A stretch of DNA of 64,000 bases. Source: Pseudonocardia sp. SCN 73-27. Its GTDB lineage: Bacteria > Actinomycetota > Actinomycetes > Mycobacteriales > Pseudonocardiaceae. This document shows, piece by piece, positions 1 to 64,000 of the stretch. The position numbers and the translations under genes were made by a program. Each line of letters begins with the position of its first letter. The stretch's first letter is position 1. A model generated the notes under the pieces. The model ran no database searches and was not told the DNA's origin. It saw only the letters and a list, made by a program, of their open reading frames with translations. The stretch is from assembly GCA_001725415.1 (NCBI GenBank), contig MEGH01000003.1:104185-168184 (forward strand), given 5' to 3'.

Positions 1-2505
1 GCCCGCGCGTCGCTGGCCGCGGGCCGCCACGACGACGTGGTGGCGGTGAGCGCGGAGGCGCTGGCGTTGTGGCGCGGGTCGTTCTGCTCCGACGTCGCCG
101 ACACCGGGTGGCTGGCGCCGGTCCGGGAGAGGTTCTCGGAGCTGCGGCTGGCGCTCGTCGAGCAGCGGGCGGCGGCGCTGGTCGCGCTGGGCCAGCCGGA
201 GCGTGCGGCCCACGAGCTGGCGGCCGCGGTGGCGGAGCACCCGTTGCGGGAACCGTTGTGGGAGTTGCGGATCCTGGCGCTGTACCGGGCGGGTCGGCAG
301 GCGGCGGCGCTCACCGCGTACGACACGGTCCGCCGGATGCTGGCCGACGAGCTCGGGGTCGATCCCGGGCCCGCGCTGGCCGCGCTGCACCAGCGGATCC
401 TGGTGCAGGACGACGCGTTGACGCCTGCGCCCGCGGCTCCGGCACCCACGGTTCCGGTGCGGCTGCCGAGCAGGCGCGCCAGCATCCTGGGCCGGGAGGC
501 CGACCTGGACCGGGTGGCCGCACGCCTTGCGCCGCAGGCGCTGGTCACGCTGCTGGGCCCGGGTGGGGTCGGCAAGACCCGGCTGGCGACGGAGGTGGCG
601 TTCGCCGTCCGGGACCGGTTCCCCGCGGGGGTGTGGTTCGTCGACCTCGGCGCGGTGGCGGCCCCGGCGTCGGTCCCGGTGGCGGTCGCGGACGTGCTCG
701 CGCCAACTCCGGTCGCGGGGACAACCCCGGAGGAGCTGGTGCTCGGCCGGCTCGCCGACCGGCAGGCGCTGCTGGTGATGGACAACTGTGAACACGTCCT
801 CGGGGCCGTCGCGGACTTCGTCGGCCGGCTGCTCGACCGGTGCCCGTCGGCGGCGGTGCTGGCGACGAGCCGTGAACCGCTGGAGCTGCCGGGCGAGCAG
901 CGCGTCCCGCTGGGGCCGCTCGCCACGGACGCCGCGGTCCGGCTGTTCCTCGACCGTTCCGCCGACGCCCGCCCCGACGACGACCGGGTCGACCCCACCG
1001 GCCCGGACCGCCCGCTGCTGCGACGGATCTGCGCGGCCGTCGGCGGGTTGCCGCTGGGCATCGAGCTGGCCGCCGCGCGCACCCGGACGTTCGAGCTCGC
1101 GGAGATCGCCGACAGCCTCGACCGTGCGCCCGGCAGGCTCTCGCGCAGCGGTCCCGGGCCCGACCGGCACGCCACCCTGTTGGAGACGGTCGACTGGAGC
1201 TACCGGCTCGCCGGCCCGGACGAGCAGATCCTGCACCGCAGGCTGGCCGTCCTGACCGGCGTGTTCACCGTCGACGCCGCCGCCGCGCTGTGTGCCGTGG
1301 AACCGCTGCATCCCGACCAGGCCCTCGACGTCCTGGGCGGGCTGGTGCACCGCTCGTTGGTCACCGCGCGGCGCACACCCGGCCGCGCGACGTCCTTCGC
1401 GCAGCTCGTGCCGATCCGGGCGCACGCCGACCACACCCTCACCCCGACGGAACGGGACGCCGTCGTCGCCGCCCGCGACCGGTGGGTGCTCGACCACGTC
1501 CTGGCCGGGCCGTTGCCGGGCGCCGCCGGACAGCGGGCGTTCTACGACTGGCTCGACGACAACCTCGCCGCTGTGCGCACCGTGCTGCGGTCGCTGCTGG
1601 TGGAGCGGCCCGCTCCGGCGGGGATCGAGCTCGCCGCGCGGCTGGTCTTCCACTGGCACGACCGGGAGCGGCTCGTCGAGCTCGTGCGCTGGGCGGAGCT
1701 GGTGGGTGACGCGTCCAGGGTCGTCGGTGTGACCGACGTGGCCCGCGCGGTGCAGGGCTGCGCGGCCGCCCTCGGCCACGACGCCGACGCCGCCACCGCG
1801 TTCTTCTCCGACGCCGTGCCTGCGCTGGCCGCCGCTCCGCCGCCGCGACGCGCCGATGCGGCCCGGCTGCTGTTCGTCGTCTCGGTCTGCGCATGGACCG
1901 GTGACCTCGTCGAGTGGGCGACGACGGCCGCGTCGGCCGCCGTCACGCTCGCCGACCAGGCCGGCGACCCGCACACCGCGCAGGGCGGGCGGGCCGTGCT
2001 GGCCGCATCGGCGCTGCTCGGCGGCGACGGCGACCGTGCCGTCGCGCTGGCCGATGCCGTGCTCGCCGACCCGACCGGCAACCAGCTCGCGATCCTGTTC
2101 GCCGAGGTCACGCACTCGATCACCGCCCAGTTCGGGGGCGACGGCGAGACCGGTCTGCGCCACGGCGATGCCGTGCTGCGCAGCCAGCTGCGGCTCGGTA
2201 CCCGCAACTTCGCCGACTCGTTCGAGTCCCGCGGCGCCCACCTGCTGAACGCCGGCCAGCTCGACGAGGCCGCCCGTTTCTACGCGCTGTCGTCGGCGCT
2301 CAGCGCCGGCCAGGGCCGGGGATGGCCCTGGCACCCGGGCACCGACGAGCGGCTCACGACCCTGCGCGCGGCCCTCGGTCCGGCGGAGTTCGGCAAACAC
2401 TGGGACAGCGGCCTGCGGATGGCCGGACTCGATCCCACCGAGCTCGTGGCGGGGCTGGTCGGTGACCTCGGCGAGCCCGCGCGGGAGGCACTGAGAGCGC
2501 CGTGA
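1..2505 (+). CDS. AfsR/SARP-type regulator with NB-ARC ATPase domain (5' partial)
   Basis: The reading frame is open from the first base, so the N-terminus lies outside the window; the visible part is about 834 residues. It starts inside a bacterial transcriptional activation (BTAD) domain (roughly the first 140 residues, tandem helices ending in a DELGVDPGPAL-type motif common to SARPs). A P-loop NTPase follows, with Walker A GPGGVGKTR near residue 186 and a Walker B-like LLVMDNCEH near 257. The C-terminal half is Ala/Leu-rich helical repeats, probably TPR-like. An OmpR-type winged helix usually precedes the BTAD domain and is expected upstream. AfsR-like proteins bind DNA and activate secondary metabolism or neighbouring genes. 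The hydrolase trio starts 55 bp downstream on the same strand and is a plausible target, but that is inference. Confidence 0.85.
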   Translation, partial: ARASLAAGRHDDVVAVSAEALALWRGSFCSDVADTGWLAPVRERFSELRLALVEQRAAALVALGQPERAAHELAAAVAEHPLREPLWELRILALYRAGRQAAALTAYDTVRRMLADELGVDPGPALAALHQRILVQDDALTPAPAAPAPTVPVRLPSRRASILGREADLDRVAARLAPQALVTLLGPGGVGKTRLATEVAFAVRDRFPAGVWFVDLGAVAAPASVPVAVADVLAPTPVAGTTPEELVLGRLADRQALLVMDNCEHVLGAVADFVGRLLDRCPSAAVLATSREPLELPGEQRVPLGPLATDAAVRLFLDRSADARPDDDRVDPTGPDRPLLRRICAAVGGLPLGIELAAARTRTFELAEIADSLDRAPGRLSRSGPGPDRHATLLETVDWSYRLAGPDEQILHRRLAVLTGVFTVDAAAALCAVEPLHPDQALDVLGGLVHRSLVTARRTPGRATSFAQLVPIRAHADHTLTPTERDAVVAARDRWVLDHVLAGPLPGAAGQRAFYDWLDDNLAAVRTVLRSLLVERPAPAGIELAARLVFHWHDRERLVELVRWAELVGDASRVVGVTDVARAVQGCAAALGHDADAATAFFSDAVPALAAAPPPRRADAARLLFVVSVCAWTGDLVEWATTAASAAVTLADQAGDPHTAQGGRAVLAASALLGGDGDRAVALADAVLADPTGNQLAILFAEVTHSITAQFGGDGETGLRHGDAVLRSQLRLGTRNFADSFESRGAHLLNAGQLDEAARFYALSSALSAGQGRGWPWHPGTDERLTTLRAALGPAEFGKHWDSGLRMAGLDPTELVAGLVGDLGEPAREALRAP

Positions 2506-2560
2506 GAGCGGGCTCGGTGATCCTCGCCGACGTCAACGACGTCCCTCCCGAGGAGCCGCA

Positions 2561-3919
2561 GTGCCCGACCCGTCCCCCATCACCCCGAGCCGGAGGTCGG
2601 TGCTGCGCAGCACCGTCGCCGGTCTGACGGGTCTGGCCGCCGTCGCGACGCTCGCGGCCTGTTCGAGCGGGGGCGTCTCCGCCACCGCGGTGACGACCCC
2701 CACCGCGCCACCCGCACCCGACACCTTCACCGGGATCGCCTTCGCCGACGGGGAGTTCGACGGCCAGTTCATTCGCGCGCTCGACGTCGTCCCCTACGGC
2801 GGTGCCGACGTCGGCGAGTCGTTCATGGCCGCCCGCCGCATCCCGCCGGGCGACCGCGACGCGTGGTTCCGTGAGTGGCAGGCCCTCGGTGACCGGATGA
2901 TGGCGGCAGCAGACACGAGTGCCGCCGCGGGCCGCCGCGTCAGCGCGTACGAGGGCTACCTGCGCGCCGTCACCTACTACCGGACGTCGGGGATCTTCCT
3001 GTACACGCCGCCGATGGACGCGCGGTTCGTCGACGCGTACCGCAAGCAGCACAACGCCTTCGCGAAGGCTGCCCCGCTGTCGGAGTGGCGGATCGAGCTC
3101 GTCGAGATCCCGTACGGGTCGACGCCGCTGAAGGCGTGGTGGTGCCGCCCGGCCGGCGACGGACCGCACCCCGCGATCGCGATGGCCGGCGGTTACGACG
3201 GCACGATGGAGGAGAACTTCTTCATGGGCGGGGTCGCGGCGCTGCGCCGCGGCTACGCCGTCCTGCTGATCGACGGCCCCGGTCAGGGTGGCGCGCTCGT
3301 CGAGCAGAAGCTGGTCTTCCGTCCCGACTGGGAGGCCGTGGTCACCCCGCAGATCGACTGGCTGCTGGCCCGGCCCGAGGTCGACCGGGAACGGATCGTC
3401 CTCATGGGACGCAGCTGGGGCGGCTACCTCGCCCCGCGCGCCGCGACCGCCGAGCACCGCATCGCCGCGCTGGTGGCCGACGCACCGCAGTACACGCCCG
3501 GCCCCAACGCCACGTTCCTGCTGCCCGAGCAGTACCGCGACCAGCTCTACACGGGCAACGCCGACGAGCTGAACAAGGTCCTGCGCGACGAGATGGCCGC
3601 GAGCTCGGCGATGGCGTTCACCCTGAACCGGGGCATGCTCACCCACGGTTTCGCGACGCCGTTGGACTACCTGCGGCAGACGAAGGACTACACCCTCGAC
3701 GGGCTCGCCCCGAGGATCACGTGCCCGACGCTGCTGTCGACGGGCGAGAACGACCGCCGTGGCAACGACGCGCAGCCGCTCTACGACGCGCTGACCGTCC
3801 CCAAGGAGTACCTGCGGTTCACCAATGCCGAGGGCGCGGGCGAGCACGACGAGACGGGAGCCGAGCTGCTGTGGAGCCAACGGGTGTTCGACTGGCTGGA
3901 CGGGACCCTGAAGCGATGA
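2561..3919 (+). CDS. Alpha/beta hydrolase lipoprotein, twin-arginine-like signal
   Basis: The protein has 452 residues from a GTG start, chosen because GAGGAG lies 7-12 bases upstream. The N-terminus has an SRRSVLR twin-arginine-like stretch, a hydrophobic segment and a lipobox ending AAC (Cys about residue 30), so it is predicted to be exported and lipid-anchored outside the membrane. The alpha/beta-hydrolase fold shows an oxyanion region GGYDG (about 209), nucleophile elbow GRSWGG (Ser about 287), a candidate acid in GEND and a C-terminal GEHDE histidine. It resembles dipeptidyl-peptidase or esterase-type family members; the substrate is unknown. Its stop overlaps the next start (ATGA), so the two genes are translationally coupled. 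Confidence 0.8.
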   Translation: MPDPSPITPSRRSVLRSTVAGLTGLAAVATLAACSSGGVSATAVTTPTAPPAPDTFTGIAFADGEFDGQFIRALDVVPYGGADVGESFMAARRIPPGDRDAWFREWQALGDRMMAAADTSAAAGRRVSAYEGYLRAVTYYRTSGIFLYTPPMDARFVDAYRKQHNAFAKAAPLSEWRIELVEIPYGSTPLKAWWCRPAGDGPHPAIAMAGGYDGTMEENFFMGGVAALRRGYAVLLIDGPGQGGALVEQKLVFRPDWEAVVTPQIDWLLARPEVDRERIVLMGRSWGGYLAPRAATAEHRIAALVADAPQYTPGPNATFLLPEQYRDQLYTGNADELNKVLRDEMAASSAMAFTLNRGMLTHGFATPLDYLRQTKDYTLDGLAPRITCPTLLSTGENDRRGNDAQPLYDALTVPKEYLRFTNAEGAGEHDETGAELLWSQRVFDWLDGTLKR

Positions 3920-5133
3920 GGCGGCTCACGGTCCTTCCCGCAGCCGTCCTGGCGCTCGGCCTGCTCGCCGGCTGCGGCACCCCCGCGACCACGGGACCTG
4001 CCTTCGTCGCCGAGGTGCAGACGCGGATCGACGCGGCCATGCGCGACAACGTGATCCCCGGTGCGATCGTCCGCATCGCCTCCCCCACCGACGGCGAGTG
4101 GACCGGCACCTTCGGCACCGCCACCCTCGGCACCGACGACCCGATGACCGTCGACGACCACGTCCGCGCGGGCAGCATCACCAAGACCATGACGTCGACG
4201 GTGATCCTGCAGCTCCTCCAGGAGGGGAAGCTGGCGCTCACGGACCCGATCGGGAAGTATCGCGCCGGCGTCCCGAACGGCGACCGCGTCACGATCGCGC
4301 AGCTCGCCGAGATGCGCAGCGGCCTCTACAGCTACACCTTCGACCGCGGCTTCAACGAGACCCTCGACGCCGACCCCGGCAAGGCATGGACCCCCGACGA
4401 GCTGCTGGCGATCGCCTTCGCGCACCCGCCGAACGCCGAGCCCGGCACCACGTTCGAGTACAGCAACACCAACATCGTCCTCCTCGGACTGGTCATCGAA
4501 CAGCTCACCGGGATGCCCGTCGAGAAGGCGTTCCAGGAACGCATCTTCACCCCGCTCGGCATGACCGGCTCCTCGCTGCCGGTGCGCACCGACGCCGCGA
4601 TCCCCGGCCCGCACCCGCGGGGCTACTCGTTCGGCACCAACGTCTCGACGATCGACGGCTACGCCCTGCCCGAGGCCGAGCAGGCCGCGGCGAAGACCGG
4701 GACGCTCGAGCCGAACGACGAGACCGACGCCAACCCGTCGTGGGCCTGGACGGCCGGCGGGGCGATCTCCACCGTGCCGGATCTGTTCACCTACGTCGGT
4801 GCGCTGGTCGGTGGTGGGCTGCTCGACCCGGCGACGCAGAAGCTGCGGCTCGACAGCATCCAGCCGACCGACCCGGCCGAAGCCGGCGGCGGCGGCTACG
4901 GGATCGGCATCGCGAAGTTCGGGCCCATCGTCGGCCACGACGGCCAGATCCCCGGCTTCATGACGTTCACAGGCCAGGACCCCACCACCGGCCTGCGGAT
5001 CACGATCGCCACCAACCTCGCCACCGTCCCGTCCGGTGAGGGGTCCGCGCTGACGCTGCTCAAGGCGATCCTGCCGGTCTTCTACCCCGACATGCGGCTG
5101 CCCGGGGACCCGGCCGCGGCGCCGACCCGATGA
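3916..5133 (+). CDS. Serine hydrolase lipoprotein, beta-lactamase / DD-carboxypeptidase fold
   Basis: The protein has 405 residues. The ATG overlaps the previous stop. A signal peptide with a lipobox ending LLAGC (Cys about 19) gives a lipoprotein. The class C beta-lactamase/penicillin-binding-protein motifs are present: SITK (Ser about 87), YSN (Tyr about 182) and HDG (His about 341). Such proteins act on D-alanyl peptides, esters or related substrates at the cell surface, and many are not true beta-lactamases. The frame stays open for about 830 bases upstream of this start, but that part is antisense-like GC-rich noise overlapping the previous gene. It also overlaps the next gene by 4 bp, making a three-gene coupled unit. 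Confidence 0.85.
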   Translation: MRRLTVLPAAVLALGLLAGCGTPATTGPAFVAEVQTRIDAAMRDNVIPGAIVRIASPTDGEWTGTFGTATLGTDDPMTVDDHVRAGSITKTMTSTVILQLLQEGKLALTDPIGKYRAGVPNGDRVTIAQLAEMRSGLYSYTFDRGFNETLDADPGKAWTPDELLAIAFAHPPNAEPGTTFEYSNTNIVLLGLVIEQLTGMPVEKAFQERIFTPLGMTGSSLPVRTDAAIPGPHPRGYSFGTNVSTIDGYALPEAEQAAAKTGTLEPNDETDANPSWAWTAGGAISTVPDLFTYVGALVGGGLLDPATQKLRLDSIQPTDPAEAGGGGYGIGIAKFGPIVGHDGQIPGFMTFTGQDPTTGLRITIATNLATVPSGEGSALTLLKAILPVFYPDMRLPGDPAAAPTR

Positions 5134-5912
5134 ACCGCCGGTGGCTGCTCGCCGCGACACCCGTCATCCTGCTGGTGACGCACTACGTCGCGGTGCTCCC
5201 CCACGAGTTCTCGCACTCGATCATGGCCTGGCTCACCGGCATCAAGCCGACGCCGGGCGACATCGACTGGGGTGGCACTGGCCTGTGGAACATCTTCCTG
5301 CTCGCGCACGTGGACGAGAACGTCGACTACTCCGCCGCGCTCGCCGCAGGACACCACTGGCAGGTCGCGATGGCCGCCGCGGCCGGGCCGGTGATCGGCA
5401 ACGCGCTGCCCTACCTGCTGGTGCGGCGGTGGCTGTTCCGGTGGCGGCTGCAGCCGGCCGGGCTCTACGTCGTGTTCTGGTACCTGTTCTTCAGCCTGGT
5501 GAACGTCTACGACTACGTGCCGCTGCGGACGTTCGCGCCCGACGGCGACGTCACCCACTTCGTGGAGGGCTCCGGGGTGTCGCGGTGGTGGATCTACGCC
5601 GTCGTCACGCCGCTGGTGGTGTGGGGCACCGCGGACCTCTACCGGCGGGTGCTGCCCACGGTCCTCGAACGCGTCGGATTCGCCCGGGCCGAACGCGCGG
5701 TGCTGCTGGTCGTGGCCACCGCGTCGTTCTTCGGCTACTTCGCGATCCCGGCGCTGGAGGAGTCCGACCCGGTCACGCTGTTCCTCGGCCGGACGTCGCT
5801 GCTGCTGATCCCGATCGTCGTCGTCGCGACGTGGAGGCGGGTGGTCGGGACGCCGACGGGAGACGACCCGGTCACGACGGTACCGACGCCCGCGGAGCCG
5901 GCGCGTCGGTGA
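5130..5912 (+). CDS. Membrane protein with HExxH motif (M50-like putative metalloprotease)
   Basis: The 260-residue protein carries about six hydrophobic segments. A zinc-binding HEFSH motif lies at residues 25-29, at the end of the first segment, as in M50/site-2-protease-like families where the motif sits in a transmembrane helix. A second metal ligand is not obvious to me; DYVPLRTF (about 130) is a candidate region. It could be an intramembrane protease or an inactive relative. It is coupled by ATGA to the upstream serine hydrolase, which suggests a joint envelope function. The C-terminus is a short charged tail. The next gene is convergent, 26 bp away. Confidence 0.65.
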   Translation: MNRRWLLAATPVILLVTHYVAVLPHEFSHSIMAWLTGIKPTPGDIDWGGTGLWNIFLLAHVDENVDYSAALAAGHHWQVAMAAAAGPVIGNALPYLLVRRWLFRWRLQPAGLYVVFWYLFFSLVNVYDYVPLRTFAPDGDVTHFVEGSGVSRWWIYAVVTPLVVWGTADLYRRVLPTVLERVGFARAERAVLLVVATASFFGYFAIPALEESDPVTLFLGRTSLLLIPIVVVATWRRVVGTPTGDDPVTTVPTPAEPARR

Positions 5913-5938
5913 CCCGCCCCGGGCAGCCCCGTCCGGCC

Positions 5939-7486
5939 CTACCCGGTGGTGAAGGTGAGGGTCTGCGCGGCGGCGCAGGTCCCGTCGAGGGGCCGGTCGG
6001 GATCGTCGAGGAACGCCGTCGTGATCGTCATCGCGCACTCCGACCTGCCCAGGACCGAGTGGCCGGTGAACGGGAACTCGACGTACTGCGACCTCGGCAG
6101 TCCGGGCCGGACGATGTCGACCCATTGCGGCGCGGTCGCGGCGTCGAACCGGCCCTCGATGATCAGGACGGGCTGGTCGCTGCGGGTGGGCGCCGACGCG
6201 GCCGGTCGGGGCTCGACGTCCCAGGCCGGGCACTCGGCGAACAGCCGGCCCTGCTTCGGCTGCAGGCGCAGCACCTGGTCGGGGAACTGCGGCAGCGCGG
6301 CCTTCGCGGTCGCGAGGGCGGCGTCCTCCGTCGTCAGGTCGGCGTGCTCGCCGCAGAACACGCTGAAGGCGAGGGCGTCACCGGCGAGCCCGGCGAAGTC
6401 GGGTGAACCCTGCAGCGCCAGCAGCGCGGCGACGATCTCGTCGGACCCGCCGCGGGCGGTCTCGGTGATCATCTTCGGAACGCCGGAGGCGTCGCCGCGC
6501 TCGCTCGCCTGGATCACGGCGTAGGCGAGCGAGAACCCGTCGACGGTCACGGTGAGTGGGGCGCCGGAGTACGGGTCCTCGGACTGCACGACGAGCGGCG
6601 TCGTGGTCAGCCGGTTCACGGTCGCGAAGAAGTCGGCCTGCAGGTTCGGGTACGCGGCGGCGCAGGCGGGCTGCGCCGCGCAGGCGGCGAAGATCGCGGC
6701 GAACGAGCTCGCGGGCGCCTGCCACCACGTCTGCGCGATGTTGTTGGCGGGCGGCGACACCGAGTCGAGCACCATGCTGCGGATGCCCTGCGGGTGGTCG
6801 CGCAGAAGGCTGAGCGCGAGCTTCGTGCCGTAGGAGACGCCGTAGACGTTCCACTGGTCGATGCCCATCGCGACCCGCAGGTCGGCGATGTCGGCGGAGT
6901 TCTCGGCCGTGTTGTAGGCGCTGAGGTCCCAGCCCGCGGCGGTGAGCCGGTCCCGGCAGGTCCGGACGGCGGCGACGTCCCCGGCCGTGGTCGACGGAGC
7001 CGAGAACGGGAGGCTGATCGCCTTAGCGTCGTAGTCCTCGTACTCGGGGCAGCTCAGCCGCGGTTGCGAGTGGTGGGTGCCCCGCTGATCGAAGAAGATC
7101 ACGTCACGGTCGGCGTTCAGTCCCTGTTCCGTCAGCTGGGCCGCCTGGAACGAGCCCGCTCCCCCGGGCCCGCCCGCGAGCCAGACGACCGGGTCGGGCT
7201 GCGGGTTCGGTGACCTCGACGGCACCCGGGCGGCGAAGACCTTGATCATGCGACCGTCGCGCTTCGCGCGGTCCTCCGGCACCGTGAGGTAGCCGCACAC
7301 CGTGCCCGTGGGGAAGTCGAGCGATGGAGCCCCCGCGATGTTGGGCGACGGGCACGGCACGATCTCGTAGGCGCGGGTGGCTACCGACTCCCCGGCCGGC
7401 TCCCGCGTCGACGTGGCGGTCGTGCACCCGGCCGCCGCCAGCGCGAGCGCGGCGAGCACCACGATCCCGCTCATGAGCCTGCTCAT
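5939..7486 (-). CDS. TAP-type alpha/beta hydrolase lipoprotein (tripeptidyl aminopeptidase-like)
   Basis: The protein has about 515 residues from the ATG at 7486; a GTG at 7504 and an ATG at 7474 are alternatives. I prefer 7486 because 7504 directly abuts a perfect hairpin that would hide its ribosome site. The start MSRLMSG leads into a hydrophobic stretch and a lipobox AAGC. The alpha/beta-hydrolase core has an oxyanion GGPGG and nucleophile GVSYGT (Ser about 217). The C-terminal part looks like the TAP-like domain of secreted actinobacterial peptidases such as SlpD/E and tripeptidyl aminopeptidases, with acid in EGRFD and His in TGHS. Predicted role is extracellular peptide hydrolysis. Confidence 0.8.
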   Translation of the reverse strand: MSRLMSGIVVLAALALAAAGCTTATSTREPAGESVATRAYEIVPCPSPNIAGAPSLDFPTGTVCGYLTVPEDRAKRDGRMIKVFAARVPSRSPNPQPDPVVWLAGGPGGAGSFQAAQLTEQGLNADRDVIFFDQRGTHHSQPRLSCPEYEDYDAKAISLPFSAPSTTAGDVAAVRTCRDRLTAAGWDLSAYNTAENSADIADLRVAMGIDQWNVYGVSYGTKLALSLLRDHPQGIRSMVLDSVSPPANNIAQTWWQAPASSFAAIFAACAAQPACAAAYPNLQADFFATVNRLTTTPLVVQSEDPYSGAPLTVTVDGFSLAYAVIQASERGDASGVPKMITETARGGSDEIVAALLALQGSPDFAGLAGDALAFSVFCGEHADLTTEDAALATAKAALPQFPDQVLRLQPKQGRLFAECPAWDVEPRPAASAPTRSDQPVLIIEGRFDAATAPQWVDIVRPGLPRSQYVEFPFTGHSVLGRSECAMTITTAFLDDPDRPLDGTCAAAQTLTFTTG

Positions 7487-7505
7487 GCCCTGAACTGCGT
7501 TCACT

Positions 7506-7530
7506 CCGACGGAACGAAGTGTTCCGTCGG
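7506..7530. promoter_or_regulatory. Perfect 10-bp inverted repeat
   Basis: CCGACGGAAC and GTTCCGTCGG flank the five bases GAAGT. It lies in the 5' region of the TAP-type hydrolase and just below the stop of the BAAT-type hydrolase (7548), both on the minus strand. With no T-run it may be an operator or an mRNA hairpin rather than a classical terminator. Confidence 0.5.
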
Positions 7531-7547
7531 CCAGGATCAGGATGGGA

Positions 7548-9464
7548 TCAGGACCGGGTACGCGCAGGCGCCGCGGTGGCCCGCCGCAGGAAGTCGGTGA
7601 CCCGCGCGCTCGTGTCGCGCTGGGCCGCGGCCTGGGCGGTGCGGCCGCCGCCGAGGGCGAGGCCTGCGGTCCACTGCGCGTCAGTCGGCAGGGCGCCGAG
7701 CCGGATCAGGTGCCCGGCCCCGGGGTGGGCGACGTGCTCGTCGTCGGGCCGGGCCCGCCGCGCCAGGATCTCCCCGGACATCTCGGTCGCCGGCCAGACC
7801 TGGTCGTCGGTGCCGCTGACCAGCAGTAACGGGCAGGCCACCCGTTCGGCCGGGAGGGCGCCGTCGGTGCCGTGGGCGAGCCCGGCCTCGTAGGCGGGAC
7901 GCAGCCGCAGCAGGCTGGGGCGGTGGGCGGTGCGGTCGCGTCCCACGGTCCAGGCGTTGTGGACGAGCTGCCCCATCAGCTCGCCGCTGGGTACCGGCCG
8001 CCACGGCACGTCCTGGCCGTTCGACGTCCACGACGGGGTGTCGGGGATCTCCCCGCCCCCGCCGATGGCCTGCCACGACAGCGAGCTGGGGCTGACGAGC
8101 ACGAGCCCGCGGACCGGGGTGTCGGGTTCGGCGGCGATCGCGGCGAGCAGCCCTTCTGCGCCGCGGGACACGCCCATCGCGGTGAGGCGTCCGGGATCGA
8201 CCTCCGGGCGTCCGGCGAGCAGCCGGACGGCGGCGGTGAACCGTTCGAGCGGGATCGAGGCGATGCCCGCAACGGCGTCGGCCTCCGGGACCCAGCACGC
8301 GGCGAGGGCGGCGAAGCCGTGTGCGGCAAGGAGGTGGGCATGGGCGACCTGCGACTCGAAGCCGCCTTCGGACCCGCCGAAGCACACGACGCCGGGGTGC
8401 CCGGAGCCGGCCGGGGTGACGAGGAGTCCGGGGCGGCCGTCGACGTCGACCGCGACGGCGCGCAGCCCGGGACCGGCGGAGCGGGCGACGGTCCGCCGGG
8501 TCGTGCCGAGCCCGTCGACGCTCGCGGTCACGGTGACCTGCCACGGGTCGGGCGGCGGGACGAACAGGTCGGGGGTGGTGTCGGGTTGGGCGAAACGCAT
8601 GTCGGTGAGGGTGTCGTCGGTGGTCCCGGCCGTGACCGACCCGGACGCCGGCACGTCCACCTCGGCGTCCGACGCCCACCGTCGGCCGAAGAGGTCCGCG
8701 GCCGTGGCGGTGAGCCGGACCCGCGACCCGGCCGGGGCGTGGACCACGGGCACGAAGGGGTCGTCGTGCCTGCTGACCGCCGGGACCTCGACAGCCAGCC
8801 CCGGCGTCTCCTGGTCGGGCGGCGCGGCCGGCTGCGCGACGACGGCCGGGGCCTCGTCGGCCTGCCGGGCGTCGACGAGCGCGGACTGCTTCTCGAACCA
8901 CGGCGGGAACATCCCCGACACCAGCCCACCGACGCCGAGGAGCACGAAGGGCAGCACCCAGTAGCAGAGCACCGAAAGGGTGTCGCCCTCGTCGAGCAGC
9001 GTGGACGATCCGTCGACGATCGGCGGGAGCGCGGAGACGACCGTCATCGCCGCGAACACCCCGACCCACAGCCACGTCATCGAGCGGGTGATCGTCGCGA
9101 AGCCGTCGCTGCGAGCGGTGCGCTCGTCGACCGACGCCGCCGCGTACTCACGGACGAACGGTCGACCCACGAGCAGCCCGACGAGCGCGACGAGCAGGAT
9201 TCCCAGGTTGGACAGGGGCTGCAGCCACTTCTCGAGCCAGGCGTCGTCGAACACGAAGGCCGCGATCGCCAGGAGCACGAACACGACGAGGCTGCCGACC
9301 TCGAGGCTGCGCGTGGGTCGGCGGCGCAGCCTGCCGAGGGCCTGGACGGCGAGTGCGACCACCAGCACGAGCAGCGTGACCCAGCGGAACGGCACGTTCC
9401 CGACGAGCGCCCAGTACAGGATCCAGGGCAGGAAGCCCAGTACGAAGCCCATGCGCACCCCCAT
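7548..9464 (-). CDS. Membrane-anchored BAAT/acyl-CoA thioester hydrolase-like protein
   Basis: The protein has 638 residues and is an unusual fusion. Residues 1-200 carry about six hydrophobic segments. A linker and a beta-rich stretch (about 235-310) resembling the acyl-CoA thioesterase/BAAT N-terminal domain follow. Residues 320-630 form a BAAT C-terminal alpha/beta hydrolase with GGSEGG (oxyanion region), GVSRGA (nucleophile Ser about 431), GTDDQVW (Asp) and HPGAGH (His). Family members transfer or hydrolyse acyl groups from CoA or other thioesters, usually in the cytosol; the membrane domain suggests a lipid or envelope substrate. Starts at 9464 (ATG) and 9452 (ATG after GGGGG) are both possible. 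Confidence 0.7.
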   Translation of the reverse strand: MGVRMGFVLGFLPWILYWALVGNVPFRWVTLLVLVVALAVQALGRLRRRPTRSLEVGSLVVFVLLAIAAFVFDDAWLEKWLQPLSNLGILLVALVGLLVGRPFVREYAAASVDERTARSDGFATITRSMTWLWVGVFAAMTVVSALPPIVDGSSTLLDEGDTLSVLCYWVLPFVLLGVGGLVSGMFPPWFEKQSALVDARQADEAPAVVAQPAAPPDQETPGLAVEVPAVSRHDDPFVPVVHAPAGSRVRLTATAADLFGRRWASDAEVDVPASGSVTAGTTDDTLTDMRFAQPDTTPDLFVPPPDPWQVTVTASVDGLGTTRRTVARSAGPGLRAVAVDVDGRPGLLVTPAGSGHPGVVCFGGSEGGFESQVAHAHLLAAHGFAALAACWVPEADAVAGIASIPLERFTAAVRLLAGRPEVDPGRLTAMGVSRGAEGLLAAIAAEPDTPVRGLVLVSPSSLSWQAIGGGGEIPDTPSWTSNGQDVPWRPVPSGELMGQLVHNAWTVGRDRTAHRPSLLRLRPAYEAGLAHGTDGALPAERVACPLLLVSGTDDQVWPATEMSGEILARRARPDDEHVAHPGAGHLIRLGALPTDAQWTAGLALGGGRTAQAAAQRDTSARVTDFLRRATAAPARTRS

Positions 9465-9468
9465 CGGC

Positions 9469-9504
9469 GATCTCCGCCGATCCTGGCAGGGACCGGCGGA
9501 GATC
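9469..9504. promoter_or_regulatory. 11-bp inverted repeat upstream of BAAT-like gene
   Basis: GATCTCCGCCG (9469-9479) and CGGCGGAGATC (9494-9504) are perfect arms with a 14-base spacer, directly 5' of the minus-strand start at 9464. This is the position of an operator or a leader hairpin. No regulator can be assigned. Confidence 0.45.
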
Positions 9505-9512
9505 CGGAAGGG

Positions 9513-9700
9513 TCAGATCTTTCGGAGCGGCGCGATCGTCCACCGGGTCCGCACCGCCACACCCATTCCTCGGCCCGTGCGCGTACGCGGCCGGCAACAG
9601 CCGGCTCCAGACCGCCTGGACGACGAGGACGCCGACGGTGAGCCCGACGATCGCGGGCAGGTCGTCGGAGGCCCGTCGCTGATCGGTTCCGGCCGCAGTC
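9513..9700 (-). pseudogene. Possible C-terminal remnant of a DUF418-family membrane protein
   Basis: Read on the minus strand, one frame gives a hydrophobic helix (AIVGLTVGVLVVQAVWSRLL) followed by AYAHGP. A second frame continues EEWVWR, and a third ends RTRWTIAPLRKI and a stop. Together these match the usual end of DUF418 proteins (a helix, then GPxEWxWR, then a short basic tail ending in PLR). Two single-base frame changes are needed, and no N-terminal part is visible upstream. I read it as a decayed fragment. The 347-base stretch 9465-9811 holds this and the dyad, and nothing else I recognise. Confidence 0.4.
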
Positions 9701-9811
9701 CCCGACTGGCCATGATCGCGACGTCACCCGCGAGACGCCCGGATCATCGGATGCATCACCGTGCACGGATTTCGCCGCGCGGGCTCACGCGGCCGCCGTT
9801 ACCGTCGGATC

Positions 9812-10267
9812 GTGCCCGGCCCCGACCTGGTTGCGCTGAACGCGTCCATGATCGACAAAATCCTGAGCGGACCGCCCGACCCGATCGTCGACGGTGGCTA
9901 CGCGCGTCGTGTGCTGCGCACCCGCGGCCGGCGCACCGGGCTCGTCCGCTCCACCCCGATGGGCGTCGTCGGCCTCGGCGGCAGCCAGTACCTCGTGTGC
10001 CCGGACACGCACCGCGACTGGGCCCGCAACCTGGCGGCCGATCCCGACTGCACCATCGCCTCCCGCGACGCCGAGCTGCCCGCCACGACCGTCCCGGTGC
10101 CCGACGACGAGGCGGCCCCCGTCGTCGTCACCTACCTGTCGGCGATGCGGAACCTGCCGTTCGCGATCAACTCGTTCCCCGTCGGGCCCGACGCGACCCC
10201 CGACGAGATCCGTCCGCACCTGCGGACGATCCGGGTGCTCCGGCTCGAACCGCGGGCGGCGGCGTGA
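9812..10267 (+). CDS. Deazaflavin (F420)-dependent nitroreductase-family protein
   Basis: The protein has about 151 residues. The GTG at 9812 fits the family length; an upstream ATG at 9761 would add an Arg-rich tail unlike the family, and the ATG at 9849 is a shorter option. The core contains RRTGLVRSTPMG (strand and loop), GSQYLV, and THRDWARNLAADPDCTI, as in Ddn/DUF385 F420H2-dependent quinone reductases. These are split-barrel enzymes that use reduced F420 to reduce quinones or nitro compounds. Its stop overlaps the GTG of the following FAD monooxygenase, so the two are probably one transcript. Confidence 0.75.
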   Translation: MPGPDLVALNASMIDKILSGPPDPIVDGGYARRVLRTRGRRTGLVRSTPMGVVGLGGSQYLVCPDTHRDWARNLAADPDCTIASRDAELPATTVPVPDDEAAPVVVTYLSAMRNLPFAINSFPVGPDATPDEIRPHLRTIRVLRLEPRAAA

Positions 10268-11541
10268 GCACCGGCAGCAGTCCGGCGTGCATCGTCGTCG
10301 GCGGCGGGCCGGGGGGAATGCTCACCGCGTATTTGTTGGCGCGCAGCGGTGTGCGCGTCACCCTTCTGGAGGCGCACCGCGACTTCGACCGCGACTTCCG
10401 CGGCGACTCCCTGCACCCCTGGACCCTCGAGCTGCTCGACAGCCTCGGCCTGGCCGACGACCTGCTGGCCCTCCCCCACTTCGCCGCACGCTGGTTCCGC
10501 TTCCACACCCCGCACGGCACGATCCGCACCACCGACTACGGCGGCCTGGAGACGCGGTTCAACTACGTCGCGCTCATGCCGCAGGCCCGGTTCCTCGACT
10601 TCATGGCATCCCGGGCCGCTGAGCTCCCCGGTTTCGAGCTGCGCCTCGGCGCCAAGGTCACCGGCCTGCTCGTCGACGGCGAGACCCCGCAGGGCGCGCC
10701 CGCCGTCACCGGGGTGCGCTACCGCGACTCTTCCTCCGGCGCCGACCACGAGCTGCGCGCCCCGCTGGTCATCGGAGCCGACGGCCGGTTCTCCCGGGTG
10801 CGCCGCCTCGCCGGGCTCACGCCCGAACCACTCGGTGCGAGCAGCGACCTGCTGTGGTTCCGGCTCCCCCGCCGCGACGACGACCCACCCGAGGCCGACG
10901 TCGACCTCTACTTCGGCCGCCACCACTACGTCGGGCTGCTCGGCGGGCCGACCGACTGGCAGATCGGCTATTCGCTGCCCAAGGGCGGCTACCCTGCGGT
11001 CCGCAGCGCCGGCGTCGAACCCGTCCGCCGGTTCGTCGCCGAACACGTGCCGTGGCTCGCCGACCGCGTCGGGGCGCTCACCTCGATGGACGACACCACG
11101 CTGCTCTCGGTGGACATCTCGCGCGTCGGGACGTGGTGGCGGCCGGGGCTGCTGCTGATCGGCGACGCCGCGCACGTCATCTCCCCCGTCGGCGGCAACG
11201 GGATCCTGATGGCCGTGCAGGACGCGGTCGCCGCCGCCAACCGGCTCGTCCCCGCCCTGCGCGCGGGCTCGGCCGGGCCCGACGTCCTGGCCGCGATCCA
11301 GGCCGATCGCGAACCCGCCATCCAGGCCGTCCAGGCCCAGCAGGTGCGGACGGAGCAGCGCGTCGCCAGGGCCCGCGAACGCGGGAAGCCGATGTCGCCG
11401 CCCGCGATCCTGCGGTTGGTCACCTCGTTCCCGGGGTTCCGGGTGCGGGCCGCGCGACGCAACGCCTACGGCCCCAACCCGCCCGCGCTCGACCTGTCGA
11501 TGCTGGTGGCGCAGCCTCAGTCGTCGGACTCGGCGGCGTAG
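10264..11541 (+). CDS. FAD-dependent aromatic-ring monooxygenase family protein
   Basis: The protein has 425 residues. The GTG start overlaps the previous stop (GTGA). It shows the Rossmann FAD motif GGGPGG (about 13-18), an acidic residue ending strand 2 (LLEAH), the class A DG motif (IGADGRFSRVRR, about 175) and the GD motif (LLIGDAAHVISPVGGNG, about 300). This is the p-hydroxybenzoate hydroxylase-like fold, which adds one oxygen atom from O2 using NAD(P)H. The substrate is unknown. It overlaps the convergent DedA gene by 25 bp at the 3' ends. Pairing with an F420-type reductase may indicate a small redox unit. Confidence 0.85.
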   Translation: MSTGSSPACIVVGGGPGGMLTAYLLARSGVRVTLLEAHRDFDRDFRGDSLHPWTLELLDSLGLADDLLALPHFAARWFRFHTPHGTIRTTDYGGLETRFNYVALMPQARFLDFMASRAAELPGFELRLGAKVTGLLVDGETPQGAPAVTGVRYRDSSSGADHELRAPLVIGADGRFSRVRRLAGLTPEPLGASSDLLWFRLPRRDDDPPEADVDLYFGRHHYVGLLGGPTDWQIGYSLPKGGYPAVRSAGVEPVRRFVAEHVPWLADRVGALTSMDDTTLLSVDISRVGTWWRPGLLLIGDAAHVISPVGGNGILMAVQDAVAAANRLVPALRAGSAGPDVLAAIQADREPAIQAVQAQQVRTEQRVARARERGKPMSPPAILRLVTSFPGFRVRAARRNAYGPNPPALDLSMLVAQPQSSDSAA

Positions 11542-12179
11542 TCGGTCTCCTTCTGCTCCACCTCGTGCGCCTCCGCCATCCGGCGCGTGCGGCGGCGGAC
11601 GAACAGCGTCACCCCGATCCCGGCGATGACCGCGACCAGCAGCGCGACCCAGGAGAACCGCGACAGCCAGTGCTCCGCGACGACGCCCAACGAGTAGACG
11701 AGGAAGGTCGTCCCCGTCGCCCACACGATGCCGCCGAGCGCGTTGGCCACGAGGAACCGCGGGTAGTGCATGCCCAGCGCACCGGCGAGCGGGCCCGAGA
11801 AGATCCGCAGCAGCGCGACGAAGCGGCCGAAGAACACCGCCCACATCCCCCACCGGCGGAAGAACCTCTCGGCCACCTGCACGTGGCTCGGCCCGAAGTG
11901 CTTCGGGAACCGTCGGCCCAGGGTGTCGAACAGACCCATCCCGTAGCGACGGCCGATGGCATACCCGATCGAGTCACCGATGATCGCGCCCGCGCTGCCC
12001 GCCACCGCGATCCACGCCGGCGACACCGCCAGCTCGTGCCGCGACGACAGCAGCGCCGCACTCACCAGCACGATCTCGCCGGGCAGCGGGATGCCCAGGC
12101 TCTCGATCCCCACGACGAGCCCGACCAGCAGGTACACCGTGATCGGCGGGATCGTCTGCAGCAGGCCGTCGAGCCACAT
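11517..12179 (-). CDS. DedA family membrane protein
   Basis: The protein has 220 residues from the ATG at 12179, which has AGGGGG about 8 bases upstream; longer in-frame starts lack this. The SNARE-associated/DedA (VTT) domain is clear: ESLGIPLPGEIVL near the N-terminus, GDSIGYAIGRRYG, and FGRFVALLRIFSGPLAGALGM with the conserved Arg pair. Four to five membrane helices are predicted. DedA proteins act in membrane homeostasis as putative proton-dependent or lipid transporters. It ends in a charged tail and overlaps convergently with the upstream monooxygenase gene. Confidence 0.9.
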   Translation of the reverse strand: MWLDGLLQTIPPITVYLLVGLVVGIESLGIPLPGEIVLVSAALLSSRHELAVSPAWIAVAGSAGAIIGDSIGYAIGRRYGMGLFDTLGRRFPKHFGPSHVQVAERFFRRWGMWAVFFGRFVALLRIFSGPLAGALGMHYPRFLVANALGGIVWATGTTFLVYSLGVVAEHWLSRFSWVALLVAVIAGIGVTLFVRRRTRRMAEAHEVEQKETDYAAESDD

Positions 12180-12295
12180 CGTCGTTGTCCCCCTGTCGCC
12201 GCGGCCCAGTCTGCCCCTACGACGCAGCCCGTGTGTCCCACCCGATCGGCGGATCACACCGGCCGTGTCCGTCACGGGCGGTTAGCGTGGATTCC

Positions 12296-13426
12296 GTGCG
12301 CATCGCAGCCCGGGGAGTCACCGCCGTCATCGCTCTCGCCCTCGTGGCCGTCCTCGCGATGGCCGCCTGCGGCAGCACCAGCCCGGCCCCCGTCGACGCC
12401 ACCGCACAGGTCCCCACACCCGCAGCGACCTCCGACCTCGCCCCGCAGCGCACCCCCGGCGCCCCGCGCGTGCTGCTCACCGGGCTCGAGGTGCCGTGGG
12501 CGATCGCTTTCCTGCCCGACGGCAATGCGCTCGTCACCGAACGGGAGTCCGGCCGGATCGTGCGCGTGACCCCCCAGGGGGCGGCGACGCCCGTCGGCAC
12601 CGTCGGCGGTGTCGCCGCCCGCGGCGAGGGCGGCCTGCTCGGCATCGCCGTCTCGCCGCAGTTCGCGACCGACCGCGCCGTCTACGTCTACTACACGTCG
12701 TCGCAGGACAACCGGGTCGTGCGGTTGCAGGTCGGCCCCGACGGCACGATCGACGGCAACGCCCAGCAGGTGATCGTCTCCGGCATCGGCGCCGCCTCGA
12801 TCCACAACGGCGGCGGCCTCACCTTCGGCCCCGACGGCTTCCTCTACGTCGCGACAGGCGACTCCAGCCGCAGCGACGCCTCCCAGAACCGCGACGACCT
12901 GGGCGGCAAGGTCCTGCGCGTCACCCCCGGCGGCGCGCCCGCCCCCGGCAACCCGTTCGGCACCGCCGTCTGGACCTACGGCCACCGCAACGTCCAGGGC
13001 CTCGCCTTCGGCCCCGGCGACCGGCTCTACGCCACCGAGTTCGGCCAGAACACCTTCGACGAGATCAACCTGCTGACGCCCGGCGCCGACTACGGCTGGC
13101 CCACCGTCGAGGGCATCGCCGGGCGGGAGGGTTTCACCGACCCGCTCGTCACCTGGGCGACCGCCGCCGCCTCGCCGAGCGGGCTCGCCTACGCGGGCGG
13201 GTCGCTGTGGGCGGGTGCGCTGCGCGGCGAACGGCTCTGGCGCATCCCGCTGACCGCCGACGGCCGCACCGGCACCCCCGAGGCCCTCTACACCGGGGAG
13301 TTCGGCCGGCTGCGCGGCGTCGTCGCCACCCCCGACCGCTCCGCGCTGTGGGTGACGACGAGCAACCGCGACGGCCGCGGCTCCCCCGCCCCCGACGACG
13401 ACCGCATCCTGGTGGTGCCCCTGTGA
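12296..13426 (+). CDS. PQQ-type sugar (glucose/sorbosone) dehydrogenase lipoprotein
   Basis: The protein has 376 residues from the GTG at 12296; a TAGCGT hexamer at 12282 would place transcription start near the codon, so it may be leaderless. The signal peptide ends in a lipobox AAC (Cys25). The remainder is a six-bladed propeller of the GDSH family: PWAIAFLPDGNALVTER, GEGGLLGIAVSP, IHNGGGLTFGPDGFLYVATGD, GGKVLR, YGHRNVQG and ADYGWP. The His in HNGG and the Arg in HRN correspond to family quinone and active-site residues. It is expected to oxidise aldose sugars outside the membrane. Its TGA lies inside the long palindrome at 13423. Confidence 0.85.
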   Translation: MRIAARGVTAVIALALVAVLAMAACGSTSPAPVDATAQVPTPAATSDLAPQRTPGAPRVLLTGLEVPWAIAFLPDGNALVTERESGRIVRVTPQGAATPVGTVGGVAARGEGGLLGIAVSPQFATDRAVYVYYTSSQDNRVVRLQVGPDGTIDGNAQQVIVSGIGAASIHNGGGLTFGPDGFLYVATGDSSRSDASQNRDDLGGKVLRVTPGGAPAPGNPFGTAVWTYGHRNVQGLAFGPGDRLYATEFGQNTFDEINLLTPGADYGWPTVEGIAGREGFTDPLVTWATAAASPSGLAYAGGSLWAGALRGERLWRIPLTADGRTGTPEALYTGEFGRLRGVVATPDRSALWVTTSNRDGRGSPAPDDDRILVVPL

Positions 13427-13479
13427 GTGGCGTTATTGGCTATAGCCAATAACGCCACTCACAGGCGCCGCAGGCGCCT
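13423..13479. terminator. Perfect 40-bp palindrome plus second GC hairpin
   Basis: Bases 13423-13462 form a perfect palindrome with 20-base arms (arm begins GTGAGTGGCGTTATTGG). A second hairpin, AGGCGCC-GCA-GGCGCCT, follows at 13463-13479. It lies at the end of the sugar dehydrogenase and supplies its TGA stop. It is the sister of the element at 20412-20469 and probably acts as a transcription terminator or mobile terminator repeat. Confidence 0.7.
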
Positions 13480-13496
13480 CGCGTACGGTCGGCGCC

Positions 13497-13811
13497 ATGA
13501 GCGGCGACAGGGTCGGGCGGTACGTGCGGATGGTCGCCGTCGAGGGGCAGGGCGCGGCGCTGGCCGACGGGCTGCTGCGCGTCGCCGAGGGCATGCGCGA
13601 CGCGCCCGGGTGCGAGCTCTACGTCGTCAACCGGACGCCCGACGAGGACGACGCCGTCTGGATCACCGAGGTCTGGAGCGACGAGGCGGCGTCGGAGGCG
13701 GCGCTCAACCGCGACCTGGGCGAGGCCGGCCTCGGGTCGGTGCTGGGGCTGCTCGCGGGCCCGCCCGAGTTCATCGAGCTCTCCCCCGTCGGCGGCCCGG
13801 GCCTGTCCTGA
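13497..13811 (+). CDS. Antibiotic biosynthesis monooxygenase (ABM) family protein
   Basis: This small 104-residue protein has a ferredoxin-like ABM fold: VGRYVRMVAVEGQGAALADGLL at the N-terminus, then CELYVVNRTPDEDDAVWITEVWSDEAA, the hallmark strand-loop-strand of YgiN/ABM-type quinol monooxygenases or heme-free oxygenases. Such proteins act as dimers in the cytosol on quinols or aromatics; no substrate can be named. It begins 18 bp after the palindrome hairpins and converges with glycerol kinase, with only 4 bp between stops. Confidence 0.75.
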   Translation: MSGDRVGRYVRMVAVEGQGAALADGLLRVAEGMRDAPGCELYVVNRTPDEDDAVWITEVWSDEAASEAALNRDLGEAGLGSVLGLLAGPPEFIELSPVGGPGLS

Positions 13812-13815
13812 CGGG

Positions 13816-15321
13816 TCACGAGGGCTCGACCCAGTCGTAGCTGCGGTCGACCGCACGTCCCCAGTTGGCGTGCTCGCGGCGGCGCAGCACCGGGTCCATC
13901 GCAGGCTCCCACGCCGCGGCCCGGTGCCAGTTGGCGCGCAACGTCTCCAGGTTCGACCAGTGGCCGACGGCCAGCCCCGCCGCGTACGCCGCACCCAGCG
14001 ACACCGCCTCCGACCCGAGCGGGCGTTCCACCGGCACGTCGAGCACGTCGGCGAGGAACTGCATGAGCAGGTGGTTGGCCGTCATGCCGCCGTCGACCTT
14101 CAGCCGCGTCACCGGCAGGCCCGAGTCGGCGTTCATGGCGTCGACGACCTCACGCGTCTGCCAGCCGGTCGCCTCCAGCACCGCCCGTGCCAGGTGCCCC
14201 TTGTCGATGTAAGAGGTCAGGCCGACCATGACGCCGCGCGCGTCGGGGTGCCAGCGCGGCGCATACAGCCCGGAGAACGCCGGGACGATGTAGCAGCCGC
14301 CGTTGTCGGGGACGGTGAGCGCGAGCGTCTCGATCTGCGGAGCCGTCTCGATGAGGCCGAGCGAGTCGCGGAACCACTGCACCAGCGAACCCGTCATCGC
14401 GATGGAACCCTCCAGCGCGTAGACGGGCGCCTCGTCGCCGAGGACGTAGCCCATCGTCGGGATGAGCCCGTGCGTCGACCCGGCCATCCGCGTCCCCGTG
14501 TTCATCAGCAGGAACGCGCCCGTGCCGTAGGTGCACTTGGCCTCGCCCGGTGCGAAGCAGGTCTGGCCGACGAGCGCGGCCTGCTGGTCGCCCAGCGCCC
14601 CCGCGACCGGGACGCCCGGCAGCACCGCCGTGCACGTGCCGTAGACCTCGGAGTTCGAGCGGATGCGCGGCAGCATCCGTTCGGGGACGTCGAGGGCCGC
14701 CAGCAGCTTCGGCGACCATTCCCGGCTGCGGATGTCCATCATCATCGTGCGGCTGGCGTTGGTGACGTCGGTGACGTGCATGCCCCCGTCCGGCCCGCCG
14801 GTGAGGCGCCAGATCAGCCAGGTCTCCATCGTCCCGAACAGGACGTCGCCACGTTCGGCGCCCGCCCGCGCCCCGGCGACGTTGTCGAGCAGCCAGCGCA
14901 GCCGCGGACCGGCGAAGTACGTCGCCGGGGCGAGCCCGCACACCGACGAGAACAGCTCGCCGTGCCCCTCGGCCGTCAGCCGGGCGACGATGCCGTCGGT
15001 GCGGGTGTCCTGCCAGGTGATCGCGCGGGCCAGCGGCAGGCCGGTGTGCCGGTTCCAGATGACGGTCGTCTCGCGCTGGTTCGCGATCCCCAGCGCGGCG
15101 ATGTTCTCCGGGCCCAGCCCCGCCCGGCGCAGCGCCGCGGGGACGATCGACGCGACGTTGCGCCAGATCTCCTCGACGTCGTGCTCGACGCGCCCGGGCC
15201 GCGGGTAGTGCTGCCGGTGCTCGCGCTGGGCCACCGCCAGCATCCGGCCGGCGCGGTTGAACAACAGGCAGCGTGTCGACGTGGTGCCCTGGTCGATCGC
15301 GGCGACGACCCGCTCACTCAT
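13816..15321 (-). CDS. glpK: Glycerol kinase (copy 1)
   Basis: The protein has 501 residues. It has the FGGY-kinase start [11 protein letters not shown] (about 7-17), NQRETTVIWNR, ITWQDTRTD, the glycerol-binding region, EGSIAMTGSLVQWF, and the C-terminal FGGY signature region with KVDGGMTANHLLMQFLAD. It phosphorylates glycerol to glycerol-3-phosphate with ATP. It lies 30 bp downstream of an IclR regulator on the same strand, so the two are co-transcribed. A second full-length kinase sits in glpF-glpK-glpD at 17147, making this copy a divergent paralog, possibly for a different polyol or regulation. Confidence 0.92.
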   Translation of the reverse strand: MSERVVAAIDQGTTSTRCLLFNRAGRMLAVAQREHRQHYPRPGRVEHDVEEIWRNVASIVPAALRRAGLGPENIAALGIANQRETTVIWNRHTGLPLARAITWQDTRTDGIVARLTAEGHGELFSSVCGLAPATYFAGPRLRWLLDNVAGARAGAERGDVLFGTMETWLIWRLTGGPDGGMHVTDVTNASRTMMMDIRSREWSPKLLAALDVPERMLPRIRSNSEVYGTCTAVLPGVPVAGALGDQQAALVGQTCFAPGEAKCTYGTGAFLLMNTGTRMAGSTHGLIPTMGYVLGDEAPVYALEGSIAMTGSLVQWFRDSLGLIETAPQIETLALTVPDNGGCYIVPAFSGLYAPRWHPDARGVMVGLTSYIDKGHLARAVLEATGWQTREVVDAMNADSGLPVTRLKVDGGMTANHLLMQFLADVLDVPVERPLGSEAVSLGAAYAAGLAVGHWSNLETLRANWHRAAAWEPAMDPVLRRREHANWGRAVDRSYDWVEPS

Positions 15322-15351
15322 CGTGCCCCTTCCTGCACGATCGGGCCGCCC

Positions 15352-16113
15352 TCACGAGTGCCCCAGCGTCACCGAGATCTCCCCGGCGGCGGCGGTCAGC
15401 TGGTCGACGAGGCGGGGCCGCACGACACCGCCCGACCCGAAGAGGTGCTCCACCGGTCCGCTGATCCCGAGCGCCCCGACGGCGAGCCCGCCGGCCCCGC
15501 GCAGCGGCACCGCCGCCCCACCGACGCCGGGGGTGTACTCGGCGAACCCCGTCGCGCAGCCGCGCCGCCGGGCGACGACGAGCTGACTCTCCAGCGACGC
15601 CGGGGTGGTGGCGGTGCGGCCGGTGTAGCGCTGCAGGTCGAGGTCGCGGGCGGCGGGCGTCACGAGGGGGGCGAAGGCCAGCAGGCACTTGCCGAGCGCG
15701 GTGGCGTGCATGGGCACGGTCTCGTTGGTGCGCAGCCGTTGCGGGGAGCCGTCGGGCCGGAAGACGTGGTGCACGAGGCTGACGACGCGCCCGTCGGGAA
15801 CCCCGACGAACACGGCGCAGCCGGTGCCGCCCGCCAGCGCGTCGGCCCAGTTCATGGAGCGCGACCGCAGGTCGTGACGGTCCCAGCCGGGGGTGGAGAG
15901 GCTGCCGAGCCCGGCGCCGACGGAGTACAGCGAGCTGGCGGCGTCCTGGTCGACGAAGCCCACCTCGCGCAGGGTGCGCAGGATGCCGTGGGCGGTGGGC
16001 CGGGGCAGGTCGAGAGCGGCGGCGAGCTCTGCGAGGGCGAGCGGGCGCCCGGTGTTGGCGAGCAGCCGCAACGCCGCGGCCGCCCGCTCGATCGACTGGA
16101 TCGTGCCGGGCAC
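15352..16113 (-). CDS. IclR-family transcriptional regulator of glycerol genes
   Basis: The protein has 253 residues. The N-terminal winged helix (about 1-70) reads SIERAAAALRLLANTGRPLALAELAAALDLPRPTAHGILRTLREVGFVDQ, and the C-terminal effector-binding GAF-like domain includes GCATGFAEYTPGVGGAAVPLR. IclR proteins of this type (GylR in Streptomyces) repress glycerol genes until the inducer binds. It is divergent from glpF. Two palindromes in the 200-bp shared region, one overlapping the glpF promoter, are the natural operators. It shares a transcript with glpK copy 1. Confidence 0.88.
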   Translation of the reverse strand: MPGTIQSIERAAAALRLLANTGRPLALAELAAALDLPRPTAHGILRTLREVGFVDQDAASSLYSVGAGLGSLSTPGWDRHDLRSRSMNWADALAGGTGCAVFVGVPDGRVVSLVHHVFRPDGSPQRLRTNETVPMHATALGKCLLAFAPLVTPAARDLDLQRYTGRTATTPASLESQLVVARRRGCATGFAEYTPGVGGAAVPLRGAGGLAVGALGISGPVEHLFGSGGVVRPRLVDQLTAAAGEISVTLGHS

Positions 16114-16150
16114 GCCCCGAGCCTAACGCGCTGCATGTGACGGTTTCGGC

Positions 16151-16167
16151 AATGTCGATTCGACATT
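16151..16167. promoter_or_regulatory. Palindromic operator candidate between iclR and glpF
   Basis: AATGTCGA-T-TCGACATT is perfectly palindromic with 8-base arms and lies 38 bp upstream of the IclR gene start on the divergent side. AT-rich dyads of this size are typical IclR-family sites. Confidence 0.55.
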
Positions 16168-16182
16168 GACGAACACCTCAGG

Positions 16183-16233
16183 TTGCTCCTGTCACAGTAG
16201 GTTCCTAGCGTCCGTTCCCGCGCGCGGGAACGG
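16183..16233 (+). promoter_or_regulatory. glpF promoter with overlapping 22-bp palindrome
   Basis: TTGCTC (16183-16188) and TAGCGT (16206-16211), spaced by exactly 17 bp, form a good sigma-70-type promoter. A perfect 22-bp palindrome, CCGTTCCCGCG/CGCGGGAACGG (16212-16233), starts right after the -10 box and covers the expected transcription start. A repressor bound there would block initiation. The leader to the glpF ATG is about 97 bases. Confidence 0.65.
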
Positions 16234-16314
16234 GACCTTCAGAAGGGGCCCGGTGGGAGGGGTGTGGGCGACGCTCCCGGCGACGACACGGCAACCCCGA
16301 AGGAGGGCACTGCT

Positions 16315-17133
16315 ATGCGGAAGACATTGCTCGGCGAGCTCAGCGCCGAGTTCGCCGGGACGATGATCCTGATCCTGTTCGGCGTCGGCGTGGTGGCGCA
16401 GGTCGTCACGTCACCCGAGGGGACCCTCGGTGACCACGACTCGATCGCCTGGGCGTGGGGTCTCGGCGTGACGCTCGGCGTCTACGTGGCAGCGAGGCTG
16501 TCCGGCGCCCACCTCAACCCCGCGGTCACCATCGCGCTCGCCGCGTTCAAGGGCTTCGAGTGGCGGAAGGTGCTGCCCTACATCGTGGCGCAGTTCCTGG
16601 GCGCCTTCGTCGCCGCGCTGATCGTGCGCGTGGTGTACGCGGACGCGATCGCGAAGGTCGACCCCGGCCACACCATCAAGACCCAGGGCGTGTTCTCGAC
16701 GCTGCCCGGCAACGGCCTCGACGGCATCGGCATCCCGACTGCGTTCCTCGACCAGATCGTCGGTACCGCGATCCTCGTCTTCGTGATCTTCGCGCTGACG
16801 ACGGCGGTCAACAACCCGCCGCTGGCCAACCTCGGCCCGGTCGTCGTCGGCCTGCTGGTCGTCGCGATCGGCATGGCGTGGGGCACGAACGCCGGCTACG
16901 CGATCAACCCGGCCCGTGACTTCGGGCCGCGGCTCGCGTCGCTGATGACCGGATATTCGACAGCGATGATGGACCAACACGGCAATCTCTACTTCTGGCT
17001 GCCCATCGTGGCGCCGATCATCGGCGGCCTGATCGGTGGTGGGCTGTTCATCCTGCTGATCGACCGCTACCTGCCCAAGGACGAGGAGTTCACCGGAACC
17101 CCGGCCGTGTCCGAGCCGCGCGCCAACACCTGA
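16315..17133 (+). CDS. glpF: Glycerol uptake facilitator (aquaglyceroporin)
   Basis: The protein has 272 residues. The ATG at 16315 has AAGGAGGG upstream; a longer in-frame start at 16264 has no support. This MIP-family channel has both NPA boxes: [13 protein letters not shown] and [13 protein letters not shown]. The Asp after the second NPAR is the glycerol-facilitator (GlpF) type rather than the water-specific type. Six helices plus two half-helices are expected. It lets glycerol diffuse in, where glpK, 13 bp downstream, traps it as the phosphate. Confidence 0.93.
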
Positions 17134-17146
17134 GGAGGGACGACCC

Positions 17147-18664
17147 ATGGCTGACTACGTCGGCGCCATCGACCAGGGCACGACCAGCACGAGGTTCATG
17201 ATCTTCGACCACTCCGGCAACGAGGTGGGCCGCCACCAGCTGGAGCACGAGCAGATCCTGCCGCAGGCCGGCTGGGTGGAGCACAACCCCGTCGAGATCT
17301 GGGAGCGCACCTCCGCGGTGCTGCAGAGCGCGCTCAACAAGACCGGGCTCTCGGCGAGCGACCTGTGCGCGCTGGGCATCACCAACCAGCGCGAGACTGC
17401 CGTCGTGTGGGACCGCAACACCGGGCGCCCCTACTACAACGCGATCGTCTGGCAGGACACCCGCACCGACCGGATCGCGTCGGCGCTGGAGCGCGAGGGC
17501 AAGGGCGACACCATCCGGCAGAAGGCCGGCCTGCCGCCCGCCACGTACTTCTCCGGCGGCAAGATCCAGTGGATCCTCGAGAACGTCGACGGGGTCCGGG
17601 CCGCGGCGGAGCGCGGCGACGCGATCTTCGGCAACACCGACACGTGGCTGATCTGGAACCTCACCGGCGGTCGCGACGGTGGGGTCCACGTCACCGACGT
17701 CACCAACGCCAGCCGTACGATGCTGATGAACCTGGAGACGCTCGACTGGGACGACGAGCTGCTCGGGTTCTTCGACATCCCGCGGCAGATGCTGCCGGAG
17801 ATCAAGCCGAGCTCGTACACGGCCGGCTACGGCACGACCCGTGGCACCGGCCCGCTCGCCGGCGAGGTGCTCATCACCGGCGACCTGGGCGACCAGCAGG
17901 CTGCGACCGTCGGCCAGGTGTGCTTCGCGCCCGGCGAGGCGAAGAACACCTACGGCACCGGCAACTTCATGCTGCTCAACACCGGCACCGAGCTGATCCG
18001 TTCGAAGGCGGGCCTGCTGTCGACGGTCTGCTACAAGTTCAACGACGAGGACGTCGTCTACGCGCTGGAGGGGTCCATCGCGGTGACCGGTTCGGCCGTG
18101 CAATGGCTGCGCGACCAGCTGGGCATCATCTCCGGTGCGGCGCAGTCCGAGGCGTTGGCCCGGCAGGTCGACGACAACGGCGGGGTGTACTTCGTCCCCG
18201 CCTTCAGTGGTCTGTTCGCGCCGTACTGGCGCTCCGACGCCCGCGGTGCGATCGTCGGCCTGTCCCGCTACAACACCAACGCGCACCTGGCCCGGGCCAC
18301 GCTCGAGGCGATCTGCTACCAGAGCCGCGACGTGATCGAGGCGATGGAAAAGGATTCCGGGGTGCACCTGGAGGTACTCAAGGTCGACGGCGGCGTCACC
18401 ATGAACGAGCTCTGCATGCAGATCCAGTCCGACGTGCTCGGTGTCGACGTCAGCAGGCCGGTCGTCGCGGAGACGACGGCGCTGGGCGCGGCCTACGCGG
18501 CGGGCCTGGCCGTCGGGTTCTGGAAGAACACCGACGAGCTGCGGCAGAACTGGAACGAGGCCCGGCACTGGTCGCCGGAGTGGAACGACGAGCAGCGCAC
18601 CGAGGGCTACGCCATGTGGAAGAAGGCCGTCGAGCGGACGTTGAACTGGGTGGACGTCGACTGA
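17147..18664 (+). CDS. glpK: Glycerol kinase (copy 2)
   Basis: The protein has 505 residues with GAGGAGGG before the ATG. Motifs run in family order: [35 protein letters not shown], the [15 protein letters not shown] region, [32 protein letters not shown] and [21 protein letters not shown]. It carries out the ATP-dependent phosphorylation of glycerol. It lies between glpF and glpD in the inducible operon, so this is probably the main catabolic kinase; copy 1 is at 13816. Confidence 0.95.
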
Positions 18665-18699
18665 CGTCGGCGGACCACGGTTCCTAGGGAAGGACACTC

Positions 18700-20409
18700 A
18701 TGAGATCGGTCGCGCTCTCCCCCCAGGCCCGGGCGGACGCCCTGGCCGCCATGGCGGGGACCGAGCTCGACGTGCTCGTGATCGGTGGTGGCGTCGTGGG
18801 CGCGGGCAGTGCCCTCGACGCCGCCACCCGCGGGCTGACCGTCGGGCTCGTCGAGGCCCGGGACTTCGCGTCCGGGACGTCGAGCCGTTCGAGCAAGCTC
18901 ATCCACGGCGGTCTGCGATACCTGGAGATGCTCGACTTCCGGCTCGTCGCCGAGGCGCTGCAGGAACGCGGGCTGCTCATCCAGACGCTCGCGCCGCACC
19001 TGGTGCGCCCGGTGCCGTTCATCTACCCGTTGCAGCACAGGGTGTGGGAGCGGGCGTACGCGGGCGCGGGCGTCGCGCTCTACGACACCCTCGGCCTGCT
19101 GTCGGGCCGGGCGCGTGGGGTGCCGCACCACAAGCACCTGACCCGGTCGGGCGCCAAGCGGATCATGCCGTCGTTGCGCAAGGACGCCCTGGTCGGCGCC
19201 CTGCAGTACTACGACGCCCAGGTCGACGACGCGCGGCACACGATGTTCGTCGCCCGCACAGCGGCGGCCTACGGGGCGCATGTGGCGTCGCGGGCGCGGG
19301 TCGTCCAGCTGCTGCGCGAGGGTGAGCGGGTCACCGGTGCCGAGGTGCACGACCTGGAGTCCGGCGAGACGTTCAAGGTCCGGGCGAAGCAGGTCGTCAA
19401 CGCCACGGGTGTGTGGACCGACGACACCCAGGGTCTCGTCGGCGAGCGCGGCCAGTTCAAGGTGCGGGCCAGCAAGGGCATCCACCTCGTCGTGCCGCGT
19501 GACCGCATCCAGGGCGACTCCGGGCTGATCCTGCGTACCGAGAAGTCGGTGCTCTTCGTCATCCCGTGGTTCCGACACTGGATCATCGGCACCACCGATA
19601 CGGACTGGTCGCTCGACAAGGCCCATCCGGCCGCGAGTGCGGCGGACATCGACTACCTGCTCGACCACGTCAACGCCGTGCTGGAGCAGCCGCTCACGCA
19701 CGCCGACGTGGAGGGCGTCTACGCCGGGCTGCGGCCGCTGCTGTCGGGCGAGTCGGACTCGACGTCGAAGCTCTCGCGCGAGCACGCCGTCGCGCACACG
19801 GTGCCGGGCCTGGTCGTCGTCGCGGGTGGCAAGTACACGACCTACCGCGTCATGGCCAAGGACGCCGTCGACGCCGCGGTCCACGGCCTCGACGCCAAGG
19901 TCCCCGACTCCGTCACCGAGAAGGTGCCGCTGCTGGGTGCGGAGGGTTTCAAGGCGTTGCTCAACGCCCGGCACCGGCTCGCGGCGAAGCACGGGATCCA
20001 CGTCGCCCGGGTCGAGCACCTGCTGAGCCGCTACGGCTCGATGATCGACGAGGTGCTCGCGCTGGTCGACGACGACCCGTCGCTGGGCGAGCCCCTCGCG
20101 GGTGCGCCGGACTACCTGCGCGCGGAGGTCGTGTACGGCGCCGCGTACGAGGGCGCCCGGCACATCGAGGACGTCCTGGCCCGCCGCACCCGCATCTCGA
20201 TCGAGACGTTCGACCGCGGTGTGGGGTCGGTCGAGGAGGCGGCGCGGCTGATGGCGCCGGTCCTGGGCTGGAGCGACGAGCAGGTCGAGCGCGAGACCGA
20301 GCACTACCGCAAGCGGGTCGAAGCCGAGCGGGAGAGCCAGAAGATGCCCGACGACGAGACCGCGGACGCCGCCCGAATGGGCGCGCCGGAGGTCGTCCCG
20401 CTGGCCTGA
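18700..20409 (+). CDS. glpD: Glycerol-3-phosphate dehydrogenase (FAD)
   Basis: The protein has 569 residues with GAAGGA before the ATG. The FAD Rossmann motif is VIGGGVVGAGSALDAATRG, followed by FASGTSSRSSKLIHGGLRYLEM, a hallmark of GlpD. The C-terminal DAO_C domain (about 400-540) contains LSRYGSMIDEVLAL. It oxidises glycerol-3-phosphate to dihydroxyacetone phosphate at the membrane, passing electrons to quinone. It is the last gene of glpF-glpK-glpD and is followed by tandem hairpins at 20412. Confidence 0.95.
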   Translation: MRSVALSPQARADALAAMAGTELDVLVIGGGVVGAGSALDAATRGLTVGLVEARDFASGTSSRSSKLIHGGLRYLEMLDFRLVAEALQERGLLIQTLAPHLVRPVPFIYPLQHRVWERAYAGAGVALYDTLGLLSGRARGVPHHKHLTRSGAKRIMPSLRKDALVGALQYYDAQVDDARHTMFVARTAAAYGAHVASRARVVQLLREGERVTGAEVHDLESGETFKVRAKQVVNATGVWTDDTQGLVGERGQFKVRASKGIHLVVPRDRIQGDSGLILRTEKSVLFVIPWFRHWIIGTTDTDWSLDKAHPAASAADIDYLLDHVNAVLEQPLTHADVEGVYAGLRPLLSGESDSTSKLSREHAVAHTVPGLVVVAGGKYTTYRVMAKDAVDAAVHGLDAKVPDSVTEKVPLLGAEGFKALLNARHRLAAKHGIHVARVEHLLSRYGSMIDEVLALVDDDPSLGEPLAGAPDYLRAEVVYGAAYEGARHIEDVLARRTRISIETFDRGVGSVEEAARLMAPVLGWSDEQVERETEHYRKRVEAERESQKMPDDETADAARMGAPEVVPLA

Positions 20410-20411
20410 AG

Positions 20412-20469
20412 GCGCCCCGGGGGGCGCTCGTGAGTGGCGTTACTGGCCCTGACCAGTAACGCCACTCAC
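20412..20469. terminator. Tandem hairpins with second copy of the GTGAGTGGCGTTA palindrome
   Basis: GCGCCCC-GG-GGGGCGC (20412-20427) is followed by a 17-base-arm hairpin GTGAGTGGCGTTACTGG / CCAGTAACGCCACTCAC (20430-20469, 6-base loop). It sits between convergent glpD and kynU and encodes the last residues and the TAA stop of kynU. The pairing of a GGCGCC-type hairpin with this palindrome repeats the arrangement at 13423-13479. Confidence 0.75.
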
Positions 20470-21672
20470 GACATCCCGGAAGACCGCCATCGCCCGGTGC
20501 AGCTCGGCATAGGACGTCGTGAGCGGGGACAGGCCGATCCGGATGCCGTCGGGCGGGCGGTGGTCGATCACGACACCCGCCGCGATCAGCTCGTCCGACA
20601 ACGTCCTCGCGTCCGGGTGGGTCACCGTGACGTGCCCACCGCGGCGGGCCGGGTCGCGTGGGGACCCGATGCCGATGCCGTGGCCCAGGTCGTCGGCGAG
20701 CGCGACGGCCAGCTCGGTGAGCGCGACGGCCTTCGCGCGGATGCGGTGCATCCCGGCCTCGGCGACGATCCGCACACCCTCGTCGACACCGATGAGGCCG
20801 GTGATCGGCGGCGTCCCCGACAGCGCGCGGCGCATCCCCGCCGCGTGCGCGTAGTCCGTCGTCATCGCGAACGGGTCGGCGTTGCCCATCCAGCCCGTGA
20901 TCGGCTGTTCGAAGGACTCCTGCAGCGCGGCCGCCACGTACAGGAACGCCGGCGCACCCGGGCCGGCGTTGAGGAACTTGTACGTGCAGCCGGCGGCGAG
21001 GTCGACACCCGCGGCGTCCAGTTCCAGGGGCACCGAGCCGACGCTGTGGCAGAGGTCCCACACCACCAGCGCGCCGGCGTCGTGGGCGGCGGCGGTGATC
21101 CCGTGCAGGTCGGCGATCCACGCGGACCTGTAGTCGACGTGGGAGAGGGTGACGAAGGCAGTCTTCTCGCTCAGGTTGTCTGTCACGTCGGGCAGGGTCA
21201 CCCCGGCTGAGGGAGAGGGCCGGATCCACCGCACCGCCAGCCCGCACTCCGCCGCGACGGCCTCGACCACGTAGCGGTCCGTCGGGAAGTTGCCGCGGTC
21301 GGCGACGACCTCCGTGCGGCCCGGGCGCATCGCCGCGGCGGCCCGCATCAGCTTGTAGAGGCACACCGTCGTCGAGTCGGCGACGACCGTCTGACCTGCC
21401 GCAGCTCCCAGGACCGCCGCGCCCAGCCGGTCGCCGACCTCGAACGGCAGCTCCATCCAGCCCGCCGACCAGGACCGGATCAGCCGAGTGCCCCAGTCGT
21501 GCGCGACCAGACCGGCGAGCCGTTCCGCCGTCGCCTTCGGCGGGCGCCCGAGGGAGTTCCCGTCGAGGTAGGCGACCAGGCCGGGATCGTCGGGGACGAC
21601 GAAACGGTCGCGGAACGAGGCCAGCGGATCGACGGCGTCGAGCTTCTCCGCGTCGGCGAGAGTGGGGGCCAC
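20440..21672 (-). CDS. kynU: Kynureninase
   Basis: The protein has 410 residues from GTG. Features of the PLP aspartate-aminotransferase-fold kynureninase are present: YLDGNSLGRPP, STTVCLYKL, LSHVDYRSAWIADL, WDLCHSVGSVPLEL and the PLP-lysine motif GCTYKFLNAGPGAPAFLYV. It cleaves kynurenine to anthranilate and alanine. It starts 4 bp after the kynA stop, so they form one operon. The last residues (GVTGQGQ) are read through the conserved palindrome, suggesting that insertion or spread of that element reset the C-terminus. Confidence 0.93.
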   Translation of the reverse strand: MAPTLADAEKLDAVDPLASFRDRFVVPDDPGLVAYLDGNSLGRPPKATAERLAGLVAHDWGTRLIRSWSAGWMELPFEVGDRLGAAVLGAAAGQTVVADSTTVCLYKLMRAAAAMRPGRTEVVADRGNFPTDRYVVEAVAAECGLAVRWIRPSPSAGVTLPDVTDNLSEKTAFVTLSHVDYRSAWIADLHGITAAAHDAGALVVWDLCHSVGSVPLELDAAGVDLAAGCTYKFLNAGPGAPAFLYVAAALQESFEQPITGWMGNADPFAMTTDYAHAAGMRRALSGTPPITGLIGVDEGVRIVAEAGMHRIRAKAVALTELAVALADDLGHGIGIGSPRDPARRGGHVTVTHPDARTLSDELIAAGVVIDHRPPDGIRIGLSPLTTSYAELHRAMAVFRDVVSGVTGQGQ

Positions 21673-21676
21673 GACG

Positions 21677-22525
21677 TCACCCTCCCAGCTCGGTGCGGAC
21701 GGCCAGGATCTCCGGGAAGAACGTCAGCTCCAGCGCGGCCTTCAGGAACGCCGTCCCGCTCGACCCGCCGGTCCCCCGCTTCGACCCGATGATCCGCTCG
21801 ACGGTCTTCAGGTGCCGGAAGCGCCACAGTTGGAAGCTCTCCTCGACGTCGACGAGCGCCTCGCACGTCTCGTAGGCGCCCCAGTCGCGGCCCGGGTCGG
21901 TGTAGACCAGCCGGAACACCTCGACCAGCTCCGGTGCGAACACGTGCGCCTTCGAGAGATCGCGGTCGAGCACCTCGCGCGGGACCGGGTAGCCGGCGCG
22001 GGCCAGATGGCGCAGGAAGTGGTCGTAGAGGCTCGGCGCGGCGAGCACCTCGCGCAGCCGTCGCGATACGTCGGAGTCGTCGGCGAACACCTCGATCGCG
22101 GCCGCGTTCTTGTTGCCCAGCAGGAACTCCACGGTCCGGTACTGCTCCGACTGGAACCCCGACGCCGTCCCCAGCGCGTACCGGAACTGCAGGTACTCCG
22201 TCGGCGTCAGCGTCTCCAGCACACCCCACTGCTCGAACAGCTGCCGCTGGACCGCCTTCACCCGCGACAGCGCCTTGAGCGCGGGCCCGAGGTCGTCGGC
22301 GTCCATCATCGCCGCGGCGTACCGCAGCTCGTGGATGACCAGCTTCAACCACAGTTCCGACGTCTGGTGCTGCACGATGAACAGCAGCTCGTCGTGGTGC
22401 TCCGGACTGCTCTGCGGACGCTGGGCGCCCAGGAGCTGGTCGAGGCGCAGGTAGCCGGCGTAGGTCTTGTCGACGGCGAGCCCGCGGTGCAGGCCCTCCT
22501 CGACCGTGCGCTCGTTCGTCGTCAC
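21677..22525 (-). CDS. kynA: Tryptophan 2,3-dioxygenase
   Basis: The protein has 282 residues from the GTG at 22525; the frame is open much further upstream, but that part is antisense to the propeller lipoprotein. Family landmarks are LLFIVQHQTSELWLKL (active-site His), TPTEYLQFRYALGTASGFQSEQYR, and WRFRHLKTVERIIG with GTGGSSG (axial heme His region and substrate loop). This heme enzyme converts tryptophan to N-formylkynurenine. Together with kynU it leads towards anthranilate; the formamidase needed between the two steps is not in the window. Confidence 0.93.
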   Translation of the reverse strand: MTTNERTVEEGLHRGLAVDKTYAGYLRLDQLLGAQRPQSSPEHHDELLFIVQHQTSELWLKLVIHELRYAAAMMDADDLGPALKALSRVKAVQRQLFEQWGVLETLTPTEYLQFRYALGTASGFQSEQYRTVEFLLGNKNAAAIEVFADDSDVSRRLREVLAAPSLYDHFLRHLARAGYPVPREVLDRDLSKAHVFAPELVEVFRLVYTDPGRDWGAYETCEALVDVEESFQLWRFRHLKTVERIIGSKRGTGGSSGTAFLKAALELTFFPEILAVRTELGG

Positions 22526-22624
22526 ACGCGCAGTGTGCACCGCGCGGGGTCGTGCGTGGCGATCTGCGGGACTCGCCGGATTCGGGTGCGCCGGCCGGCG
22601 CGTCGTCGGGACGAGACTGCCGCG

Positions 22625-22756
22625 ATGACCGACACGACTCCCGCCTGGCGGACAGTCGGCGCCGGTGCTGCGCTGGATGCTGCCCCGGTCGAGCTGGTGC
22701 TGCTCGTCGTCGTCGCGGCGGTGATCGCCCGCGCCGTCGACGTCCTGGGCGGCTAG
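22625..22756 (+). CDS. Possible 43-residue single-helix membrane peptide
   Basis: An ATG begins MTDTTPAWRTVGAG and runs to a C-terminal hydrophobic stretch (VELVLLVVVAAVIARAVDVLGG) that could span the membrane. The only supports are the in-frame hydrophobicity and the fit between the divergent kynA start and the convergent propeller gene (stops overlap). The ribosome site is weak. It may be spurious. Confidence 0.3.
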   Translation: MTDTTPAWRTVGAGAALDAAPVELVLLVVVAAVIARAVDVLGG

Positions 22757-23931
22757 CGCGTGATGCCCGTGTGGCCGATCGAGTAGCGGCCCGGCTGCGG
22801 CCAGACGCACAGGCCGTGCGGGCCGTCGCCCACCCGGATGCGGGCGAGCAGGTGCCCGTCCGTGGTCGACAGCACGTAGACCTCGTGGGTGTAGCGGCCC
22901 GACAGCCACAGCTGGCTGCCGTCGGCGGTCACGTTGCCCATGTCCGGGCTGCCACCGGGGATCGGCCAGGTCGTCTCGATCGCGCCCGTGTAGGCGTCGA
23001 GCACGCTGACACTGCCCGCGATCCGGTTCGTGACGTAGAGCTTCTTCGCGTCGCGCGACAGGTACAGGCCGTGCGCGCCCGCGCCCGTCGGGATCTCGCG
23101 CAGCACCTTGGTACCGGCGCCGTCGATCACCCAGAGGCCGCCCTGCTGGCTGTCGGCGACGTAGAAGACCGAGCCGTCGGGGGCCATCTTGATGTCCTGC
23201 GGGCCCATCCTCATGTGCCGGACGGGCATGTCGATCGTGCGCAGGATCTTGCGGTCCACGAGGTCGACGACGGCGATCCGGCCGTCGAACTCGCAGGTGA
23301 ACAGGGCCGTCCGACCATCGGGGGTGTAGTCGGCGTGGTCGATGCCTGCGCACTGCGGCGTCGGCAGCTCGCCCTGTACCTGCCACGTGTGCGGGTCGTA
23401 GAAGACCAGCTTGCGGCGGGCCTCGGCCACCGAGATCGCCGACTTCCCGTCCGGGGTGAAGTACATGTTGTACGGGTCCGTGACCGGGATGTTCTTGCCC
23501 GGCAGGCCCGTCGCGGGGTCGAACGGGGTGACCTTGTCGGTGGTGTCGTCGGTCGCGTAGAGCGTCTTCATGTCCCACGACGGCACGACGTGCTGCAGCT
23601 CGCCCCCGAGCCGGTACTTGCCGACGACCTGGAACGTCGCGGGGTCGATCGTCCACACGTCGCCCGACTTGGTGTGCGGGACGTAGACCAGCGGCTTCGC
23701 GCCTTTCACGGCGTCGGAGAGCATGTTCGCGCCGGCGTCGGCGTAGACGTTGTGCGGGTCTGTGACGGGCGGCATCCCGGGGAACGACGCCGGCTGCGCG
23801 CCGCCGGTCGTCGAGGTGGGGGCACCGCCGTCGGGCGCGGTCGATCCGCCGCCGGACGTGCATCCCGCCAGGCAGACGAGGGCGGCGAGCAGCAGCACGG
23901 CGATGCGTGCGCGCGGGACGGGCAACGACAC
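22753..23931 (-). CDS. YncE/YVTN-type beta-propeller lipoprotein
   Basis: The protein has 392 residues. The signal peptide has a lipobox LAGC (Cys about 23) and a Gly/Ser/Thr-rich linker. About seven 40-residue repeats follow, each with a DG(R/S/K)-x-x-Y/F pattern (TPDGRTALFTCE, APDGSVFYVADS, SRDAKKLYVTNR, TADGSQLWLSGR) and strands such as VDLVDRKILRTI. This is a surface-attached propeller of the YVTN/lactonase-like family; family roles are ligand binding or scaffolding and rarely enzymatic. It begins 10 bp after the polysaccharide deacetylase gene and is probably co-transcribed. Confidence 0.8.
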   Translation of the reverse strand: MSLPVPRARIAVLLLAALVCLAGCTSGGGSTAPDGGAPTSTTGGAQPASFPGMPPVTDPHNVYADAGANMLSDAVKGAKPLVYVPHTKSGDVWTIDPATFQVVGKYRLGGELQHVVPSWDMKTLYATDDTTDKVTPFDPATGLPGKNIPVTDPYNMYFTPDGKSAISVAEARRKLVFYDPHTWQVQGELPTPQCAGIDHADYTPDGRTALFTCEFDGRIAVVDLVDRKILRTIDMPVRHMRMGPQDIKMAPDGSVFYVADSQQGGLWVIDGAGTKVLREIPTGAGAHGLYLSRDAKKLYVTNRIAGSVSVLDAYTGAIETTWPIPGGSPDMGNVTADGSQLWLSGRYTHEVYVLSTTDGHLLARIRVGDGPHGLCVWPQPGRYSIGHTGITR

Positions 23932-23941
23932 GAGCGTCCTC

Positions 23942-24718
23942 TCAGGCGAACAGCTTCGACGCGGTGACGGGCCGCAGCCCGCGTGCCGCGAGATCGTCGA
24001 GGAGACCCGGGATCGCGTCCAGGGTTCCGGGATGGCCCAGGTGCATGCTCACGACCGCGCCCGCCTTGGCCGCGGCGACATTACGCCGGATCGTGGCCGC
24101 GCCGGGGTCGGTGAAGTCGCGCGAGTCGACGTCGTAGGACAACACGGTCGGATAGCCGGCCGCGGCCGCCAGCACCTTGACGCGACTGGTCGCGTGCTGG
24201 GCCTGCGACGGCCGGAAGAACGCCCCCAGCCCACCCGTCAACGCGGCGATCCGGTCACGGCACCGCTCGATCTCCGCGCGGGCCGCCGACTCCGACATCG
24301 CGTCGATGTCGCCGTGCGACCACGTGTGGTTGCCCAGCTCGTGCCCGAGATCGGTGACGACGCGCGCCGAGTCCGGCGACTGCTGCAACCACGTCCCGAC
24401 GGCCAGCACCGTCACCGCGGCGCCCCGGTCGTGCAGGGCGGTGAGCACCTTCTTCGCGAGCACCGGGTCGCCGGCGCCGTGGAAGGTCAGCGCCACCTCC
24501 GGCCGCCCGGACGTCCCCCGCTCCACCTCGGGCGCGGGCGCTCCGGGGGCGAGGGTCGGTCGTGTCGACGGCGGCGCCGACGGCCGCGGCGCCGTCGTCG
24601 TCGGTGCCCCGGGGGTCGGGGCGGCACCGCAGGCCGCCGCGCCGGCGAGGCCGGCCCCGGCCAGGCCGAGGCGCAGTAGCGCGCGCCGCGGCATCCGCGC
24701 CGCGTCCTGGGACGTCAC
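23942..24718 (-). CDS. Polysaccharide deacetylase (NodB-like) lipoprotein
   Basis: The protein has 258 residues. The N-terminus MPRRALLRLGLAGAG with lipobox AAC suggests a lipoprotein, possibly Tat-routed. The NodB domain (about 75-255) has TFHGAGD in place of the usual TFDDG, then HxxxH metal ligands in NHTWSHGD, an FRP-type motif in FFRPSQ, and the late His in SMHLGH. It therefore keeps the two metal histidines, but the first catalytic Asp is displaced, as in an actinobacterial subgroup. It probably deacetylates a cell-wall or surface glycan. It is first in a two-gene unit with the propeller lipoprotein. Confidence 0.8.
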   Translation of the reverse strand: MTSQDAARMPRRALLRLGLAGAGLAGAAACGAAPTPGAPTTTAPRPSAPPSTRPTLAPGAPAPEVERGTSGRPEVALTFHGAGDPVLAKKVLTALHDRGAAVTVLAVGTWLQQSPDSARVVTDLGHELGNHTWSHGDIDAMSESAARAEIERCRDRIAALTGGLGAFFRPSQAQHATSRVKVLAAAAGYPTVLSYDVDSRDFTDPGAATIRRNVAAAKAGAVVSMHLGHPGTLDAIPGLLDDLAARGLRPVTASKLFA

Positions 24719-24947
24719 GCGGCGGAGCGTAGCGGGGCGCCTGACCTGGGCAATCCTTTACCCGAGCGACGACGCCGAAGCCGCAGGTCGGCGCCCCTGT
24801 GCGCCCGCTGTGCAGCACCTGTGCGGCCCCGCACCACCCCGCGCCCGGTTCGACAGGAGACTGCTCCCGACCATGATCGAACCAGTCCGGACGCGCTCGG
24901 CCCGGAACGCCGTTCAGACGTCGGGGCCGACGTCGACACATGGACCG

Positions 24948-25128
24948 TCAGGGCTTCCGGGGGCAGGCCGGTCGGCGGTGGAGATCGACGCCGGTGTGCT
25001 GCCGGTACCAGGCGGTGCGCTGGGACTCGTTGCGCATCTCGGCGACCTTCGCCCAGTAGTCGACCGCGGTTCGGCGAGCTCGCGTTGCTCGGTGGCGAGC
25101 AGGGCGTTGGCCTCACACGAACGAGCCT
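24948..25128 (-). pseudogene. Unidentified gene remnant with one frameshift
   Basis: Within the 434-base stretch 24719-25152, which has no intact gene, the minus strand reads ARSCEANALLATEQRELAE. After a one-base frame change it continues VDYWAKVAEMRNESQRTAWY, then RQHTGVDL and a stop at 24948. The amphipathic, Glu/Arg-rich composition and codon pattern look like the coding end of a real helical protein. I cannot name the family. The rest of the stretch (24719-24947) shows nothing I recognise. It lies right at the start of the catabolic island. Confidence 0.3.
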
Positions 25129-25152
25129 TGTCGTTGCGGATCGAGTAGATGG

Positions 25153-25953
25153 TCAGAACGCCCCGCGGATGAGCCCGCCATCGACACGGACCGTCGCGCC
25201 GCTGACGTAGTCAGCGTCGGCGCTGCACAAGTAGGCGACGGCGGCGGCGATCTCGTTCGGCCGGCCGAACCGCTTCCTGTCGTTGGGGATCAGCGCATCG
25301 ACGGCGTTGGGCTGGATCTCCTCCCACGTCTCGCCCCAGCCCCGGGCCGGACCGATCTCGGTGACGAGGTCCTGAACGGCGTCGACGAGGATCGCACCCG
25401 GTGACACAACGTTGGAGGTCACGCCGGTGCCGGACAGGTCACGGGCGAGCGAGACGGCGAGGTTGTGTCGCGCGGCCAGTGTCGCGTTGTACTGCGGGTG
25501 AGTGTTCATCGGCTGCAACGCCAGGCCGCCGCCGATCGTGACCACCCGGCCGTAGCCGCGCTCGCGCATCGCGGGCACGAGCCGCTGGATCATGCGCACA
25601 CCCGACACGACATTGATGTTGTACGCGTCGTTCCACTCGGCCGGCAGCGCGTCGACCCAGCTGACGTGCCTGTAGAAGCCGGCATTGTTCACCAGGATGT
25701 CGACATCGCCGCCCGCAGTTGCCGCCCTGGCGACGGCGTCAGCACCCTCGTCGGTCGAGAGGTCGCCGAGCGCGATGTCGGCGTTGCCACCCGCGGCCTG
25801 GATCGCTTTGGCGACGGCCTCGGTGCGGGCCACGTCGCGGCCGTGCACGACGAGATCGACACCCTCGGCGCCGAGGAACTTCGCGATGGCCTCCCCGAGT
25901 CCCGAGCTCGAGCCCGTCACGAGCGCGCGCTTACCAGCAAGACCGAGATCCAT
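25153..25953 (-). CDS. Short-chain dehydrogenase-like protein with incomplete active site
   Basis: The protein has 266 residues from the ATG at 25953, preceded by GGAGG. The NAD(P) motif TGSSSGLG, the NNAG motif (LVNNAGFYRH) and the C-terminal VDGG are normal. At the catalytic site, however, the usual Ser is replaced (TIGGGLALQP) and the usual Y-x-x-x-K reads YNATL followed by AARHN, with no lysine at that place. It may work with other residues, bind without catalysis, or belong to a divergent SDR subgroup. It is divergent from the MarR gene, sharing a 160-bp AT-rich promoter region with repeated GTAGAC hexamers. Confidence 0.8.
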   Translation of the reverse strand: MDLGLAGKRALVTGSSSGLGEAIAKFLGAEGVDLVVHGRDVARTEAVAKAIQAAGGNADIALGDLSTDEGADAVARAATAGGDVDILVNNAGFYRHVSWVDALPAEWNDAYNINVVSGVRMIQRLVPAMRERGYGRVVTIGGGLALQPMNTHPQYNATLAARHNLAVSLARDLSGTGVTSNVVSPGAILVDAVQDLVTEIGPARGWGETWEEIQPNAVDALIPNDRKRFGRPNEIAAAVAYLCSADADYVSGATVRVDGGLIRGAF

Positions 25954-26034
25954 CACTACCTCCACAAGAGTTCGACGGCCGACGCCGTCACAGAAGGACA
26001 CAGCGATCAAGTCCTATGAGCTAAGTATGCAGTT

Positions 26035-26099
26035 GTAGACTTAATCGGGGGAAGCCGGGCTGCTATGAGAAAGTAGACATCTAAACTGTTCAGGTAGAC
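26035..26099. promoter_or_regulatory. Three GTAGAC repeats between SDR and marR
   Basis: GTAGAC occurs at 26035, 26073 and 26094 in an AT-rich 160-bp divergent region; the middle one is part of TAGA-CA-TCTA. The last overlaps TAGACT, a possible -10 box 14 bases before the marR ATG. The MarR product is the likely ligand, autoregulating and controlling the divergent SDR. The same hexamer recurs inverted in front of the TetR gene. Confidence 0.45.
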
Positions 26100-26114
26100 T
26101 GTATATTTGCCGGC

Positions 26115-26585
26115 ATGAGCGACACCACCTCCGCGCTGGCCGTATCCTTGGCCCGCGCGATCCAGCGGCTGCGCGCGCGGATCCGCGCCGAGGCCGGGGG
26201 CCGGTCCTCGCCGTGGAGCCGCACCCAGCTCCTGGCCCTGGACCGGGTCATCACCGGCCCCCCGATGACTACGAGCGACCTGGCCGTGGCCGAGTACGTT
26301 CGGCCCCAGTCGATGGCTGCCACGCTCGCGCCGTTGGAGGAAGGTGGCTTGATCACCCGCCGCCGCGACCCGCAGGACGGGCGTCGGGTACTGCTGCTCC
26401 CCACCGACCGCGGACGTGAGCTCCTCCGTTCCGTACAGGAGCAGCAGGACTCGTGGCTCGCCGCCGCGATCGGGGCCGAGCTCGACGATGAGGACCTCGC
26501 GTCCCTCACCGACCTCGTACGTCTACTCGACCGGCTGACCGACAGCTCGGTTCGCGCGCCCGTTCCGCAGCGGCTGGGCCGATGA
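26115..26585 (+). CDS. MarR-family transcriptional regulator
   Basis: The protein has 156 residues. The winged helix is clear: WSRTQLLALDRVITGPPMTTSDLAVAEYVRPQSMAATLAPLEEGGLITRRRDPQDGRRVLLLPTDRG, with the wing DPQDGRR typical of MarR. These dimeric repressors release DNA on binding phenolic or other small ligands. The stop overlaps the MFS start (ATGA), the standard regulator-efflux pump arrangement. Confidence 0.9.
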   Translation: MSDTTSALAVSLARAIQRLRARIRAEAGGRSSPWSRTQLLALDRVITGPPMTTSDLAVAEYVRPQSMAATLAPLEEGGLITRRRDPQDGRRVLLLPTDRGRELLRSVQEQQDSWLAAAIGAELDDEDLASLTDLVRLLDRLTDSSVRAPVPQRLGR

Positions 26586-28009
26586 CCGCGACCATTGTCG
26601 ACGGCCGGCCCGGCCGGGCCGCGGTCGGGCGGTTCATGGCACCCCTGCTGCTGGGTGCGTCCTTGAATCCGATCAACAGCTCGATCATCGCGACGGCGCT
26701 GGTGGCGATCGGCCGCGACTTCAGCGTCGGACCGGCGGTGACCGCGAGCCTCGTCGCTGCGCTCTACCTCGCGAGCGCGATCGGTCAGCCCGCGTTCGGC
26801 ACCCTCGCCGATCGGCTGGGACCCCGCCGGGTGTTCCTCGCCGGCTTGGTGCTCGTTGCGGCGGGCGGCGTTCTGGGAACGTTCGCGACGTCGATCCCGG
26901 CCCTCGTCGTGGCCCGCGTGCTACTCGGCCTCGGGACCTCCGCCGGCTACCCGACGGCGGTGCTGGCGATCCGCCGCTGGAGTACCACCCATCCGGGCGC
27001 GCCGGACGGCGGGATGCTCGGCAGTCTCGCGATTGCCGGCCAGGTCACCGCCACGATCGGGTTGCCCCTCGGCGGGCTGCTGGTCGCGCTCACCGACTGG
27101 CGGGTCACGTTTCTGGTCAACGTGCCGCTCGCCGTCGTGACTGCGGTGGCCACGATGCTGTGGGTGCCCCGAGACCAGTCAGGCTCGGCCGCGGACGGAC
27201 GACGGGCGCTCCGGTCGGTACTGGCCGAGCTCGATCCGGGTGGCCTTCTCCTGTTCGGGGGCGTCATGGCGACCCTGCTGTTCTTTCTTGACGACCTGCA
27301 GCGTCCGAGCTGGCTGCTGGGAGCGGCCTTCGTCGTCCTGGCAGTCGCGCTGATCGTGTGGGAGCTGCGGATCCGGCGTCCGTTCCTCGACATCCGCATG
27401 CTCCTCCGCAACCGCGCGCTGACCGCGACCTACCTGCGCGTCGGGGCGACCTTTCTCGTCAGCTACTGCGTCCTGTACGGGCTCACGCAGTGGCTCGAGC
27501 AGAGCCGCGGGCTGAGCTCGGGCGAGGCGGGGCTCGTCATGCTCCCGATGTCGGTACTTGCGATCGTCGTCTCGGTGCCGTTCTCGCGCCGCAGGATGGT
27601 CCGTGGCGCGCTCGTCCTCACGGCCGCTGCGGCCGTGGTCGGTGCCGCCGGCATACTGCTGTTCGACGCGGCCAGCCCGGTGTGGCTGTTGACAATCGTG
27701 ATCGCCGTCTTCGGAGTGCTCTCGGGGCTGGGCATGATCGGGAACCAGGCGATGCTCTACCAGCAGGCCCCGTACGAACAGCTCGGCGTCGCCGCTGGGC
27801 TGATGCGGACCTTCATGTACAGCGGCGCGATCCTGTCCTCGAGCCTGATCGCGGTCTCCTTCGACGGCCGGGCCAGCGACGGCGGCCTGCACGCGGTCGC
27901 CGTCGCCCTGCTGCTCATCGGCGTCCTGCTCGCCGTGGCGACGGCCGTGGGGCTGCTGTGGAGGCGGACGCCCGCTCCCCGGTCGCCGCGATCGGAACAG
28001 GTTTTGTGA
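26582..28009 (+). CDS. MFS drug/metabolite efflux transporter
   Basis: The protein has 475 residues with 12-14 predicted helices. It has an MFS motif A-like loop GTLADRLGPRRVFLAG between helices 2 and 3, ARVLLGLGTSAGYPTAVLAIRRW (motif B/C region) and DWRVTFLVNVPLA, typical of the DHA2 family. It exports drugs or metabolites by proton antiport. It is coupled to marR, which suggests ligand-induced efflux of a substrate or intermediate of the island pathway. A strong hairpin follows the stop. Confidence 0.88.
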   Translation: MTATIVDGRPGRAAVGRFMAPLLLGASLNPINSSIIATALVAIGRDFSVGPAVTASLVAALYLASAIGQPAFGTLADRLGPRRVFLAGLVLVAAGGVLGTFATSIPALVVARVLLGLGTSAGYPTAVLAIRRWSTTHPGAPDGGMLGSLAIAGQVTATIGLPLGGLLVALTDWRVTFLVNVPLAVVTAVATMLWVPRDQSGSAADGRRALRSVLAELDPGGLLLFGGVMATLLFFLDDLQRPSWLLGAAFVVLAVALIVWELRIRRPFLDIRMLLRNRALTATYLRVGATFLVSYCVLYGLTQWLEQSRGLSSGEAGLVMLPMSVLAIVVSVPFSRRRMVRGALVLTAAAAVVGAAGILLFDAASPVWLLTIVIAVFGVLSGLGMIGNQAMLYQQAPYEQLGVAAGLMRTFMYSGAILSSSLIAVSFDGRASDGGLHAVAVALLLIGVLLAVATAVGLLWRRTPAPRSPRSEQVL

Positions 28010-28017
28010 GAACGTCT

Positions 28018-28060
28018 GTCGTCCCGGGCGGCCACCTGAAGGGTGATCGCCCGGGACGAC
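28018..28060. terminator. Bidirectional terminator, 13-bp perfect stem
   Basis: GTCGTCCCGGGCG (28018-28030) pairs with CGCCCGGGACGAC (28048-28060). A second overlapping pairing, CCACCTGA/TCAGGTGG, extends to 28072. It lies between the convergent MFS and MHS permease genes. Confidence 0.75.
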
Positions 28061-28064
28061 ACGC

Positions 28065-29426
28065 TCAGGTGGTCGCCCGCGTGGCCGGGAGGTCCGCCTG
28101 CTCGACAACCACTGCTGATGCCGGGTCCTCGGCGAGCGACGACCCGGCGGACTCCCTGCCGCGCCAGACGGCCACCGCTGCGACGACGCACATCCCGGAG
28201 ATCAGTGCGACGACCCACCCGAGCCTGCCGGCCGACGCGGCGAGTAGCGATGCGCTCACGACTGGTGTGAAACCGGCCGCCACCGCCGCGAGCTGGTAGG
28301 ACAGCGAGACGCCGGTGGAGCGCAGCTCGGTCGGGAACAGCTCGCTGAGCAGCGACGCGACCGTGCCCTGCGACGCTGGCGTCACGAACGAGAACAGCAC
28401 GATGAACGCCACGAACAACAGCACCGTCGACCCGCTCTTCATGGCGAGCATGAACGGGTAGGTCAGGATCGCGACTCCGACGACCGACGCCACGAACACC
28501 GGCCGACGGCCGACGCGGTCCGACAACATGCCGTAGATCGGGGTGGTGAAGCTCCCGAGCACCCAGCTCGTCGCGAGTGCGAGCAGGACGGTCGACCGGG
28601 AGTTCCCGGCCTGCACGGCGTACCCCACCGCGAACGTTCCGAAGAACGCCGCCGACATGGTGGGCGGCAGGCTGGCGAGGATGCCCCGGCCGAGCGGACG
28701 GAGGTGGCCGAGCATCGCGGAGAGTCCGACCCGGGGCTCGGCCCGCTTCTCCATCTCGAGAAACAGTGGGCTCTCGTCGATCCGCAGCCGCAGGTAGATG
28801 CCGAGTGCGACTAGCACGAAGCTGAACAGGAACGGCATCCGCCAACCCCAGCTGAACAGCTGGTCCTCAGGCAGCGTCGTCACCAGCGCCATGACCAGCG
28901 TCGCGATGACCGCGCCCGCCGATAGACCGCCTTGGCCGAGACCGGTGTACATCCCACGCTTCCGAGGTTCGACGAACTCGGCGATCATCAGGACGCCACC
29001 ACCCCATTCACCGCCGTGCGCGATCCCCTGGATCACACGCAGGGCGACGAGAAGGATCGGGGCCGCGACACCGATCTGCGCCTGAGTCGGGAGAAGACCG
29101 ATCAGTCCGGTTCCCGCGCCCATGAGGATCACGGTGGTCATGAGGACCCACCGGCGACCCAACCGATCGCCCAGGTAGCCGAACAGCAGCCCGCCCAGCG
29201 GGCGCGCGAGGTAACCGGTGGCCAGGGTGGCGAACGACGCGATCGTTGCGAGGGCCGGGCTGAGGTTCGCGAAGAAGAGTGGACCGAAGATCAGCGCCGC
29301 CGCGGAGCCATACAGAATGAAGTCGTAGGTCTCGATGGCGGTGCCGATGAAGCTGGAGGCGACAACCCGGCGGATCTCTTTCTGGGGAACCTGCTGACCG
29401 GCATTGGTGCCGGCATCGGCGCTCAT
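28065..29426 (-). CDS. MHS-family (metabolite:H+ symporter) MFS permease
   Basis: The protein has 453 residues with 12 helices. ASSFIGTAIETYDFILYGSAAAL is the typical MHS first helix with its acidic residue. GYLGDRLGRRWVLMTT is motif A, and RVIQGIAHGGEWGGGVLMIAEF is the family signature after helix 4. Relatives import shikimate, alpha-ketoglutarate, citrate, proline/betaine or aromatic acids with protons, so the substrate is probably a carboxylate. An island-type operator (TCGCTC-N5-ATTAACCT) lies 105 bp upstream at 29531. It is divergent from the TetR gene. Confidence 0.88.
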   Translation of the reverse strand: MSADAGTNAGQQVPQKEIRRVVASSFIGTAIETYDFILYGSAAALIFGPLFFANLSPALATIASFATLATGYLARPLGGLLFGYLGDRLGRRWVLMTTVILMGAGTGLIGLLPTQAQIGVAAPILLVALRVIQGIAHGGEWGGGVLMIAEFVEPRKRGMYTGLGQGGLSAGAVIATLVMALVTTLPEDQLFSWGWRMPFLFSFVLVALGIYLRLRIDESPLFLEMEKRAEPRVGLSAMLGHLRPLGRGILASLPPTMSAAFFGTFAVGYAVQAGNSRSTVLLALATSWVLGSFTTPIYGMLSDRVGRRPVFVASVVGVAILTYPFMLAMKSGSTVLLFVAFIVLFSFVTPASQGTVASLLSELFPTELRSTGVSLSYQLAAVAAGFTPVVSASLLAASAGRLGWVVALISGMCVVAAVAVWRGRESAGSSLAEDPASAVVVEQADLPATRATT

Positions 29427-29530
29427 CTCTTCCGGTCCCCGCTACGAGGTTGGACAGGAGCGTCCGAGCAACAGGTTGATTCGAGCATCATCGCTTTTCA
29501 CCTCGGATGCAGCTGTGCAACGGACTGAAG

Positions 29531-29557
29531 TCGCTCAAACTATTAACCTAGTTATGG
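29531..29557. promoter_or_regulatory. Island operator copy: TCGCTC-N5-ATTAACCT
   Basis: TCGCTC at 29531-29536, five bases, then ATTAACCT at 29542-29549, followed by AGTTATGG. The P450 promoter carries the same TCGCTC-N5-ATTAACCT arrangement (59546-59564, minus strand). The AGTTATGG tail matches the site at 50647. It is upstream of the MHS permease gene. Confidence 0.5.
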
Positions 29558-29928
29558 GCTGCGTCAAGAACCTCGTGCCGGGGAGGCTCGGGTGATCCGG
29601 ATATGGACCCAGCCGGTCTCCGACTGTGGGAGCGAGACATCAACAGGCACAACAGGTTCTGTGGCGGAGGGGGAACCGCGCCTGGCGCTCGACCCATTGA
29701 TCCGACGTGGCCAGCTCGCCCATCGCGAATGACGACTGTCCCCGTTGGACGGCATGCCAGAATGCGTTACGGCAATGACGTCGAAATCGTGTCGACCAGG
29801 TGGTCGAGGGTACCGGCGGCGCGCTCTCCGATTCTGGACGTGCCGCCAGGATGGTGACCCTCTGGAGCGGACGTGCACTCGACAAGAGGTTGGCGCCGGC
29901 CGCCTTTCGACAAGTGGTCGGGGGCAGA

Positions 29929-29967
29929 GTCTACACCCGTAGACAGGAGTGGTCTACGCTCGTCTAC
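29929..29967. promoter_or_regulatory. GTCTAC-N4-GTAGAC operator plus two GTCTAC repeats
   Basis: An inverted GTCTAC-ACCC-GTAGAC (29929-29944) is followed by direct GTCTAC copies at 29952 and 29962, the last touching the TetR ATG at 29968. TACGCT at 29955 would be a -10 box placing the start of transcription at the ATG (leaderless). This is the expected layout for autorepression by the TetR protein. Confidence 0.55.
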
Positions 29968-30549
29968 ATGAAATCCGAGGGAGTCGTGCAACGCCGCCGC
30001 GACGCCGCCGCGACCCGGGCCGCCATCCTCGAGGCAGCCATCGCAGAGTTCACCGAGCACGGCTACGCGGGCGCCGGGGTCCGCCAGATCGCGGAGCGTG
30101 CGGGCGTCACGGCGATGCTGATCAATCGCTACTTCGACTCCAAGGAGCGCCTGTTCGCAGAAGCTGTGGACACCTCTTTCGCGCCGCCCACCGTCGTCAC
30201 CGACAGCGGCGAGGACCGGCTCGCGGCCACTATCGGCACCGTGCTCGCCCAGCGAACCGGGCTGTCCGCCGGGCAACTCGACCCGTTCCTGCTCACTTTG
30301 CGGTCAGCGGGCGATGCCCGTGCAGCCGAGATCGTCCGGCACGGTATCGAGACGCACGTCGGCGCGCGCCTTGCCAGCCGGCTCGCCGGCTCGGAGGCGG
30401 AGGCCCGAGCTCAGATCGCCCTGGCGCTGATCGCAGGTGTCTGGCTGATGCGACGGGTGATCGGGCTGCCGGCTCTTGCGGCAATGGCCGACGAGACCCT
30501 TGCGGGCTTGCTGGGCGCCATGTTCGACGCCGTCCTCGACCCGGACTAG
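29968..30549 (+). CDS. TetR-family transcriptional regulator
   Basis: The protein has 193 residues from the ATG at 29968; the frame is open further up, but that stretch overlaps the operator sites. The N-terminal HTH reads RDAAATRAAILEAAIAEFTEHGYAGAGVRQIAERAGVTAMLINRYFDSKERLFAEAV, which is classic TetR. The C-terminal ligand domain (about 80-190) is Ala/Leu-rich helices. The likely operator is GTCTAC-N4-GTAGAC, also found near 35301. It lies between the permease and the lyase gene and may control both. Confidence 0.9.
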   Translation: MKSEGVVQRRRDAAATRAAILEAAIAEFTEHGYAGAGVRQIAERAGVTAMLINRYFDSKERLFAEAVDTSFAPPTVVTDSGEDRLAATIGTVLAQRTGLSAGQLDPFLLTLRSAGDARAAEIVRHGIETHVGARLASRLAGSEAEARAQIALALIAGVWLMRRVIGLPALAAMADETLAGLLGAMFDAVLDPD

Positions 30550-30605
30550 CCCCGGTGCGACGTCGCGACCGTCTGAGACTGGCTGCCGGCTCCGATTGAC
30601 ACTAT

Positions 30606-30620
30606 CATTATCCTTGATGG
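30606..30620. promoter_or_regulatory. Operator-like element CATTATCCTTGATGG
   Basis: It lies 82 bp upstream of the lyase start, 5 bp after a TTGACA hexamer (30596-30601). It matches the sites at 50647 (CATTAGCCTAGTCATGG) and 29541 (TATTAACCTAGTTATGG) except for a two-base gap. It could be a regulator site or part of the promoter. Confidence 0.4.
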
Positions 30621-30702
30621 CTGCGCGCAGTCGTCACCGCGCACTCAGTCCGGGCCGACCGGCAGCACATCGCGCCTGCCCCGACCGCTCAGGAGTCCAA
30701 CG

Positions 30703-31566
30703 ATGGACACGTCGATCCGCCCGGAGTTCCGGCGCAAGCTGAACTCCGGCACCACACTCTTCGCGCCGCATTGCCCCGATCCCCTGGTCGCCAGGCTGTG
30801 CGAGCGGCTCGGGTACGACGCCGGCTACCTCGGCGGCGCCGGGCTTGGGCACCGCCTCGCCGTGTCCGAGGCGCTGCTCAACGTCAGCGACCTCGCGTCC
30901 GCCACCTCCGCCGTACGGCTTCGGTCGGACCTGCCGCTGGTCGTCGATGGCGGGGTCGGGTTCGGCGACGCGATCCACGTCCAGCGCATGGTCTGGGAGC
31001 TCGAGCGGGCCGGCGCGAGCGCGATCGAGCTGGAGGACCAGGTTGCGCCGAAGCGCGCCAGCCACCACCGCGACATCGAGCACCTCGTTTCAACGGCGGA
31101 GATGGTGGGCAAGGTCCGGTTCGCCGTCGAGGCCAGGACCGATCCCGACCTGGTGCTGATCGCCCGCACCGGGGCGGTGCAGAACGAGGATTTCGACAGT
31201 GCGATCACCCGGCTCGAAGCCTACCTCGACGCCGGCGCCGACGCCGTGATGTTGCTGCCGGCCGACGAGGACCAGCTCGCTGAGGCCCCCCGACGCCTCG
31301 GTGCGCCCCTCGCCACACTCACGTCGTTCGACAGCCAGTCGCAGCGGCGTTGGCAGGAGCTCGGATACGCCCTGGTGATCGACCCGATCACCGGCGAGAC
31401 CGCCGCGTTCGACGCACTGCGCCGGGCCTATGACCGCCAGCGCCGCGGCGAGCCCAGCGGTACCGGCCCCGCGACGGCCATGGCCCTCTTCCGCGAGCTC
31501 CACGAACTCGCCCGCTTCGAGGAGCTCTACGAGGTCGAGCGGGCGACCACCGAGCCGGCCGGCTGA
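30703..31566 (+). CDS. Isocitrate lyase/PEP mutase superfamily protein
   Basis: The protein has 287 residues with CAGGAG upstream of the ATG. The TIM-barrel family motifs are VVDGGVGFGDAI (the metal-binding D-x-D/GYG loop, slightly changed), IELEDQVAPKRASHH (the ED-x-x-PKR-x-x-H loop; the usual lyase Cys of KRCGH is Ser here) and VEARTDPDLVLIARTGA. Relatives include 2-methylisocitrate lyase, oxaloacetate decarboxylase, PEP mutase and carboxyvinyl-carboxyphosphonate phosphorylmutase. Loss of the Cys argues against a plain (methyl)isocitrate lyase and for a hydrolase or decarboxylase-like reaction on a 2-keto or dicarboxylic acid. A decayed SDR and an EthD gene follow. Confidence 0.8.
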   Translation: MDTSIRPEFRRKLNSGTTLFAPHCPDPLVARLCERLGYDAGYLGGAGLGHRLAVSEALLNVSDLASATSAVRLRSDLPLVVDGGVGFGDAIHVQRMVWELERAGASAIELEDQVAPKRASHHRDIEHLVSTAEMVGKVRFAVEARTDPDLVLIARTGAVQNEDFDSAITRLEAYLDAGADAVMLLPADEDQLAEAPRRLGAPLATLTSFDSQSQRRWQELGYALVIDPITGETAAFDALRRAYDRQRRGEPSGTGPATAMALFRELHELARFEELYEVERATTEPAG

Positions 31567-31599
31567 GGCCTGTACGGGAGGACGAAGCATGAGCGATGA

Positions 31600-31970
31600 G
31601 ATTGGTCCACAGCCCTCGCGGGCCTGGTCGCAATCGTGACGATCGCGGGGCCCGGCATCGGCCGCACCGAGACGCTCGCCCTGGCCGCCGCAACGGCGCT
31701 TCGCCCGTCGGCTGGTGATGGCCGAACGCGTCGTCGACCGCCGTCGGGACGTTCGGCCGCCTGGACATCGTCGTCCAGAACGCGGGCATCGTCCGGCACC
31801 AAGACGATCGCGGAGATCGGCGAGGCCGGCTTGGGCGTCACTGATCGCGACGAACCTCACGGGGCCTTCCGGGCGGGCGGGCGCGTGCTCGCCACCGTCC
31901 TGCCAGTCGACGGCGGCCTCGAGATTCTGTACGGCCCCGAACCCCGAGAACACGACCGGGACCCGGTCGA
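31600..31970 (+). pseudogene. Decayed short-chain dehydrogenase
   Basis: Successive frames show SDR pieces in the right order. LAGLVAIVTIAGPGIGRTET resembles the NAD-binding TGAGxGIG start, with the first Gly lost. GTFGRLDIVVQNAGIVRH is the NAG strand. TIAEIGEA and LIATNLTGP belong to helix 4 and helix 5. VLPVDGGLEILYG is the C-terminal VDGG. The catalytic Ser-Tyr-Lys part is missing, and at least two frame changes and a large internal deletion are needed. It sits between the lyase and EthD genes, and its C-terminal frame runs on into EthD. Confidence 0.6.
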
Positions 31971-31983
31971 AGAGGAGGACACG

Positions 31984-32742
31984 ATGTCGCCCGAGGCATC
32001 CGCGACAGCCGAGCCTGTCATCAAGCTGGCCTACCTGGCCCGGCGCAACCCGGCGCTGACCGTCGAGGAGTTCGCGCTTCGCTGGCGCCAGCACTCGCTG
32101 CTCGCCGGCTCGATGCCGTCGATCCGTCCCGGCGTCGTGCAGACCGCGCACTGCCTCAACCACTACGACCGAACCCTGTTCGCACGGGCCACGCTCGAGT
32201 ACGACGGTGTCAATTTCCTGACTCTGACCAGCGCTGACATTGCGCTCTCGATGTGGCAGTCCGACGAGGCGCTGGAGCTGCTGCAGCCCGACGAGCTGGC
32301 AACCTTCTCCACCTACGCCCGCCACTTCACCCTCACCACCCACGAGCACCTGGCCTCCCCCGGCCCGATGCGTCATCACAACCTGATCTTCTTCCTCAAG
32401 CGCGACCACCGCACCAGCCCCGCCGACTTCACCGCGACGCTGGTCGAGGCCCAGGCCGAGGTGGCCGGCGGCCGACGCGCCGTCGTCAACGTCGTGGTGG
32501 ATCGCCAGCCCGGGTACAACTTCGACGCGGTGACTGAGCTCTGGTTCGACAGCCCTGACGAGCTGCGCGACGTCGCCGGCTCGCCAGTGTTCGCCGACAC
32601 CTACCTCGGCCGCCGCGCGGAGATCTGCGACGAGATGCGGACGGTCGCGATGACGACTCGGCTGAGCCACGCGCGGCCCGCGATCAGCGAGCAGACGGCA
32701 GTCGACCGGCCGGTGCGCGCTACAGCCACGGCCATGGGCTGA
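31984..32742 (+). CDS. EthD-domain protein (two EthD-like repeats)
   Basis: The protein has 252 residues. The ATG at 31984 follows GAGGAGG; the upstream open frame is SDR debris. The first EthD repeat is IKLAYLARRNPALTVEEFALRWRQHSLLA (about 13-120). The second is LIFFLKRDHRTSPADFTATLVEAQAEVAG with DAVTELWFDSPDELRDV (about 135-240). EthD ferredoxin-like domains occur in catabolic clusters for ethers, aromatics and polyketides, usually as small accessory or cyclase-like enzymes; the reaction is unknown. A frameshifted relative lies at 50660, and the two share the C-terminal VAMxTRLSHARPA. Confidence 0.75.
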   Translation: MSPEASATAEPVIKLAYLARRNPALTVEEFALRWRQHSLLAGSMPSIRPGVVQTAHCLNHYDRTLFARATLEYDGVNFLTLTSADIALSMWQSDEALELLQPDELATFSTYARHFTLTTHEHLASPGPMRHHNLIFFLKRDHRTSPADFTATLVEAQAEVAGGRRAVVNVVVDRQPGYNFDAVTELWFDSPDELRDVAGSPVFADTYLGRRAEICDEMRTVAMTTRLSHARPAISEQTAVDRPVRATATAMG

Positions 32743-32749
32743 GTGGTCG

Positions 32750-33874
32750 GTGAGCCAGCCGGGACCCGCCGCCGCCCCGTTGCGGGTCGGCCTCGTCGGG
32801 GCGAACTGGGGCCTGACCCACCTGGCGGCGTGGCGGGCGGTGCCCGGCGTCGACGTCGTCGCGGTCTGCACCGGTCACCGGGACAGCGCCGCGCGGGTCG
32901 CGGCCGAGCACCGCGTCGGCACCGCCTACTGGGATGCGGCCGACCTGATCGCCGACCCGCGCCTCGATGTCGTGGACGTGACCATCCGCCCGGCCCTACG
33001 GACGGAGATGGCGCCGGCCGCGATACGAGCCGGGAAGCACCTGATGGTGCCGCTGCCGTTCGCGACCGACGATCGGGCCGCCCGCGCCCTCGACGAGCTC
33101 GCCCGCAGACATGGCGTCGTCGCGGTTGTCGAGAACCTGCACCGCCATGAGCCTGCGCTGCGCCAGCTGCGCGACCTGGTGACAGCCGGTGAGCTCGGCC
33201 GGGTGAGCATGATACGTGGGCACGTCCGCAGCGACTTGCTGCTCAACCCGCCCGACCCGTGGCCGTACGAGTGGATCCTCGACCCGGTCAACCACGCCAG
33301 CGCGCTGCGCAACTTCGGCGCCCACCTGCTGCACGCCGTCGTCGACCTCGCCGGGCCGGTCGCTGCCGTGGCCGCGACGCTGCGCCGCGATACCCGCGAG
33401 GTCCGGCTCGTCGGAGGCCGACGCGTCGGCTGCGGGGTCGTCGACGGCGCCGCTCTGTTGCTCCGGACCGTGGCGGGCGCCGACGTCGCGCTCGACGTGT
33501 CGTGGTGCGCGCCCGCGGCGGAGGGGTTCGCCGTCGAGGTGGTCGGCGACCGCGGCCGGGCCCGCGTCACCGCGGAGCGGCTGGGCCCGCAGCACGCTCG
33601 TCTGGAACGGGCGGGCCCCAGCGACGCCGCGATGACACCGGCCGTCATCGAGCAGCGGTACCGGACGATCCCCGGCGTGCCGGGCGTGGAGCCCGACCCG
33701 CTGCGGCCGCAGCTGTTCCCCATGGTCGCCATGTGCCAGAGGTTCGCCACCGCCGTGCGTGGGGACGGCGATGGCGCCGCTCCGACGTTCGCCGAGGCCG
33801 CGCATGTGTCGGCCGTGGTGGAGTCCGCCTACGACGCCGACGCACGGCGCACGTGGGTCGACGTTCCCCGCTGA
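32750..33874 (+). CDS. Gfo/Idh/MocA-family oxidoreductase-like protein
   Basis: The protein has 374 residues from a GTG 7 bp after the EthD stop. The N-terminal Rossmann domain begins LRVGLVGANWGLTHLAAWRAVPGVDVVAVCTG and reads on to LDVVDVTIRPALR. The usual EKP motif that holds the catalytic Lys reads VPLPFATDD instead, so activity is uncertain. The C-terminal domain (about 130-370) keeps VVENLHRHEPALRQLRDLVTAGELG and NFGAHLLHAVVDLAG. Members oxidise or epimerise sugars, inositols or biliverdin with NAD(P). Here it may act on an alcohol or keto acid in the island pathway. Confidence 0.8.
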   Translation: MSQPGPAAAPLRVGLVGANWGLTHLAAWRAVPGVDVVAVCTGHRDSAARVAAEHRVGTAYWDAADLIADPRLDVVDVTIRPALRTEMAPAAIRAGKHLMVPLPFATDDRAARALDELARRHGVVAVVENLHRHEPALRQLRDLVTAGELGRVSMIRGHVRSDLLLNPPDPWPYEWILDPVNHASALRNFGAHLLHAVVDLAGPVAAVAATLRRDTREVRLVGGRRVGCGVVDGAALLLRTVAGADVALDVSWCAPAAEGFAVEVVGDRGRARVTAERLGPQHARLERAGPSDAAMTPAVIEQRYRTIPGVPGVEPDPLRPQLFPMVAMCQRFATAVRGDGDGAAPTFAEAAHVSAVVESAYDADARRTWVDVPR

Positions 33875-34387
33875 CCGGGGCCGGGCCCAGGCGGACCAGC
33901 CGTTCGGCGGCGTCGGCGAGGGAGCGTCGCCCGCCTGCGACGGCGCAGTGAAAGCAACAAGCGCCCGGCGCAGACCGTCGCGACCGGAAGTCCGAGGCCG
34001 ACCACGATCGGTCCCGACACTGACCCACCACCAACGCCGTACAACTCCGGCGACCCCACCACGAGGCCGAGAGGCTCGGTGGGGCGCCGCGTCGGCGACG
34101 GCCCCGGGCTCCCTCCGAGGCCGACGTTGCCGGAGCGGCCAGAACCGAGTGGAGGCAGGAGAGCTCCGGCCGCGACGACGCAGTCGCCGTGAACCGCTCC
34201 TCGAACCCGCCGCGGTGTGGCCACTTCGGGCCGACCGAGTGGGCTGAAGGGTCGAGTCGTTCTCCGGCGAGCATCCGCACCGCGTCAGCCAACCTGGTGA
34301 TGTTCCACGTCGAGAGAACGAGTCTCCGATGCTGCAGCCGCAGCTATCGCCAGCTCGGGGACGTTTCTCCACGAGGCCCGTCAGCCG
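33875..34387. other. 513-bp convergent intergenic region, no gene seen
   Basis: It lies between the Gfo/Idh gene and a convergent SDR. Open frames on both strands are Arg/Pro-rich in the manner of non-coding GC-rich DNA, and none has a recognisable domain. It may hold decayed sequence, but I cannot identify it. No convincing terminator stem was found. Confidence 0.4.
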
Positions 34388-35260
34388 TTACCCCCCCAGT
34401 GGGTCGAGATCGGCCGCCGTGGACTCGTCGTGGTCGGTCGAAACGCTGAGCTCCCGCAATGTCCGATCAGTCACGAGCCGGTCCTCTGCGGCCTTCGTGG
34501 CATATGTGAACGCGTCGGTGCCGACAAGCAGCCGGAGCGGCGGGTCAGGCATTGCGACGACGTGCAGGACGACCTGGGCGACCTTCGCCGGGTCGCTCGC
34601 GAGTGCAGACTTACCCTCACGAATCATTCGGGCCCGTGCTCCCACTGTTGCCTCGTAGGGCTGACTGATCGGCGGTATGGACATCGACGAGCCCGCCCAG
34701 TCGGTTCGCATGCCGCCAGGCTCGAGGATCGTCACGGCGATGCCGAGCTGTGCGACTTCCTTCGCAAGCACCTCCGAGAATCCGCCGACGGCCCACTTCG
34801 CAGCTTGGTAGGCGCCCAAGCCGACGCTGGCGACCCGGCCGCCGACCGAGGAGATCTGAACGATGTGTCCCGACCCCTGCACGCGTAGCACCGGTAATGC
34901 TGCCTTGGTCATCGTGACGACGCCGAACAGGTTCGTCTCGACTTGCGCCCGAAACGATTCCAGAGTGACGTCCTCGATGGAGACCAGATCGGCGTAACCG
35001 GCGTTGTTGACAAGGACGTCGAGACGTCCGAACTCGTCGACTGCCGTCCGGACCGCAGAAGTCGCTGCGATTGGGTCGGTGACGTCGAGAGGGACGGTTC
35101 GCACGGCGTCGCCGAACGTGTCGACGAGGTCCTGCACCTGTTCGGGGCGTCGTGCAGTAGCAACGACCCTGTTCCCGTCCAGGAGTGCGGCTCGGGCGAT
35201 CTCGCGTCCGAGACCTCGTGAGCTACCCGTGATGAGGAAGACCTTGCTCTCCGTGCTCAC
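34388..35260 (-). CDS. Short-chain dehydrogenase (classical, ketoreductase-like)
   Basis: The protein has 290 residues. TGSSRGLG cofactor loop with ATARRPEQ after strand 2 (favouring NADPH), NNAGYADL, catalytic Ser in QISSVGGRV, and YQAAK (Tyr and Lys present). The extended C-terminus (about 190-290) places it with the larger SDRs that act on bulky ketones or hydroxy compounds. It is divergent from the TcuA-like gene and shares with it the composite operator at 35301-35330. Confidence 0.88.
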   Translation of the reverse strand: MSTESKVFLITGSSRGLGREIARAALLDGNRVVATARRPEQVQDLVDTFGDAVRTVPLDVTDPIAATSAVRTAVDEFGRLDVLVNNAGYADLVSIEDVTLESFRAQVETNLFGVVTMTKAALPVLRVQGSGHIVQISSVGGRVASVGLGAYQAAKWAVGGFSEVLAKEVAQLGIAVTILEPGGMRTDWAGSSMSIPPISQPYEATVGARARMIREGKSALASDPAKVAQVVLHVVAMPDPPLRLLVGTDAFTYATKAAEDRLVTDRTLRELSVSTDHDESTAADLDPLGG

Positions 35261-35300
35261 CTTGCTGCTCCCCTCTGGGCCAGCCGATGACCCACCTGAT

Positions 35301-35330
35301 GTCTACGACTGTAGATATTCGTTAGCCTAC
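35301..35330. promoter_or_regulatory. Composite operator: GTCTAC-N4-GTAGAT plus GTTAGCCTAC
   Basis: GTCTAC-GACT-GTAGAT (35301-35316) repeats the TetR-type site at 29929 with the same four-base spacer. It runs directly into ATTCGTTAGCCTAC, a variant of the ATTARCCT operator. It lies 41 bp upstream of the SDR start (35260) and in the leader side of the TcuA-like gene, so two regulators may act here. Confidence 0.5.
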
Positions 35331-35515
35331 GCCCGCCCATCGACTCCGTCCTCCGAGCGGGGGGACGAGGCGCGAGCGCCTCGCCGGCTCGCCCGGTATC
35401 GGTGTGTGCGTGCGGCGAGGCGCTCCCCTGCAGGTCGTCGCCCGGTCCACTCCCTCTTCCTCTCCACGCAGCTACTGTCGATCGACGGCAACGATTGCCC
35501 CCAACCGTCAAAGAA

Positions 35516-35534
35516 GATAATGTTAGGAGCAACC
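35516..35534. promoter_or_regulatory. Island operator copy upstream of TcuA-like gene
   Basis: GATAATGTTAGGAGCAACC; its complement reads TTGCTCCTAACATTATC and matches the CGCTCCTAAAATTAACC sites at 59546, 61797 and 61892. It lies 22-40 bases before the ATG at 35556. Confidence 0.5.
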
Positions 35535-35555
35535 TTACTGGAGGTGTCTGTGGCC

Positions 35556-37001
35556 ATGGACGTCGTAGTCCTCGGATGCGGTGTCGCTGGGCTCTCTGCG
35601 GCGGTGTCGGCCGCGGAGCACGGCGCACGGGTCATCGTTCTTGAACGAGCCCCGGCGCGGGACCGAGGCGGGAACTCCAGGTACACCAGCGCCTGGATGC
35701 GCATGTCCAGCCCTGACGATGTGTCCGACGACCTCGTCGACCTACTCGTCGAGCGTGGTCACGGTGCCATCCCGCCGGACTATGTCGACACGACCACTCG
35801 CGACGTCGCCGCCTGGCCGCCCAACGTGCGGTCCTACCCGTTCAACGACCCCGAAGTGATCGACGCACTCGTCACGAACGCGCCGCCCACCATGCACTGG
35901 CTCGCCGGCCACGGAATCGGGTTCACTTACTACGAGCCTGCTCTCCTCGAGACGGGCTCGGTGCGGATGGGGCCGAGCGGCGGCGGGCTCGCGATCGTCG
36001 AGACGCTCGTCGGCGTGGCAGAACGGCTGGGCGTCGAGGTTCAGTACGAGACGACCGGACGTGGACTGCTGTTCGACGACACGGGGGCGATCCGTGGCGT
36101 GCGGTGCTGGTCGCGTCACCGCGGAGGATTCGACATCGAGGCGCCCAACGTTGTCGTCGCCTCCGGCGGATTCCAGGGGAACGTCGAGATGATGACCCGC
36201 TATGTAGGACGTCATGCACACTTCGCCCGCCCGGTGTCCGCTGGTGGTCGCTACAACAAGGGCGAAGGTATCGACATGATGCTTGCGGCAGGGGCTGCAC
36301 CAGCCGGGCAGTACGACATGTTCCACGCCTGCCCCATGGACCCCCGGTCCACCCATCCCGAGCCGATGGTCGGGGTCGTCAATTTCGGCATCCTCGTCGA
36401 CGACCGAGGCCATCGGTTTCTCGACGAGGGCACCGACCGCTACGAGTTGTTCTACGACGAGGTCGCCTGGACCGTCATGCGCAGGCGCAACGGTCTGGCG
36501 TGGTTCTTGTTCGACCAGCGACTGCTGGACGTTCCGAACGTGCGGTCGCGAATCCACACGGACGTCGACCCGGTCAGGGGTTCGTCGATCGCCGATCTCG
36601 CCGCGCGAATCGGCGTGCCGACGGGCGCCCTCGAACGCACCGTACGCGCCTACAATGCGGCTGCCGGACCGCCCGGGCCCTATGACGTCAGCCGGCTCGA
36701 CGGCGTCGGCACCGAGGGGCTCGTCCCGCCGAAGTCCAACTGGGCCCGGCCACTGGACGAGTCGGATCTCTACGCCTACCCGATCATGTGTGGCAGCACG
36801 TTCACCTGCGGCGGGGTGAAGATCACCAAGCATGCCGAGGTCGTGAACAACGACGGCGACGTCATCCCCGGCCTCTTCGCCGCGGGAGAGACAACCGGTC
36901 TCTACTACAACCTCTATGTCGGTGCGACGTCCGTGCTTCGGGGGCTGGTCTTCGGCCGCGAGGCCGGGCGCCGCATCGGGGAGCTGCGCGCGAAGCGCTG
37001 A
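35556..37001 (+). CDS. FAD-binding dehydrogenase (TcuA/fumarate reductase flavoprotein family)
   Basis: The protein has about 481 residues from the ATG at 35556 (GGAGGT upstream); a GTG at 35550 is also possible. It has the FAD motif VVVLGCGVAGLSAAVSAAEHGARVIVLERAP, the GGNSRYTSAWMR loop, VVASGGFQGN, FNFGILVDDRGHRFLDEG-like segments and the C-terminal LFAAGETTGLYYNLYVGATSVLRGLVFGREAGR. This is the FAD_binding_2 family (tricarballylate dehydrogenase TcuA, fumarate reductase, 3-ketosteroid dehydrogenase). It should dehydrogenate next to a carboxylate or ketone. It heads the long plus-strand operon and carries its own island operator. Confidence 0.82.
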   Translation: MDVVVLGCGVAGLSAAVSAAEHGARVIVLERAPARDRGGNSRYTSAWMRMSSPDDVSDDLVDLLVERGHGAIPPDYVDTTTRDVAAWPPNVRSYPFNDPEVIDALVTNAPPTMHWLAGHGIGFTYYEPALLETGSVRMGPSGGGLAIVETLVGVAERLGVEVQYETTGRGLLFDDTGAIRGVRCWSRHRGGFDIEAPNVVVASGGFQGNVEMMTRYVGRHAHFARPVSAGGRYNKGEGIDMMLAAGAAPAGQYDMFHACPMDPRSTHPEPMVGVVNFGILVDDRGHRFLDEGTDRYELFYDEVAWTVMRRRNGLAWFLFDQRLLDVPNVRSRIHTDVDPVRGSSIADLAARIGVPTGALERTVRAYNAAAGPPGPYDVSRLDGVGTEGLVPPKSNWARPLDESDLYAYPIMCGSTFTCGGVKITKHAEVVNNDGDVIPGLFAAGETTGLYYNLYVGATSVLRGLVFGREAGRRIGELRAKR

Positions 37002-37126
37002 TCCACACCCGAACCCACCCCGACATCTCCCGCTTCGGGTCAGCGCCGTCTCGTGACGAGGGTCGATGGCCGGCCGGGGGCCCTGCACACGACTCCGTCG
37101 CCGATGTCGACGAAGGGAAGTCTGAC

Positions 37127-37963
37127 ATGACTGGTTGCCTGGAGGGCAGGACTGCCCTCGTGACCGGCGCAGCGCGTGGCCAGGGGCGCAACCACGCCAT
37201 GCGGCTCGCTGCCGAAGGCGCCTCGGTGATAGCCGTTGACCTGTGCCGATCGGTCGACTCGGTCCGCTACGCAATGCCTACAGCGGCCGACCTGGCCGAC
37301 ACCGTCGAACTGGTCGAGAAGATCGGGGGTCGAATAGTCGCCGCCGAGGCCGATGTCCGCGAGTTCGATGCCTTGTCTGATGCGGTGCGCAAGGGGGTCG
37401 CCGAGTTCGGGGGGCTCGATGTGGTCAGCGCGAACGCAGGGATCTTCTCGATCGGCGGGCCCACCGAATCAATCCCGGAACCGACGTGGTCCGACGTCAT
37501 CGACATCAACCTGACCGGTGTCTGGCACACCGTCAAAGCGTCGGTACCGCACCTTCTGTCGACCGGTCGCGGCGGATCGATCGTCCTGACGAGCTCGGTA
37601 GCCGGGCTGAGGGGACCCGCCAACGTCTCTCACTATGCGTCGGCCAAGCACGGCCTCGTCGGCCTCATGCGGTCGGCAGCCCTCGAACTCGGACCGCACG
37701 GCATCCGGGTCAACAGCCTGCACCCCACGCAGGTCGGCACCGAGATGATCCTCAACGACGACACATTCCGTCTCTTTCGGCCCGACCTCCCGCATCCCAC
37801 AGAAGCTGACATCCGCGATGTGTCCCAGCAGATGCACGTGCTCCCGGTCCCCTGGGTCGATTCCGAGGACGTGTCGAACGCGTTGCTCTTCCTCGTCTCG
37901 GATGCTGCACGCTACGTCACAGGTGTCGCTCTGCCCGTCGACGCAGGAGCGCTGCTGAAATGA
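37127..37963 (+). CDS. Mycofactocin-coupled SDR (copy 1)
   Basis: The protein has 278 residues from the ATG at 37127 (GAAGGGAAG upstream). TGAARGQGRNHAMRLAAEGASVIAVDLC is the N-terminal signature of the mycofactocin-coupled SDR subfamily (TIGR03971). The long insertion after strand 2 (PTAADLADTVELVEKIGGRIVAAEADVRE) is also characteristic; it buries NAD so that an external acceptor, mycofactocin, takes the electrons. Catalytic Ser in LTSSVAG and YASAK are present. It oxidises alcohols or carbinols. It overlaps the next gene by ATGA. Compare the paralog at 45806. Confidence 0.88.
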   Translation: MTGCLEGRTALVTGAARGQGRNHAMRLAAEGASVIAVDLCRSVDSVRYAMPTAADLADTVELVEKIGGRIVAAEADVREFDALSDAVRKGVAEFGGLDVVSANAGIFSIGGPTESIPEPTWSDVIDINLTGVWHTVKASVPHLLSTGRGGSIVLTSSVAGLRGPANVSHYASAKHGLVGLMRSAALELGPHGIRVNSLHPTQVGTEMILNDDTFRLFRPDLPHPTEADIRDVSQQMHVLPVPWVDSEDVSNALLFLVSDAARYVTGVALPVDAGALLK

Positions 37964-40086
37964 GCGACGGCCTCGCGGCGATGCTTGCCCCCGGGTCGGT
38001 GGCCGTCCTGGGTGCTTCCAGCGATCCGCACGCCTTCGGAGGCAAGCCGATCCGCTACTTGCGGGAGTTCGGTTATCGGGGCTCCGTCTACCCTGTTGCG
38101 GCGAACGCCGCAACGGTGCAGGGCTTCCGCGCCTACCGGTCGGTCGCGGACCTACCCGAAGTGCCAGACGTCGTCCTGTTCACACTGCCAGGTCCCGAGA
38201 TGGCCGCCGCTGTGACCGAGTGCGCCGCGCTCGGCGTTCCGGCCGGCATTGTGTTCGCGACGGGCATCGGCGACGAAGACGCCCATCACGACCTGCGGCG
38301 GCGGATGCGCGACGCCGCGGCGCAGGGGATGCGTCTGGCCGGCCCCAACGCTCAGGCCGTATCCAACTTCGCGACCGGCGCCGTGTTGACGCCCTGGGGC
38401 GTCTCGGACGAAGAGCCTGCGGCTGACGGGCCTGTCGCGGTGATCAGCCAGAGCGGCGCGATGGTGTCGATGATCTACGGCGTGCTGCGTCGCCGTGGAG
38501 TCGGTGTCCGCTATGCGCACGGCATCGGCGCTGCTCTCGACGTGTCGGTGGCCGAGCTGACCGCCGGGGTCTTGTGGGACCCCGGTGTGCGGCTGGTGTT
38601 GCTCTACCTGGAGGACCTCTCCGATCCGGCGGGCCTGGAGCGAGCCGCTGCACTCGCCGCGAGCCAGGGGGTTCCCGTCGTGGCGCTGACCGGTGGGCGT
38701 ACTACCGCAGGTCAGAAGGCCGCCCTGTCCCATTCGGGGGCCCTCGCGACCGAGACCCGTGTGACCGACGCCTTCTTCCGGCGCATCGGCGTCCGGCGGG
38801 TCACCAGCAGCAGCGAGCTGATAGCGGCCACCGACCTGTATCTGCACGCACCCGTCCCACGTGGCCGACGGTTGGCCGTCGTCAGCAACTCCGGCGCCGC
38901 GTGCGTACTCGCAGTCGATGCTGCTGCGGACCACCGTCTCCCTCTGGCCCGCCCGGCTGCCGAGACGGTCGCACGACTCCACGAGCTGCTGCCGGCGTCA
39001 ACCATGAGGGACAACCCCGTCGACATCATGGGGCTCCCGATCGCCGACCCAGGGCTGCTGGCAAAGGTCTTGGCGCCGTTGGCCGACGACCCCGACTCGG
39101 ACGTCTGCCTCCTGGCCCTCCCGGTCGCAGGACCTGCCTACGACGTCGGTCGGTTCGTCGAGGATGCGGCCTCGTTCGTCACCTCTGCGGGGAAGCCGCT
39201 CGTCGTCGCGGCGCCACAGCCCGACATCCGCGCACGGTTCCGCCGCGCGGGAGTGCCGGCCTTCGTCGACGAGACCGCCGCCGTCGACGCGATCTGTGCG
39301 GTGCTCGACCATCACAGCGAGATTGCCGCCGCCCGGCTTCGCCCACCCCGCCCACGCCGCGTCGCGATCGCTCACACCAACGAACTGGTTCTCGACGAGG
39401 ACGAGAGCCTTCGACACGTGCAGTCCCTCGGCCTGCCCGTCGTGGCACGCGTGCTCTGCGCGGACCCCGGCTCGGCGGAGGCCGCCTTCGAGCAGCTCGG
39501 AGGTGGCCCCGTCGTGGTCAAGGGCTGCACCGCGGAGGTGACGCACAAGTCCGACCTCGGGCTCGTGCGGCTGGGGGTCCGCACCCGATCACAGGCCGGC
39601 GACGCAGCCCGTGAGGTGCTCGCCCGGATGCACGACCGCGGCCTCTCCGCACCACAGGTGCTGGTCGCGTCCATGGTCGACGGCCTCCGAGAGGTGATGG
39701 TCGGGGCCCATGTCGATGCGACCTTCGGGCCCGTCGTGCTGGTCGGGAACGGCGGCAAACACGTGGAGACGCTGCCGGACATCGCAGTCCTGCTCCCCCC
39801 GTTCGCGGGACAAGACGTCGAGGCCGCGATCCGTCGGCTCGCCTGCGCACCGCTGCTGGACGGCGTGCGCGGCGAACCTGCGGTCGACGTCAGCGGCTGG
39901 GTCGACATCGCCGTGCGGCTGGGTGCGGCGCTCGTCGAGCCGGGCTCGCAGCTCCTCGCTGTGGACGTCAATCCACTGCTGCTCGGCCGGGACGCAGGAG
40001 CCGGCGTCGCGGTCGACGCGACGGTGGTGCTCGGCGCAGCTCGTCATTGCGCGCACGCCCCTCCCGACAGGGCGCGAGGCGTTTAG
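37960..40086 (+). CDS. NDP-forming acyl-CoA synthetase (acetate-CoA ligase family)
   Basis: The protein has 708 residues. Domains in order: CoA-binding (about 5-130, VAVLGASSDPHAFGGKPIRYL), succinyl-CoA-ligase-like (about 140-450) with the phospho-His loop AALSHSGALA (His about 258), and C-terminal ATP-grasp (about 470-700) with VVVKGCTAEVTHKSDLGLVRLGV and VDVNPLLLG. It joins an acid to CoA with ATP through a phosphohistidine intermediate, giving ADP and Pi. It is coupled to the mycofactocin SDR, so the acid is probably a pathway intermediate. The importer genes follow 150 bp downstream. Confidence 0.87.
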   Translation: MSDGLAAMLAPGSVAVLGASSDPHAFGGKPIRYLREFGYRGSVYPVAANAATVQGFRAYRSVADLPEVPDVVLFTLPGPEMAAAVTECAALGVPAGIVFATGIGDEDAHHDLRRRMRDAAAQGMRLAGPNAQAVSNFATGAVLTPWGVSDEEPAADGPVAVISQSGAMVSMIYGVLRRRGVGVRYAHGIGAALDVSVAELTAGVLWDPGVRLVLLYLEDLSDPAGLERAAALAASQGVPVVALTGGRTTAGQKAALSHSGALATETRVTDAFFRRIGVRRVTSSSELIAATDLYLHAPVPRGRRLAVVSNSGAACVLAVDAAADHRLPLARPAAETVARLHELLPASTMRDNPVDIMGLPIADPGLLAKVLAPLADDPDSDVCLLALPVAGPAYDVGRFVEDAASFVTSAGKPLVVAAPQPDIRARFRRAGVPAFVDETAAVDAICAVLDHHSEIAAARLRPPRPRRVAIAHTNELVLDEDESLRHVQSLGLPVVARVLCADPGSAEAAFEQLGGGPVVVKGCTAEVTHKSDLGLVRLGVRTRSQAGDAAREVLARMHDRGLSAPQVLVASMVDGLREVMVGAHVDATFGPVVLVGNGGKHVETLPDIAVLLPPFAGQDVEAAIRRLACAPLLDGVRGEPAVDVSGWVDIAVRLGAALVEPGSQLLAVDVNPLLLGRDAGAGVAVDATVVLGAARHCAHAPPDRARGV

Positions 40087-40103
40087 CCGCAACGGATGAA
40101 CAC

Positions 40104-40156
40104 ACGGCACAGCAGTACGGCAGTCCGGAACAGCACGACAGCACGGCATGACGGCA
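40104..40156 (+). repeat. Four ACGGCA repeats in a leader region
   Basis: ACGGCA occurs at 40104, 40117, 40143 and 40151, within an AC/AG-rich stretch unlike the flanking coding DNA, between the acyl-CoA synthetase and the importer binding-protein gene. Its function is unknown; it may be low-complexity slippage. Confidence 0.3.
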
Positions 40157-40234
40157 CGTGAACCCGACCGCTCCGCAGAACCAGGCAACACGCCTGCCCG
40201 TCCACCGACGCCGGTACCTCGAAAGGGCACAACG

Positions 40235-41509
40235 ATGCGTCTCACCGCCGGAAGTCACCACGGCCGCACAGGCCACCGGGTCGCATCCGCGATCGCGATC
40301 CTCGGCTTGGCCGTCGCCGCCGCCGCCTGTGGTAGCCCATCGAGCTCCACGAGCGGCGCCACCGGCGCCACGATCAAGCTAGGACTCGTCAGCTCGATCA
40401 CCGGGCCCTTGGCCTCGACCTTCGGGCCCGACGTTGAAGCCGGCTTCAACGCCCGAGTATCCCGCGAGAACGATGCCGGCGGCGTCAACGGTCGCAAGCT
40501 CGAGGTGACCGTCGCCGACGACACCTCGACAGCCCCGGGCGCGGTCACCGCCGTGCAGAACCTCATGCGACAGGACGTCTTCGCGGTCGGTTCGTGGAGT
40601 GCCCTGATGTTCAACGCCTACAAGCCGCTCAACCAGGCCGGGATCCCCTTGGTCGGAGGCGCGTTCGGGGCCCCGCAGTTCGGTGATCCCAGCCTGACCA
40701 ACCAGTTCTCGGTCTTCGGACCGCTCGATCCGGCATTCCCGGTCTACGACAGCTACGGCAAGCTGCTGAAGTCGCTCGGCGTCACCAAGTTGGCGAGCCT
40801 CGGATACGGCACCGTCCCGTCGTCGAAGAACTCGGCCACCGCGTTCGCCGCATCCGCCAAGGCCGCGGGCATCGCCATCTGCTACGAGAACTACGGACTG
40901 CCGTCCGGCGGTGTGGACTTCACCCCGGTCGCCCTCGCGATCAAGAACGCCGGCTGCGACGGCATCTACGCGTCGATGGTCTCGTCGTCGCAGCTCGCGC
41001 TGGCGCAATCCGTCCGCGATTCCGGCGTGACCCTCAAGGGCATGGTCTCCACGCAGGGCTACGAACAGCGGACCCTCGACGACCCACGCGTCCGGGAAGC
41101 CGCGCAGGGCATCACCTTCGTCAACCCCATGAGCCTCGTGGCCGAGCCGAACGCCGGGATGAAGACCATGCTGGGCGACCTGCAGAAGTACGCGAACTCA
41201 ACAGGGATCCCCTCCTTCGGCGAGTTCGGCGGATGGCTCACCGCGGACGCGCTCATCGCCGGCCTCGAGGCGGCCGGAGCCAACCCGACCCGAGAGTCGT
41301 TCATCGACGGACTGCGCAAGGTCAGCGACTACGACGCCGGCGGTGTTCTCGCCGGACCGACGGACTTCACCGTCGGCCAGATCGGCAAGGGCGACAGCAT
41401 CCTGTCCGGCTCGCGGTGCTGGTTCGCCCTCACACTCGTCGGCGACAGCTTCACACCGGTCAACGGTACGACCCCGTTCTGCGGTGACCCGGTCGCGGGC
41501 GCGAAGTGA
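40235..41509 (+). CDS. Branched-chain-type ABC importer, substrate-binding lipoprotein (system 1)
   Basis: The protein has 424 residues; the ATG at 40235 follows GAAAGGG. Lipobox AAAC (about 33) after a hydrophobic helix, then the Peripla_BP_6 domain: IKLGLVSSITGPLASTFGPDVEAGFNARV, REND-AGGVNGRKLEVTVADD, and GWLTADALIAGLEAAG near the end. Such LivJ-like proteins bind amino acids, but in catabolic clusters they often bind aromatic or alicyclic acids, urea or amides. It is the first gene of a complete four-gene import system reaching 45210. Confidence 0.87.
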   Translation: MRLTAGSHHGRTGHRVASAIAILGLAVAAAACGSPSSSTSGATGATIKLGLVSSITGPLASTFGPDVEAGFNARVSRENDAGGVNGRKLEVTVADDTSTAPGAVTAVQNLMRQDVFAVGSWSALMFNAYKPLNQAGIPLVGGAFGAPQFGDPSLTNQFSVFGPLDPAFPVYDSYGKLLKSLGVTKLASLGYGTVPSSKNSATAFAASAKAAGIAICYENYGLPSGGVDFTPVALAIKNAGCDGIYASMVSSSQLALAQSVRDSGVTLKGMVSTQGYEQRTLDDPRVREAAQGITFVNPMSLVAEPNAGMKTMLGDLQKYANSTGIPSFGEFGGWLTADALIAGLEAAGANPTRESFIDGLRKVSDYDAGGVLAGPTDFTVGQIGKGDSILSGSRCWFALTLVGDSFTPVNGTTPFCGDPVAGAK

Positions 41510-41522
41510 CCGGAGCCCCGTC

Positions 41523-43589
41523 ATGATCCAGTACGTGATCGCTGGGCTCGTCCTCGGCGGCATCTACGCGATCGCCTCAGCAGGGTTGGTGGTGACCTAC
41601 CGCGCAGCGGGCATCCTCAACTTCGGCTTCGGGGCCATGGCCTACCTCATCGCGCGGTTCTACTACTTCTTGCACAGCCAGCTGGGGTGGGGGATCGTGC
41701 CCGCAGCGTTGGTCGCCGTCGTTCTTGCCGGCCCGCTGCTCGGGACAGGCCTGTACTTCGGCCTGTTCCGGCTCCTGCGGCTGTCCTCCCCGCTGGTGAA
41801 GGTCGTCGTGACGATCGGGGTCTCGGTCTGCATCCCGCCACTGGCGGCGGTGCTCTTCGGTACCGAACCGATCCTGAGGGCGCCCGGGCTCGCGCCGGAA
41901 CCGGTGCAGGTGTTCCTTGTCGCCGGAGTCCCCGTGACGATGGATCAGTTGATCGTCTACGCCGCCGTCATCGTGGTTCTCGTCGTCGGGGCATTTGTCC
42001 TGCTCCGCACCGACATCGGCCTGCGGGTGCGCGCGATGGTCGACTCGCCGGCCATGACCTCGCTCTCGGGAACCAACCCGCGCTGGGTCGCAGTGGGGGT
42101 GTGGGCCACCAGCGCATTCCTCGCCGGTCTCGCCGGGGTGCTCTCGGCGCCGATCATCGGGCTCGCCCCGACCGACTACACCCTGCTCATGGCAGCGGCA
42201 TTCGCGGCTGTCATTGCGGGCCGGCTCTGCAATCTGCCGATGGCCATGGCCGTCGGCTTCGGGATGGGCATTCTGAGCAGCGTCCTGCAGTTCCTGCTCC
42301 CGCCCGGCAGCGCTCTGACCGCCGCCGTCGTGCCGAGCGTCCCGTTCGCGGTCGCCGCGATATTCCTCGTCTACAACCTGCTGCGCTGGGGCTCGGTCGA
42401 TGAGAACGACGGCGTCGGCGGTGCCCTGGACCTGGCGATCACCCCCCAGGGCGCCGAGAGCCTCACCGGTACCGCCACGTCGGCGCCGCCGGGCGGAGCA
42501 GCGCGTCGTCGCTGGTCGGGAGCAATTCCGAGCGGGGCAGTGCTGGTGGTCGTCGCGCTCCTCCCACTCGTCCTGCCGAACTTCTGGGTAGGGCTGTTGG
42601 TCGCAGGCATCGCGTACGCCGTCGTGTTCCTGTCGATCACCCTCGTCAGCGGGGAGGGCGGCATGATCTGGCTCTGCCAGGTCACGTTCGCGGGCATCGG
42701 TGCGATCACCTCCGCCCAGCTGGCGTCGGTGTACGACTGGCCAGTGCTGCTCGCTGTTCTCGCGGGCGGCGCGATCGCCGCTCCGGTCGGCCTGCTCATC
42801 GGCGTGCTGACCATTCGGCTCGGTGACCTCTACGTCGCCCTCGTGACCCTCACCTTCGGTCTGCTGATGGACCACCTCGTCTTCTCCCGCGACGTGTTCG
42901 TCAATGGTGGACTCGGCGTGCCCGTGGACCGGCCCACGTTCGCCACGGACGATCAGACGATGACCTACGTCGGCCTCGCGGTGTTCGTCGTCGTTGCGGC
43001 GGCGATCCTCAACCTCAGGCATTCCACGACCGGCCTCGCGCTCGGTGCCGTGCGAACCAGCCCGGCCGGAGCAAAGACCGTCGGCGTCCCGGTGGTGCGG
43101 ATGAAGGTCGTGGTCACCGGGCTCGCTGCCGGTGTCGCGGGCATCGGCGGCGCGCTGCTGGCCGTTGTCGCGGGATCGGCCCTTCCGGAGAACTTCCTCA
43201 CGCTCGGCGGCATGGTCTGGCTCGCGGTGCTGGTCACAGCCGGTTTCCGCTCGGTAGCCGCCGCGCTCATCGCCGGCGTCGCGTTCGCAGTCGTACCCGG
43301 TTTGGTCCTGGTCAACCTGTCCGCGAGCTGGAACCAACTCCCACCCATCCTGTTCGGGCTGGGCGCGATCGCGCTGGCGAAGAATCCGGAGGGCTTCGTG
43401 CTGCAGAACGGGCGCGCGCTGCGGGACATGGCCATGCGTTCGATCGGCCGTTCGCCCGCAGGCCACCCACGACACCCCGCCATGACCACTGCCTCTCGGG
43501 CAGCGCCCGTCGCCGAGGGTCCTGGGCCGGTCCGCGTCGCCACCGAGGGGCGCCGGTCCGTGCTGACCGAGACGGGTGAGCGGCCTTGA
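41523..43589 (+). CDS. Fused LivH-LivM permease (system 1)
   Basis: The 688-residue protein contains two BPD_transp_2 permeases in one chain. Residues 1-285 are LivH-like (MIQYVIAGLVLGGIYAIASAGLVVTYRAAGILNFGFGAMAY). A polar linker follows (about 290-340), and residues 345-640 are LivM-like, with LRHSTTGLALGAVRTSPAGAKTVGVPV as the cytoplasmic EAA-like loop. The polar tail (about 640-688) is probably cytosolic. The two halves are normally separate proteins. It lies between the binding protein and the ATPases, overlapping the first ATPase by 4 bp. Confidence 0.87.
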   Translation: MIQYVIAGLVLGGIYAIASAGLVVTYRAAGILNFGFGAMAYLIARFYYFLHSQLGWGIVPAALVAVVLAGPLLGTGLYFGLFRLLRLSSPLVKVVVTIGVSVCIPPLAAVLFGTEPILRAPGLAPEPVQVFLVAGVPVTMDQLIVYAAVIVVLVVGAFVLLRTDIGLRVRAMVDSPAMTSLSGTNPRWVAVGVWATSAFLAGLAGVLSAPIIGLAPTDYTLLMAAAFAAVIAGRLCNLPMAMAVGFGMGILSSVLQFLLPPGSALTAAVVPSVPFAVAAIFLVYNLLRWGSVDENDGVGGALDLAITPQGAESLTGTATSAPPGGAARRRWSGAIPSGAVLVVVALLPLVLPNFWVGLLVAGIAYAVVFLSITLVSGEGGMIWLCQVTFAGIGAITSAQLASVYDWPVLLAVLAGGAIAAPVGLLIGVLTIRLGDLYVALVTLTFGLLMDHLVFSRDVFVNGGLGVPVDRPTFATDDQTMTYVGLAVFVVVAAAILNLRHSTTGLALGAVRTSPAGAKTVGVPVVRMKVVVTGLAAGVAGIGGALLAVVAGSALPENFLTLGGMVWLAVLVTAGFRSVAAALIAGVAFAVVPGLVLVNLSASWNQLPPILFGLGAIALAKNPEGFVLQNGRALRDMAMRSIGRSPAGHPRHPAMTTASRAAPVAEGPGPVRVATEGRRSVLTETGERP

Positions 43590-44428
43590 CCGCGCATGCA
43601 GCCGTCAGACACCCGGACAACATCGCCGCCTCCCCGGCCTTGTCCGCGACCGGTGTCACCGTCCGGTTCGGAGGGCTCGCCGCGTGTGCGGATGTCTCCA
43701 TCGTCGTCCCCCAGGGCGCAATGGTCGGGCTCGTCGGGCCGAACGGAGCCGGAAAGTCCACGCTGTTCAGCGTGCTCTCGGGCCTCAGACGGCCGACGGC
43801 TGGACAGGTCTTCATCGGTGGCCGCGACGCGACCCGCGTGAGCGCACGAGCCCGTAGCAGGCTCGGTCTCGCCCGAACGTTCCAGCAGCCCGAGCTGTTC
43901 ACCGGGCTCACGGTGCGCGAACACCTCGTTCTCGCCCATCGCAGCCGGCACGCGGCCGCACGCCTGTGGGCCGACCTGCTCGTTGCAGGTGCGCTGCGTG
44001 GGGGGACCGGCCCCGAGGACGAGCGCGTCGACTATCTGATCGATGCCCTGTACCTGCGCGACGTCGAGCACCAGCTCGCCGGGACGCTGCCCCTGGGGAC
44101 CAGCCGTCTCCTCGAAGTAGGCCGGGCGCTGGCCACCGACCCATCGGTCCTCCTGCTCGACGAACCGCTGTCCGGGCTCGACGAACACGAGGCCGAGGGG
44201 CTCGCTCGCACGCTGCGCCGGGTCAACCGGGAGGAGGGCGTCGCGATGTTGCTCGTCGAGCACGACGTGGCAATGGTCCTGAGCACCTGTTCGTCGATCG
44301 TCGTCCTCGACTTCGGCGTCGTGATCGCCACCGGCACACCGGAGGAAGTCCGCACGGACCCTCGCGTCCGCGCCGCCTACCTCGGCGACGAGCCCATCGA
44401 CGTTCCCGACCCGGACGGTGCCACATGA
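43586..44428 (+). CDS. LivG-type ABC ATPase (system 1)
   Basis: The protein has 280 residues from a TTG overlapping the previous stop (TTGA). Walker A GPNGAGKST (about 52), Q-loop region RTFQQPELFTGLTVREHL, signature region LPLGTSRLLEVGRAL, Walker B LLLDEPLSGLDEHE and H-loop VEHDVAMVL. The signature is LGTSR in place of LSxGQ, as is common in LivG. It powers import together with the following LivF and the fused permease. Confidence 0.9.
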   Translation: MTAHAAVRHPDNIAASPALSATGVTVRFGGLAACADVSIVVPQGAMVGLVGPNGAGKSTLFSVLSGLRRPTAGQVFIGGRDATRVSARARSRLGLARTFQQPELFTGLTVREHLVLAHRSRHAAARLWADLLVAGALRGGTGPEDERVDYLIDALYLRDVEHQLAGTLPLGTSRLLEVGRALATDPSVLLLDEPLSGLDEHEAEGLARTLRRVNREEGVAMLLVEHDVAMVLSTCSSIVVLDFGVVIATGTPEEVRTDPRVRAAYLGDEPIDVPDPDGAT

Positions 44429-45210
44429 CCTCGGCAGTGACGCCTGCGGACCACGACCACGCCGAACCCGACGCCGTCGCGCGCAGCGCCGACGGTGGGC
44501 TCCTCGTCGAAGGCCTCGGCGTCGACTACGGGCAGTCCAGAGCGCTGTTCGGTCTCGACCTCGCCGCACGGGGCGGTTCTGCGCTGGCCGTGCTCGGGCC
44601 CAACGGTGCCGGCAAGTCCACTCTCGGGCGAGCGGTGGCCGGGCTCGTCCCCGTGTGTTCGGGGCGGGTGTGGTTCGACGGGCAGGACATCACCGGCTGG
44701 GCGGCCCACCGCGTCCGCCGCGCCGGGCTCGCCTACATCCCGGAGGGCCGGGGCATCTTTCCCGGCCTCTCGGTCCTGGACAACCTGCGCATGGCCGTGC
44801 GCCAGCTGCCGTCCAAGAAGGCGCGCGAGACGGCGATCGACGCGGCCTACGGCCTGTTCCCGGTCCTCGAGCAGCGCCGGGACCAGCGGGCGGGCAGCCT
44901 CTCCGGCGGCGAACAGCAGATGCTCGCGCTCGGCCGCGTGCTCGTTGTCGGGCCGAAGTTGATCGTCGCCGATGAGATGTCGCTCGGGCTGGCTCCGCTG
45001 ATGGTCAACGCGGTCTTCGACGGCCTTGCGACAGCACGCGAGGATGGCGTCACGGTCGTCCTGATCGAGCAGTTCGTGCATCGGGCCCTTGCGTTCGCCG
45101 ACGACTGCGCAGTGATCTCGCGAGGGCAGGTGACCTGGTCGGGCCCGGCCGCAGAAGCCGGTCCGCAGGTCCTGGAGCAGTACCTCGGAGCTGCGGCCGG
45201 CCCAGCCTGA
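44425..45210 (+). CDS. LivF-type ABC ATPase (system 1)
   Basis: The protein has 261 residues; the ATG overlaps the LivG stop. Walker A GPNGAGKST (about 54), YIPEGRGIFPGLSVLDNLRMAV (LivF-type Q-loop region), signature SLSGGEQQMLALGR, Walker B LIVADEMSLGLAPL (ADE in place of LDE) and the H-loop position occupied by Q (VLIEQFV), which is the rule in LivF proteins. It is a complete, intact counterpart of the frameshifted LivF at 52395. Confidence 0.9.
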   Translation: MTSAVTPADHDHAEPDAVARSADGGLLVEGLGVDYGQSRALFGLDLAARGGSALAVLGPNGAGKSTLGRAVAGLVPVCSGRVWFDGQDITGWAAHRVRRAGLAYIPEGRGIFPGLSVLDNLRMAVRQLPSKKARETAIDAAYGLFPVLEQRRDQRAGSLSGGEQQMLALGRVLVVGPKLIVADEMSLGLAPLMVNAVFDGLATAREDGVTVVLIEQFVHRALAFADDCAVISRGQVTWSGPAAEAGPQVLEQYLGAAAGPA

Positions 45211-45258
45211 CGCCGTGGATACGACACCCGTTCCGACACCGCTGTTGAAAGGGAACTC

Positions 45259-45780
45259 ATGACATCGACCACGCCGGATCTCGCCGACCAGCTCCAAGAG
45301 TTCCGCGACCACCGAGAGATGACCGACAGGCTGGCCACCTGGTGCCGGTGCGTCGACACCCGTGACATGGGGCCCATGACCGACGTGTTCGACGAGGACG
45401 TCGTCTGGGACTTCGGCGGCGGCACCGTCGACCGTGGTCTCGCCGCGGTCGTCGAGCGGATCACCGCACACGTCGTCGTCGCCACCTACTGCGGAAATCG
45501 CCAGATCCACCTCGCCAATGTCCGCATCGACATCGACGGGGACACCGCCCGCAGCAGCGCCTACTTCTTCTCGACCTCGGCCGGGATCCGCGAGTACGAG
45601 GGCCAGGCACTCCTGGAGTGGGGCACCTACGACGACACCTGGCGCCGGGGGTCGGCCGGGTGGCGGATCGCGCACAGGAACTACGAGATGCGCATCCAGA
45701 GCGGGCCGCTGGAGATCGTCTACGGCAGCGCTCCCGCCGAGATGTGGCAGGAAGGCGACCACCGCCGCCTCGACCACTGA
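45259..45780 (+). CDS. SnoaL/NTF2-like protein
   Basis: The protein has 173 residues with GAAAGGGA before the ATG. It has a cone-shaped NTF2-like alpha+beta fold: an N-terminal helix pair LQEFRDHREMTDRLATWCRCVDTRDMGPMTDVFDEDVVWDFGGG, then strands IHLANVRIDIDGDTARSSAYFF and YDDTWRRGSAGWRIAHRNYEMR. Members are dehydratases, cyclases or isomerases (SnoaL, scytalone dehydratase, ketosteroid isomerase) acting on hydrophobic cyclic substrates. The WRIxHR end fits the family. In this setting an isomerase or dehydratase step is likely, but the substrate is unknown. Confidence 0.78.
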   Translation: MTSTTPDLADQLQEFRDHREMTDRLATWCRCVDTRDMGPMTDVFDEDVVWDFGGGTVDRGLAAVVERITAHVVVATYCGNRQIHLANVRIDIDGDTARSSAYFFSTSAGIREYEGQALLEWGTYDDTWRRGSAGWRIAHRNYEMRIQSGPLEIVYGSAPAEMWQEGDHRRLDH

Positions 45781-45805
45781 ATCGCGACGTGACCGAGGAG
45801 TGAGG

Positions 45806-46639
45806 ATGACTGGACGGGTTGCTGGCAAGGTCGCGCTGGTCACCGGCGCGGCGCGTGGCCAGGGGCGCAGCCACGCGGTGCGGCTGGCCCAGGAGGGCGC
45901 CAACATCATCGCGGTCGACATCTGCGCCCAGATCGACACGGTGCCCTACCAGATGTCGACCCCGGAGGACCTCGGCGAGACGGTCAGCGCCGTGGAGGCT
46001 CTGGACCGACGCATCGTGGCTGCGACAGCCGATGTGCGCGAGCTCGACGCTCTCACCGAGGCGATCGACAAAGGTGTGGCCGAACTGGGCCGACTCGACA
46101 TCGTCAGCGCCGGCGCCGGGGTCGCCGATTTCGGTCGTGCCGAGGAGCTCACCGCAGCCCAGTGGGAGCACATGATCGGCACAAATCTGACCGGCGTGTG
46201 GAACACGGCCCGCGCGGCGATCCCGCACCTGGTCGCCGGCGGAAGGGGCGGATCGATCACGATCACCAGCTCGGCAGCAGGCCTGCGTGCCTTCGAGAAC
46301 ATGGTCCACTACGTCGCCGCCAAGCACGGCGTCGTCGGCGTGATGCGGGCACTCGCCCTCGAGCTGGCGTCTCATTCCATCCGTGTCAACACGATCCACC
46401 CCTGCACCGTGAACACGGCCATGACCCACAACAAGGTCACGTACGACCTGTTCGCGCCGGACCTCCACGACCCGACGGCGGACGACCTCGCCGGCAGATT
46501 CCGTGCGCTCAACGCGTTACCCGTGCCGTGGATCGAACCGATCGACGTCTCGAACGCACTACTCTTCCTCGCTTCCGACGAGGCGCGCTACATCACCGGG
46601 GTGACCCTCCCGGTGGACGCAGGCCTGCTGGGCATGTGA
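45806..46639 (+). CDS. Mycofactocin-coupled SDR (copy 2)
   Basis: The protein has 277 residues from the ATG at 45806 (GAGG upstream). TGAARGQGRSHAVRLAQEGANIIAVDIC and the insertion PEDLGETVSAVEALDRRIVAATADVRE are the mycofactocin-coupled SDR hallmarks. Catalytic Ser in ITSSAAG and YVAAK are present. It is closely related to the copy at 37127 over its whole length, so the island has two paralogs, presumably for two different alcohol steps or stereoisomers. No mycofactocin biosynthesis gene is in the window; it would have to be elsewhere. Confidence 0.9.
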   Translation: MTGRVAGKVALVTGAARGQGRSHAVRLAQEGANIIAVDICAQIDTVPYQMSTPEDLGETVSAVEALDRRIVAATADVRELDALTEAIDKGVAELGRLDIVSAGAGVADFGRAEELTAAQWEHMIGTNLTGVWNTARAAIPHLVAGGRGGSITITSSAAGLRAFENMVHYVAAKHGVVGVMRALALELASHSIRVNTIHPCTVNTAMTHNKVTYDLFAPDLHDPTADDLAGRFRALNALPVPWIEPIDVSNALLFLASDEARYITGVTLPVDAGLLGM

Positions 46640-46726
46640 GAACCGGGCTCAGGCCGACCCGTTCCGACAAAGACAGATGGAGAGACGAGATGAGCGGTGT
46701 CCGCACGACCCCAACGGTGACACCTC

Positions 46727-48208
46727 ATGGGTGACGCCGGGGTACAGGCCGATCTGGAGGCCACCACCAACCGACTGATGCTCATCGGCGGAGAACTCGT
46801 CGCCGCGGGGTCGGGAGCGACGATGCCCGTCGTGAGCCCCGGCGACGGGCGCTCGCTCGGGGAAGTCCCCGCAGCCGACGCGAGCGACATCGACAAGGCT
46901 GTCCGAGCCGCTCACACTGCGTTCGAGTCGTGGCGGTTCACCGACATTGCCGTGCGCCGGCAACGCATTCTCGACCTGGCGGCCGTCGTCCGGGAGGACG
47001 CAGCCGCGCTGGCCTACCTCGATGCCGTCGACTCCGGCAGCCCGATCCGGTCGATGCGCCAGGACCTCGGCCACGCGAGTTTCGCCGCGGAGTTCTTCGC
47101 AGGCCTCGCCTTCAGCTGGGGCGGCCGCTCGGTTCCGGTGATGGGGCGAGCCGTGGATTACACGGTCCGGGAGCCCTACGGCGTCACCGCGCGGATCATC
47201 CCCTTCAATCATCCGCTGGTCTTCGCGGCCTGGAAGATCGTGCCGCCGCTGCTCACCGGCAACACCGTGGTGATGAAACTGCCGGACCAGACGCCGCTGT
47301 CCGGGCTGCGGCTGGCGGCGCGCATCGCCGCTCTCTTCCCGCCAGGTGTTGTGAACTTCGTGACCGGCCGCGGCGCCGAGGCGGGCGCGGCGCTGGTCGA
47401 GCATCCGCTCGTGCGGAGGGTGGCGTTCATCGGCTCGGTGCCCACCGGGACGGCTATCGCGAAGGCCGCAGCCGCACGGTTGGTGCCCTACACGATGGAG
47501 CTGGGTGGAAAGAACCCGATGGTCGTCTGCGCCGACGCCGACCCTGCCCAAGCGGCACGGGCTGCGGTGCGCGGCATGAACTTCTCGACCCAGGGCGAGT
47601 CCTGCGGTTCCTACTCGCGGCTGTTCCTGCACGAAGACGTCCACGACGACGTCGTGGCGCGGATCGTCGACGAGGTCCGTGCGGTCCGCGTCGGTCACCC
47701 GCTCGACGAGGAGTCCGACATGGGTGCCCTCATCGACGCCCCTGCGGTTGACCGAATGGCCGAGCACGTGGCGGGAGCCGTCGCGGCGGGCGCGTCGGTG
47801 GCGACCGGAGGGAACCGGCTCTCGGGCGGGCGCCTGGCTGAGGGGTTCTACTACGAGCCGACGGTCCTGACGGATGTGCAGCAGTCGATGCCGGTCGCCC
47901 GCACCGAACTGTTCGGTCCGGTGCTGTCGGTCCTGCGTTGGAAGGACCCGGCGCGGTTGCTCGAGGAGGTCAACGACACCGACCTCGGACTGACCGCGAA
48001 CGTCCATACCAACGACCTGCAGCTGGCCCACCGGCTCGCCGAGCGCATCGAGTGCGGCTCGATCGCGATCAACGGCGACGGAGGTCAGCACTGGTTCGGT
48101 GCGCCGTTCGGCGGCTTCAAGTCCTCCGGATTCGGCAAGGAGGACACCGTCGACGAGCTTCTCGACAGCACTCGTGAGAAGAACCTGAACTTCCGCCTCG
48201 TTCCCTGA
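46727..48208 (+). CDS. NAD(P)-dependent aldehyde dehydrogenase
   Basis: The protein has 493 residues. It has the ALDH-superfamily active site: catalytic Cys in GESCGSYSRLF (about 294), general base Glu in TMELGGKNPM (about 259), Asn in IPFNHPLVFAAWKIVPPLLTGNTVVMKLPDQTP, and GSVPTGTAIAKAA. It oxidises an aldehyde, probably made by one of the mycofactocin SDRs, to the acid that an acyl-CoA synthetase can activate. It is the last plus-strand gene before the converging terminator at 48216. Confidence 0.92.
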   Translation: MGDAGVQADLEATTNRLMLIGGELVAAGSGATMPVVSPGDGRSLGEVPAADASDIDKAVRAAHTAFESWRFTDIAVRRQRILDLAAVVREDAAALAYLDAVDSGSPIRSMRQDLGHASFAAEFFAGLAFSWGGRSVPVMGRAVDYTVREPYGVTARIIPFNHPLVFAAWKIVPPLLTGNTVVMKLPDQTPLSGLRLAARIAALFPPGVVNFVTGRGAEAGAALVEHPLVRRVAFIGSVPTGTAIAKAAAARLVPYTMELGGKNPMVVCADADPAQAARAAVRGMNFSTQGESCGSYSRLFLHEDVHDDVVARIVDEVRAVRVGHPLDEESDMGALIDAPAVDRMAEHVAGAVAAGASVATGGNRLSGGRLAEGFYYEPTVLTDVQQSMPVARTELFGPVLSVLRWKDPARLLEEVNDTDLGLTANVHTNDLQLAHRLAERIECGSIAINGDGGQHWFGAPFGGFKSSGFGKEDTVDELLDSTREKNLNFRLVP

Positions 48209-48215
48209 CGGCCGA

Positions 48216-48253
48216 CGAGCGGGGGGCCGCCGCTCGGCCTCGTCCCCCGCTCG
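48216..48253. terminator. Convergent terminator of both island operons
   Basis: CGAGCGGGGG (48216-48225) and CCCCCGCTCG (48244-48253) form a perfect 10-bp stem. The 18-base loop itself contains a competing GAGCGG/CCGCTC pairing. It lies between the aldehyde dehydrogenase and PrpD-like stops, so it probably ends both long transcripts. Confidence 0.7.
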
Positions 48254-48262
48254 CCGAGCCGG

Positions 48263-49627
48263 TCACGGAACGGTCAGCGCCATCAGACCGCCGACCCCGT
48301 CGACATCGCCGAGGGTTGCGACGGCGTCGCGGATCTCCTCGGCGGCCTCGGGATCGAGCACTCCTGAGACGTTGGCCAGGAACTTGGTCACGACGTCCCG
48401 ATCGTCGGTGTCGGCGTGGTCGGGATGACCGCGGAAGCCGTGCTGCACGTGTGACAGGCACCGCCCGCCATCGAGCTCGATGTCGATCCGGCAGCTCAGG
48501 GGCGGCAGGTCTGCCTCGAACTCCGTCGCGTAGAACTCGATCCGGTCGAGAATGTGAGTCACGTCGGGATCGGTCCACAGCTCGGAGGCGAAGTAGTCGG
48601 CCGGTCTGTTGCCCCCTCGTGCGAGCAGAAGCGCCACGCTGAACGCGGTACTGAACTGCGCAGACACAGCATCGGTGGGCCGCCGTGACGCCAGCGCGCC
48701 CTCGATCGCGAAAGAAGGCACCCCGAGCCGGATCCGCCTGATCGTCTCCGGCCGCAGGTCGTGGTGGGCTACGAGACGGCCGACGCCGTCCAGGGCCGGC
48801 GCAGCCGACCCGATCGTCGGATACATCCGGAACACGGTGTCGACGATGTGGGTCCGGTCCCACGTGCGCTCGACGGCCCCGAAGTCCACCGTGTCACCAC
48901 CGAACATGCGGAACAGGCCGTGCCGGCCCTCGATGGTCGTGGCCGGCCCGGTCATGCCACCGGCAGCGAGCTGCGCCGCTTGGATGCCATTGCGTCCGGC
49001 CGATCCCGGGTGCAGGCGTTTGACCTCGCCGCCGGAGAACTCGCACTCGACGGTGCCCGACACGTCGCTGCCCGCGATGCCGAACGCGTGGGTGAGCCGC
49101 TGGGGATCCAGCCCGAGCAGCCGGCCGGCGACCGCTGTCGCGCCGAAGGTCCCGAAAATCTTCGCGACATGCCACCCGCTCGCCATCGCCGGCCGCAGCG
49201 CGGCGCTGCCGAGCAGCGCCATCACCTGGACCCCCGCGATGATCGCGGTGACGACCTCACGGCCGGATGCGCCGGTACTCTCCCCCAACGCCAGCGCGGC
49301 AGGAACGACATACGAGCCGGGATGCGACGCCGCCATGTGGGCGTCGTCGAACTCGCATGCGGCGGCGAGGGTGCCATTGGCGTAGGCGGCGTACGCCGCG
49401 ATCGTCCGCCCGTCGGACCCGACGATCGTTGCGTCCGGGCGAGCCCCCATGGCGGCGACCAGACGGGGTACCGCCGACACGTTGGCCAGTGTGGAGCCGA
49501 GGACCTGCACCCCGAGCTGGTCGAGAACCTGCAGCTCGGCCACCTCGACTGCTCGGTCCGGGAGATCGTCGAGGTCGAGCCCGACGACCATCCGGGCCAG
49601 CCGCAGCGCCAGCGACTCCTCGGACAT
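48263..49627 (-). CDS. MmgE/PrpD family protein (2-methylcitrate dehydratase-like)
   Basis: The protein has 454 residues. The MmgE/PrpD fold has its N-terminal helical domain (about 1-260) with GSDGRTIAAYAAYANGTLAAACEFDDAHMAASHPGSYVVPAALALGE, and KRLHPGSAGRNGIQAAQLAAGGMTGP (family signature with conserved Lys/His). The smaller C-terminal domain follows (about 270-440). Members include 2-methylcitrate dehydratase, cis-aconitate decarboxylase and iminodisuccinate epimerase. It should act on a polycarboxylate or related hydroxy acid. It is the last gene of the minus-strand operon. Confidence 0.87.
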   Translation of the reverse strand: MSEESLALRLARMVVGLDLDDLPDRAVEVAELQVLDQLGVQVLGSTLANVSAVPRLVAAMGARPDATIVGSDGRTIAAYAAYANGTLAAACEFDDAHMAASHPGSYVVPAALALGESTGASGREVVTAIIAGVQVMALLGSAALRPAMASGWHVAKIFGTFGATAVAGRLLGLDPQRLTHAFGIAGSDVSGTVECEFSGGEVKRLHPGSAGRNGIQAAQLAAGGMTGPATTIEGRHGLFRMFGGDTVDFGAVERTWDRTHIVDTVFRMYPTIGSAAPALDGVGRLVAHHDLRPETIRRIRLGVPSFAIEGALASRRPTDAVSAQFSTAFSVALLLARGGNRPADYFASELWTDPDVTHILDRIEFYATEFEADLPPLSCRIDIELDGGRCLSHVQHGFRGHPDHADTDDRDVVTKFLANVSGVLDPEAAEEIRDAVATLGDVDGVGGLMALTVP

Positions 49628-49680
49628 GAGGGCCTCCTCCGTCGATCCGCCACGACGATCGGGGCGGCCGGATGTAGGGA

Positions 49681-50439
49681 TCAGGTCAGAAAGCCGCCGT
49701 CGACAGCCAGGTGCGCGCCCGTCACGTACGACGCGTCGTCGGAGAGCAGGAACGCGACCGCCGTCGCGATCTCGACCGGTTCCCCGACACGCCGGGCCGG
49801 GATCGTCGGGAGCATCGCCTCGACCTCCCCGGGCTCGCCGGCCTCGTTCGTCATCGGGGTGTTGATGACACCGGGCTGCAGCTCGTTGATGCGGATCCCC
49901 CTGGCGCCCCAGTCGTGCGCCGCGGAGCGGGTGAGGCCGCGGATACCATGCTTACTCGCGGTGTAGGCCGCTCGCATCGGGAGCCCGCGGTCACCGAACA
50001 CACTGGACACGTTGACGACGGCGCCGCCGCCTGCCGCAGCGATGGCGGGCAGCTCGGCACGCATGCAGTAGAAGACGGCTGACAGGTTGGTCGCGAGGGT
50101 CGCCTGCCAGACCGGGACCGGGAGATCAGGTACGTCGGCATGCACGCTCGCGATGCCGGCATTGTTGACCGCTAGATGCAACGCCCCGAACGTCTCGACG
50201 GTTCGGTCCACCGCGAATTGCACAGCGGCGGGGTCGGTGACGTCGGTGGGGACGACGAGGGCGCGGCCGCCGGTCGCCTCGATCTCTTCGCCCACGGCCC
50301 GCAGGGGGTCTTCGTGCAGCCCCAGCAGGGTGACCACGGCACCACGTTCGGCGAGCAACGAGGCCGTCGCCGCTCCGATCCCGGTTCCTGCTCCGGTGAC
50401 GAGCGCGACCTTCCCGTAGAACTCGGTGCGTGTGGACAT
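49681..50439 (-). CDS. Short-chain dehydrogenase/reductase
   Basis: The protein has 252 residues, a classical SDR: TGAGTGIG, VNNAGIASV, Ser in VSSVFGDRG, YTASK with all catalytic residues, and C-terminal VDGG. It is of the FabG-like size, with likely NAD(H) or NADP(H) use on a hydroxyacyl or alcohol group. It is upstream of the PrpD-like gene by 53 bp. The 220-bp region before it holds an ATTAGCCT operator-like site (50647). Confidence 0.88.
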   Translation of the reverse strand: MSTRTEFYGKVALVTGAGTGIGAATASLLAERGAVVTLLGLHEDPLRAVGEEIEATGGRALVVPTDVTDPAAVQFAVDRTVETFGALHLAVNNAGIASVHADVPDLPVPVWQATLATNLSAVFYCMRAELPAIAAAGGGAVVNVSSVFGDRGLPMRAAYTASKHGIRGLTRSAAHDWGARGIRINELQPGVINTPMTNEAGEPGEVEAMLPTIPARRVGEPVEIATAVAFLLSDDASYVTGAHLAVDGGFLT

Positions 50440-50646
50440 CTACGTCTCGGCCCTTCTGCTCACGTGGTTGCCGAGTGCCGACGCGGCTGCGCGGACAGCT
50501 CGGTCGTGCGCGGTGACGCCCGGCGTAGACAGCGACGTCGATCGGCCGACAAGCGGTGAGGACGCTGTCAGCGGGGCACGTGGCGCAGATCGGGAGACGC
50601 GTCCCATGCCGGGCGGACTGGTGCCCATCATACAGTAGAGGATTAT

Positions 50647-50663
50647 CATTAGCCTAGTCATGG
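50647..50663. promoter_or_regulatory. Operator-like element CATTAGCCTAGTCATGG
   Basis: It matches the elements at 29541 (14 of 17 bases) and 30606, and shares TTAGCCTA with 35321. It lies at the very start of the EthD pseudogene, whose ATG is inside it, and about 210 bp upstream of the minus-strand SDR. Confidence 0.45.
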
Positions 50664-51020
50664 CGTCACTGGCCTACGACAGGGTCGACTTCCTCACCCA
50701 CGCCGACGCGGATCTTCCTCCTCGAGCGAGACCGCCGACCGAGCCTCGACTGCTCTCACGAAGGTCCCCCCGACGTCCACGCAGGCCTGACCGGCCGCCC
50801 ACGTGTGGGTGATCGACGGGGTCGTCGACCACCCCCCGGGCGATGACTTCGACGCGGTGGCAGAACTACGGTTCGACAGCGTCGACGACGTGCGGGCCTT
50901 CAGCCGCTCTGTTCGTGACGACCTTGCTCATGCGGCGCGCAGGATTGTGCGACGAGACCAGCACCGTCGCGATGGCGACTCGACTCAGCCATGCCCGTCC
51001 GGCGGCCCGGACTGGCGCAG
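50660..51020 (+). pseudogene. Frameshifted, internally deleted EthD-domain gene
   Basis: From an ATG at 50660 the frame reads MASLAYDRVDFLTHADADL, matching LEYDGVNFLTLTSADIAL of the intact EthD protein (31984). After a gap, another frame has VVDHPPGDDFDAVAELRFDSVDDVRAFSRS, matching VVDRQPGYNFDAVTELWFDSPDELRDV. A third frame ends RRAGLCDETSTVAMATRLSHARPA, matching RRAEICDEMRTVAMTTRLSHARPA. Most of the first repeat is lost and at least two frame changes exist. It overlaps the end of the convergent isochorismatase gene. Confidence 0.72.
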
Positions 51021-51650
51021 CTGCACGGCGGCTTCCCGGATGTCGATCACATCGGCGTAGCGGTCCTGGAGATCGGCCAGCGCGACCGGCCCGGACAGCT
51101 GCCGTTGATCCGCCACACAGTCGGCGACGACCTGCATCCGTAGGCCGAGGGCGGCGCCGTCCACCGCGGTGGCCCGTACGCACCCGCTGGTCGTGAGCCC
51201 GCACAGAAGGACGGTGTCGACATCGGTGGCCGCGAGCCGTTCGGCGAGATCGGTACCTGCGAACGCCGACGCGTGATGTTTCTCGACGATCACGTCGCGC
51301 CCGTGAGGACCCAGCCGTGGGTCGAACTCCGCCGTCGGCCGACCACGTCGAAGTGGCTCCAGGTCGAACCTCGCCGCCCACGCCGGGTCCACATGTGTCA
51401 GGTCGTCGTGGACCACCCGCACCAGATACACGGGCACACCTGCCTCCCGCGCCTGGGCCAGCAGCCGAGCGGTCGCCGCCACAGCCGCGTGAGCCGAGTC
51501 GCCTGCCCCCTCGACGAAGAGAACCTGCATGTCGACGACGACGACGCACAAGCGCCTTCCGGGTCCGTGCCGGGGCCCGCGGCGTATCCCGGCGAGCAGT
51601 GCCGCCAGCGCAGCCTCGATCGTCACAGGAACGGCGTCAGAGGAAGACAT
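50985..51650 (-). CDS. Isochorismatase/cysteine hydrolase family protein
   Basis: The protein has 221 residues; the ATG at 51650 overlaps the end of the upstream SDR gene by 14 bp. Catalytic triad motifs: Asp in VVVVDMQVLFVEG (about 39), Lys in IVEKHHASAFAGTDL (about 122) and Cys in LLCGLTTSGCVRATAVDG (about 154) with the preceding cis-peptide segment. Relatives hydrolyse amides or carbamoyl groups (nicotinamidase, N-carbamoylsarcosine amidohydrolase) or isochorismate. This suggests that an amide or carbamoyl group may be removed in the pathway. Its C-terminal coding end overlaps the EthD remnant. Confidence 0.85.
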   Translation of the reverse strand: MSSSDAVPVTIEAALAALLAGIRRGPRHGPGRRLCVVVVDMQVLFVEGAGDSAHAAVAATARLLAQAREAGVPVYLVRVVHDDLTHVDPAWAARFDLEPLRRGRPTAEFDPRLGPHGRDVIVEKHHASAFAGTDLAERLAATDVDTVLLCGLTTSGCVRATAVDGAALGLRMQVVADCVADQRQLSGPVALADLQDRYADVIDIREAAVQLRQSGPPDGHG

Positions 51651-52398
51651 GTCCGCCGTCGACGACGATCGTCTGGCCGGTGACGAACGACGCCGCTTCC
51701 GAAGCCAGGAACAGCACGGTCCCCACCAGATCCTCTGGCACAGCAGCACGCGGAATCGCCCGCGCAGCGACCGCGGCCTCGAGCACCGCGGCCGGATAGC
51801 GCGCGCGCACCCCTTCCGACTGGGTGCTTCCAGGAGCGACTGTGTTGACCGTGATGCCCAGCCCGCCGACCTCCCGCGCGAGGGCGCGGGTGAAACCGAT
51901 CACGCCGGCCTTGGACGCCGCGTAGTGCAGCCGTTGGTGGCCCCCCACATGCGCCGTTGTCGAGCTGATGTTCACGATGCGCCCGGCACCGGCACGTTCC
52001 ATCCCGTCGACGGCGCGGCGTGCGCACAGGAACGGCCCACGTAGGTTGACCCCCATCACCCGGTCCCACGTCGCGACATCAATGTCGCGCCATTTGGTGA
52101 AAGGGAGATCCACGAACAACGCTGCATTGTTGACCAGCACCGAGACGTCGCCGAGCTCAGCCTCGATACGCGCGAAGCCTGCGTTGACGGACGCCTCGTC
52201 GGAGACGTCCATGACGACGCCCAGCAGCCCGGCGGCGATCCCACCGACCTCCTCGGCCACCGTCGCCACCCGTTCGGCCCGGTCGCACAGCGCGACACGG
52301 CGCCCCTGGGCGGCGAAAGCTTTCGCGTAGGCAAGACCGATGCCGCCCGCAGCTCCCGTGACGACGACGACACCCTCGGCGAGACCGGGCTTGGTCAT
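51637..52398 (-). CDS. Short-chain dehydrogenase/reductase
   Basis: The protein has 253 residues: TGAAGGIG, LVNNAALFVDL, Ser in ISSTTAHVG, YAASK complete, and C-terminal VDGG. The ATG overlaps the stop of the frameshifted LivF (4 bp), and its own end overlaps the isochorismatase start, so these minus-strand genes are tightly coupled. A typical FabG-like SDR oxidising or reducing a hydroxy/keto group of an intermediate. Confidence 0.88.
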   Translation of the reverse strand: MTKPGLAEGVVVVTGAAGGIGLAYAKAFAAQGRRVALCDRAERVATVAEEVGGIAAGLLGVVMDVSDEASVNAGFARIEAELGDVSVLVNNAALFVDLPFTKWRDIDVATWDRVMGVNLRGPFLCARRAVDGMERAGAGRIVNISSTTAHVGGHQRLHYAASKAGVIGFTRALAREVGGLGITVNTVAPGSTQSEGVRARYPAAVLEAAVAARAIPRAAVPEDLVGTVLFLASEAASFVTGQTIVVDGGHVFL

Positions 52399-53112
52399 GC
52401 GACACGCTCCGTCAGGCCGTGCTGGAGGCTGCGCACGTCAACCGTCCGCTCGGGCCCCAGTCGTTCCAGCGCGGTAGCGCTCTCGTCGGCGACGACGAGC
52501 GTGACGCCGGCAGCACGCAGCACTCGGAAGTAGTCGACGAGCTCGTGCACCACCTTGGGGGCGAGTCCCATGAAGGGTTCGTCGACGAGCAGTACCGTGG
52601 GACCTCCCGCCATGGCTCTGGCCAGGGACAGCATCTGTTGCTCGCCGCCGCTGAGCATCCCGGCCGCGACGGCGCGCCGTCCGGCGAGGCTCGGGAATCG
52701 CAAGTAGACCTCCTCGATCGCGTCGTCGATGGCTGCTCGCGGCATGCGAAGAGCCTCGTGGGCAAAGCGCAACGTCTCCTCGACACTGAGCCGGGGAAAA
52801 ATTCGGCGACCCTCCGGGACGAGAGAGACTCCGGCCGCGCGACGTGCCTCAGGCCCGGCCCTGGTGAGGTCGACGGGTGACCCGGCCGCATCGACACCCG
52901 TGACGGACCCGCTCCCTTGGTCCGAGCACCCCCGCCATGCAGCTGAGCAGCGTCGTCTTGCCGGCGCCGTTGGGGCCCAGAACCCCGAGGCACTCCCCCG
53001 GGCGAACAGTGATCCCGACTCCCCGCAGGACGGTCATCTGCCCGTACCCGATGTCGGCGTCGGCGAGGGTGAGCGCACACACCATCGGAATCGGCCGGTT
53101 TCTGCCCTGCAT
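52395..53112 (-). pseudogene. LivF-type ABC ATPase with a one-base frameshift (system 2)
   Basis: The first frame gives a normal LivF N-terminus (ADADIGYGQMTVLRGVGITVRPGECLGVLGPNGAGKTTLLSCMAGVLGP), with Walker A near residue 45, then runs into a stop. A different frame, entered near 52917-52922, continues perfectly with GSVTGVDAAG, GVSLVPEGRRIFPRLSVEETL, signature MLSGGEQQMLSLARAM and Walker B VLLVDEPFMGLAP to a stop at 52395. The 718-base span is one base more than a multiple of three. Either the gene is broken or the sequence has a one-base error at a CCCTTGG run. If broken, system 2 would need a LivF from elsewhere, possibly system 1. Confidence 0.85.
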
Positions 53113-53117
53113 ACCGC

Positions 53118-54854
53118 TCAGCCCCTCGATCCAGATCCGATGACGTCGCCCAGCTCGCCTCGGTCGCGCAGTTCCGCCAGCGCACCGACCCCGACGACTC
53201 GTCCGCCCACCATGACGACGGTGTGGTCGGCGACCCGTTCGACCAGATCGTGGTTGTGCTCCACGAGCACGATCGCGCAGCCATCGGCCTTCCATCGCAG
53301 GAGTGCCTCGACCAGCAACTCGACCTCGTCGTCGGTCAGCCCGGCGGCGGGTTCATCGAGTAGGAGCACCCGGCAACCACCGAGGTCGAGACGTGCCAGC
53401 TCGACCCAACGCCGCACTCCGTGCGGCAGCACCGAAACCGGCCGCTCCAGCCACCCGGTGAGGTCCCACCGCTCGAGAGTCTGTTGCAGGCGTGCATCGT
53501 TCGCGCCGTGTCCCCAGCCGTCACCCGCCAGACCGACGTTGTCGCGCACGCTCAATCCGGCGGCGAGCCGCGGAACCTGGAAGCTCCGACCCAGGCCGTG
53601 GCGCGCGAGTCGGTGGACCCGAGCTCTCCGTAGCGGCCGATCGACCCCGTCGGCCCACCGGAGACCGATCGAGCCCGCACCGGGCTGCCATATTCCGTTG
53701 AGGCAGTTCAGCAGCGTCGTCTTGCCCGACCCGTTCGAGCCGATGATCGCGGTGATCTGGCCCGGCTCGAACGCCACCGACACTTCGTCGAGCGCCACCA
53801 CCGAGCCGAAGGTCTTCCGGACCCTGCACGCCTCGATCCCAACGATGACCGGGCGTTCGGAGGAGCGGCTGCGCCGCAGCAGCAGCGGCGACCGACGTCG
53901 ATCACGCAATGGTTCCGGGAACAGCCCGTCCGGTCGCCGCACCACCACGACGATCACCAGCAGCGCGAACAGAATCGTCAGCAGGTTTCCGTCGATGCCA
54001 CCGATCCAGCCCGGCACCCCGACGACGACGACACTCGCAGCCACTGGTCCCCAGATGCTGCGCCGGCCGCCCACCATCAGGACGAGGAAGATCTGGATGA
54101 GCATCGGGAGCCCATAGGTCGTGGGCACGACGACGGCCTGCTGCTGCACCCAGATCGCGGTCGCGCTGCCGGTCAGCACACCGCACAGGACTGCGACGAC
54201 CACCCGGACCAGGACCACATTGGTACCGACGACCCTGGCCAGGAACTCGTCGTCTCCGATCGCGACGCTGAGTCGCCCAATCCTGCCGGACATGATCAGC
54301 TTCACCAGCAGGCCTGTTCCGACGAGCACACCGAGCCCCAGGAGAAGCGCCGCGCGCGTCTCGAGCGCCGAGAACTCGAACCAGCGCGGAAATCCGGCGA
54401 TGCCGGACGAACCGCCCGTCAGGTCGGTGAATGTGGTGAGCGCAGTCAAGAAGACCGTGCCCACGGAGATGGTCACCAGGCCCAGTTGGAAGCCGGTGAG
54501 ACGCGCGCTCAGGCCCGCTACCGCGGCCAGCACCGCGATTGCGCACACACACGCCACGAGCACGGCGAAGAGGACCGAACCCGTTGCCACCGCCGTGATC
54601 GCGAAGCCGTACGCGGCAATGCCGATCACAGCGTGCTGGGCGAAGTTGAACACGTCCAGGTAGCCCAGAACCAGGGAGTACGCGACGGCCAGGGCCGCGG
54701 TGAAGGTCACTGTCGTCAGGGTTGCCTGGAAGCCGTAGCTTCCGCCGAACACGCCGTAGGCGTAAAGAGCGACGACCAGGAGCTGCACGATGCGCCGCCA
54801 GGTTCGGTCGTCCCGAATCCGTTGCCGCACAGTCGCCTTATCGACGATGCTCAT
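53118..54854 (-). CDS. Fused LivM permease-LivG ATPase (system 2)
   Basis: The protein has 578 residues from the ATG at 54854; the frame is open upstream but that stretch is antisense to LivH. Residues 1-310 are a LivM-type permease (SYGFQATLTTVTFTAALAVAYSLVLGYLDVFNFAQHAVIGIAAYG, then RPDGLFPEPLRDRRR). Residues 325-578 are a LivG-type ATPase with Walker A GSNGSGKTT (about 372), RSFQVPRLAAGLSVRDNV, VLPHGVRRWVELARL in place of the usual signature, and LLLDEPAAGLTDDE. The fusion puts motor and permease in one chain. It overlaps LivH by ATGA. Confidence 0.88.
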   Translation of the reverse strand: MSIVDKATVRQRIRDDRTWRRIVQLLVVALYAYGVFGGSYGFQATLTTVTFTAALAVAYSLVLGYLDVFNFAQHAVIGIAAYGFAITAVATGSVLFAVLVACVCAIAVLAAVAGLSARLTGFQLGLVTISVGTVFLTALTTFTDLTGGSSGIAGFPRWFEFSALETRAALLLGLGVLVGTGLLVKLIMSGRIGRLSVAIGDDEFLARVVGTNVVLVRVVVAVLCGVLTGSATAIWVQQQAVVVPTTYGLPMLIQIFLVLMVGGRRSIWGPVAASVVVVGVPGWIGGIDGNLLTILFALLVIVVVVRRPDGLFPEPLRDRRRSPLLLRRSRSSERPVIVGIEACRVRKTFGSVVALDEVSVAFEPGQITAIIGSNGSGKTTLLNCLNGIWQPGAGSIGLRWADGVDRPLRRARVHRLARHGLGRSFQVPRLAAGLSVRDNVGLAGDGWGHGANDARLQQTLERWDLTGWLERPVSVLPHGVRRWVELARLDLGGCRVLLLDEPAAGLTDDEVELLVEALLRWKADGCAIVLVEHNHDLVERVADHTVVMVGGRVVGVGALAELRDRGELGDVIGSGSRG

Positions 54855-55738
54855 CCGACGGCCCTGCTCGTCCGGTCGGGGAACAAGCCGCGCGGTGCCA
54901 CGAGCAGGATCACCAGCACCAGCCCCAGCTGCGCCACGGTCGCGGTGAACTGTCCGCCGCGGGCATTGACGACCGACTCCGTCAGCCCGACGATCAACCC
55001 GCCGACGATCGGCCCGACGATGCGATCCCCACCACCGATGACCAGCCCGAACAGCGCCCCCACGATGATGTGGAAGACATTGTCCGGTGTGACCCCGACG
55101 ACCTCCGCGGCCACATCGCCGACGAAGAAGCACAGGACACCGAGCAGGGCATAGGCCAGATAGGCCATCGTGGACACGCGGACCCCGGACAGCCGTGCCG
55201 TCGTCGCGTCGTCGGACACTGCGCGCAGCGCACGGCCGAGTCCGGACCGTTCCAGCACGAACCAGCTGGCGACCCCGCCGAGCGCCACCGCGGCAACGAG
55301 CAGGATGGTGCCGGTCGTCACCGTGATCCCGCCCCCGAGCGACAGTGTCGCTGCGGGGACGACCGAGGTCGCGTAGCGCAGGTCCGATCCGAACAGGAGA
55401 TACCCCAGTCCCTGCAGTGCCGTGGCCAGCGCGACGGTGACCAGCACGCCACCGAGGTCGTGTTCCTGGGGCCGCTGCGATCGTCCCTCGAGCCAGCGTG
55501 TCGACACGAGGTGCACGAGCACACCCGCCGGTGCGCCGACGAGGAGAAGAAGGATCAGGCGCAGGGCCGGGGGCAGCCCCGACGAGGAGGCGGCGAACAG
55601 CCCCGCCAGGACCACGATTCCGCCGACGGCAAAGTTCATGATCTTCGTGACCCGCAGGACGAATGCGGCCGCAAGGCCGACCAGCGCGTACAACGCGCCC
55701 AGGCCGACTCCGTTGACCAACGATTGAAGTTCTCGCAC
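54851..55738 (-). CDS. LivH-type permease (system 2)
   Basis: The protein has 295 residues from the GTG at 55738, just after the binding-protein stop; longer starts would overlap the binding protein by 80 bp. It begins VRELQSLVNGVGLGALYALVGLAAAFVLRVTKIMNFAVGGIVVLAG, a typical LivH first helix pair. The inner-face loop is LERSGLGRALRAVSDDATTARLSGVRV, with about eight helices in all. It forms the permease pair with the LivM half of the next protein. Confidence 0.87.
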   Translation of the reverse strand: MRELQSLVNGVGLGALYALVGLAAAFVLRVTKIMNFAVGGIVVLAGLFAASSSGLPPALRLILLLLVGAPAGVLVHLVSTRWLEGRSQRPQEHDLGGVLVTVALATALQGLGYLLFGSDLRYATSVVPAATLSLGGGITVTTGTILLVAAVALGGVASWFVLERSGLGRALRAVSDDATTARLSGVRVSTMAYLAYALLGVLCFFVGDVAAEVVGVTPDNVFHIIVGALFGLVIGGGDRIVGPIVGGLIVGLTESVVNARGGQFTATVAQLGLVLVILLVAPRGLFPDRTSRAVG

Positions 55739-55743
55739 CGTGC

Positions 55744-56955
55744 TCAGCCGCCCGCCGGCGTCGTCGTACCGTCGAACGTGAGCTCGAAAGCCTTCGTCGT
55801 CGGGTTCCAACGGGAGAACGCGAACCACCCGTTGCCCCGATCCGGCAGCGTGCCGTTGTGGGTCTTGCCGAAGTTGTAGGTCAGCATGGGCGTCGGGATG
55901 TCCTTACCCGACCGGAGGAACGAATAGACCGCGGCGGCAGTCTGCCCGCCACCCTGCAGGGCCTGCACGACGATGCGCGCGCTGGAGTATCCGATCGCGT
56001 TGTTCGTCGTCAACGCCGACTTGCCGGCGTTCTTCCAGCTCGTGGCGAACGGGGTGATGACGGCTCTGGCGGGGTCGGACTGGGAGATCAAATCGGCGAC
56101 GACGACCTTCGGCAGCCCGAAGTTGGTGAAGGGCGCTGCCGGTCCAAGCTGGTCAAGAGTCGCGGCGGTCGCGTTCGTCGGCTGCGTCATCAGGACCTCG
56201 TCGGTCATCCCGAGGTCGACCATCGCTCGGGCGATGACGAGCAACGACGATCCGGTACCGCCGGCGAACACCGCCGTACAGCCATCGCTCTTGAGCTGGG
56301 TGACCTGTGGAGTGAGCGACGTAGCCGCTCCGTCGAAGGGAATCCGGGTGCCCATGGGAAGGTCGGCCTTGGCCGCGGCGGGCTCGAGCACCTTCTGCAG
56401 CGACTCGAACGATGCCCCGCTGATCCCCATGTCGCACAACGAGGTCGCCCCGCGGCTCTTCGCGAACTGGGCCGCGAGATCGAAGTAACCGCTCAGGGGT
56501 TGGACACTGAAGCTGTACTCCCCCTTGGGGTCGAGGCCGGCGCCGGAGATCATCGGTACCTTGGCCGATGCCATCGTCGGGTCGAGGACGACCGCCGAGG
56601 TGCTCGTCTCCGGCCCGATGACCGCGACGACGCCGTCCTGCAGCAGCTCGTTGGCGAGGCTGACGACGTGACTTTGGTCGGACCGGTAGTCCTTGACCTC
56701 GAGTTCGACCTTCCTGCCACCGATGCCACCGGAGGCATTGATCTCGTCGATCCCGAACTTGACACCGTCGAGCGTCTCGGTGCCGATGGCGCCGTAGACG
56801 CCGCTGAGCGCGAAAATGGCCCCGACCTTGATCGGGTCCCCTCCCGAAGCCCCACCGGAACCGCATGCGCTGCCGAGCATCGCCACGCCGAGCATCAACG
56901 ACAGGAGGACGCCCGCGCGCCCACCGTGTCCACCACGTCTCTGGACGAGTCGCAT
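55744..56955 (-). CDS. Branched-chain-type ABC importer, substrate-binding lipoprotein (system 2)
   Basis: The protein has 403 residues from the ATG at 56955, which has AGGGAGG 4-10 bases upstream. Lipobox GSAC (about 31). Peripla_BP_6 domain: IKVGAIFALSGVYGAIGTETLDGVKFGIDEINASGGIGGRKVELEVKDYRSD, VAVIGPETSTSAVVLDPTMASAKVPMISG, and NNAIGYSSARIVVQAL. It differs clearly in sequence from the system 1 binding protein, so the two importers probably have different ligands. A hairpin lies between it and the upstream alcohol dehydrogenase. Confidence 0.87.
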   Translation of the reverse strand: MRLVQRRGGHGGRAGVLLSLMLGVAMLGSACGSGGASGGDPIKVGAIFALSGVYGAIGTETLDGVKFGIDEINASGGIGGRKVELEVKDYRSDQSHVVSLANELLQDGVVAVIGPETSTSAVVLDPTMASAKVPMISGAGLDPKGEYSFSVQPLSGYFDLAAQFAKSRGATSLCDMGISGASFESLQKVLEPAAAKADLPMGTRIPFDGAATSLTPQVTQLKSDGCTAVFAGGTGSSLLVIARAMVDLGMTDEVLMTQPTNATAATLDQLGPAAPFTNFGLPKVVVADLISQSDPARAVITPFATSWKNAGKSALTTNNAIGYSSARIVVQALQGGGQTAAAVYSFLRSGKDIPTPMLTYNFGKTHNGTLPDRGNGWFAFSRWNPTTKAFELTFDGTTTPAGG

Positions 56956-56983
56956 GGTTCCTCCCTGGGCCGAACACATTTGA

Positions 56984-57008
56984 CTGACAGGCGCATGAGC
57001 GCTGTCAG
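56984..57008. terminator. Hairpin between alcohol dehydrogenase and importer genes
   Basis: CTGACAGGCGC (56984-56994) pairs with GCGCTGTCAG (56999-57008) with a single bulged base and a 4-base loop ATGA. It lies inside the minus-strand gene series and may be a partial terminator or mRNA stabiliser that sets importer levels. Confidence 0.45.
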
Positions 57009-57069
57009 AGGTCTGGGTTGTAGTGATCGGGGCTACCGTTCCGAGGTGCCAGGCCCGGGTCCGGGGATG

Positions 57070-58182
57070 TCAGCGACCCTCGGCCGACGTCTCGGGAACG
57101 ACGGACACATGGACCGCATCCGAGTGGGTGAGCATCTCGATCCCCGCGCGCACATCGCTCAACGGCACGGTGTGTGAATGCAGCAGCTCCAGCGGAAGGC
57201 TGCCCGAGCCGAGCAGCCGCAGCGCCTGGCCGTAGCCCCACGACTCCACGCTCACGACACCACGGACATCTGCCGCCTTGAGCACGAGGGCGTCGGCGTC
57301 GACACCGGCCATGTCACGCCCGCCCTTCAAGCCTGCGACGACGACCACGCCACCGGGGCGCACGAGTGCGATCGCGTCGGAGATCGACGAGACGGCGTGT
57401 GGAGTGGTGTCCACGACGCGGTCCGCCTCACCACCGAGTGCCTCGCGCACGGCCGTCACGACGTCGGCCGAACCAGCAGGCAAGCTGTCGACCTCGACGG
57501 TGGCGTCGGCGCCGAGCTGGGTCGCGATGTCGAGCTTGTGCCGGTCACGGGCGAGTCCGGTGACGACGACACGGTCGGCGCCGGCAGCGCGGGCTGCCAC
57601 GACGCACGCGAGCCCACGTTGGCCGCAGCCCAGCACCACGACGGCGTCCCCCGCGACCATGCCCCCCCGCCGAACGGTCCAGTCGAAGCCGGCACCGAGC
57701 GGGTTGAAGAGTGTCGCGACCTCGGCGGATATGCCGCTGGGGACGGGATGCACCCGACTGTTCGGGCGCAGTACGAGGTACTCGGCGAAGCCTCCCCACA
57801 GCCCGGCACCGAAGGTCGTGGGGGTGAACCCGTAGGAGAAGCGGTTGCGGCAGAACTTCACCAGCCCGCTGGTGCACCGGTCGCAGACGTGACAGGGCAC
57901 GACAGACTCCACTGCGACCAAGCTGCCCTCGTCGACACCCCAGAGCCTGCGCGCCTCGGGCCCGATCTCGACGATCCGCCCCACCGGCTCGTGGCCCGGG
58001 ATGACCGGGTAGGCCGACCATCCGCTCTTTGCCAGTCTGCCGTCGAGCTGCTCCTTGTCGCTGCCGCAGACACCGGTCGCCTCGATCCGCAGCAACGCCT
58101 CGCCGTCGCCGATGACGGGAACCTCGAGCTCCTGCTCGTCGAGCTCACCCGGTCCGAGCTGGACCATCGCCCGCGCACGCAT
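57070..58182 (-). CDS. Zinc-dependent medium-chain alcohol dehydrogenase
   Basis: The protein has 370 residues. Catalytic zinc ligands: Cys in GVCGSDKEQ (about 39) and GHEPVGR (about 64). Structural zinc cysteines are CHVCDRCTSGLVKFC (about 98-112). The Rossmann domain has VVVLGCGQRGLACVVAARAAG (about 176). It is in the threonine/glucose/sorbitol dehydrogenase branch of the MDR superfamily and oxidises a secondary or primary alcohol with NAD(P). It lies 74 bp after the P450 gene, so it may oxidise the P450's hydroxylated product. Confidence 0.88.
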   Translation of the reverse strand: MRARAMVQLGPGELDEQELEVPVIGDGEALLRIEATGVCGSDKEQLDGRLAKSGWSAYPVIPGHEPVGRIVEIGPEARRLWGVDEGSLVAVESVVPCHVCDRCTSGLVKFCRNRFSYGFTPTTFGAGLWGGFAEYLVLRPNSRVHPVPSGISAEVATLFNPLGAGFDWTVRRGGMVAGDAVVVLGCGQRGLACVVAARAAGADRVVVTGLARDRHKLDIATQLGADATVEVDSLPAGSADVVTAVREALGGEADRVVDTTPHAVSSISDAIALVRPGGVVVVAGLKGGRDMAGVDADALVLKAADVRGVVSVESWGYGQALRLLGSGSLPLELLHSHTVPLSDVRAGIEMLTHSDAVHVSVVPETSAEGR

Positions 58183-58256
58183 ATGTGGTCTCCTTCCGGC
58201 GTCGACGCGCCGGTCGCGGCGCCTGGGCGCCGGGAATCGTTGAGTGTTGCGACGCC

Positions 58257-59489
58257 TCAGAGCGCCGAAAAGCGGACGGGGAACGACTCGTACCGGTCGT
58301 GCACACTTTCCGGACGTACCGGCGGATTGTCAGGATCGCGTTCCACCCCCGCGCGCAGCAGCGCCCCGAGTAGCAGCGCGAGCGTGCCGTCTCTGGACTC
58401 CGAGCGCCGGCCGGCGGGAGTACCGAGCACCAACGGCTTTCCCAGGCACTGGTGTCGGCCTGCGCCGAAGCTCAGCCCGTAGGGGAACGTTCCTTCGGCG
58501 ACGGTCCGGTACGGATTGAACTTGTCGACCTCACCGCCGTATGCCTCCTCGTCCATGTTCGCGTGGAACTTGTCGACCAGGACGATCTGCCCGGGCTCCA
58601 CCGGCGTGCCGTCCGGCATCGTCGTCGCCTCCGCAGCCGCGCGCATCAGGACATGCCGGCCGGGGTGCAGGCGAAGGGTCTCCATTCCCACGATACGAAG
58701 GAACGCCGGATCAGTCAGCCGCTCATGAGCCTCGGGATGATCAGGCAGCCAGTCTGTCAGCTCAGCGACGGCGTGCGTCACCGCTGTCGCCGTCGTGAAA
58801 GCTGCCGCTGTCATGTGCAGCAGTGTTTCCTTGAGGATCTCGTCGTCGGACCACGTCAAGGTCGTGTCGTTCATGATGACCGAGATCAGATCGTCGTCGG
58901 GCAGGGCGCCCGCGGCATGTTGGTCTTGGCGCTTGCGGAGCGCAGGTTCGACGAAGTCGGCCCAGAACTCCTTCTTGCACGCCATCGCGTCGCGCATGAC
59001 CTCGTCGTGATCGCGGGTCGTCCACTGGATGAGGATGCCGTCGCCGAGCCGGGCGACGAGCCCGGTCAGCTGTTCCAGTCGCCCGGCGTCGATGTCGTCG
59101 AGCCCTACGAGCGCGGCGGAGATGCGTAGCGTCATCCGTCGCATGAGCGGGATGAGGTCGGCTCGTGGGACGCCGTCCGCCGACGGATGTGCCGCGATCG
59201 CGGCCATCTCGTCCTCGACGACGTTGGCCAGCACGGACTGCTCGTACTTCGAAAGCTGGGTGGCCCCGAACAGCGCACCCTCGATCCGCTTCAGATGGCG
59301 ATGCCGTTCGCCGTCCGAGCCGAGCAGCGTGCCGTCGAGCAGAGCTGCGTTCTCGTGGTACACGTCGACGCTGAACGAGTTCGACCGCAGCACGCTGGCG
59401 CCGTCGGCGTATGTCGCCGTGCGAGGAACCGTGGGGTCCAGTGGCAACGGGACGCGCTCCGGATCGTGAGCGGGGCATGCGTTGGACAC
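58257..59489 (-). CDS. Cytochrome P450
   Basis: The protein has 410 residues. The GTG at 59489 has a strong GAGGAGG; longer open frame upstream is unsupported. ExxR is METLRLHPGRHVLM (K-helix), and the heme loop FPYGLSFGAGRHQCLGKPL has its Cys ligand near 348. The I-helix reads HMTAAAFTTATAV, lacking the usual acid before the Thr. After the heme Cys there is an unusual TPAGRRSESRDGTLALLLGALL in place of the typical LARLE helix. It hydroxylates an unactivated carbon using O2 and a ferredoxin system, neither partner being in the window. The promoter carries the island operator. Confidence 0.88.
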   Translation of the reverse strand: MSNACPAHDPERVPLPLDPTVPRTATYADGASVLRSNSFSVDVYHENAALLDGTLLGSDGERHRHLKRIEGALFGATQLSKYEQSVLANVVEDEMAAIAAHPSADGVPRADLIPLMRRMTLRISAALVGLDDIDAGRLEQLTGLVARLGDGILIQWTTRDHDEVMRDAMACKKEFWADFVEPALRKRQDQHAAGALPDDDLISVIMNDTTLTWSDDEILKETLLHMTAAAFTTATAVTHAVAELTDWLPDHPEAHERLTDPAFLRIVGMETLRLHPGRHVLMRAAAEATTMPDGTPVEPGQIVLVDKFHANMDEEAYGGEVDKFNPYRTVAEGTFPYGLSFGAGRHQCLGKPLVLGTPAGRRSESRDGTLALLLGALLRAGVERDPDNPPVRPESVHDRYESFPVRFSAL

Positions 59490-59544
59490 GGGATCCTCCT
59501 CGATACCGGTCGGGGCGAGTCGTGCTACAACGCCCACCTCACTA

Positions 59545-59564
59545 GAGGTTAATTTTAGGAGCGA
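59545..59564. promoter_or_regulatory. Island operator in the P450 promoter
   Basis: On the minus strand TCGCTC-CTAAA-ATTAACCT. TTGACG, 17 bp upstream of TAACCT on the same strand, can serve as -35 and -10, so the site overlaps spacer and -10. It lies 56-75 bases before the P450 GTG. Compare 29531, 61797 and 61892. Confidence 0.6.
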
Positions 59565-59652
59565 TACACGTCAAGCACGACCACCCGCGAGCTTTCGACA
59601 GCGTCGTGGTCGCGGGGTCCTAATGCCCTCGGACGTCGGCCTGGTAGGCATT

Positions 59653-59671
59653 GAGGTTAATGGTAGGTTCG
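59653..59671. promoter_or_regulatory. Island operator variant upstream of the GntR gene
   Basis: GAGGTTAATGGTAGGTTCG, matching the P450 site (GAGGTTAATTTTAGGAGCG, same strand) at 15 of 19 bases. It lies 53-71 bases before the GntR-family GTG start and suggests autoregulation. Confidence 0.55.
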
Positions 59672-59723
59672 CACTGTGTCGGAGCTGTGCCTGCAAGTGT
59701 GGGCCGGGCGAAGGTGAGGCGCC

Positions 59724-60572
59724 GTGACGATCTTCGGGGCGGACGAGGACCTGACCGCGGTGGGCGCACCGGAAGTGAATGCCGGCCAATTGTCCCCGGG
59801 CGCATCCCCGGTCGATCGGCTCCCCAGCAGGCGGCCGGCTGCGCGCAGGTCGCAGAAGGCCGCCCTCTCCATCGCCCAGCGCATCGTCGACGACATCACC
59901 GACGGTGATCTTGACCGCGGAACCAAGTTGGCCAGCGAACGTGAGATGCTTGCCCGCTTCGAGGCCGGGCGCGGCACCCTTCGGGAGTCCTTGCGTTTCC
60001 TCGAGATGAACGGTGTCTTGACCGTCAAGCCCGGCCCACGCGGCGGTCCGGTCGTCTCCGCCCGCTGCGGGGAGGATTTCGCTCAGATACTCGGCCTGTT
60101 CATGCAGATGCGCGGCGTGCCGTTCCGGGCCTTGGTCAGCGCGCGCGAGATCCTGGAACCCGAGCTGGCTGCCCTCGCGGCCCTGTCCGCGACCAAGACC
60201 GACGACGCCCGCATCAAGGATTCCATCGACGGCATGCGCGCCTTCCTCGACGACGACCAGAACTTCCTCGCAGAGAACGACAGGTTCCATGTCGCTGTCG
60301 CCCGCGCATCGGGCAACGACCTGTTCGCTCTTCTGATCTCGTCGCTTCACGCGATCACAGACGGGGTGCCCCTTGGACTGACCTACTCCCGCTCTCGCCG
60401 TGAGTCCGTGGCGCGCTCCCACACCGAGATCTATGACGCCGTACACGCCCGCGATGCAGAAGGCGCGCGCTGGGCGACGCGCAAACACTTGCGCCATTTC
60501 CGCAGCCGGGTCCAGGCCGACGTACCTGGAGCCATGGACCGGCCGGTCCGTTGGCGTGACCTGCTGACCTGA
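59724..60572 (+). CDS. GntR/FadR-family transcriptional regulator (FCD domain)
   Basis: The protein has 282 residues from a GTG with AAGGTGAGG upstream. It has an unusual 45-residue N-terminal extension, then a winged helix (ALSIAQRIVDDITDGDLDRGTKLASEREMLARFEAGRGTLRESLRFLEMNGVLTVKPGPRGGPVV), then the FCD effector domain (about 120-270) with the metal-site residues EILEPELAA, ENDRFHVAVARASGN and SHTEIYDAV. FadR-like proteins bind acyl-CoA or organic acids. The nearest candidate targets carry CGCTCCTAAAATTAACC sites at 59545, 59653, 61797 and 61892, making it the leading candidate for the island regulator. Confidence 0.9.
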   Translation: MTIFGADEDLTAVGAPEVNAGQLSPGASPVDRLPSRRPAARRSQKAALSIAQRIVDDITDGDLDRGTKLASEREMLARFEAGRGTLRESLRFLEMNGVLTVKPGPRGGPVVSARCGEDFAQILGLFMQMRGVPFRALVSAREILEPELAALAALSATKTDDARIKDSIDGMRAFLDDDQNFLAENDRFHVAVARASGNDLFALLISSLHAITDGVPLGLTYSRSRRESVARSHTEIYDAVHARDAEGARWATRKHLRHFRSRVQADVPGAMDRPVRWRDLLT

Positions 60573-60593
60573 CCTGGTTGGGCAATTCCCGGT

Positions 60594-60626
60594 TGCGGCT
60601 GCCCGGGGCCGACCCGGGCAGCCGCA
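60594..60626. terminator. Strong bidirectional terminator, 14-bp stem
   Basis: GCGGCTGCCCGGG (60595-60607) and CCCGGGCAGCCGC (60613-60625) are perfect arms with a 5-base loop, extended by one T-A pair. It lies between the convergent GntR and LLM monooxygenase genes. Confidence 0.8.
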
Positions 60627-60635
60627 GTGAGGCAT

Positions 60636-61769
60636 TCAGGACTTGCGCAGGCCAGCGTCGACCATCAACGGGACGATCTGTTCATTGAACTGCTCGATGC
60701 CGGCCGCATAGTCGAGCCAGCTCAAGGCGACCCCATCCACGCCGATGGCCCGGAGCTCCGCAAGCTTCTCGACGATCATCTCAGGCGTACCGATGAGGGG
60801 GTAAGCACCCCAGGACGCGGTCAACCCGCGTGCCATCGCCCGATACGCATCGGTTGGCCACGACTTTGCCACGCCACCGATCAGCTGTTCGATCAGATTG
60901 TCGGCAGCGACGACATCGCCGAGTTCGTCCACGAAGTGGTCGTGGAAGCGATTGGCCTCCGCCTCGGTGTCGGCACACACCACGTACGCGGTGGAGATGA
61001 CGCCGATCTCCCGTCCGTGTCCTTCTGCGAGTCGCCGCAGGTCTGCACCCATCTTCGCCAGCGGTCCGATCTCGGGATAGGCCTGGAACCCGAAGTCCGC
61101 GTGCCGCGCTGCGAAGGCCATCCCCTCGGGGGACAGGCCCGCCTGAACAATCACCGGCTGGTGAACGGGCATCGGCGACAGCGACGCGTCTTTGGCTGAG
61201 TAATGATCACCGCTGAAGTTGAACGGCTCGGGCTCCGACCACAACCGGCGGACAAGCGTCGTCCACTCGTCCGCCATCGCGTACCGCGCGTCGTGATCAG
61301 GGATCTTCTTACCGAACATGGCCATCTCGGCCTCGTTCCACCCCGCGACGATGTTCAGACCGAACCGGCCGCCTCCGATGTTGTCGATCGTCGCACCCTG
61401 CTTTGCCGCGACCAGCGGTTCGAAGAGTAATGAATGCGCGGTCGCGAGGACGTGAATGTGCTCGGTCACCGCGGTGAGACCGGCCGCCCAGGTGAAGACC
61501 TCGTATTGGGCTCCGACCGGGTCGCTCGCCCCGCCCAGACCCCTCCACCGCCCGAGGGGGATCAGAAACTCCCAACCAGACCTGTCCGCTGCCTGTGCAA
61601 GTGCGACCTGCTCCTGCCAGGTCGGGACGATGCGGTTGTGCGGATAGGTACTGAGCGAGGGCCCGCCTTTGCAGTTCATGGCGAACAGGCCGATCTTCAT
61701 CGCGTTCTCGTTGCGAAGCGGGCCACCCATGGGTGGGGCCTTCGATTCGGCCGGTGCGGACGACGTCAT
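60636..61769 (-). CDS. LLM-class flavin-dependent monooxygenase
   Basis: The protein has 377 residues of the bacterial-luciferase-like TIM barrel. MKIGLFAMNCKGGPSLST (strand 1), WQEQVALAQAADRSGWEFLIPLGRWRG, HIHVLATAHSLLFEPLVAAKQGATIDNIGGGRFGLNIVAGWNEAEMAMFG and HQPVIVQAGLSPEGMAFAARHADFGF are hallmarks of the SfnG/NtaA/RutA-type group. It uses FMNH2 from a separate reductase and O2 to oxygenate, often cleaving a C-S, C-N or ring bond. A second ATG (KIGLF) is 23 codons in. An island operator lies 29 bp upstream. Confidence 0.87.
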   Translation of the reverse strand: MTSSAPAESKAPPMGGPLRNENAMKIGLFAMNCKGGPSLSTYPHNRIVPTWQEQVALAQAADRSGWEFLIPLGRWRGLGGASDPVGAQYEVFTWAAGLTAVTEHIHVLATAHSLLFEPLVAAKQGATIDNIGGGRFGLNIVAGWNEAEMAMFGKKIPDHDARYAMADEWTTLVRRLWSEPEPFNFSGDHYSAKDASLSPMPVHQPVIVQAGLSPEGMAFAARHADFGFQAYPEIGPLAKMGADLRRLAEGHGREIGVISTAYVVCADTEAEANRFHDHFVDELGDVVAADNLIEQLIGGVAKSWPTDAYRAMARGLTASWGAYPLIGTPEMIVEKLAELRAIGVDGVALSWLDYAAGIEQFNEQIVPLMVDAGLRKS

Positions 61770-61796
61770 GGTGGTCTCCCTCGCCTCCGTGAACTG

Positions 61797-61816
61797 TCGC
61801 TCCTATAATTAGAGCG
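61797..61816. promoter_or_regulatory. Island operator, near-palindromic, before the LLM gene
   Basis: TCGCTCCTATAATTAGAGCG: the outer CGCTC and GAGCG are inverted, and the TCGCTC-N5-ATTA spacing matches 29531 and 59564. It lies 28-47 bases upstream of the LLM monooxygenase start (61769, minus strand). Confidence 0.6.
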
Positions 61817-61892
61817 CCCGGCAGATTGAAGCATGAAGCGGCCTCGCGCTCAACGCCTTCCCCACATGTGCTGTTCCGAGCCGTGTACTTTA

Positions 61893-61911
61893 CGCTCCTA
61901 AGATAGACCTG
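61893..61911. promoter_or_regulatory. Island operator before SDR at 61938
   Basis: CGCTCCTAAGATAGACCTG; it matches the minus-strand P450 site CGCTCCTAAAATTAACCTC at 16 of 19 bases. It lies 27-45 bases upstream of the ATG at 61938. With 61797 it makes the two divergent genes share two sites about 95 bp apart. Confidence 0.6.
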
Positions 61912-61937
61912 GTTCTAACCATGAGGGGTCGCCACCG

Positions 61938-62702
61938 ATGAGCACTGCCGTAGCGCGTGATCTGTTCTCCGTGTCCGGAAAGGTTGTTGTCGTCACCGGA
62001 GGCGGACGTGGGTTGGGCGAGATGATCGCGCGCGGTTTTGTCGAGCGCGGCGCCCTGGTCCACATCGTCGGCAGGGATGCGGACCGGCTCGCTGCGACAG
62101 CCGAACGCCTCGCCGCACTCGGCAGCTGTCGCGCGATCGCTGCCGATCTCGCGACCCCGGCGGGCATGGACGAGGTGGCCGCCGCACTCGCTGCCGAGGA
62201 GCGGGTGCATGTCCTGGTCAACAACGCCGGGGCGAACGCACGCGGAGAGGTCGACACGTACCCGGAGTCGGCCTTCGACGATCTCTTCGCTGTGAACGTC
62301 AAACCCGTTTTCGGTCTGGTACAGCGCTTGCTGCCCGCACTTCGCGCTGCCGCGACGCCCGACGAGCCAGCACGCGTCATCAACATCGGCTCGGTCGTCG
62401 GGCTCAAGCCGTCCGGTCGCGGCTTCGCCTACTCGACGACGAAAGCAGCCGTCCATGCGTTGACCCAGCACCTCGCCCTGGTTCTCGGCCCCGAGTCGAT
62501 CACGGTCAATGCGATCGCGCCCGGACCGTTCGAGACCGACCTGATGGCCGGCCGGATGGCTCCGATCGTCGAGCGCACCGCGCTGAGGCGAGCGGGTACC
62601 GATGCCGACCTGATCGGCACGGCCGTCTTCCTGTCGTCACGAGCCGGCGCGTTCGTCCACGGTGTCGTCCTCCCCGTCGACGGAGGCCTGGCGATCGCGT
62701 GA
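61938..62702 (+). CDS. Short-chain dehydrogenase/reductase (RhlG-like)
   Basis: The protein has 254 residues: DLFSVSGKVVVVTGGGRGLGEMIARGF with the cofactor loop, VGRDADR after strand 2 (Arg favouring NADPH), NNAGANARG, Ser in NIGSVVGLK, YSTTKAAVHALT and VDGG. The insertion LLPALRAAATPDEPARV between strands 4 and 5 is as in RhlG-like SDRs. It is divergent from the LLM monooxygenase and shares its operators, so both are probably induced together. Confidence 0.88.
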   Translation: MSTAVARDLFSVSGKVVVVTGGGRGLGEMIARGFVERGALVHIVGRDADRLAATAERLAALGSCRAIAADLATPAGMDEVAAALAAEERVHVLVNNAGANARGEVDTYPESAFDDLFAVNVKPVFGLVQRLLPALRAAATPDEPARVINIGSVVGLKPSGRGFAYSTTKAAVHALTQHLALVLGPESITVNAIAPGPFETDLMAGRMAPIVERTALRRAGTDADLIGTAVFLSSRAGAFVHGVVLPVDGGLAIA

Positions 62703-62918
62703 CCAACCGGCGACCCCGGCGTCATGCCGGCGGCCTGCGGGGCGCGAGCCCGTGGCCCAGTTGGAAACGGCCTTTCCGCGGCTGCCGGATGCCTGCTGGT
62801 AGGCCGGCGGCCGGTCGATCCAGGGCGGTGTCGCGCCAGGCCGGCTCCCTCGTGACGCCGGGCCGCACCCCACCGGCTGGGTGGACCGGGGGGCGGGCCC
62901 GTCCTTCACGCTGCCGGA

Positions 62919-63917
62919 TCACCCCAGGGGGAAGACCTTCTGAGCGTTCCCCGACAGCACGGCTGCCTTCTCGTCATCAGACAGGAAGTCGAATCCTTCG
63001 ATGACAGGCCGGATGTCGTCGAAGTCCCGACCGGTTGCCGGGTCCGGCGCAGTGCCGCTCCCCGGGCGTTCGGTGCCGAACAGGCACCTGTCTGCGCCGA
63101 CCGTGCGCAGCAGCAACTCCAGCGACAACGGACTGTGCAGCACGGTGTCGAACCACAGCCGTCGAAGGCTCTCGTCGAAGGTCTCGTTGAGTCGCTGGCC
63201 CTTGTTGAGATTCGGGTGCGCACGCGCCGCGCGCCAACGGCCGATCTGATAGGGAACCGAACCGCCGCCGTGCGCCACGATCAGCTTCAGCTCCGGGTAA
63301 CGGATGAAGACCTCGGAGTTGAGCAGCGACAGGATGGCGATGCTTTCCTCGGTCACGAAGTGCTCACTGTAGGTTTCGCGGCCGTTGCGGCATGCCCCGG
63401 AGTGGATCAGCGCCGGGATACCGAGCTCGATCAGTGCCTCGTACACCGGATACCAGAAAGGGTCGCCCAGGGGTGGAACGGTGCCGATGCCCTCTGCCGG
63501 ATCGGGGTTCAGGACCGCGCCGACGGAGCCGAGGTCGGTGACGGTCTTGCGCAGGTTGTCCGCCCAGTCCTGCGGGGTCAGCTCGAGGGACTGGGGCATG
63601 GCCGCCACCCCGGCGAGGCGACCCGGGAACTGGGCCACCTGCCTGGCGATCGCATCGTTCACCGCGGCAGTCCACCACTCCACGACTCGGGCCGGCGTCG
63701 CCGAGTGAGCGGTGTGGTACGGCCTGGGCGAGATCAGCTGGACATCGGTGCCGACCCCGTCCATCACCGCGATCGTCCGGTCCCCGAAATCCTTGAGACG
63801 GGAGTCGGTCAGACCGGCACCGTTGTGACCGTGCGCACCGCCCGAGCACATCAATTGGGCCTGGTAGGCGTACAGCTCCGCCGGTGCGTTGACGTGGGCG
63901 TGCGCGTCGATGATCAT
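62919..63917 (-). CDS. Amidohydrolase family 2 (ACMSD/LigJ-like) protein
   Basis: The protein has 332 residues with CAGGAG 8 bases before the ATG. The metal-dependent TIM barrel has HAHV (residues about 5-8), ALIHSGAC (His about 170) and LIVAHGGGSVPYQIGR (His about 215). The late FGTERPGSGTAPDPATGRDFDD segment resembles 4-oxalomesaconate hydratase (LigJ)/ACMSD relatives, with Glu in place of the usual Asp. These enzymes hydrate, decarboxylate or hydrolyse ring-cleavage dicarboxylates. The 216-bp gap to the convergent SDR holds no recognisable gene, and the last 83 bases of the window are upstream sequence without a clear feature. Confidence 0.83.
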   Translation of the reverse strand: MIIDAHAHVNAPAELYAYQAQLMCSGGAHGHNGAGLTDSRLKDFGDRTIAVMDGVGTDVQLISPRPYHTAHSATPARVVEWWTAAVNDAIARQVAQFPGRLAGVAAMPQSLELTPQDWADNLRKTVTDLGSVGAVLNPDPAEGIGTVPPLGDPFWYPVYEALIELGIPALIHSGACRNGRETYSEHFVTEESIAILSLLNSEVFIRYPELKLIVAHGGGSVPYQIGRWRAARAHPNLNKGQRLNETFDESLRRLWFDTVLHSPLSLELLLRTVGADRCLFGTERPGSGTAPDPATGRDFDDIRPVIEGFDFLSDDEKAAVLSGNAQKVFPLG

Positions 63918-64000
63918 CTTGTCTCCTGAGGGGATGAGGCCGGAAGGCCGACCTGATGGCGGAGGACGACCGGCCCACCCGTAACGGCTGATCGCCGCAC

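Follow-up and report, generated by a model that had tools for sequence, protein, structure and literature searches.

A rare intergenic motif as the probable operator of an FCD-type GntR regulator in a catabolic island of Pseudonocardia sp. SCN 73-27

Copies of a rare 18-bp motif in a 64,000-nucleotide stretch of DNA from Pseudonocardia sp. SCN 73-27 (the window) are probably operators of the FCD-type GntR regulator encoded at 59724-60572, which would hold a catabolic island together as one regulon through substrate-released repression. A preliminary description of this DNA had proposed such a regulon under this protein, and it is still the best reading: the motif accompanies the GntR clade, and binding is predicted from that association.

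The preliminary description listed six sites between 29531 and 61911, all of which we found at most 2 bases from the positions given there. They align gap-free in one register; the preliminary description had reported site halves at a fixed spacing. The 18-mer it quoted is exact at 59546 only, with three mismatches at 61893 and more at the other four sites. A seventh site, absent from its list, lies at 30597 (+), and all seven are outside called genes (Table 1). With the initial start codons, five of the six sites lie 19-57 bases before a start, close to the 20-75 bases claimed for most of them, but the MHS permease site lies at 106; the gene caller moves three target starts further downstream, and the site distances then become 68, 103 and 190 bases. 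The host is a soil actinobacterium, and the seven predicted operator copies of the window front genes for aromatic-compound breakdown. The proposed span does contain sites but is too narrow, given that further sites lie on contig C3 (179023, 179201, 186641 and 205867) and on C13 and C8; the regulon is predicted to reach past the window into a Rieske/LigB/LigY-like operon.

Table 1 Predicted operator sites and associated genes in the window
Feature	Position	Strand	Remarks
MarR-family regulator	26115..26585	+	Rival binder; conserved in four clusters
MHS-type permease	28065..29426	-	Predicted target; metabolite/H+ symporter model, under its curated cut-off
Operator site CGCTCAAACTATTAACCT	29532..29549	+	Between MHS permease gene (-) and TetR gene (+)
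TetR-family regulator	29968..30549	+	Rival binder or target
Seventh site TGACACTATCATTATCCT	30597..30614	+	89 bases before PEP-mutase/isocitrate-lyase-like gene
PEP-mutase/methylisocitrate-lyase-like gene	30703..31566	+	Predicted target
Operator site TGCTCCTAACATTATCTT	35514..35531	-	Directly before TcuA-like flavoprotein (+); SDR gene (-) on opposite side
TcuA-like FAD flavoprotein	35556..37001	+	Predicted target
Cytochrome P450	58257..59489	-	Predicted target; Pfam p450 on longer ORF; start per gene caller
Operator site CGCTCCTAAAATTAACCT	59546..59563	-	Faces P450 gene
Operator site CGAACCTACCATTAACCT	59654..59671	-	53 bases before GntR start; candidate autoregulatory site
FCD-type GntR regulator	59724..60572	+	Likely binder; Pfam GntR and FCD; orthologues
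LLM-class monooxygenase (SfnG/RutA-like)	60636..61769	-	Predicted target
Near-palindromic operator CGCTCCTATAATTAGAGCG	61798..61816	+	Before LLM monooxygenase gene
Operator site CGCTCCTAAGATAGACCT	61893..61910	+	28 bases before ATG of SDR gene
Short-chain dehydrogenase (SDR)	61938..62702	+	Predicted target
LigY-like amidohydrolase	62919..63917	-	Best PDB match LigY, E 1.3e-85

The seven window sites come first, all at 15 bits or more, when the window is scored with a matrix whose 16 sites belong to three other species; the eighth-best window match has 10.0 bits. The test is reciprocal, given that the 16 foreign sites were found via the window matrix. Against these seven matches, dinucleotide shuffles of the window (n = 100) gave a mean of 0.02 matches of at least 15 bits (largest 1; best score 17.8), which makes a chance origin of the intergenic matches unlikely, as had been argued from the sequence. 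Shuffled intergenic stretches (n = 200) gave none at that threshold. Exact copies of the 32-site consensus, YGCTCCTANNATTANCCT, are absent from 396 other genomes of the order, and 61 other genomes of the genus hold no copy with 0-1 mismatch; on these counts and the near-zero shuffles chance AT-rich matches were rejected. Exact copies occur in Amycolatopsis eburnea (6), Streptomyces brasiliensis (3) and A. taiwanensis (2), all of them at most 25 kb from a GntR orthologue. Such pattern counts use no matrix, yet the pattern itself derives from the sites. A looser pattern, YGSTCCYANNATTANCCT, with two mismatches allowed does not exceed its reversed control (15 versus 14 in the own genome, and at control level too among the matches listed in a further search); the excess concerns near-exact copies and the way they cluster. 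Of eight regions scanned, six together hold 32 matrix matches, every one outside called genes, and control DNA gave 1 match in 149,674 bases.

Across 11 orthologous site pairs, 158 of 198 motif positions are identical (80%) versus 171 of 550 in the flanks (31%), and inherited likeness of whole intergenic regions was rejected on this low flank identity. The orthologous targets that carry sites are P450-GntR, the Rieske gene, the SDR, the MHS permease and the PEP-mutase gene (as a presumed operon).

The regulator combines an N-terminal GntR winged helix (PF00392, E 2.5e-11, 43.5 bits, above the cut-off of 27) with a C-terminal FCD domain (PF07729, E 3.4e-24, 86.1 bits, above the cut-off of 24.3). 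Taking three His and one Asp/Asn to define a metal site in this domain, we find Asn185, Asp186, His189, His209 and His233 conserved in nine aligned members, with no LldR His counterpart for His209. GntR proteins of the clade are 58-70% identical to the window protein (73-80% over the winged helix-turn-helix of eight members), and the clusters examined carry the motif, or its left half, alongside them. Eight of 11 clade GntR genes are preceded by a site, five by a full site and three by a half-site pair (a broken copy on C13 is counted). The clusters were located by GntR search, so that GntR is present in all of them by construction; the telling point is that the motif occurs in GntR clusters and almost nowhere else. 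No full-motif match of 15 bits was found in any of 27 loci of distant GntR homologues (31-42%). Two GntR homologues at about 40% (L017 and L018) have the same GRGTLRE recognition helix without the motif, so that the motif cannot be predicted from the helix alone. The own genome encodes two more intact GntR paralogues (66-67%; C8 and C3:204938), which could share the operator; no site lies before either of them or before the second GntR gene of A. eburnea.

The form of the motif varies: one site is a perfect palindrome and another a near palindrome. A strict palindrome was rejected as the general operator, given that it occurs in just two places of the own genome (at most three mismatches, each on both strands). 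The 18-mer has no copy with 0 or 1 mismatch in P. halophobica, P. autotrophica or P. terrae, which show only variants of the half-site; their GntR clusters keep the half-site GCTCCTA, and a variant-site pattern, GCTCCTAYRATNSTKRCG, has one exact match in each of the three genomes and, in the remaining genomes, 2-mismatch matches only, not above control. The TKGT/ACMA boxes 2-3 bases apart that are typical of FadR-subfamily operators are missing from the 32-site consensus, a comparison that presumes binding by GntR, as we infer; according to PMC4494728 that pattern is not universal and exceptions are published. We tentatively suggest, at less than even confidence, that this FCD GntR clade recognises an operator that departs from the FadR-subfamily pattern, in which one strong half-site, GCTCCTANNAT, is paired variously (with a degenerate TTANCCT half able to double as a -10 box, within the compact palindrome CGCTCCTATNATAGGAGCG or with a second, inverted half-site some 15 bases away), and that the regulator moved between unrelated actinobacterial catabolic clusters with the half-site moving along.

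The MarR and TetR genes of the window are conserved in four motif-bearing clusters and are therefore real rivals to GntR as the binder. That the MarR-family protein at 26115 binds the motif, with the GntR gene merely another target, has a precedent in Sphingobium SYK-6, where PMC6874591 describes repression of ligXa and ddvT by the MarR-type DdvR, and MarR homologues in 59 relatives searched do not exceed 45% among the matches listed. It is nonetheless very unlikely: three species retain half-site variants (P. halophobica, P. autotrophica and P. terrae), and in about 40 kb around the GntR gene of each, tblastn (E 1e-3) found no MarR or TetR relative; the MarR matches of best E value are at 36% in P. 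autotrophica (G025) and 34% in P. terrae (G031). A different MarR-family gene lies 14 kb from GntR in P. halophobica and matches the A. eburnea MarR at 37% across 79 residues. The same blank searches, together with TetR homologues (54-56%) in two genomes (G016 and G008) that hold no motif copy below two mismatches, leave binding by the TetR-family protein at 29968 very unlikely, even though the 29532 site faces its gene. Both candidates are weakened, and because the three Pseudonocardia clusters keep GCTCCTA without MarR or TetR relatives in the stretches fetched, assignment of the motif to GntR is well supported as a prediction.

Eight of the 32 sites coincide in part with the -10 box of a sigma-70-like promoter, versus a mean of 0.23 in shuffles (n = 1000), which makes repression by occlusion the likeliest mode of action. 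At 59546, a TTGACG 11 bases upstream completes TTGACG-N17-TAACCT, directed at the P450 gene. Such boxes would also suit a promoter class rather than an operator, in which a special sigma factor would recognise an extended -10 region and its conserved spacer, and a correctly spaced TTGA[CA] box lies in the forward direction of the motif at 8 of 32 sites (1 in reverse). This is very unlikely, given that the forward -35 is missing at the other 24, that one perfect and one near palindrome are among the sites, that the motif follows a GntR clade and that six sites have the -10 at position 13 of the motif but two have it at position 7; these two registers leave no fixed promoter register, on which grounds a fixed promoter element was rejected. 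Certain FCD proteins are activators, and certain sites lie 100 or more bases from a start codon. Activation by GntR is still unlikely, if less so, given that sites with recognisable promoter boxes overlap the -10 box, a usual position of a repressor, as do those of the FCD-type aromatic-catabolism repressor Atu1419 (PMC7797058).

Repression by GntR would operate as follows. With substrate absent, GntR would occupy GCTCCTANNAT and a weaker second half, cover the -10 region and block RNA polymerase. A pathway acid would bind the FCD domain and release GntR, and the permease, P450, LLM monooxygenase, dehydrogenases and meta-cleavage genes would come on together; GntR may repress itself through the 59654 site. 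The predicted circuit is believable and of an ordinary kind.

Atu1419 of Agrobacterium fabrum (FCD, VanR group) is similar in repressing an aromatic-acid catabolic region, with palindromes over the -10 boxes of its targets and, at its own gene, between the -10 and -35 elements, as described in PMC7797058. Its operator is given there as ATGTATACAT, whereas the window motif measures 18-19 bp, is asymmetric at most sites and has no GT/AC boxes. NanR of Escherichia coli (a distant match to the window protein, E 1.4e-10) and BioR are likewise FadR-subfamily regulators with motifs off the subfamily consensus, but the direct repeats TGGTATAW of NanR and the motif TTATMKATAA of BioR, as listed in PMC4494728, differ from the window motif in sequence and half-site arrangement. 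Of 383 papers matching the 8-mer CGCTCCTA, the 15 listed have no title of relevance, and among the titles and abstract starts listed in wider literature searches the regulon was not recognised, although the print record may still hold it.

The LigY-like gene at the right end of the window is the last of a conserved gene row entering from beyond that edge. Candidates, by homology, for a meta-cleavage hydrolase of LigY type, a Rieske O-demethylase of LigXa type and the ring-opening dioxygenase LigZ are, in turn, two amidohydrolases that best match LigY structures (E 1.3e-85 and 1.4e-80), a Rieske protein with a partial LigXa_C match and a putative phthalate 4,5-dioxygenase as best PDB match, and a LigB family member whose best PDB match is protocatechuate 4,5-dioxygenase (E 1.8e-13). 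The island substrates may be aromatic compounds that carry carboxyl groups and are perhaps methoxylated or of biaryl type; the P450, LLM and permease homologies are too generic to fix the substrate. The 5,5'-dehydrodivanillate (DDVA) cluster of Sphingobium SYK-6 (ligXa, ligZ, ligY, ddvK and ddvR), as presented in PMC6874591, resembles the island in grouping a permease gene with genes for a Rieske oxygenase (in the island with a partial LigXa_C match), a dioxygenase of LigB type and LigY-like hydrolases. It is under a MarR protein, whereas the island is predicted to be under GntR and has in addition P450, LLM, RraA-like and CoA-ligase genes.

The analysis thus offers a concrete predicted regulator-operator pair for a large uncharacterised actinobacterial aromatic-catabolic gene set, which includes LigB, LigY and Rieske genes comparable to those investigated in Sphingobium SYK-6 (PMC6874591). 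The rarity of near-exact 18-mer copies makes them an aid in delimiting the regulon of a genome and in finding unlinked members, and the atypical operator would be a useful case of FCD GntR proteins changing DNA specificity.

All six putative operators reported in the preliminary description (29532 +, 35514 −, 59546 −, 59654 −, 61798 + and 61893 +) are present, shifted by 1–2 bases, and fall into a single gap-free register. The 18-mer quoted there is that of the 59546 site only, and a window search allowing three mismatches returns 59546 and 61893. Scanning the window with a matrix built from the six sites (six-site matrix) adds a seventh, at 30597–30614, upstream of a PEP-mutase-like gene. The earlier description put most sites 20–75 bases before a start codon; the distance to the likely start is 19–57 bases at five of the six and 106 at the MHS permease site. 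A codon-usage gene caller shifts three of these starts further downstream; gene calls and start codons are computed, and small genes may escape the caller.

That the sites exceed chance was borne out by a matrix from 16 sites in three other species: the seven highest-scoring places in the window (17.6 to 29.4 bits) are the six sites and 30597, although the test is reciprocal given that the 16 training sites were themselves retrieved with the window matrix. The next-best window score is 10.0 bits, control sequence of approximately 150 kb peaks at 12.2 bits, and of 100 window shuffles no more than 2 score 15 bits or above (mean 0.02 matches, best 17.8). Pattern counts across genomes are matrix-free. 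With up to three mismatches, CGCTCCTANNATTAACCT occurs at 13 places in the 6.95-Mb genome versus 4 for the reversed control; 11 of the 13 are on the window's contig, C3, and on contig C13, and the remaining two are isolated. In a sample of 397 genomes of the order, of which only two besides this one belong to the genus, exact YGCTCCTANNATTANCCT occurs in this genome alone (2 copies); among 62 genomes of the genus searched with up to one mismatch, this genome is likewise the sole one with copies (5). At up to two mismatches the looser YGSTCCYANNATTANCCT does not exceed its control in this genome (15 and 14), nor in six genomes also carrying a GntR orthologue. It is the near-exact copies, and where they lie, that carry the signal.

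When the six-site matrix was run over eight regions with a cut-off of 15 bits, it returned 32 sites (among them the six used to train it): this genome has 16 (C3 11, C13 4, C8 1), Amycolatopsis eburnea 8, and Streptomyces brasiliensis and A. taiwanensis 4 each. The assembly is a draft of 99 contigs; one of the C13 sites and the single C8 site are close to contig ends. At this threshold no site appears in the regions from P. halophobica and P. terrae. All 32 fall outside called genes, and eight control stretches of this genome, partly far ends of the scanned contigs, contain 1 match in 149,674 bases. A divergent P450–GntR pair carries a site on C3, on C13 and in A. eburnea, as does a Rieske gene at C3:179023, in A. 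eburnea (305904) and in S. brasiliensis (39566). MHS permease and SDR orthologues also bear sites across genera and, counted via a putative operon, PEP-mutase orthologues would too; the S. brasiliensis PEP-mutase orthologue (39632–40495 −) has no site upstream. Across 11 orthologous site pairs, our own selection among sites already found, motif identity is 158/198 positions versus 171/550 in the 25-base flanks: the sites are alike, the surrounding regions are not.

The FCD-type GntR gene (59724–60572 +) has two intact paralogues in the genome, C8:217743 (67%) and C3:204968 (66%). Upstream of these paralogues (at C8:218534 and C3:204938) the promoters have in common a block, CTACAGTTATCAT.GTTG..CCTACTAGGAAGG, which departs from the motif and may be a different operator or a promoter. 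A broken copy on C13 (about 6851–7302), with two pieces matching residues 11–94 and 204–277 in different frames, lies next to two operator sites and a P450 copy that the gene caller reads as a single open gene. Close relatives of the protein are few: among 99 relatives, only P. terrae and P. autotrophica have GntR matches above 42% among the matches listed. Scanned with a peptide pattern, 84,980 genomes (one per species) gave six loci, in A. eburnea, S. brasiliensis, A. taiwanensis, P. halophobica, P. terrae and P. autotrophica. Exact pattern copies number 6, 3 and 2 in the first three species, all on the GntR contig and <25 kb from the gene; in A. eburnea, two GntR genes of the clade stand tail to tail within one cluster (C55:317896–319483). 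The three Pseudonocardia genomes have no copy with 0 or 1 mismatch. They carry an inverted pair of the half-site GCTCCTA upstream of the GntR gene and, approximately 7 kb away, CGCTCCTATGATTGTTAC, whose core has one exact match per genome, upstream of a gene weakly similar (29%) to MHS permeases. The locus is almost the same in P. halophobica and P. autotrophica, and the three variant clusters are closely related and amount to one or two independent cases.

The preliminary description named the GntR protein as the probable regulator of the sites, and two other conserved island regulators, MarR (26115) and TetR (29968), compete for this role. Each of these is present in four clusters and GntR in all, the latter because the clusters were retrieved with GntR. 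A tblastn search (E 1e-3) with this genome's proteins, over approximately 40 kb around the GntR genes of P. halophobica, P. terrae and P. autotrophica, recovers GntR but neither MarR nor TetR; P. halophobica does have another MarR-family gene, 14 kb away from its GntR gene. The half-site is retained at these three loci though most other genes differ. Two genomes with TetR homologues of 54–56% (G016 and G008) have one 2-mismatch motif match each and none closer. At 27 loci of GntR homologues of 31–42%, the top matrix score is 12.7. An upstream site accompanies 8 of the 11 clade GntR genes, as five full motifs (the broken C13 copy counted) and three half-site pairs. These observations favour GntR over MarR and TetR as the predicted binder of the motif, as an association and not as binding. 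Upstream of two 35% homologues (fetched loci L032, about 1338, and L037, about 1339) stands GGTCGTATCATCATCAT, with a TATCAT core in common, which may be a diverged operator. Separately, CGCTCCTGTTATTGCCCT is repeated in two genomes of the order, three times at about 220-base spacing (G090:C82:16308–16765) and twice at 80-base spacing (G063:C1:3219014–3219111).

Motif positions G2, A8 and T12 are invariant in all 32 sites; the left half, GCTCCTA, is common to all lineages, and the right half, TTANCCT, is variable. The C8 site, CGCTCCTATCATAGGAGCG, is perfectly palindromic; at up to three mismatches the genome has just one other palindromic match, the LLM monooxygenase site (61798). Read forward, 8 of the 32 sites have TTGA[CA] 16–17 bases from a TANNNT hexamer within the motif; 1,000 shuffles of the upstream bases gave a mean of 0.23 such sites and at most 3. 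In reverse there is 1. In six sites the forward hexamer sits at motif position 13, in the other two at 7. The putative operator thus overlaps the −10 region in several registers, as would be expected of a promoter-occluding repressor; conservation of TTANCCT may be partly owed to the promoter. In the excerpts of PMC7797058, Atu1419, an FCD repressor of aromatic catabolism, likewise sits over −10 boxes. By its domains the GntR protein is a regular FCD GntR. Its putative operator departs from the TKGT and ACMA boxes usual for the FadR subfamily, for which the excerpts of PMC4494728 give exceptions including NanR and BioR. Among the papers listed by literature searches, we recognised none on this GntR regulon or motif.

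A conserved minus-strand gene row enters the window from the right, its last gene a LigY-like amidohydrolase (62919–63917).

Conserved catabolic gene row, with genes in order of transcription
Feature	Coordinates	Strand	Type or remark
Row, whole	C3:167103-178948 (window 62919 to right edge, and fetched locus L044)	-	LigB/LigY/Rieske/RraA-type
Gene 1			Rieske oxygenase; partial LigXa_C match
Gene 2			second LigY-like amidohydrolase
Gene 3			acyl-CoA dehydrogenase
Gene 4			ADP-forming CoA ligase
Gene 5			class II aldolase
Gene 6			LigB-type dioxygenase
After gene 6			three RraA-like proteins, one further gene, final LigY-like gene

A row of this type is present in A. eburnea and S. brasiliensis as well. 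Its predicted composition is that of an aromatic meta-cleavage pathway, and in gene composition it resembles the DDVA cluster of Sphingobium SYK-6 as outlined in excerpts of PMC6874591 and PMC12997858. Catabolic islands under an FCD regulator are a well-known kind of system.
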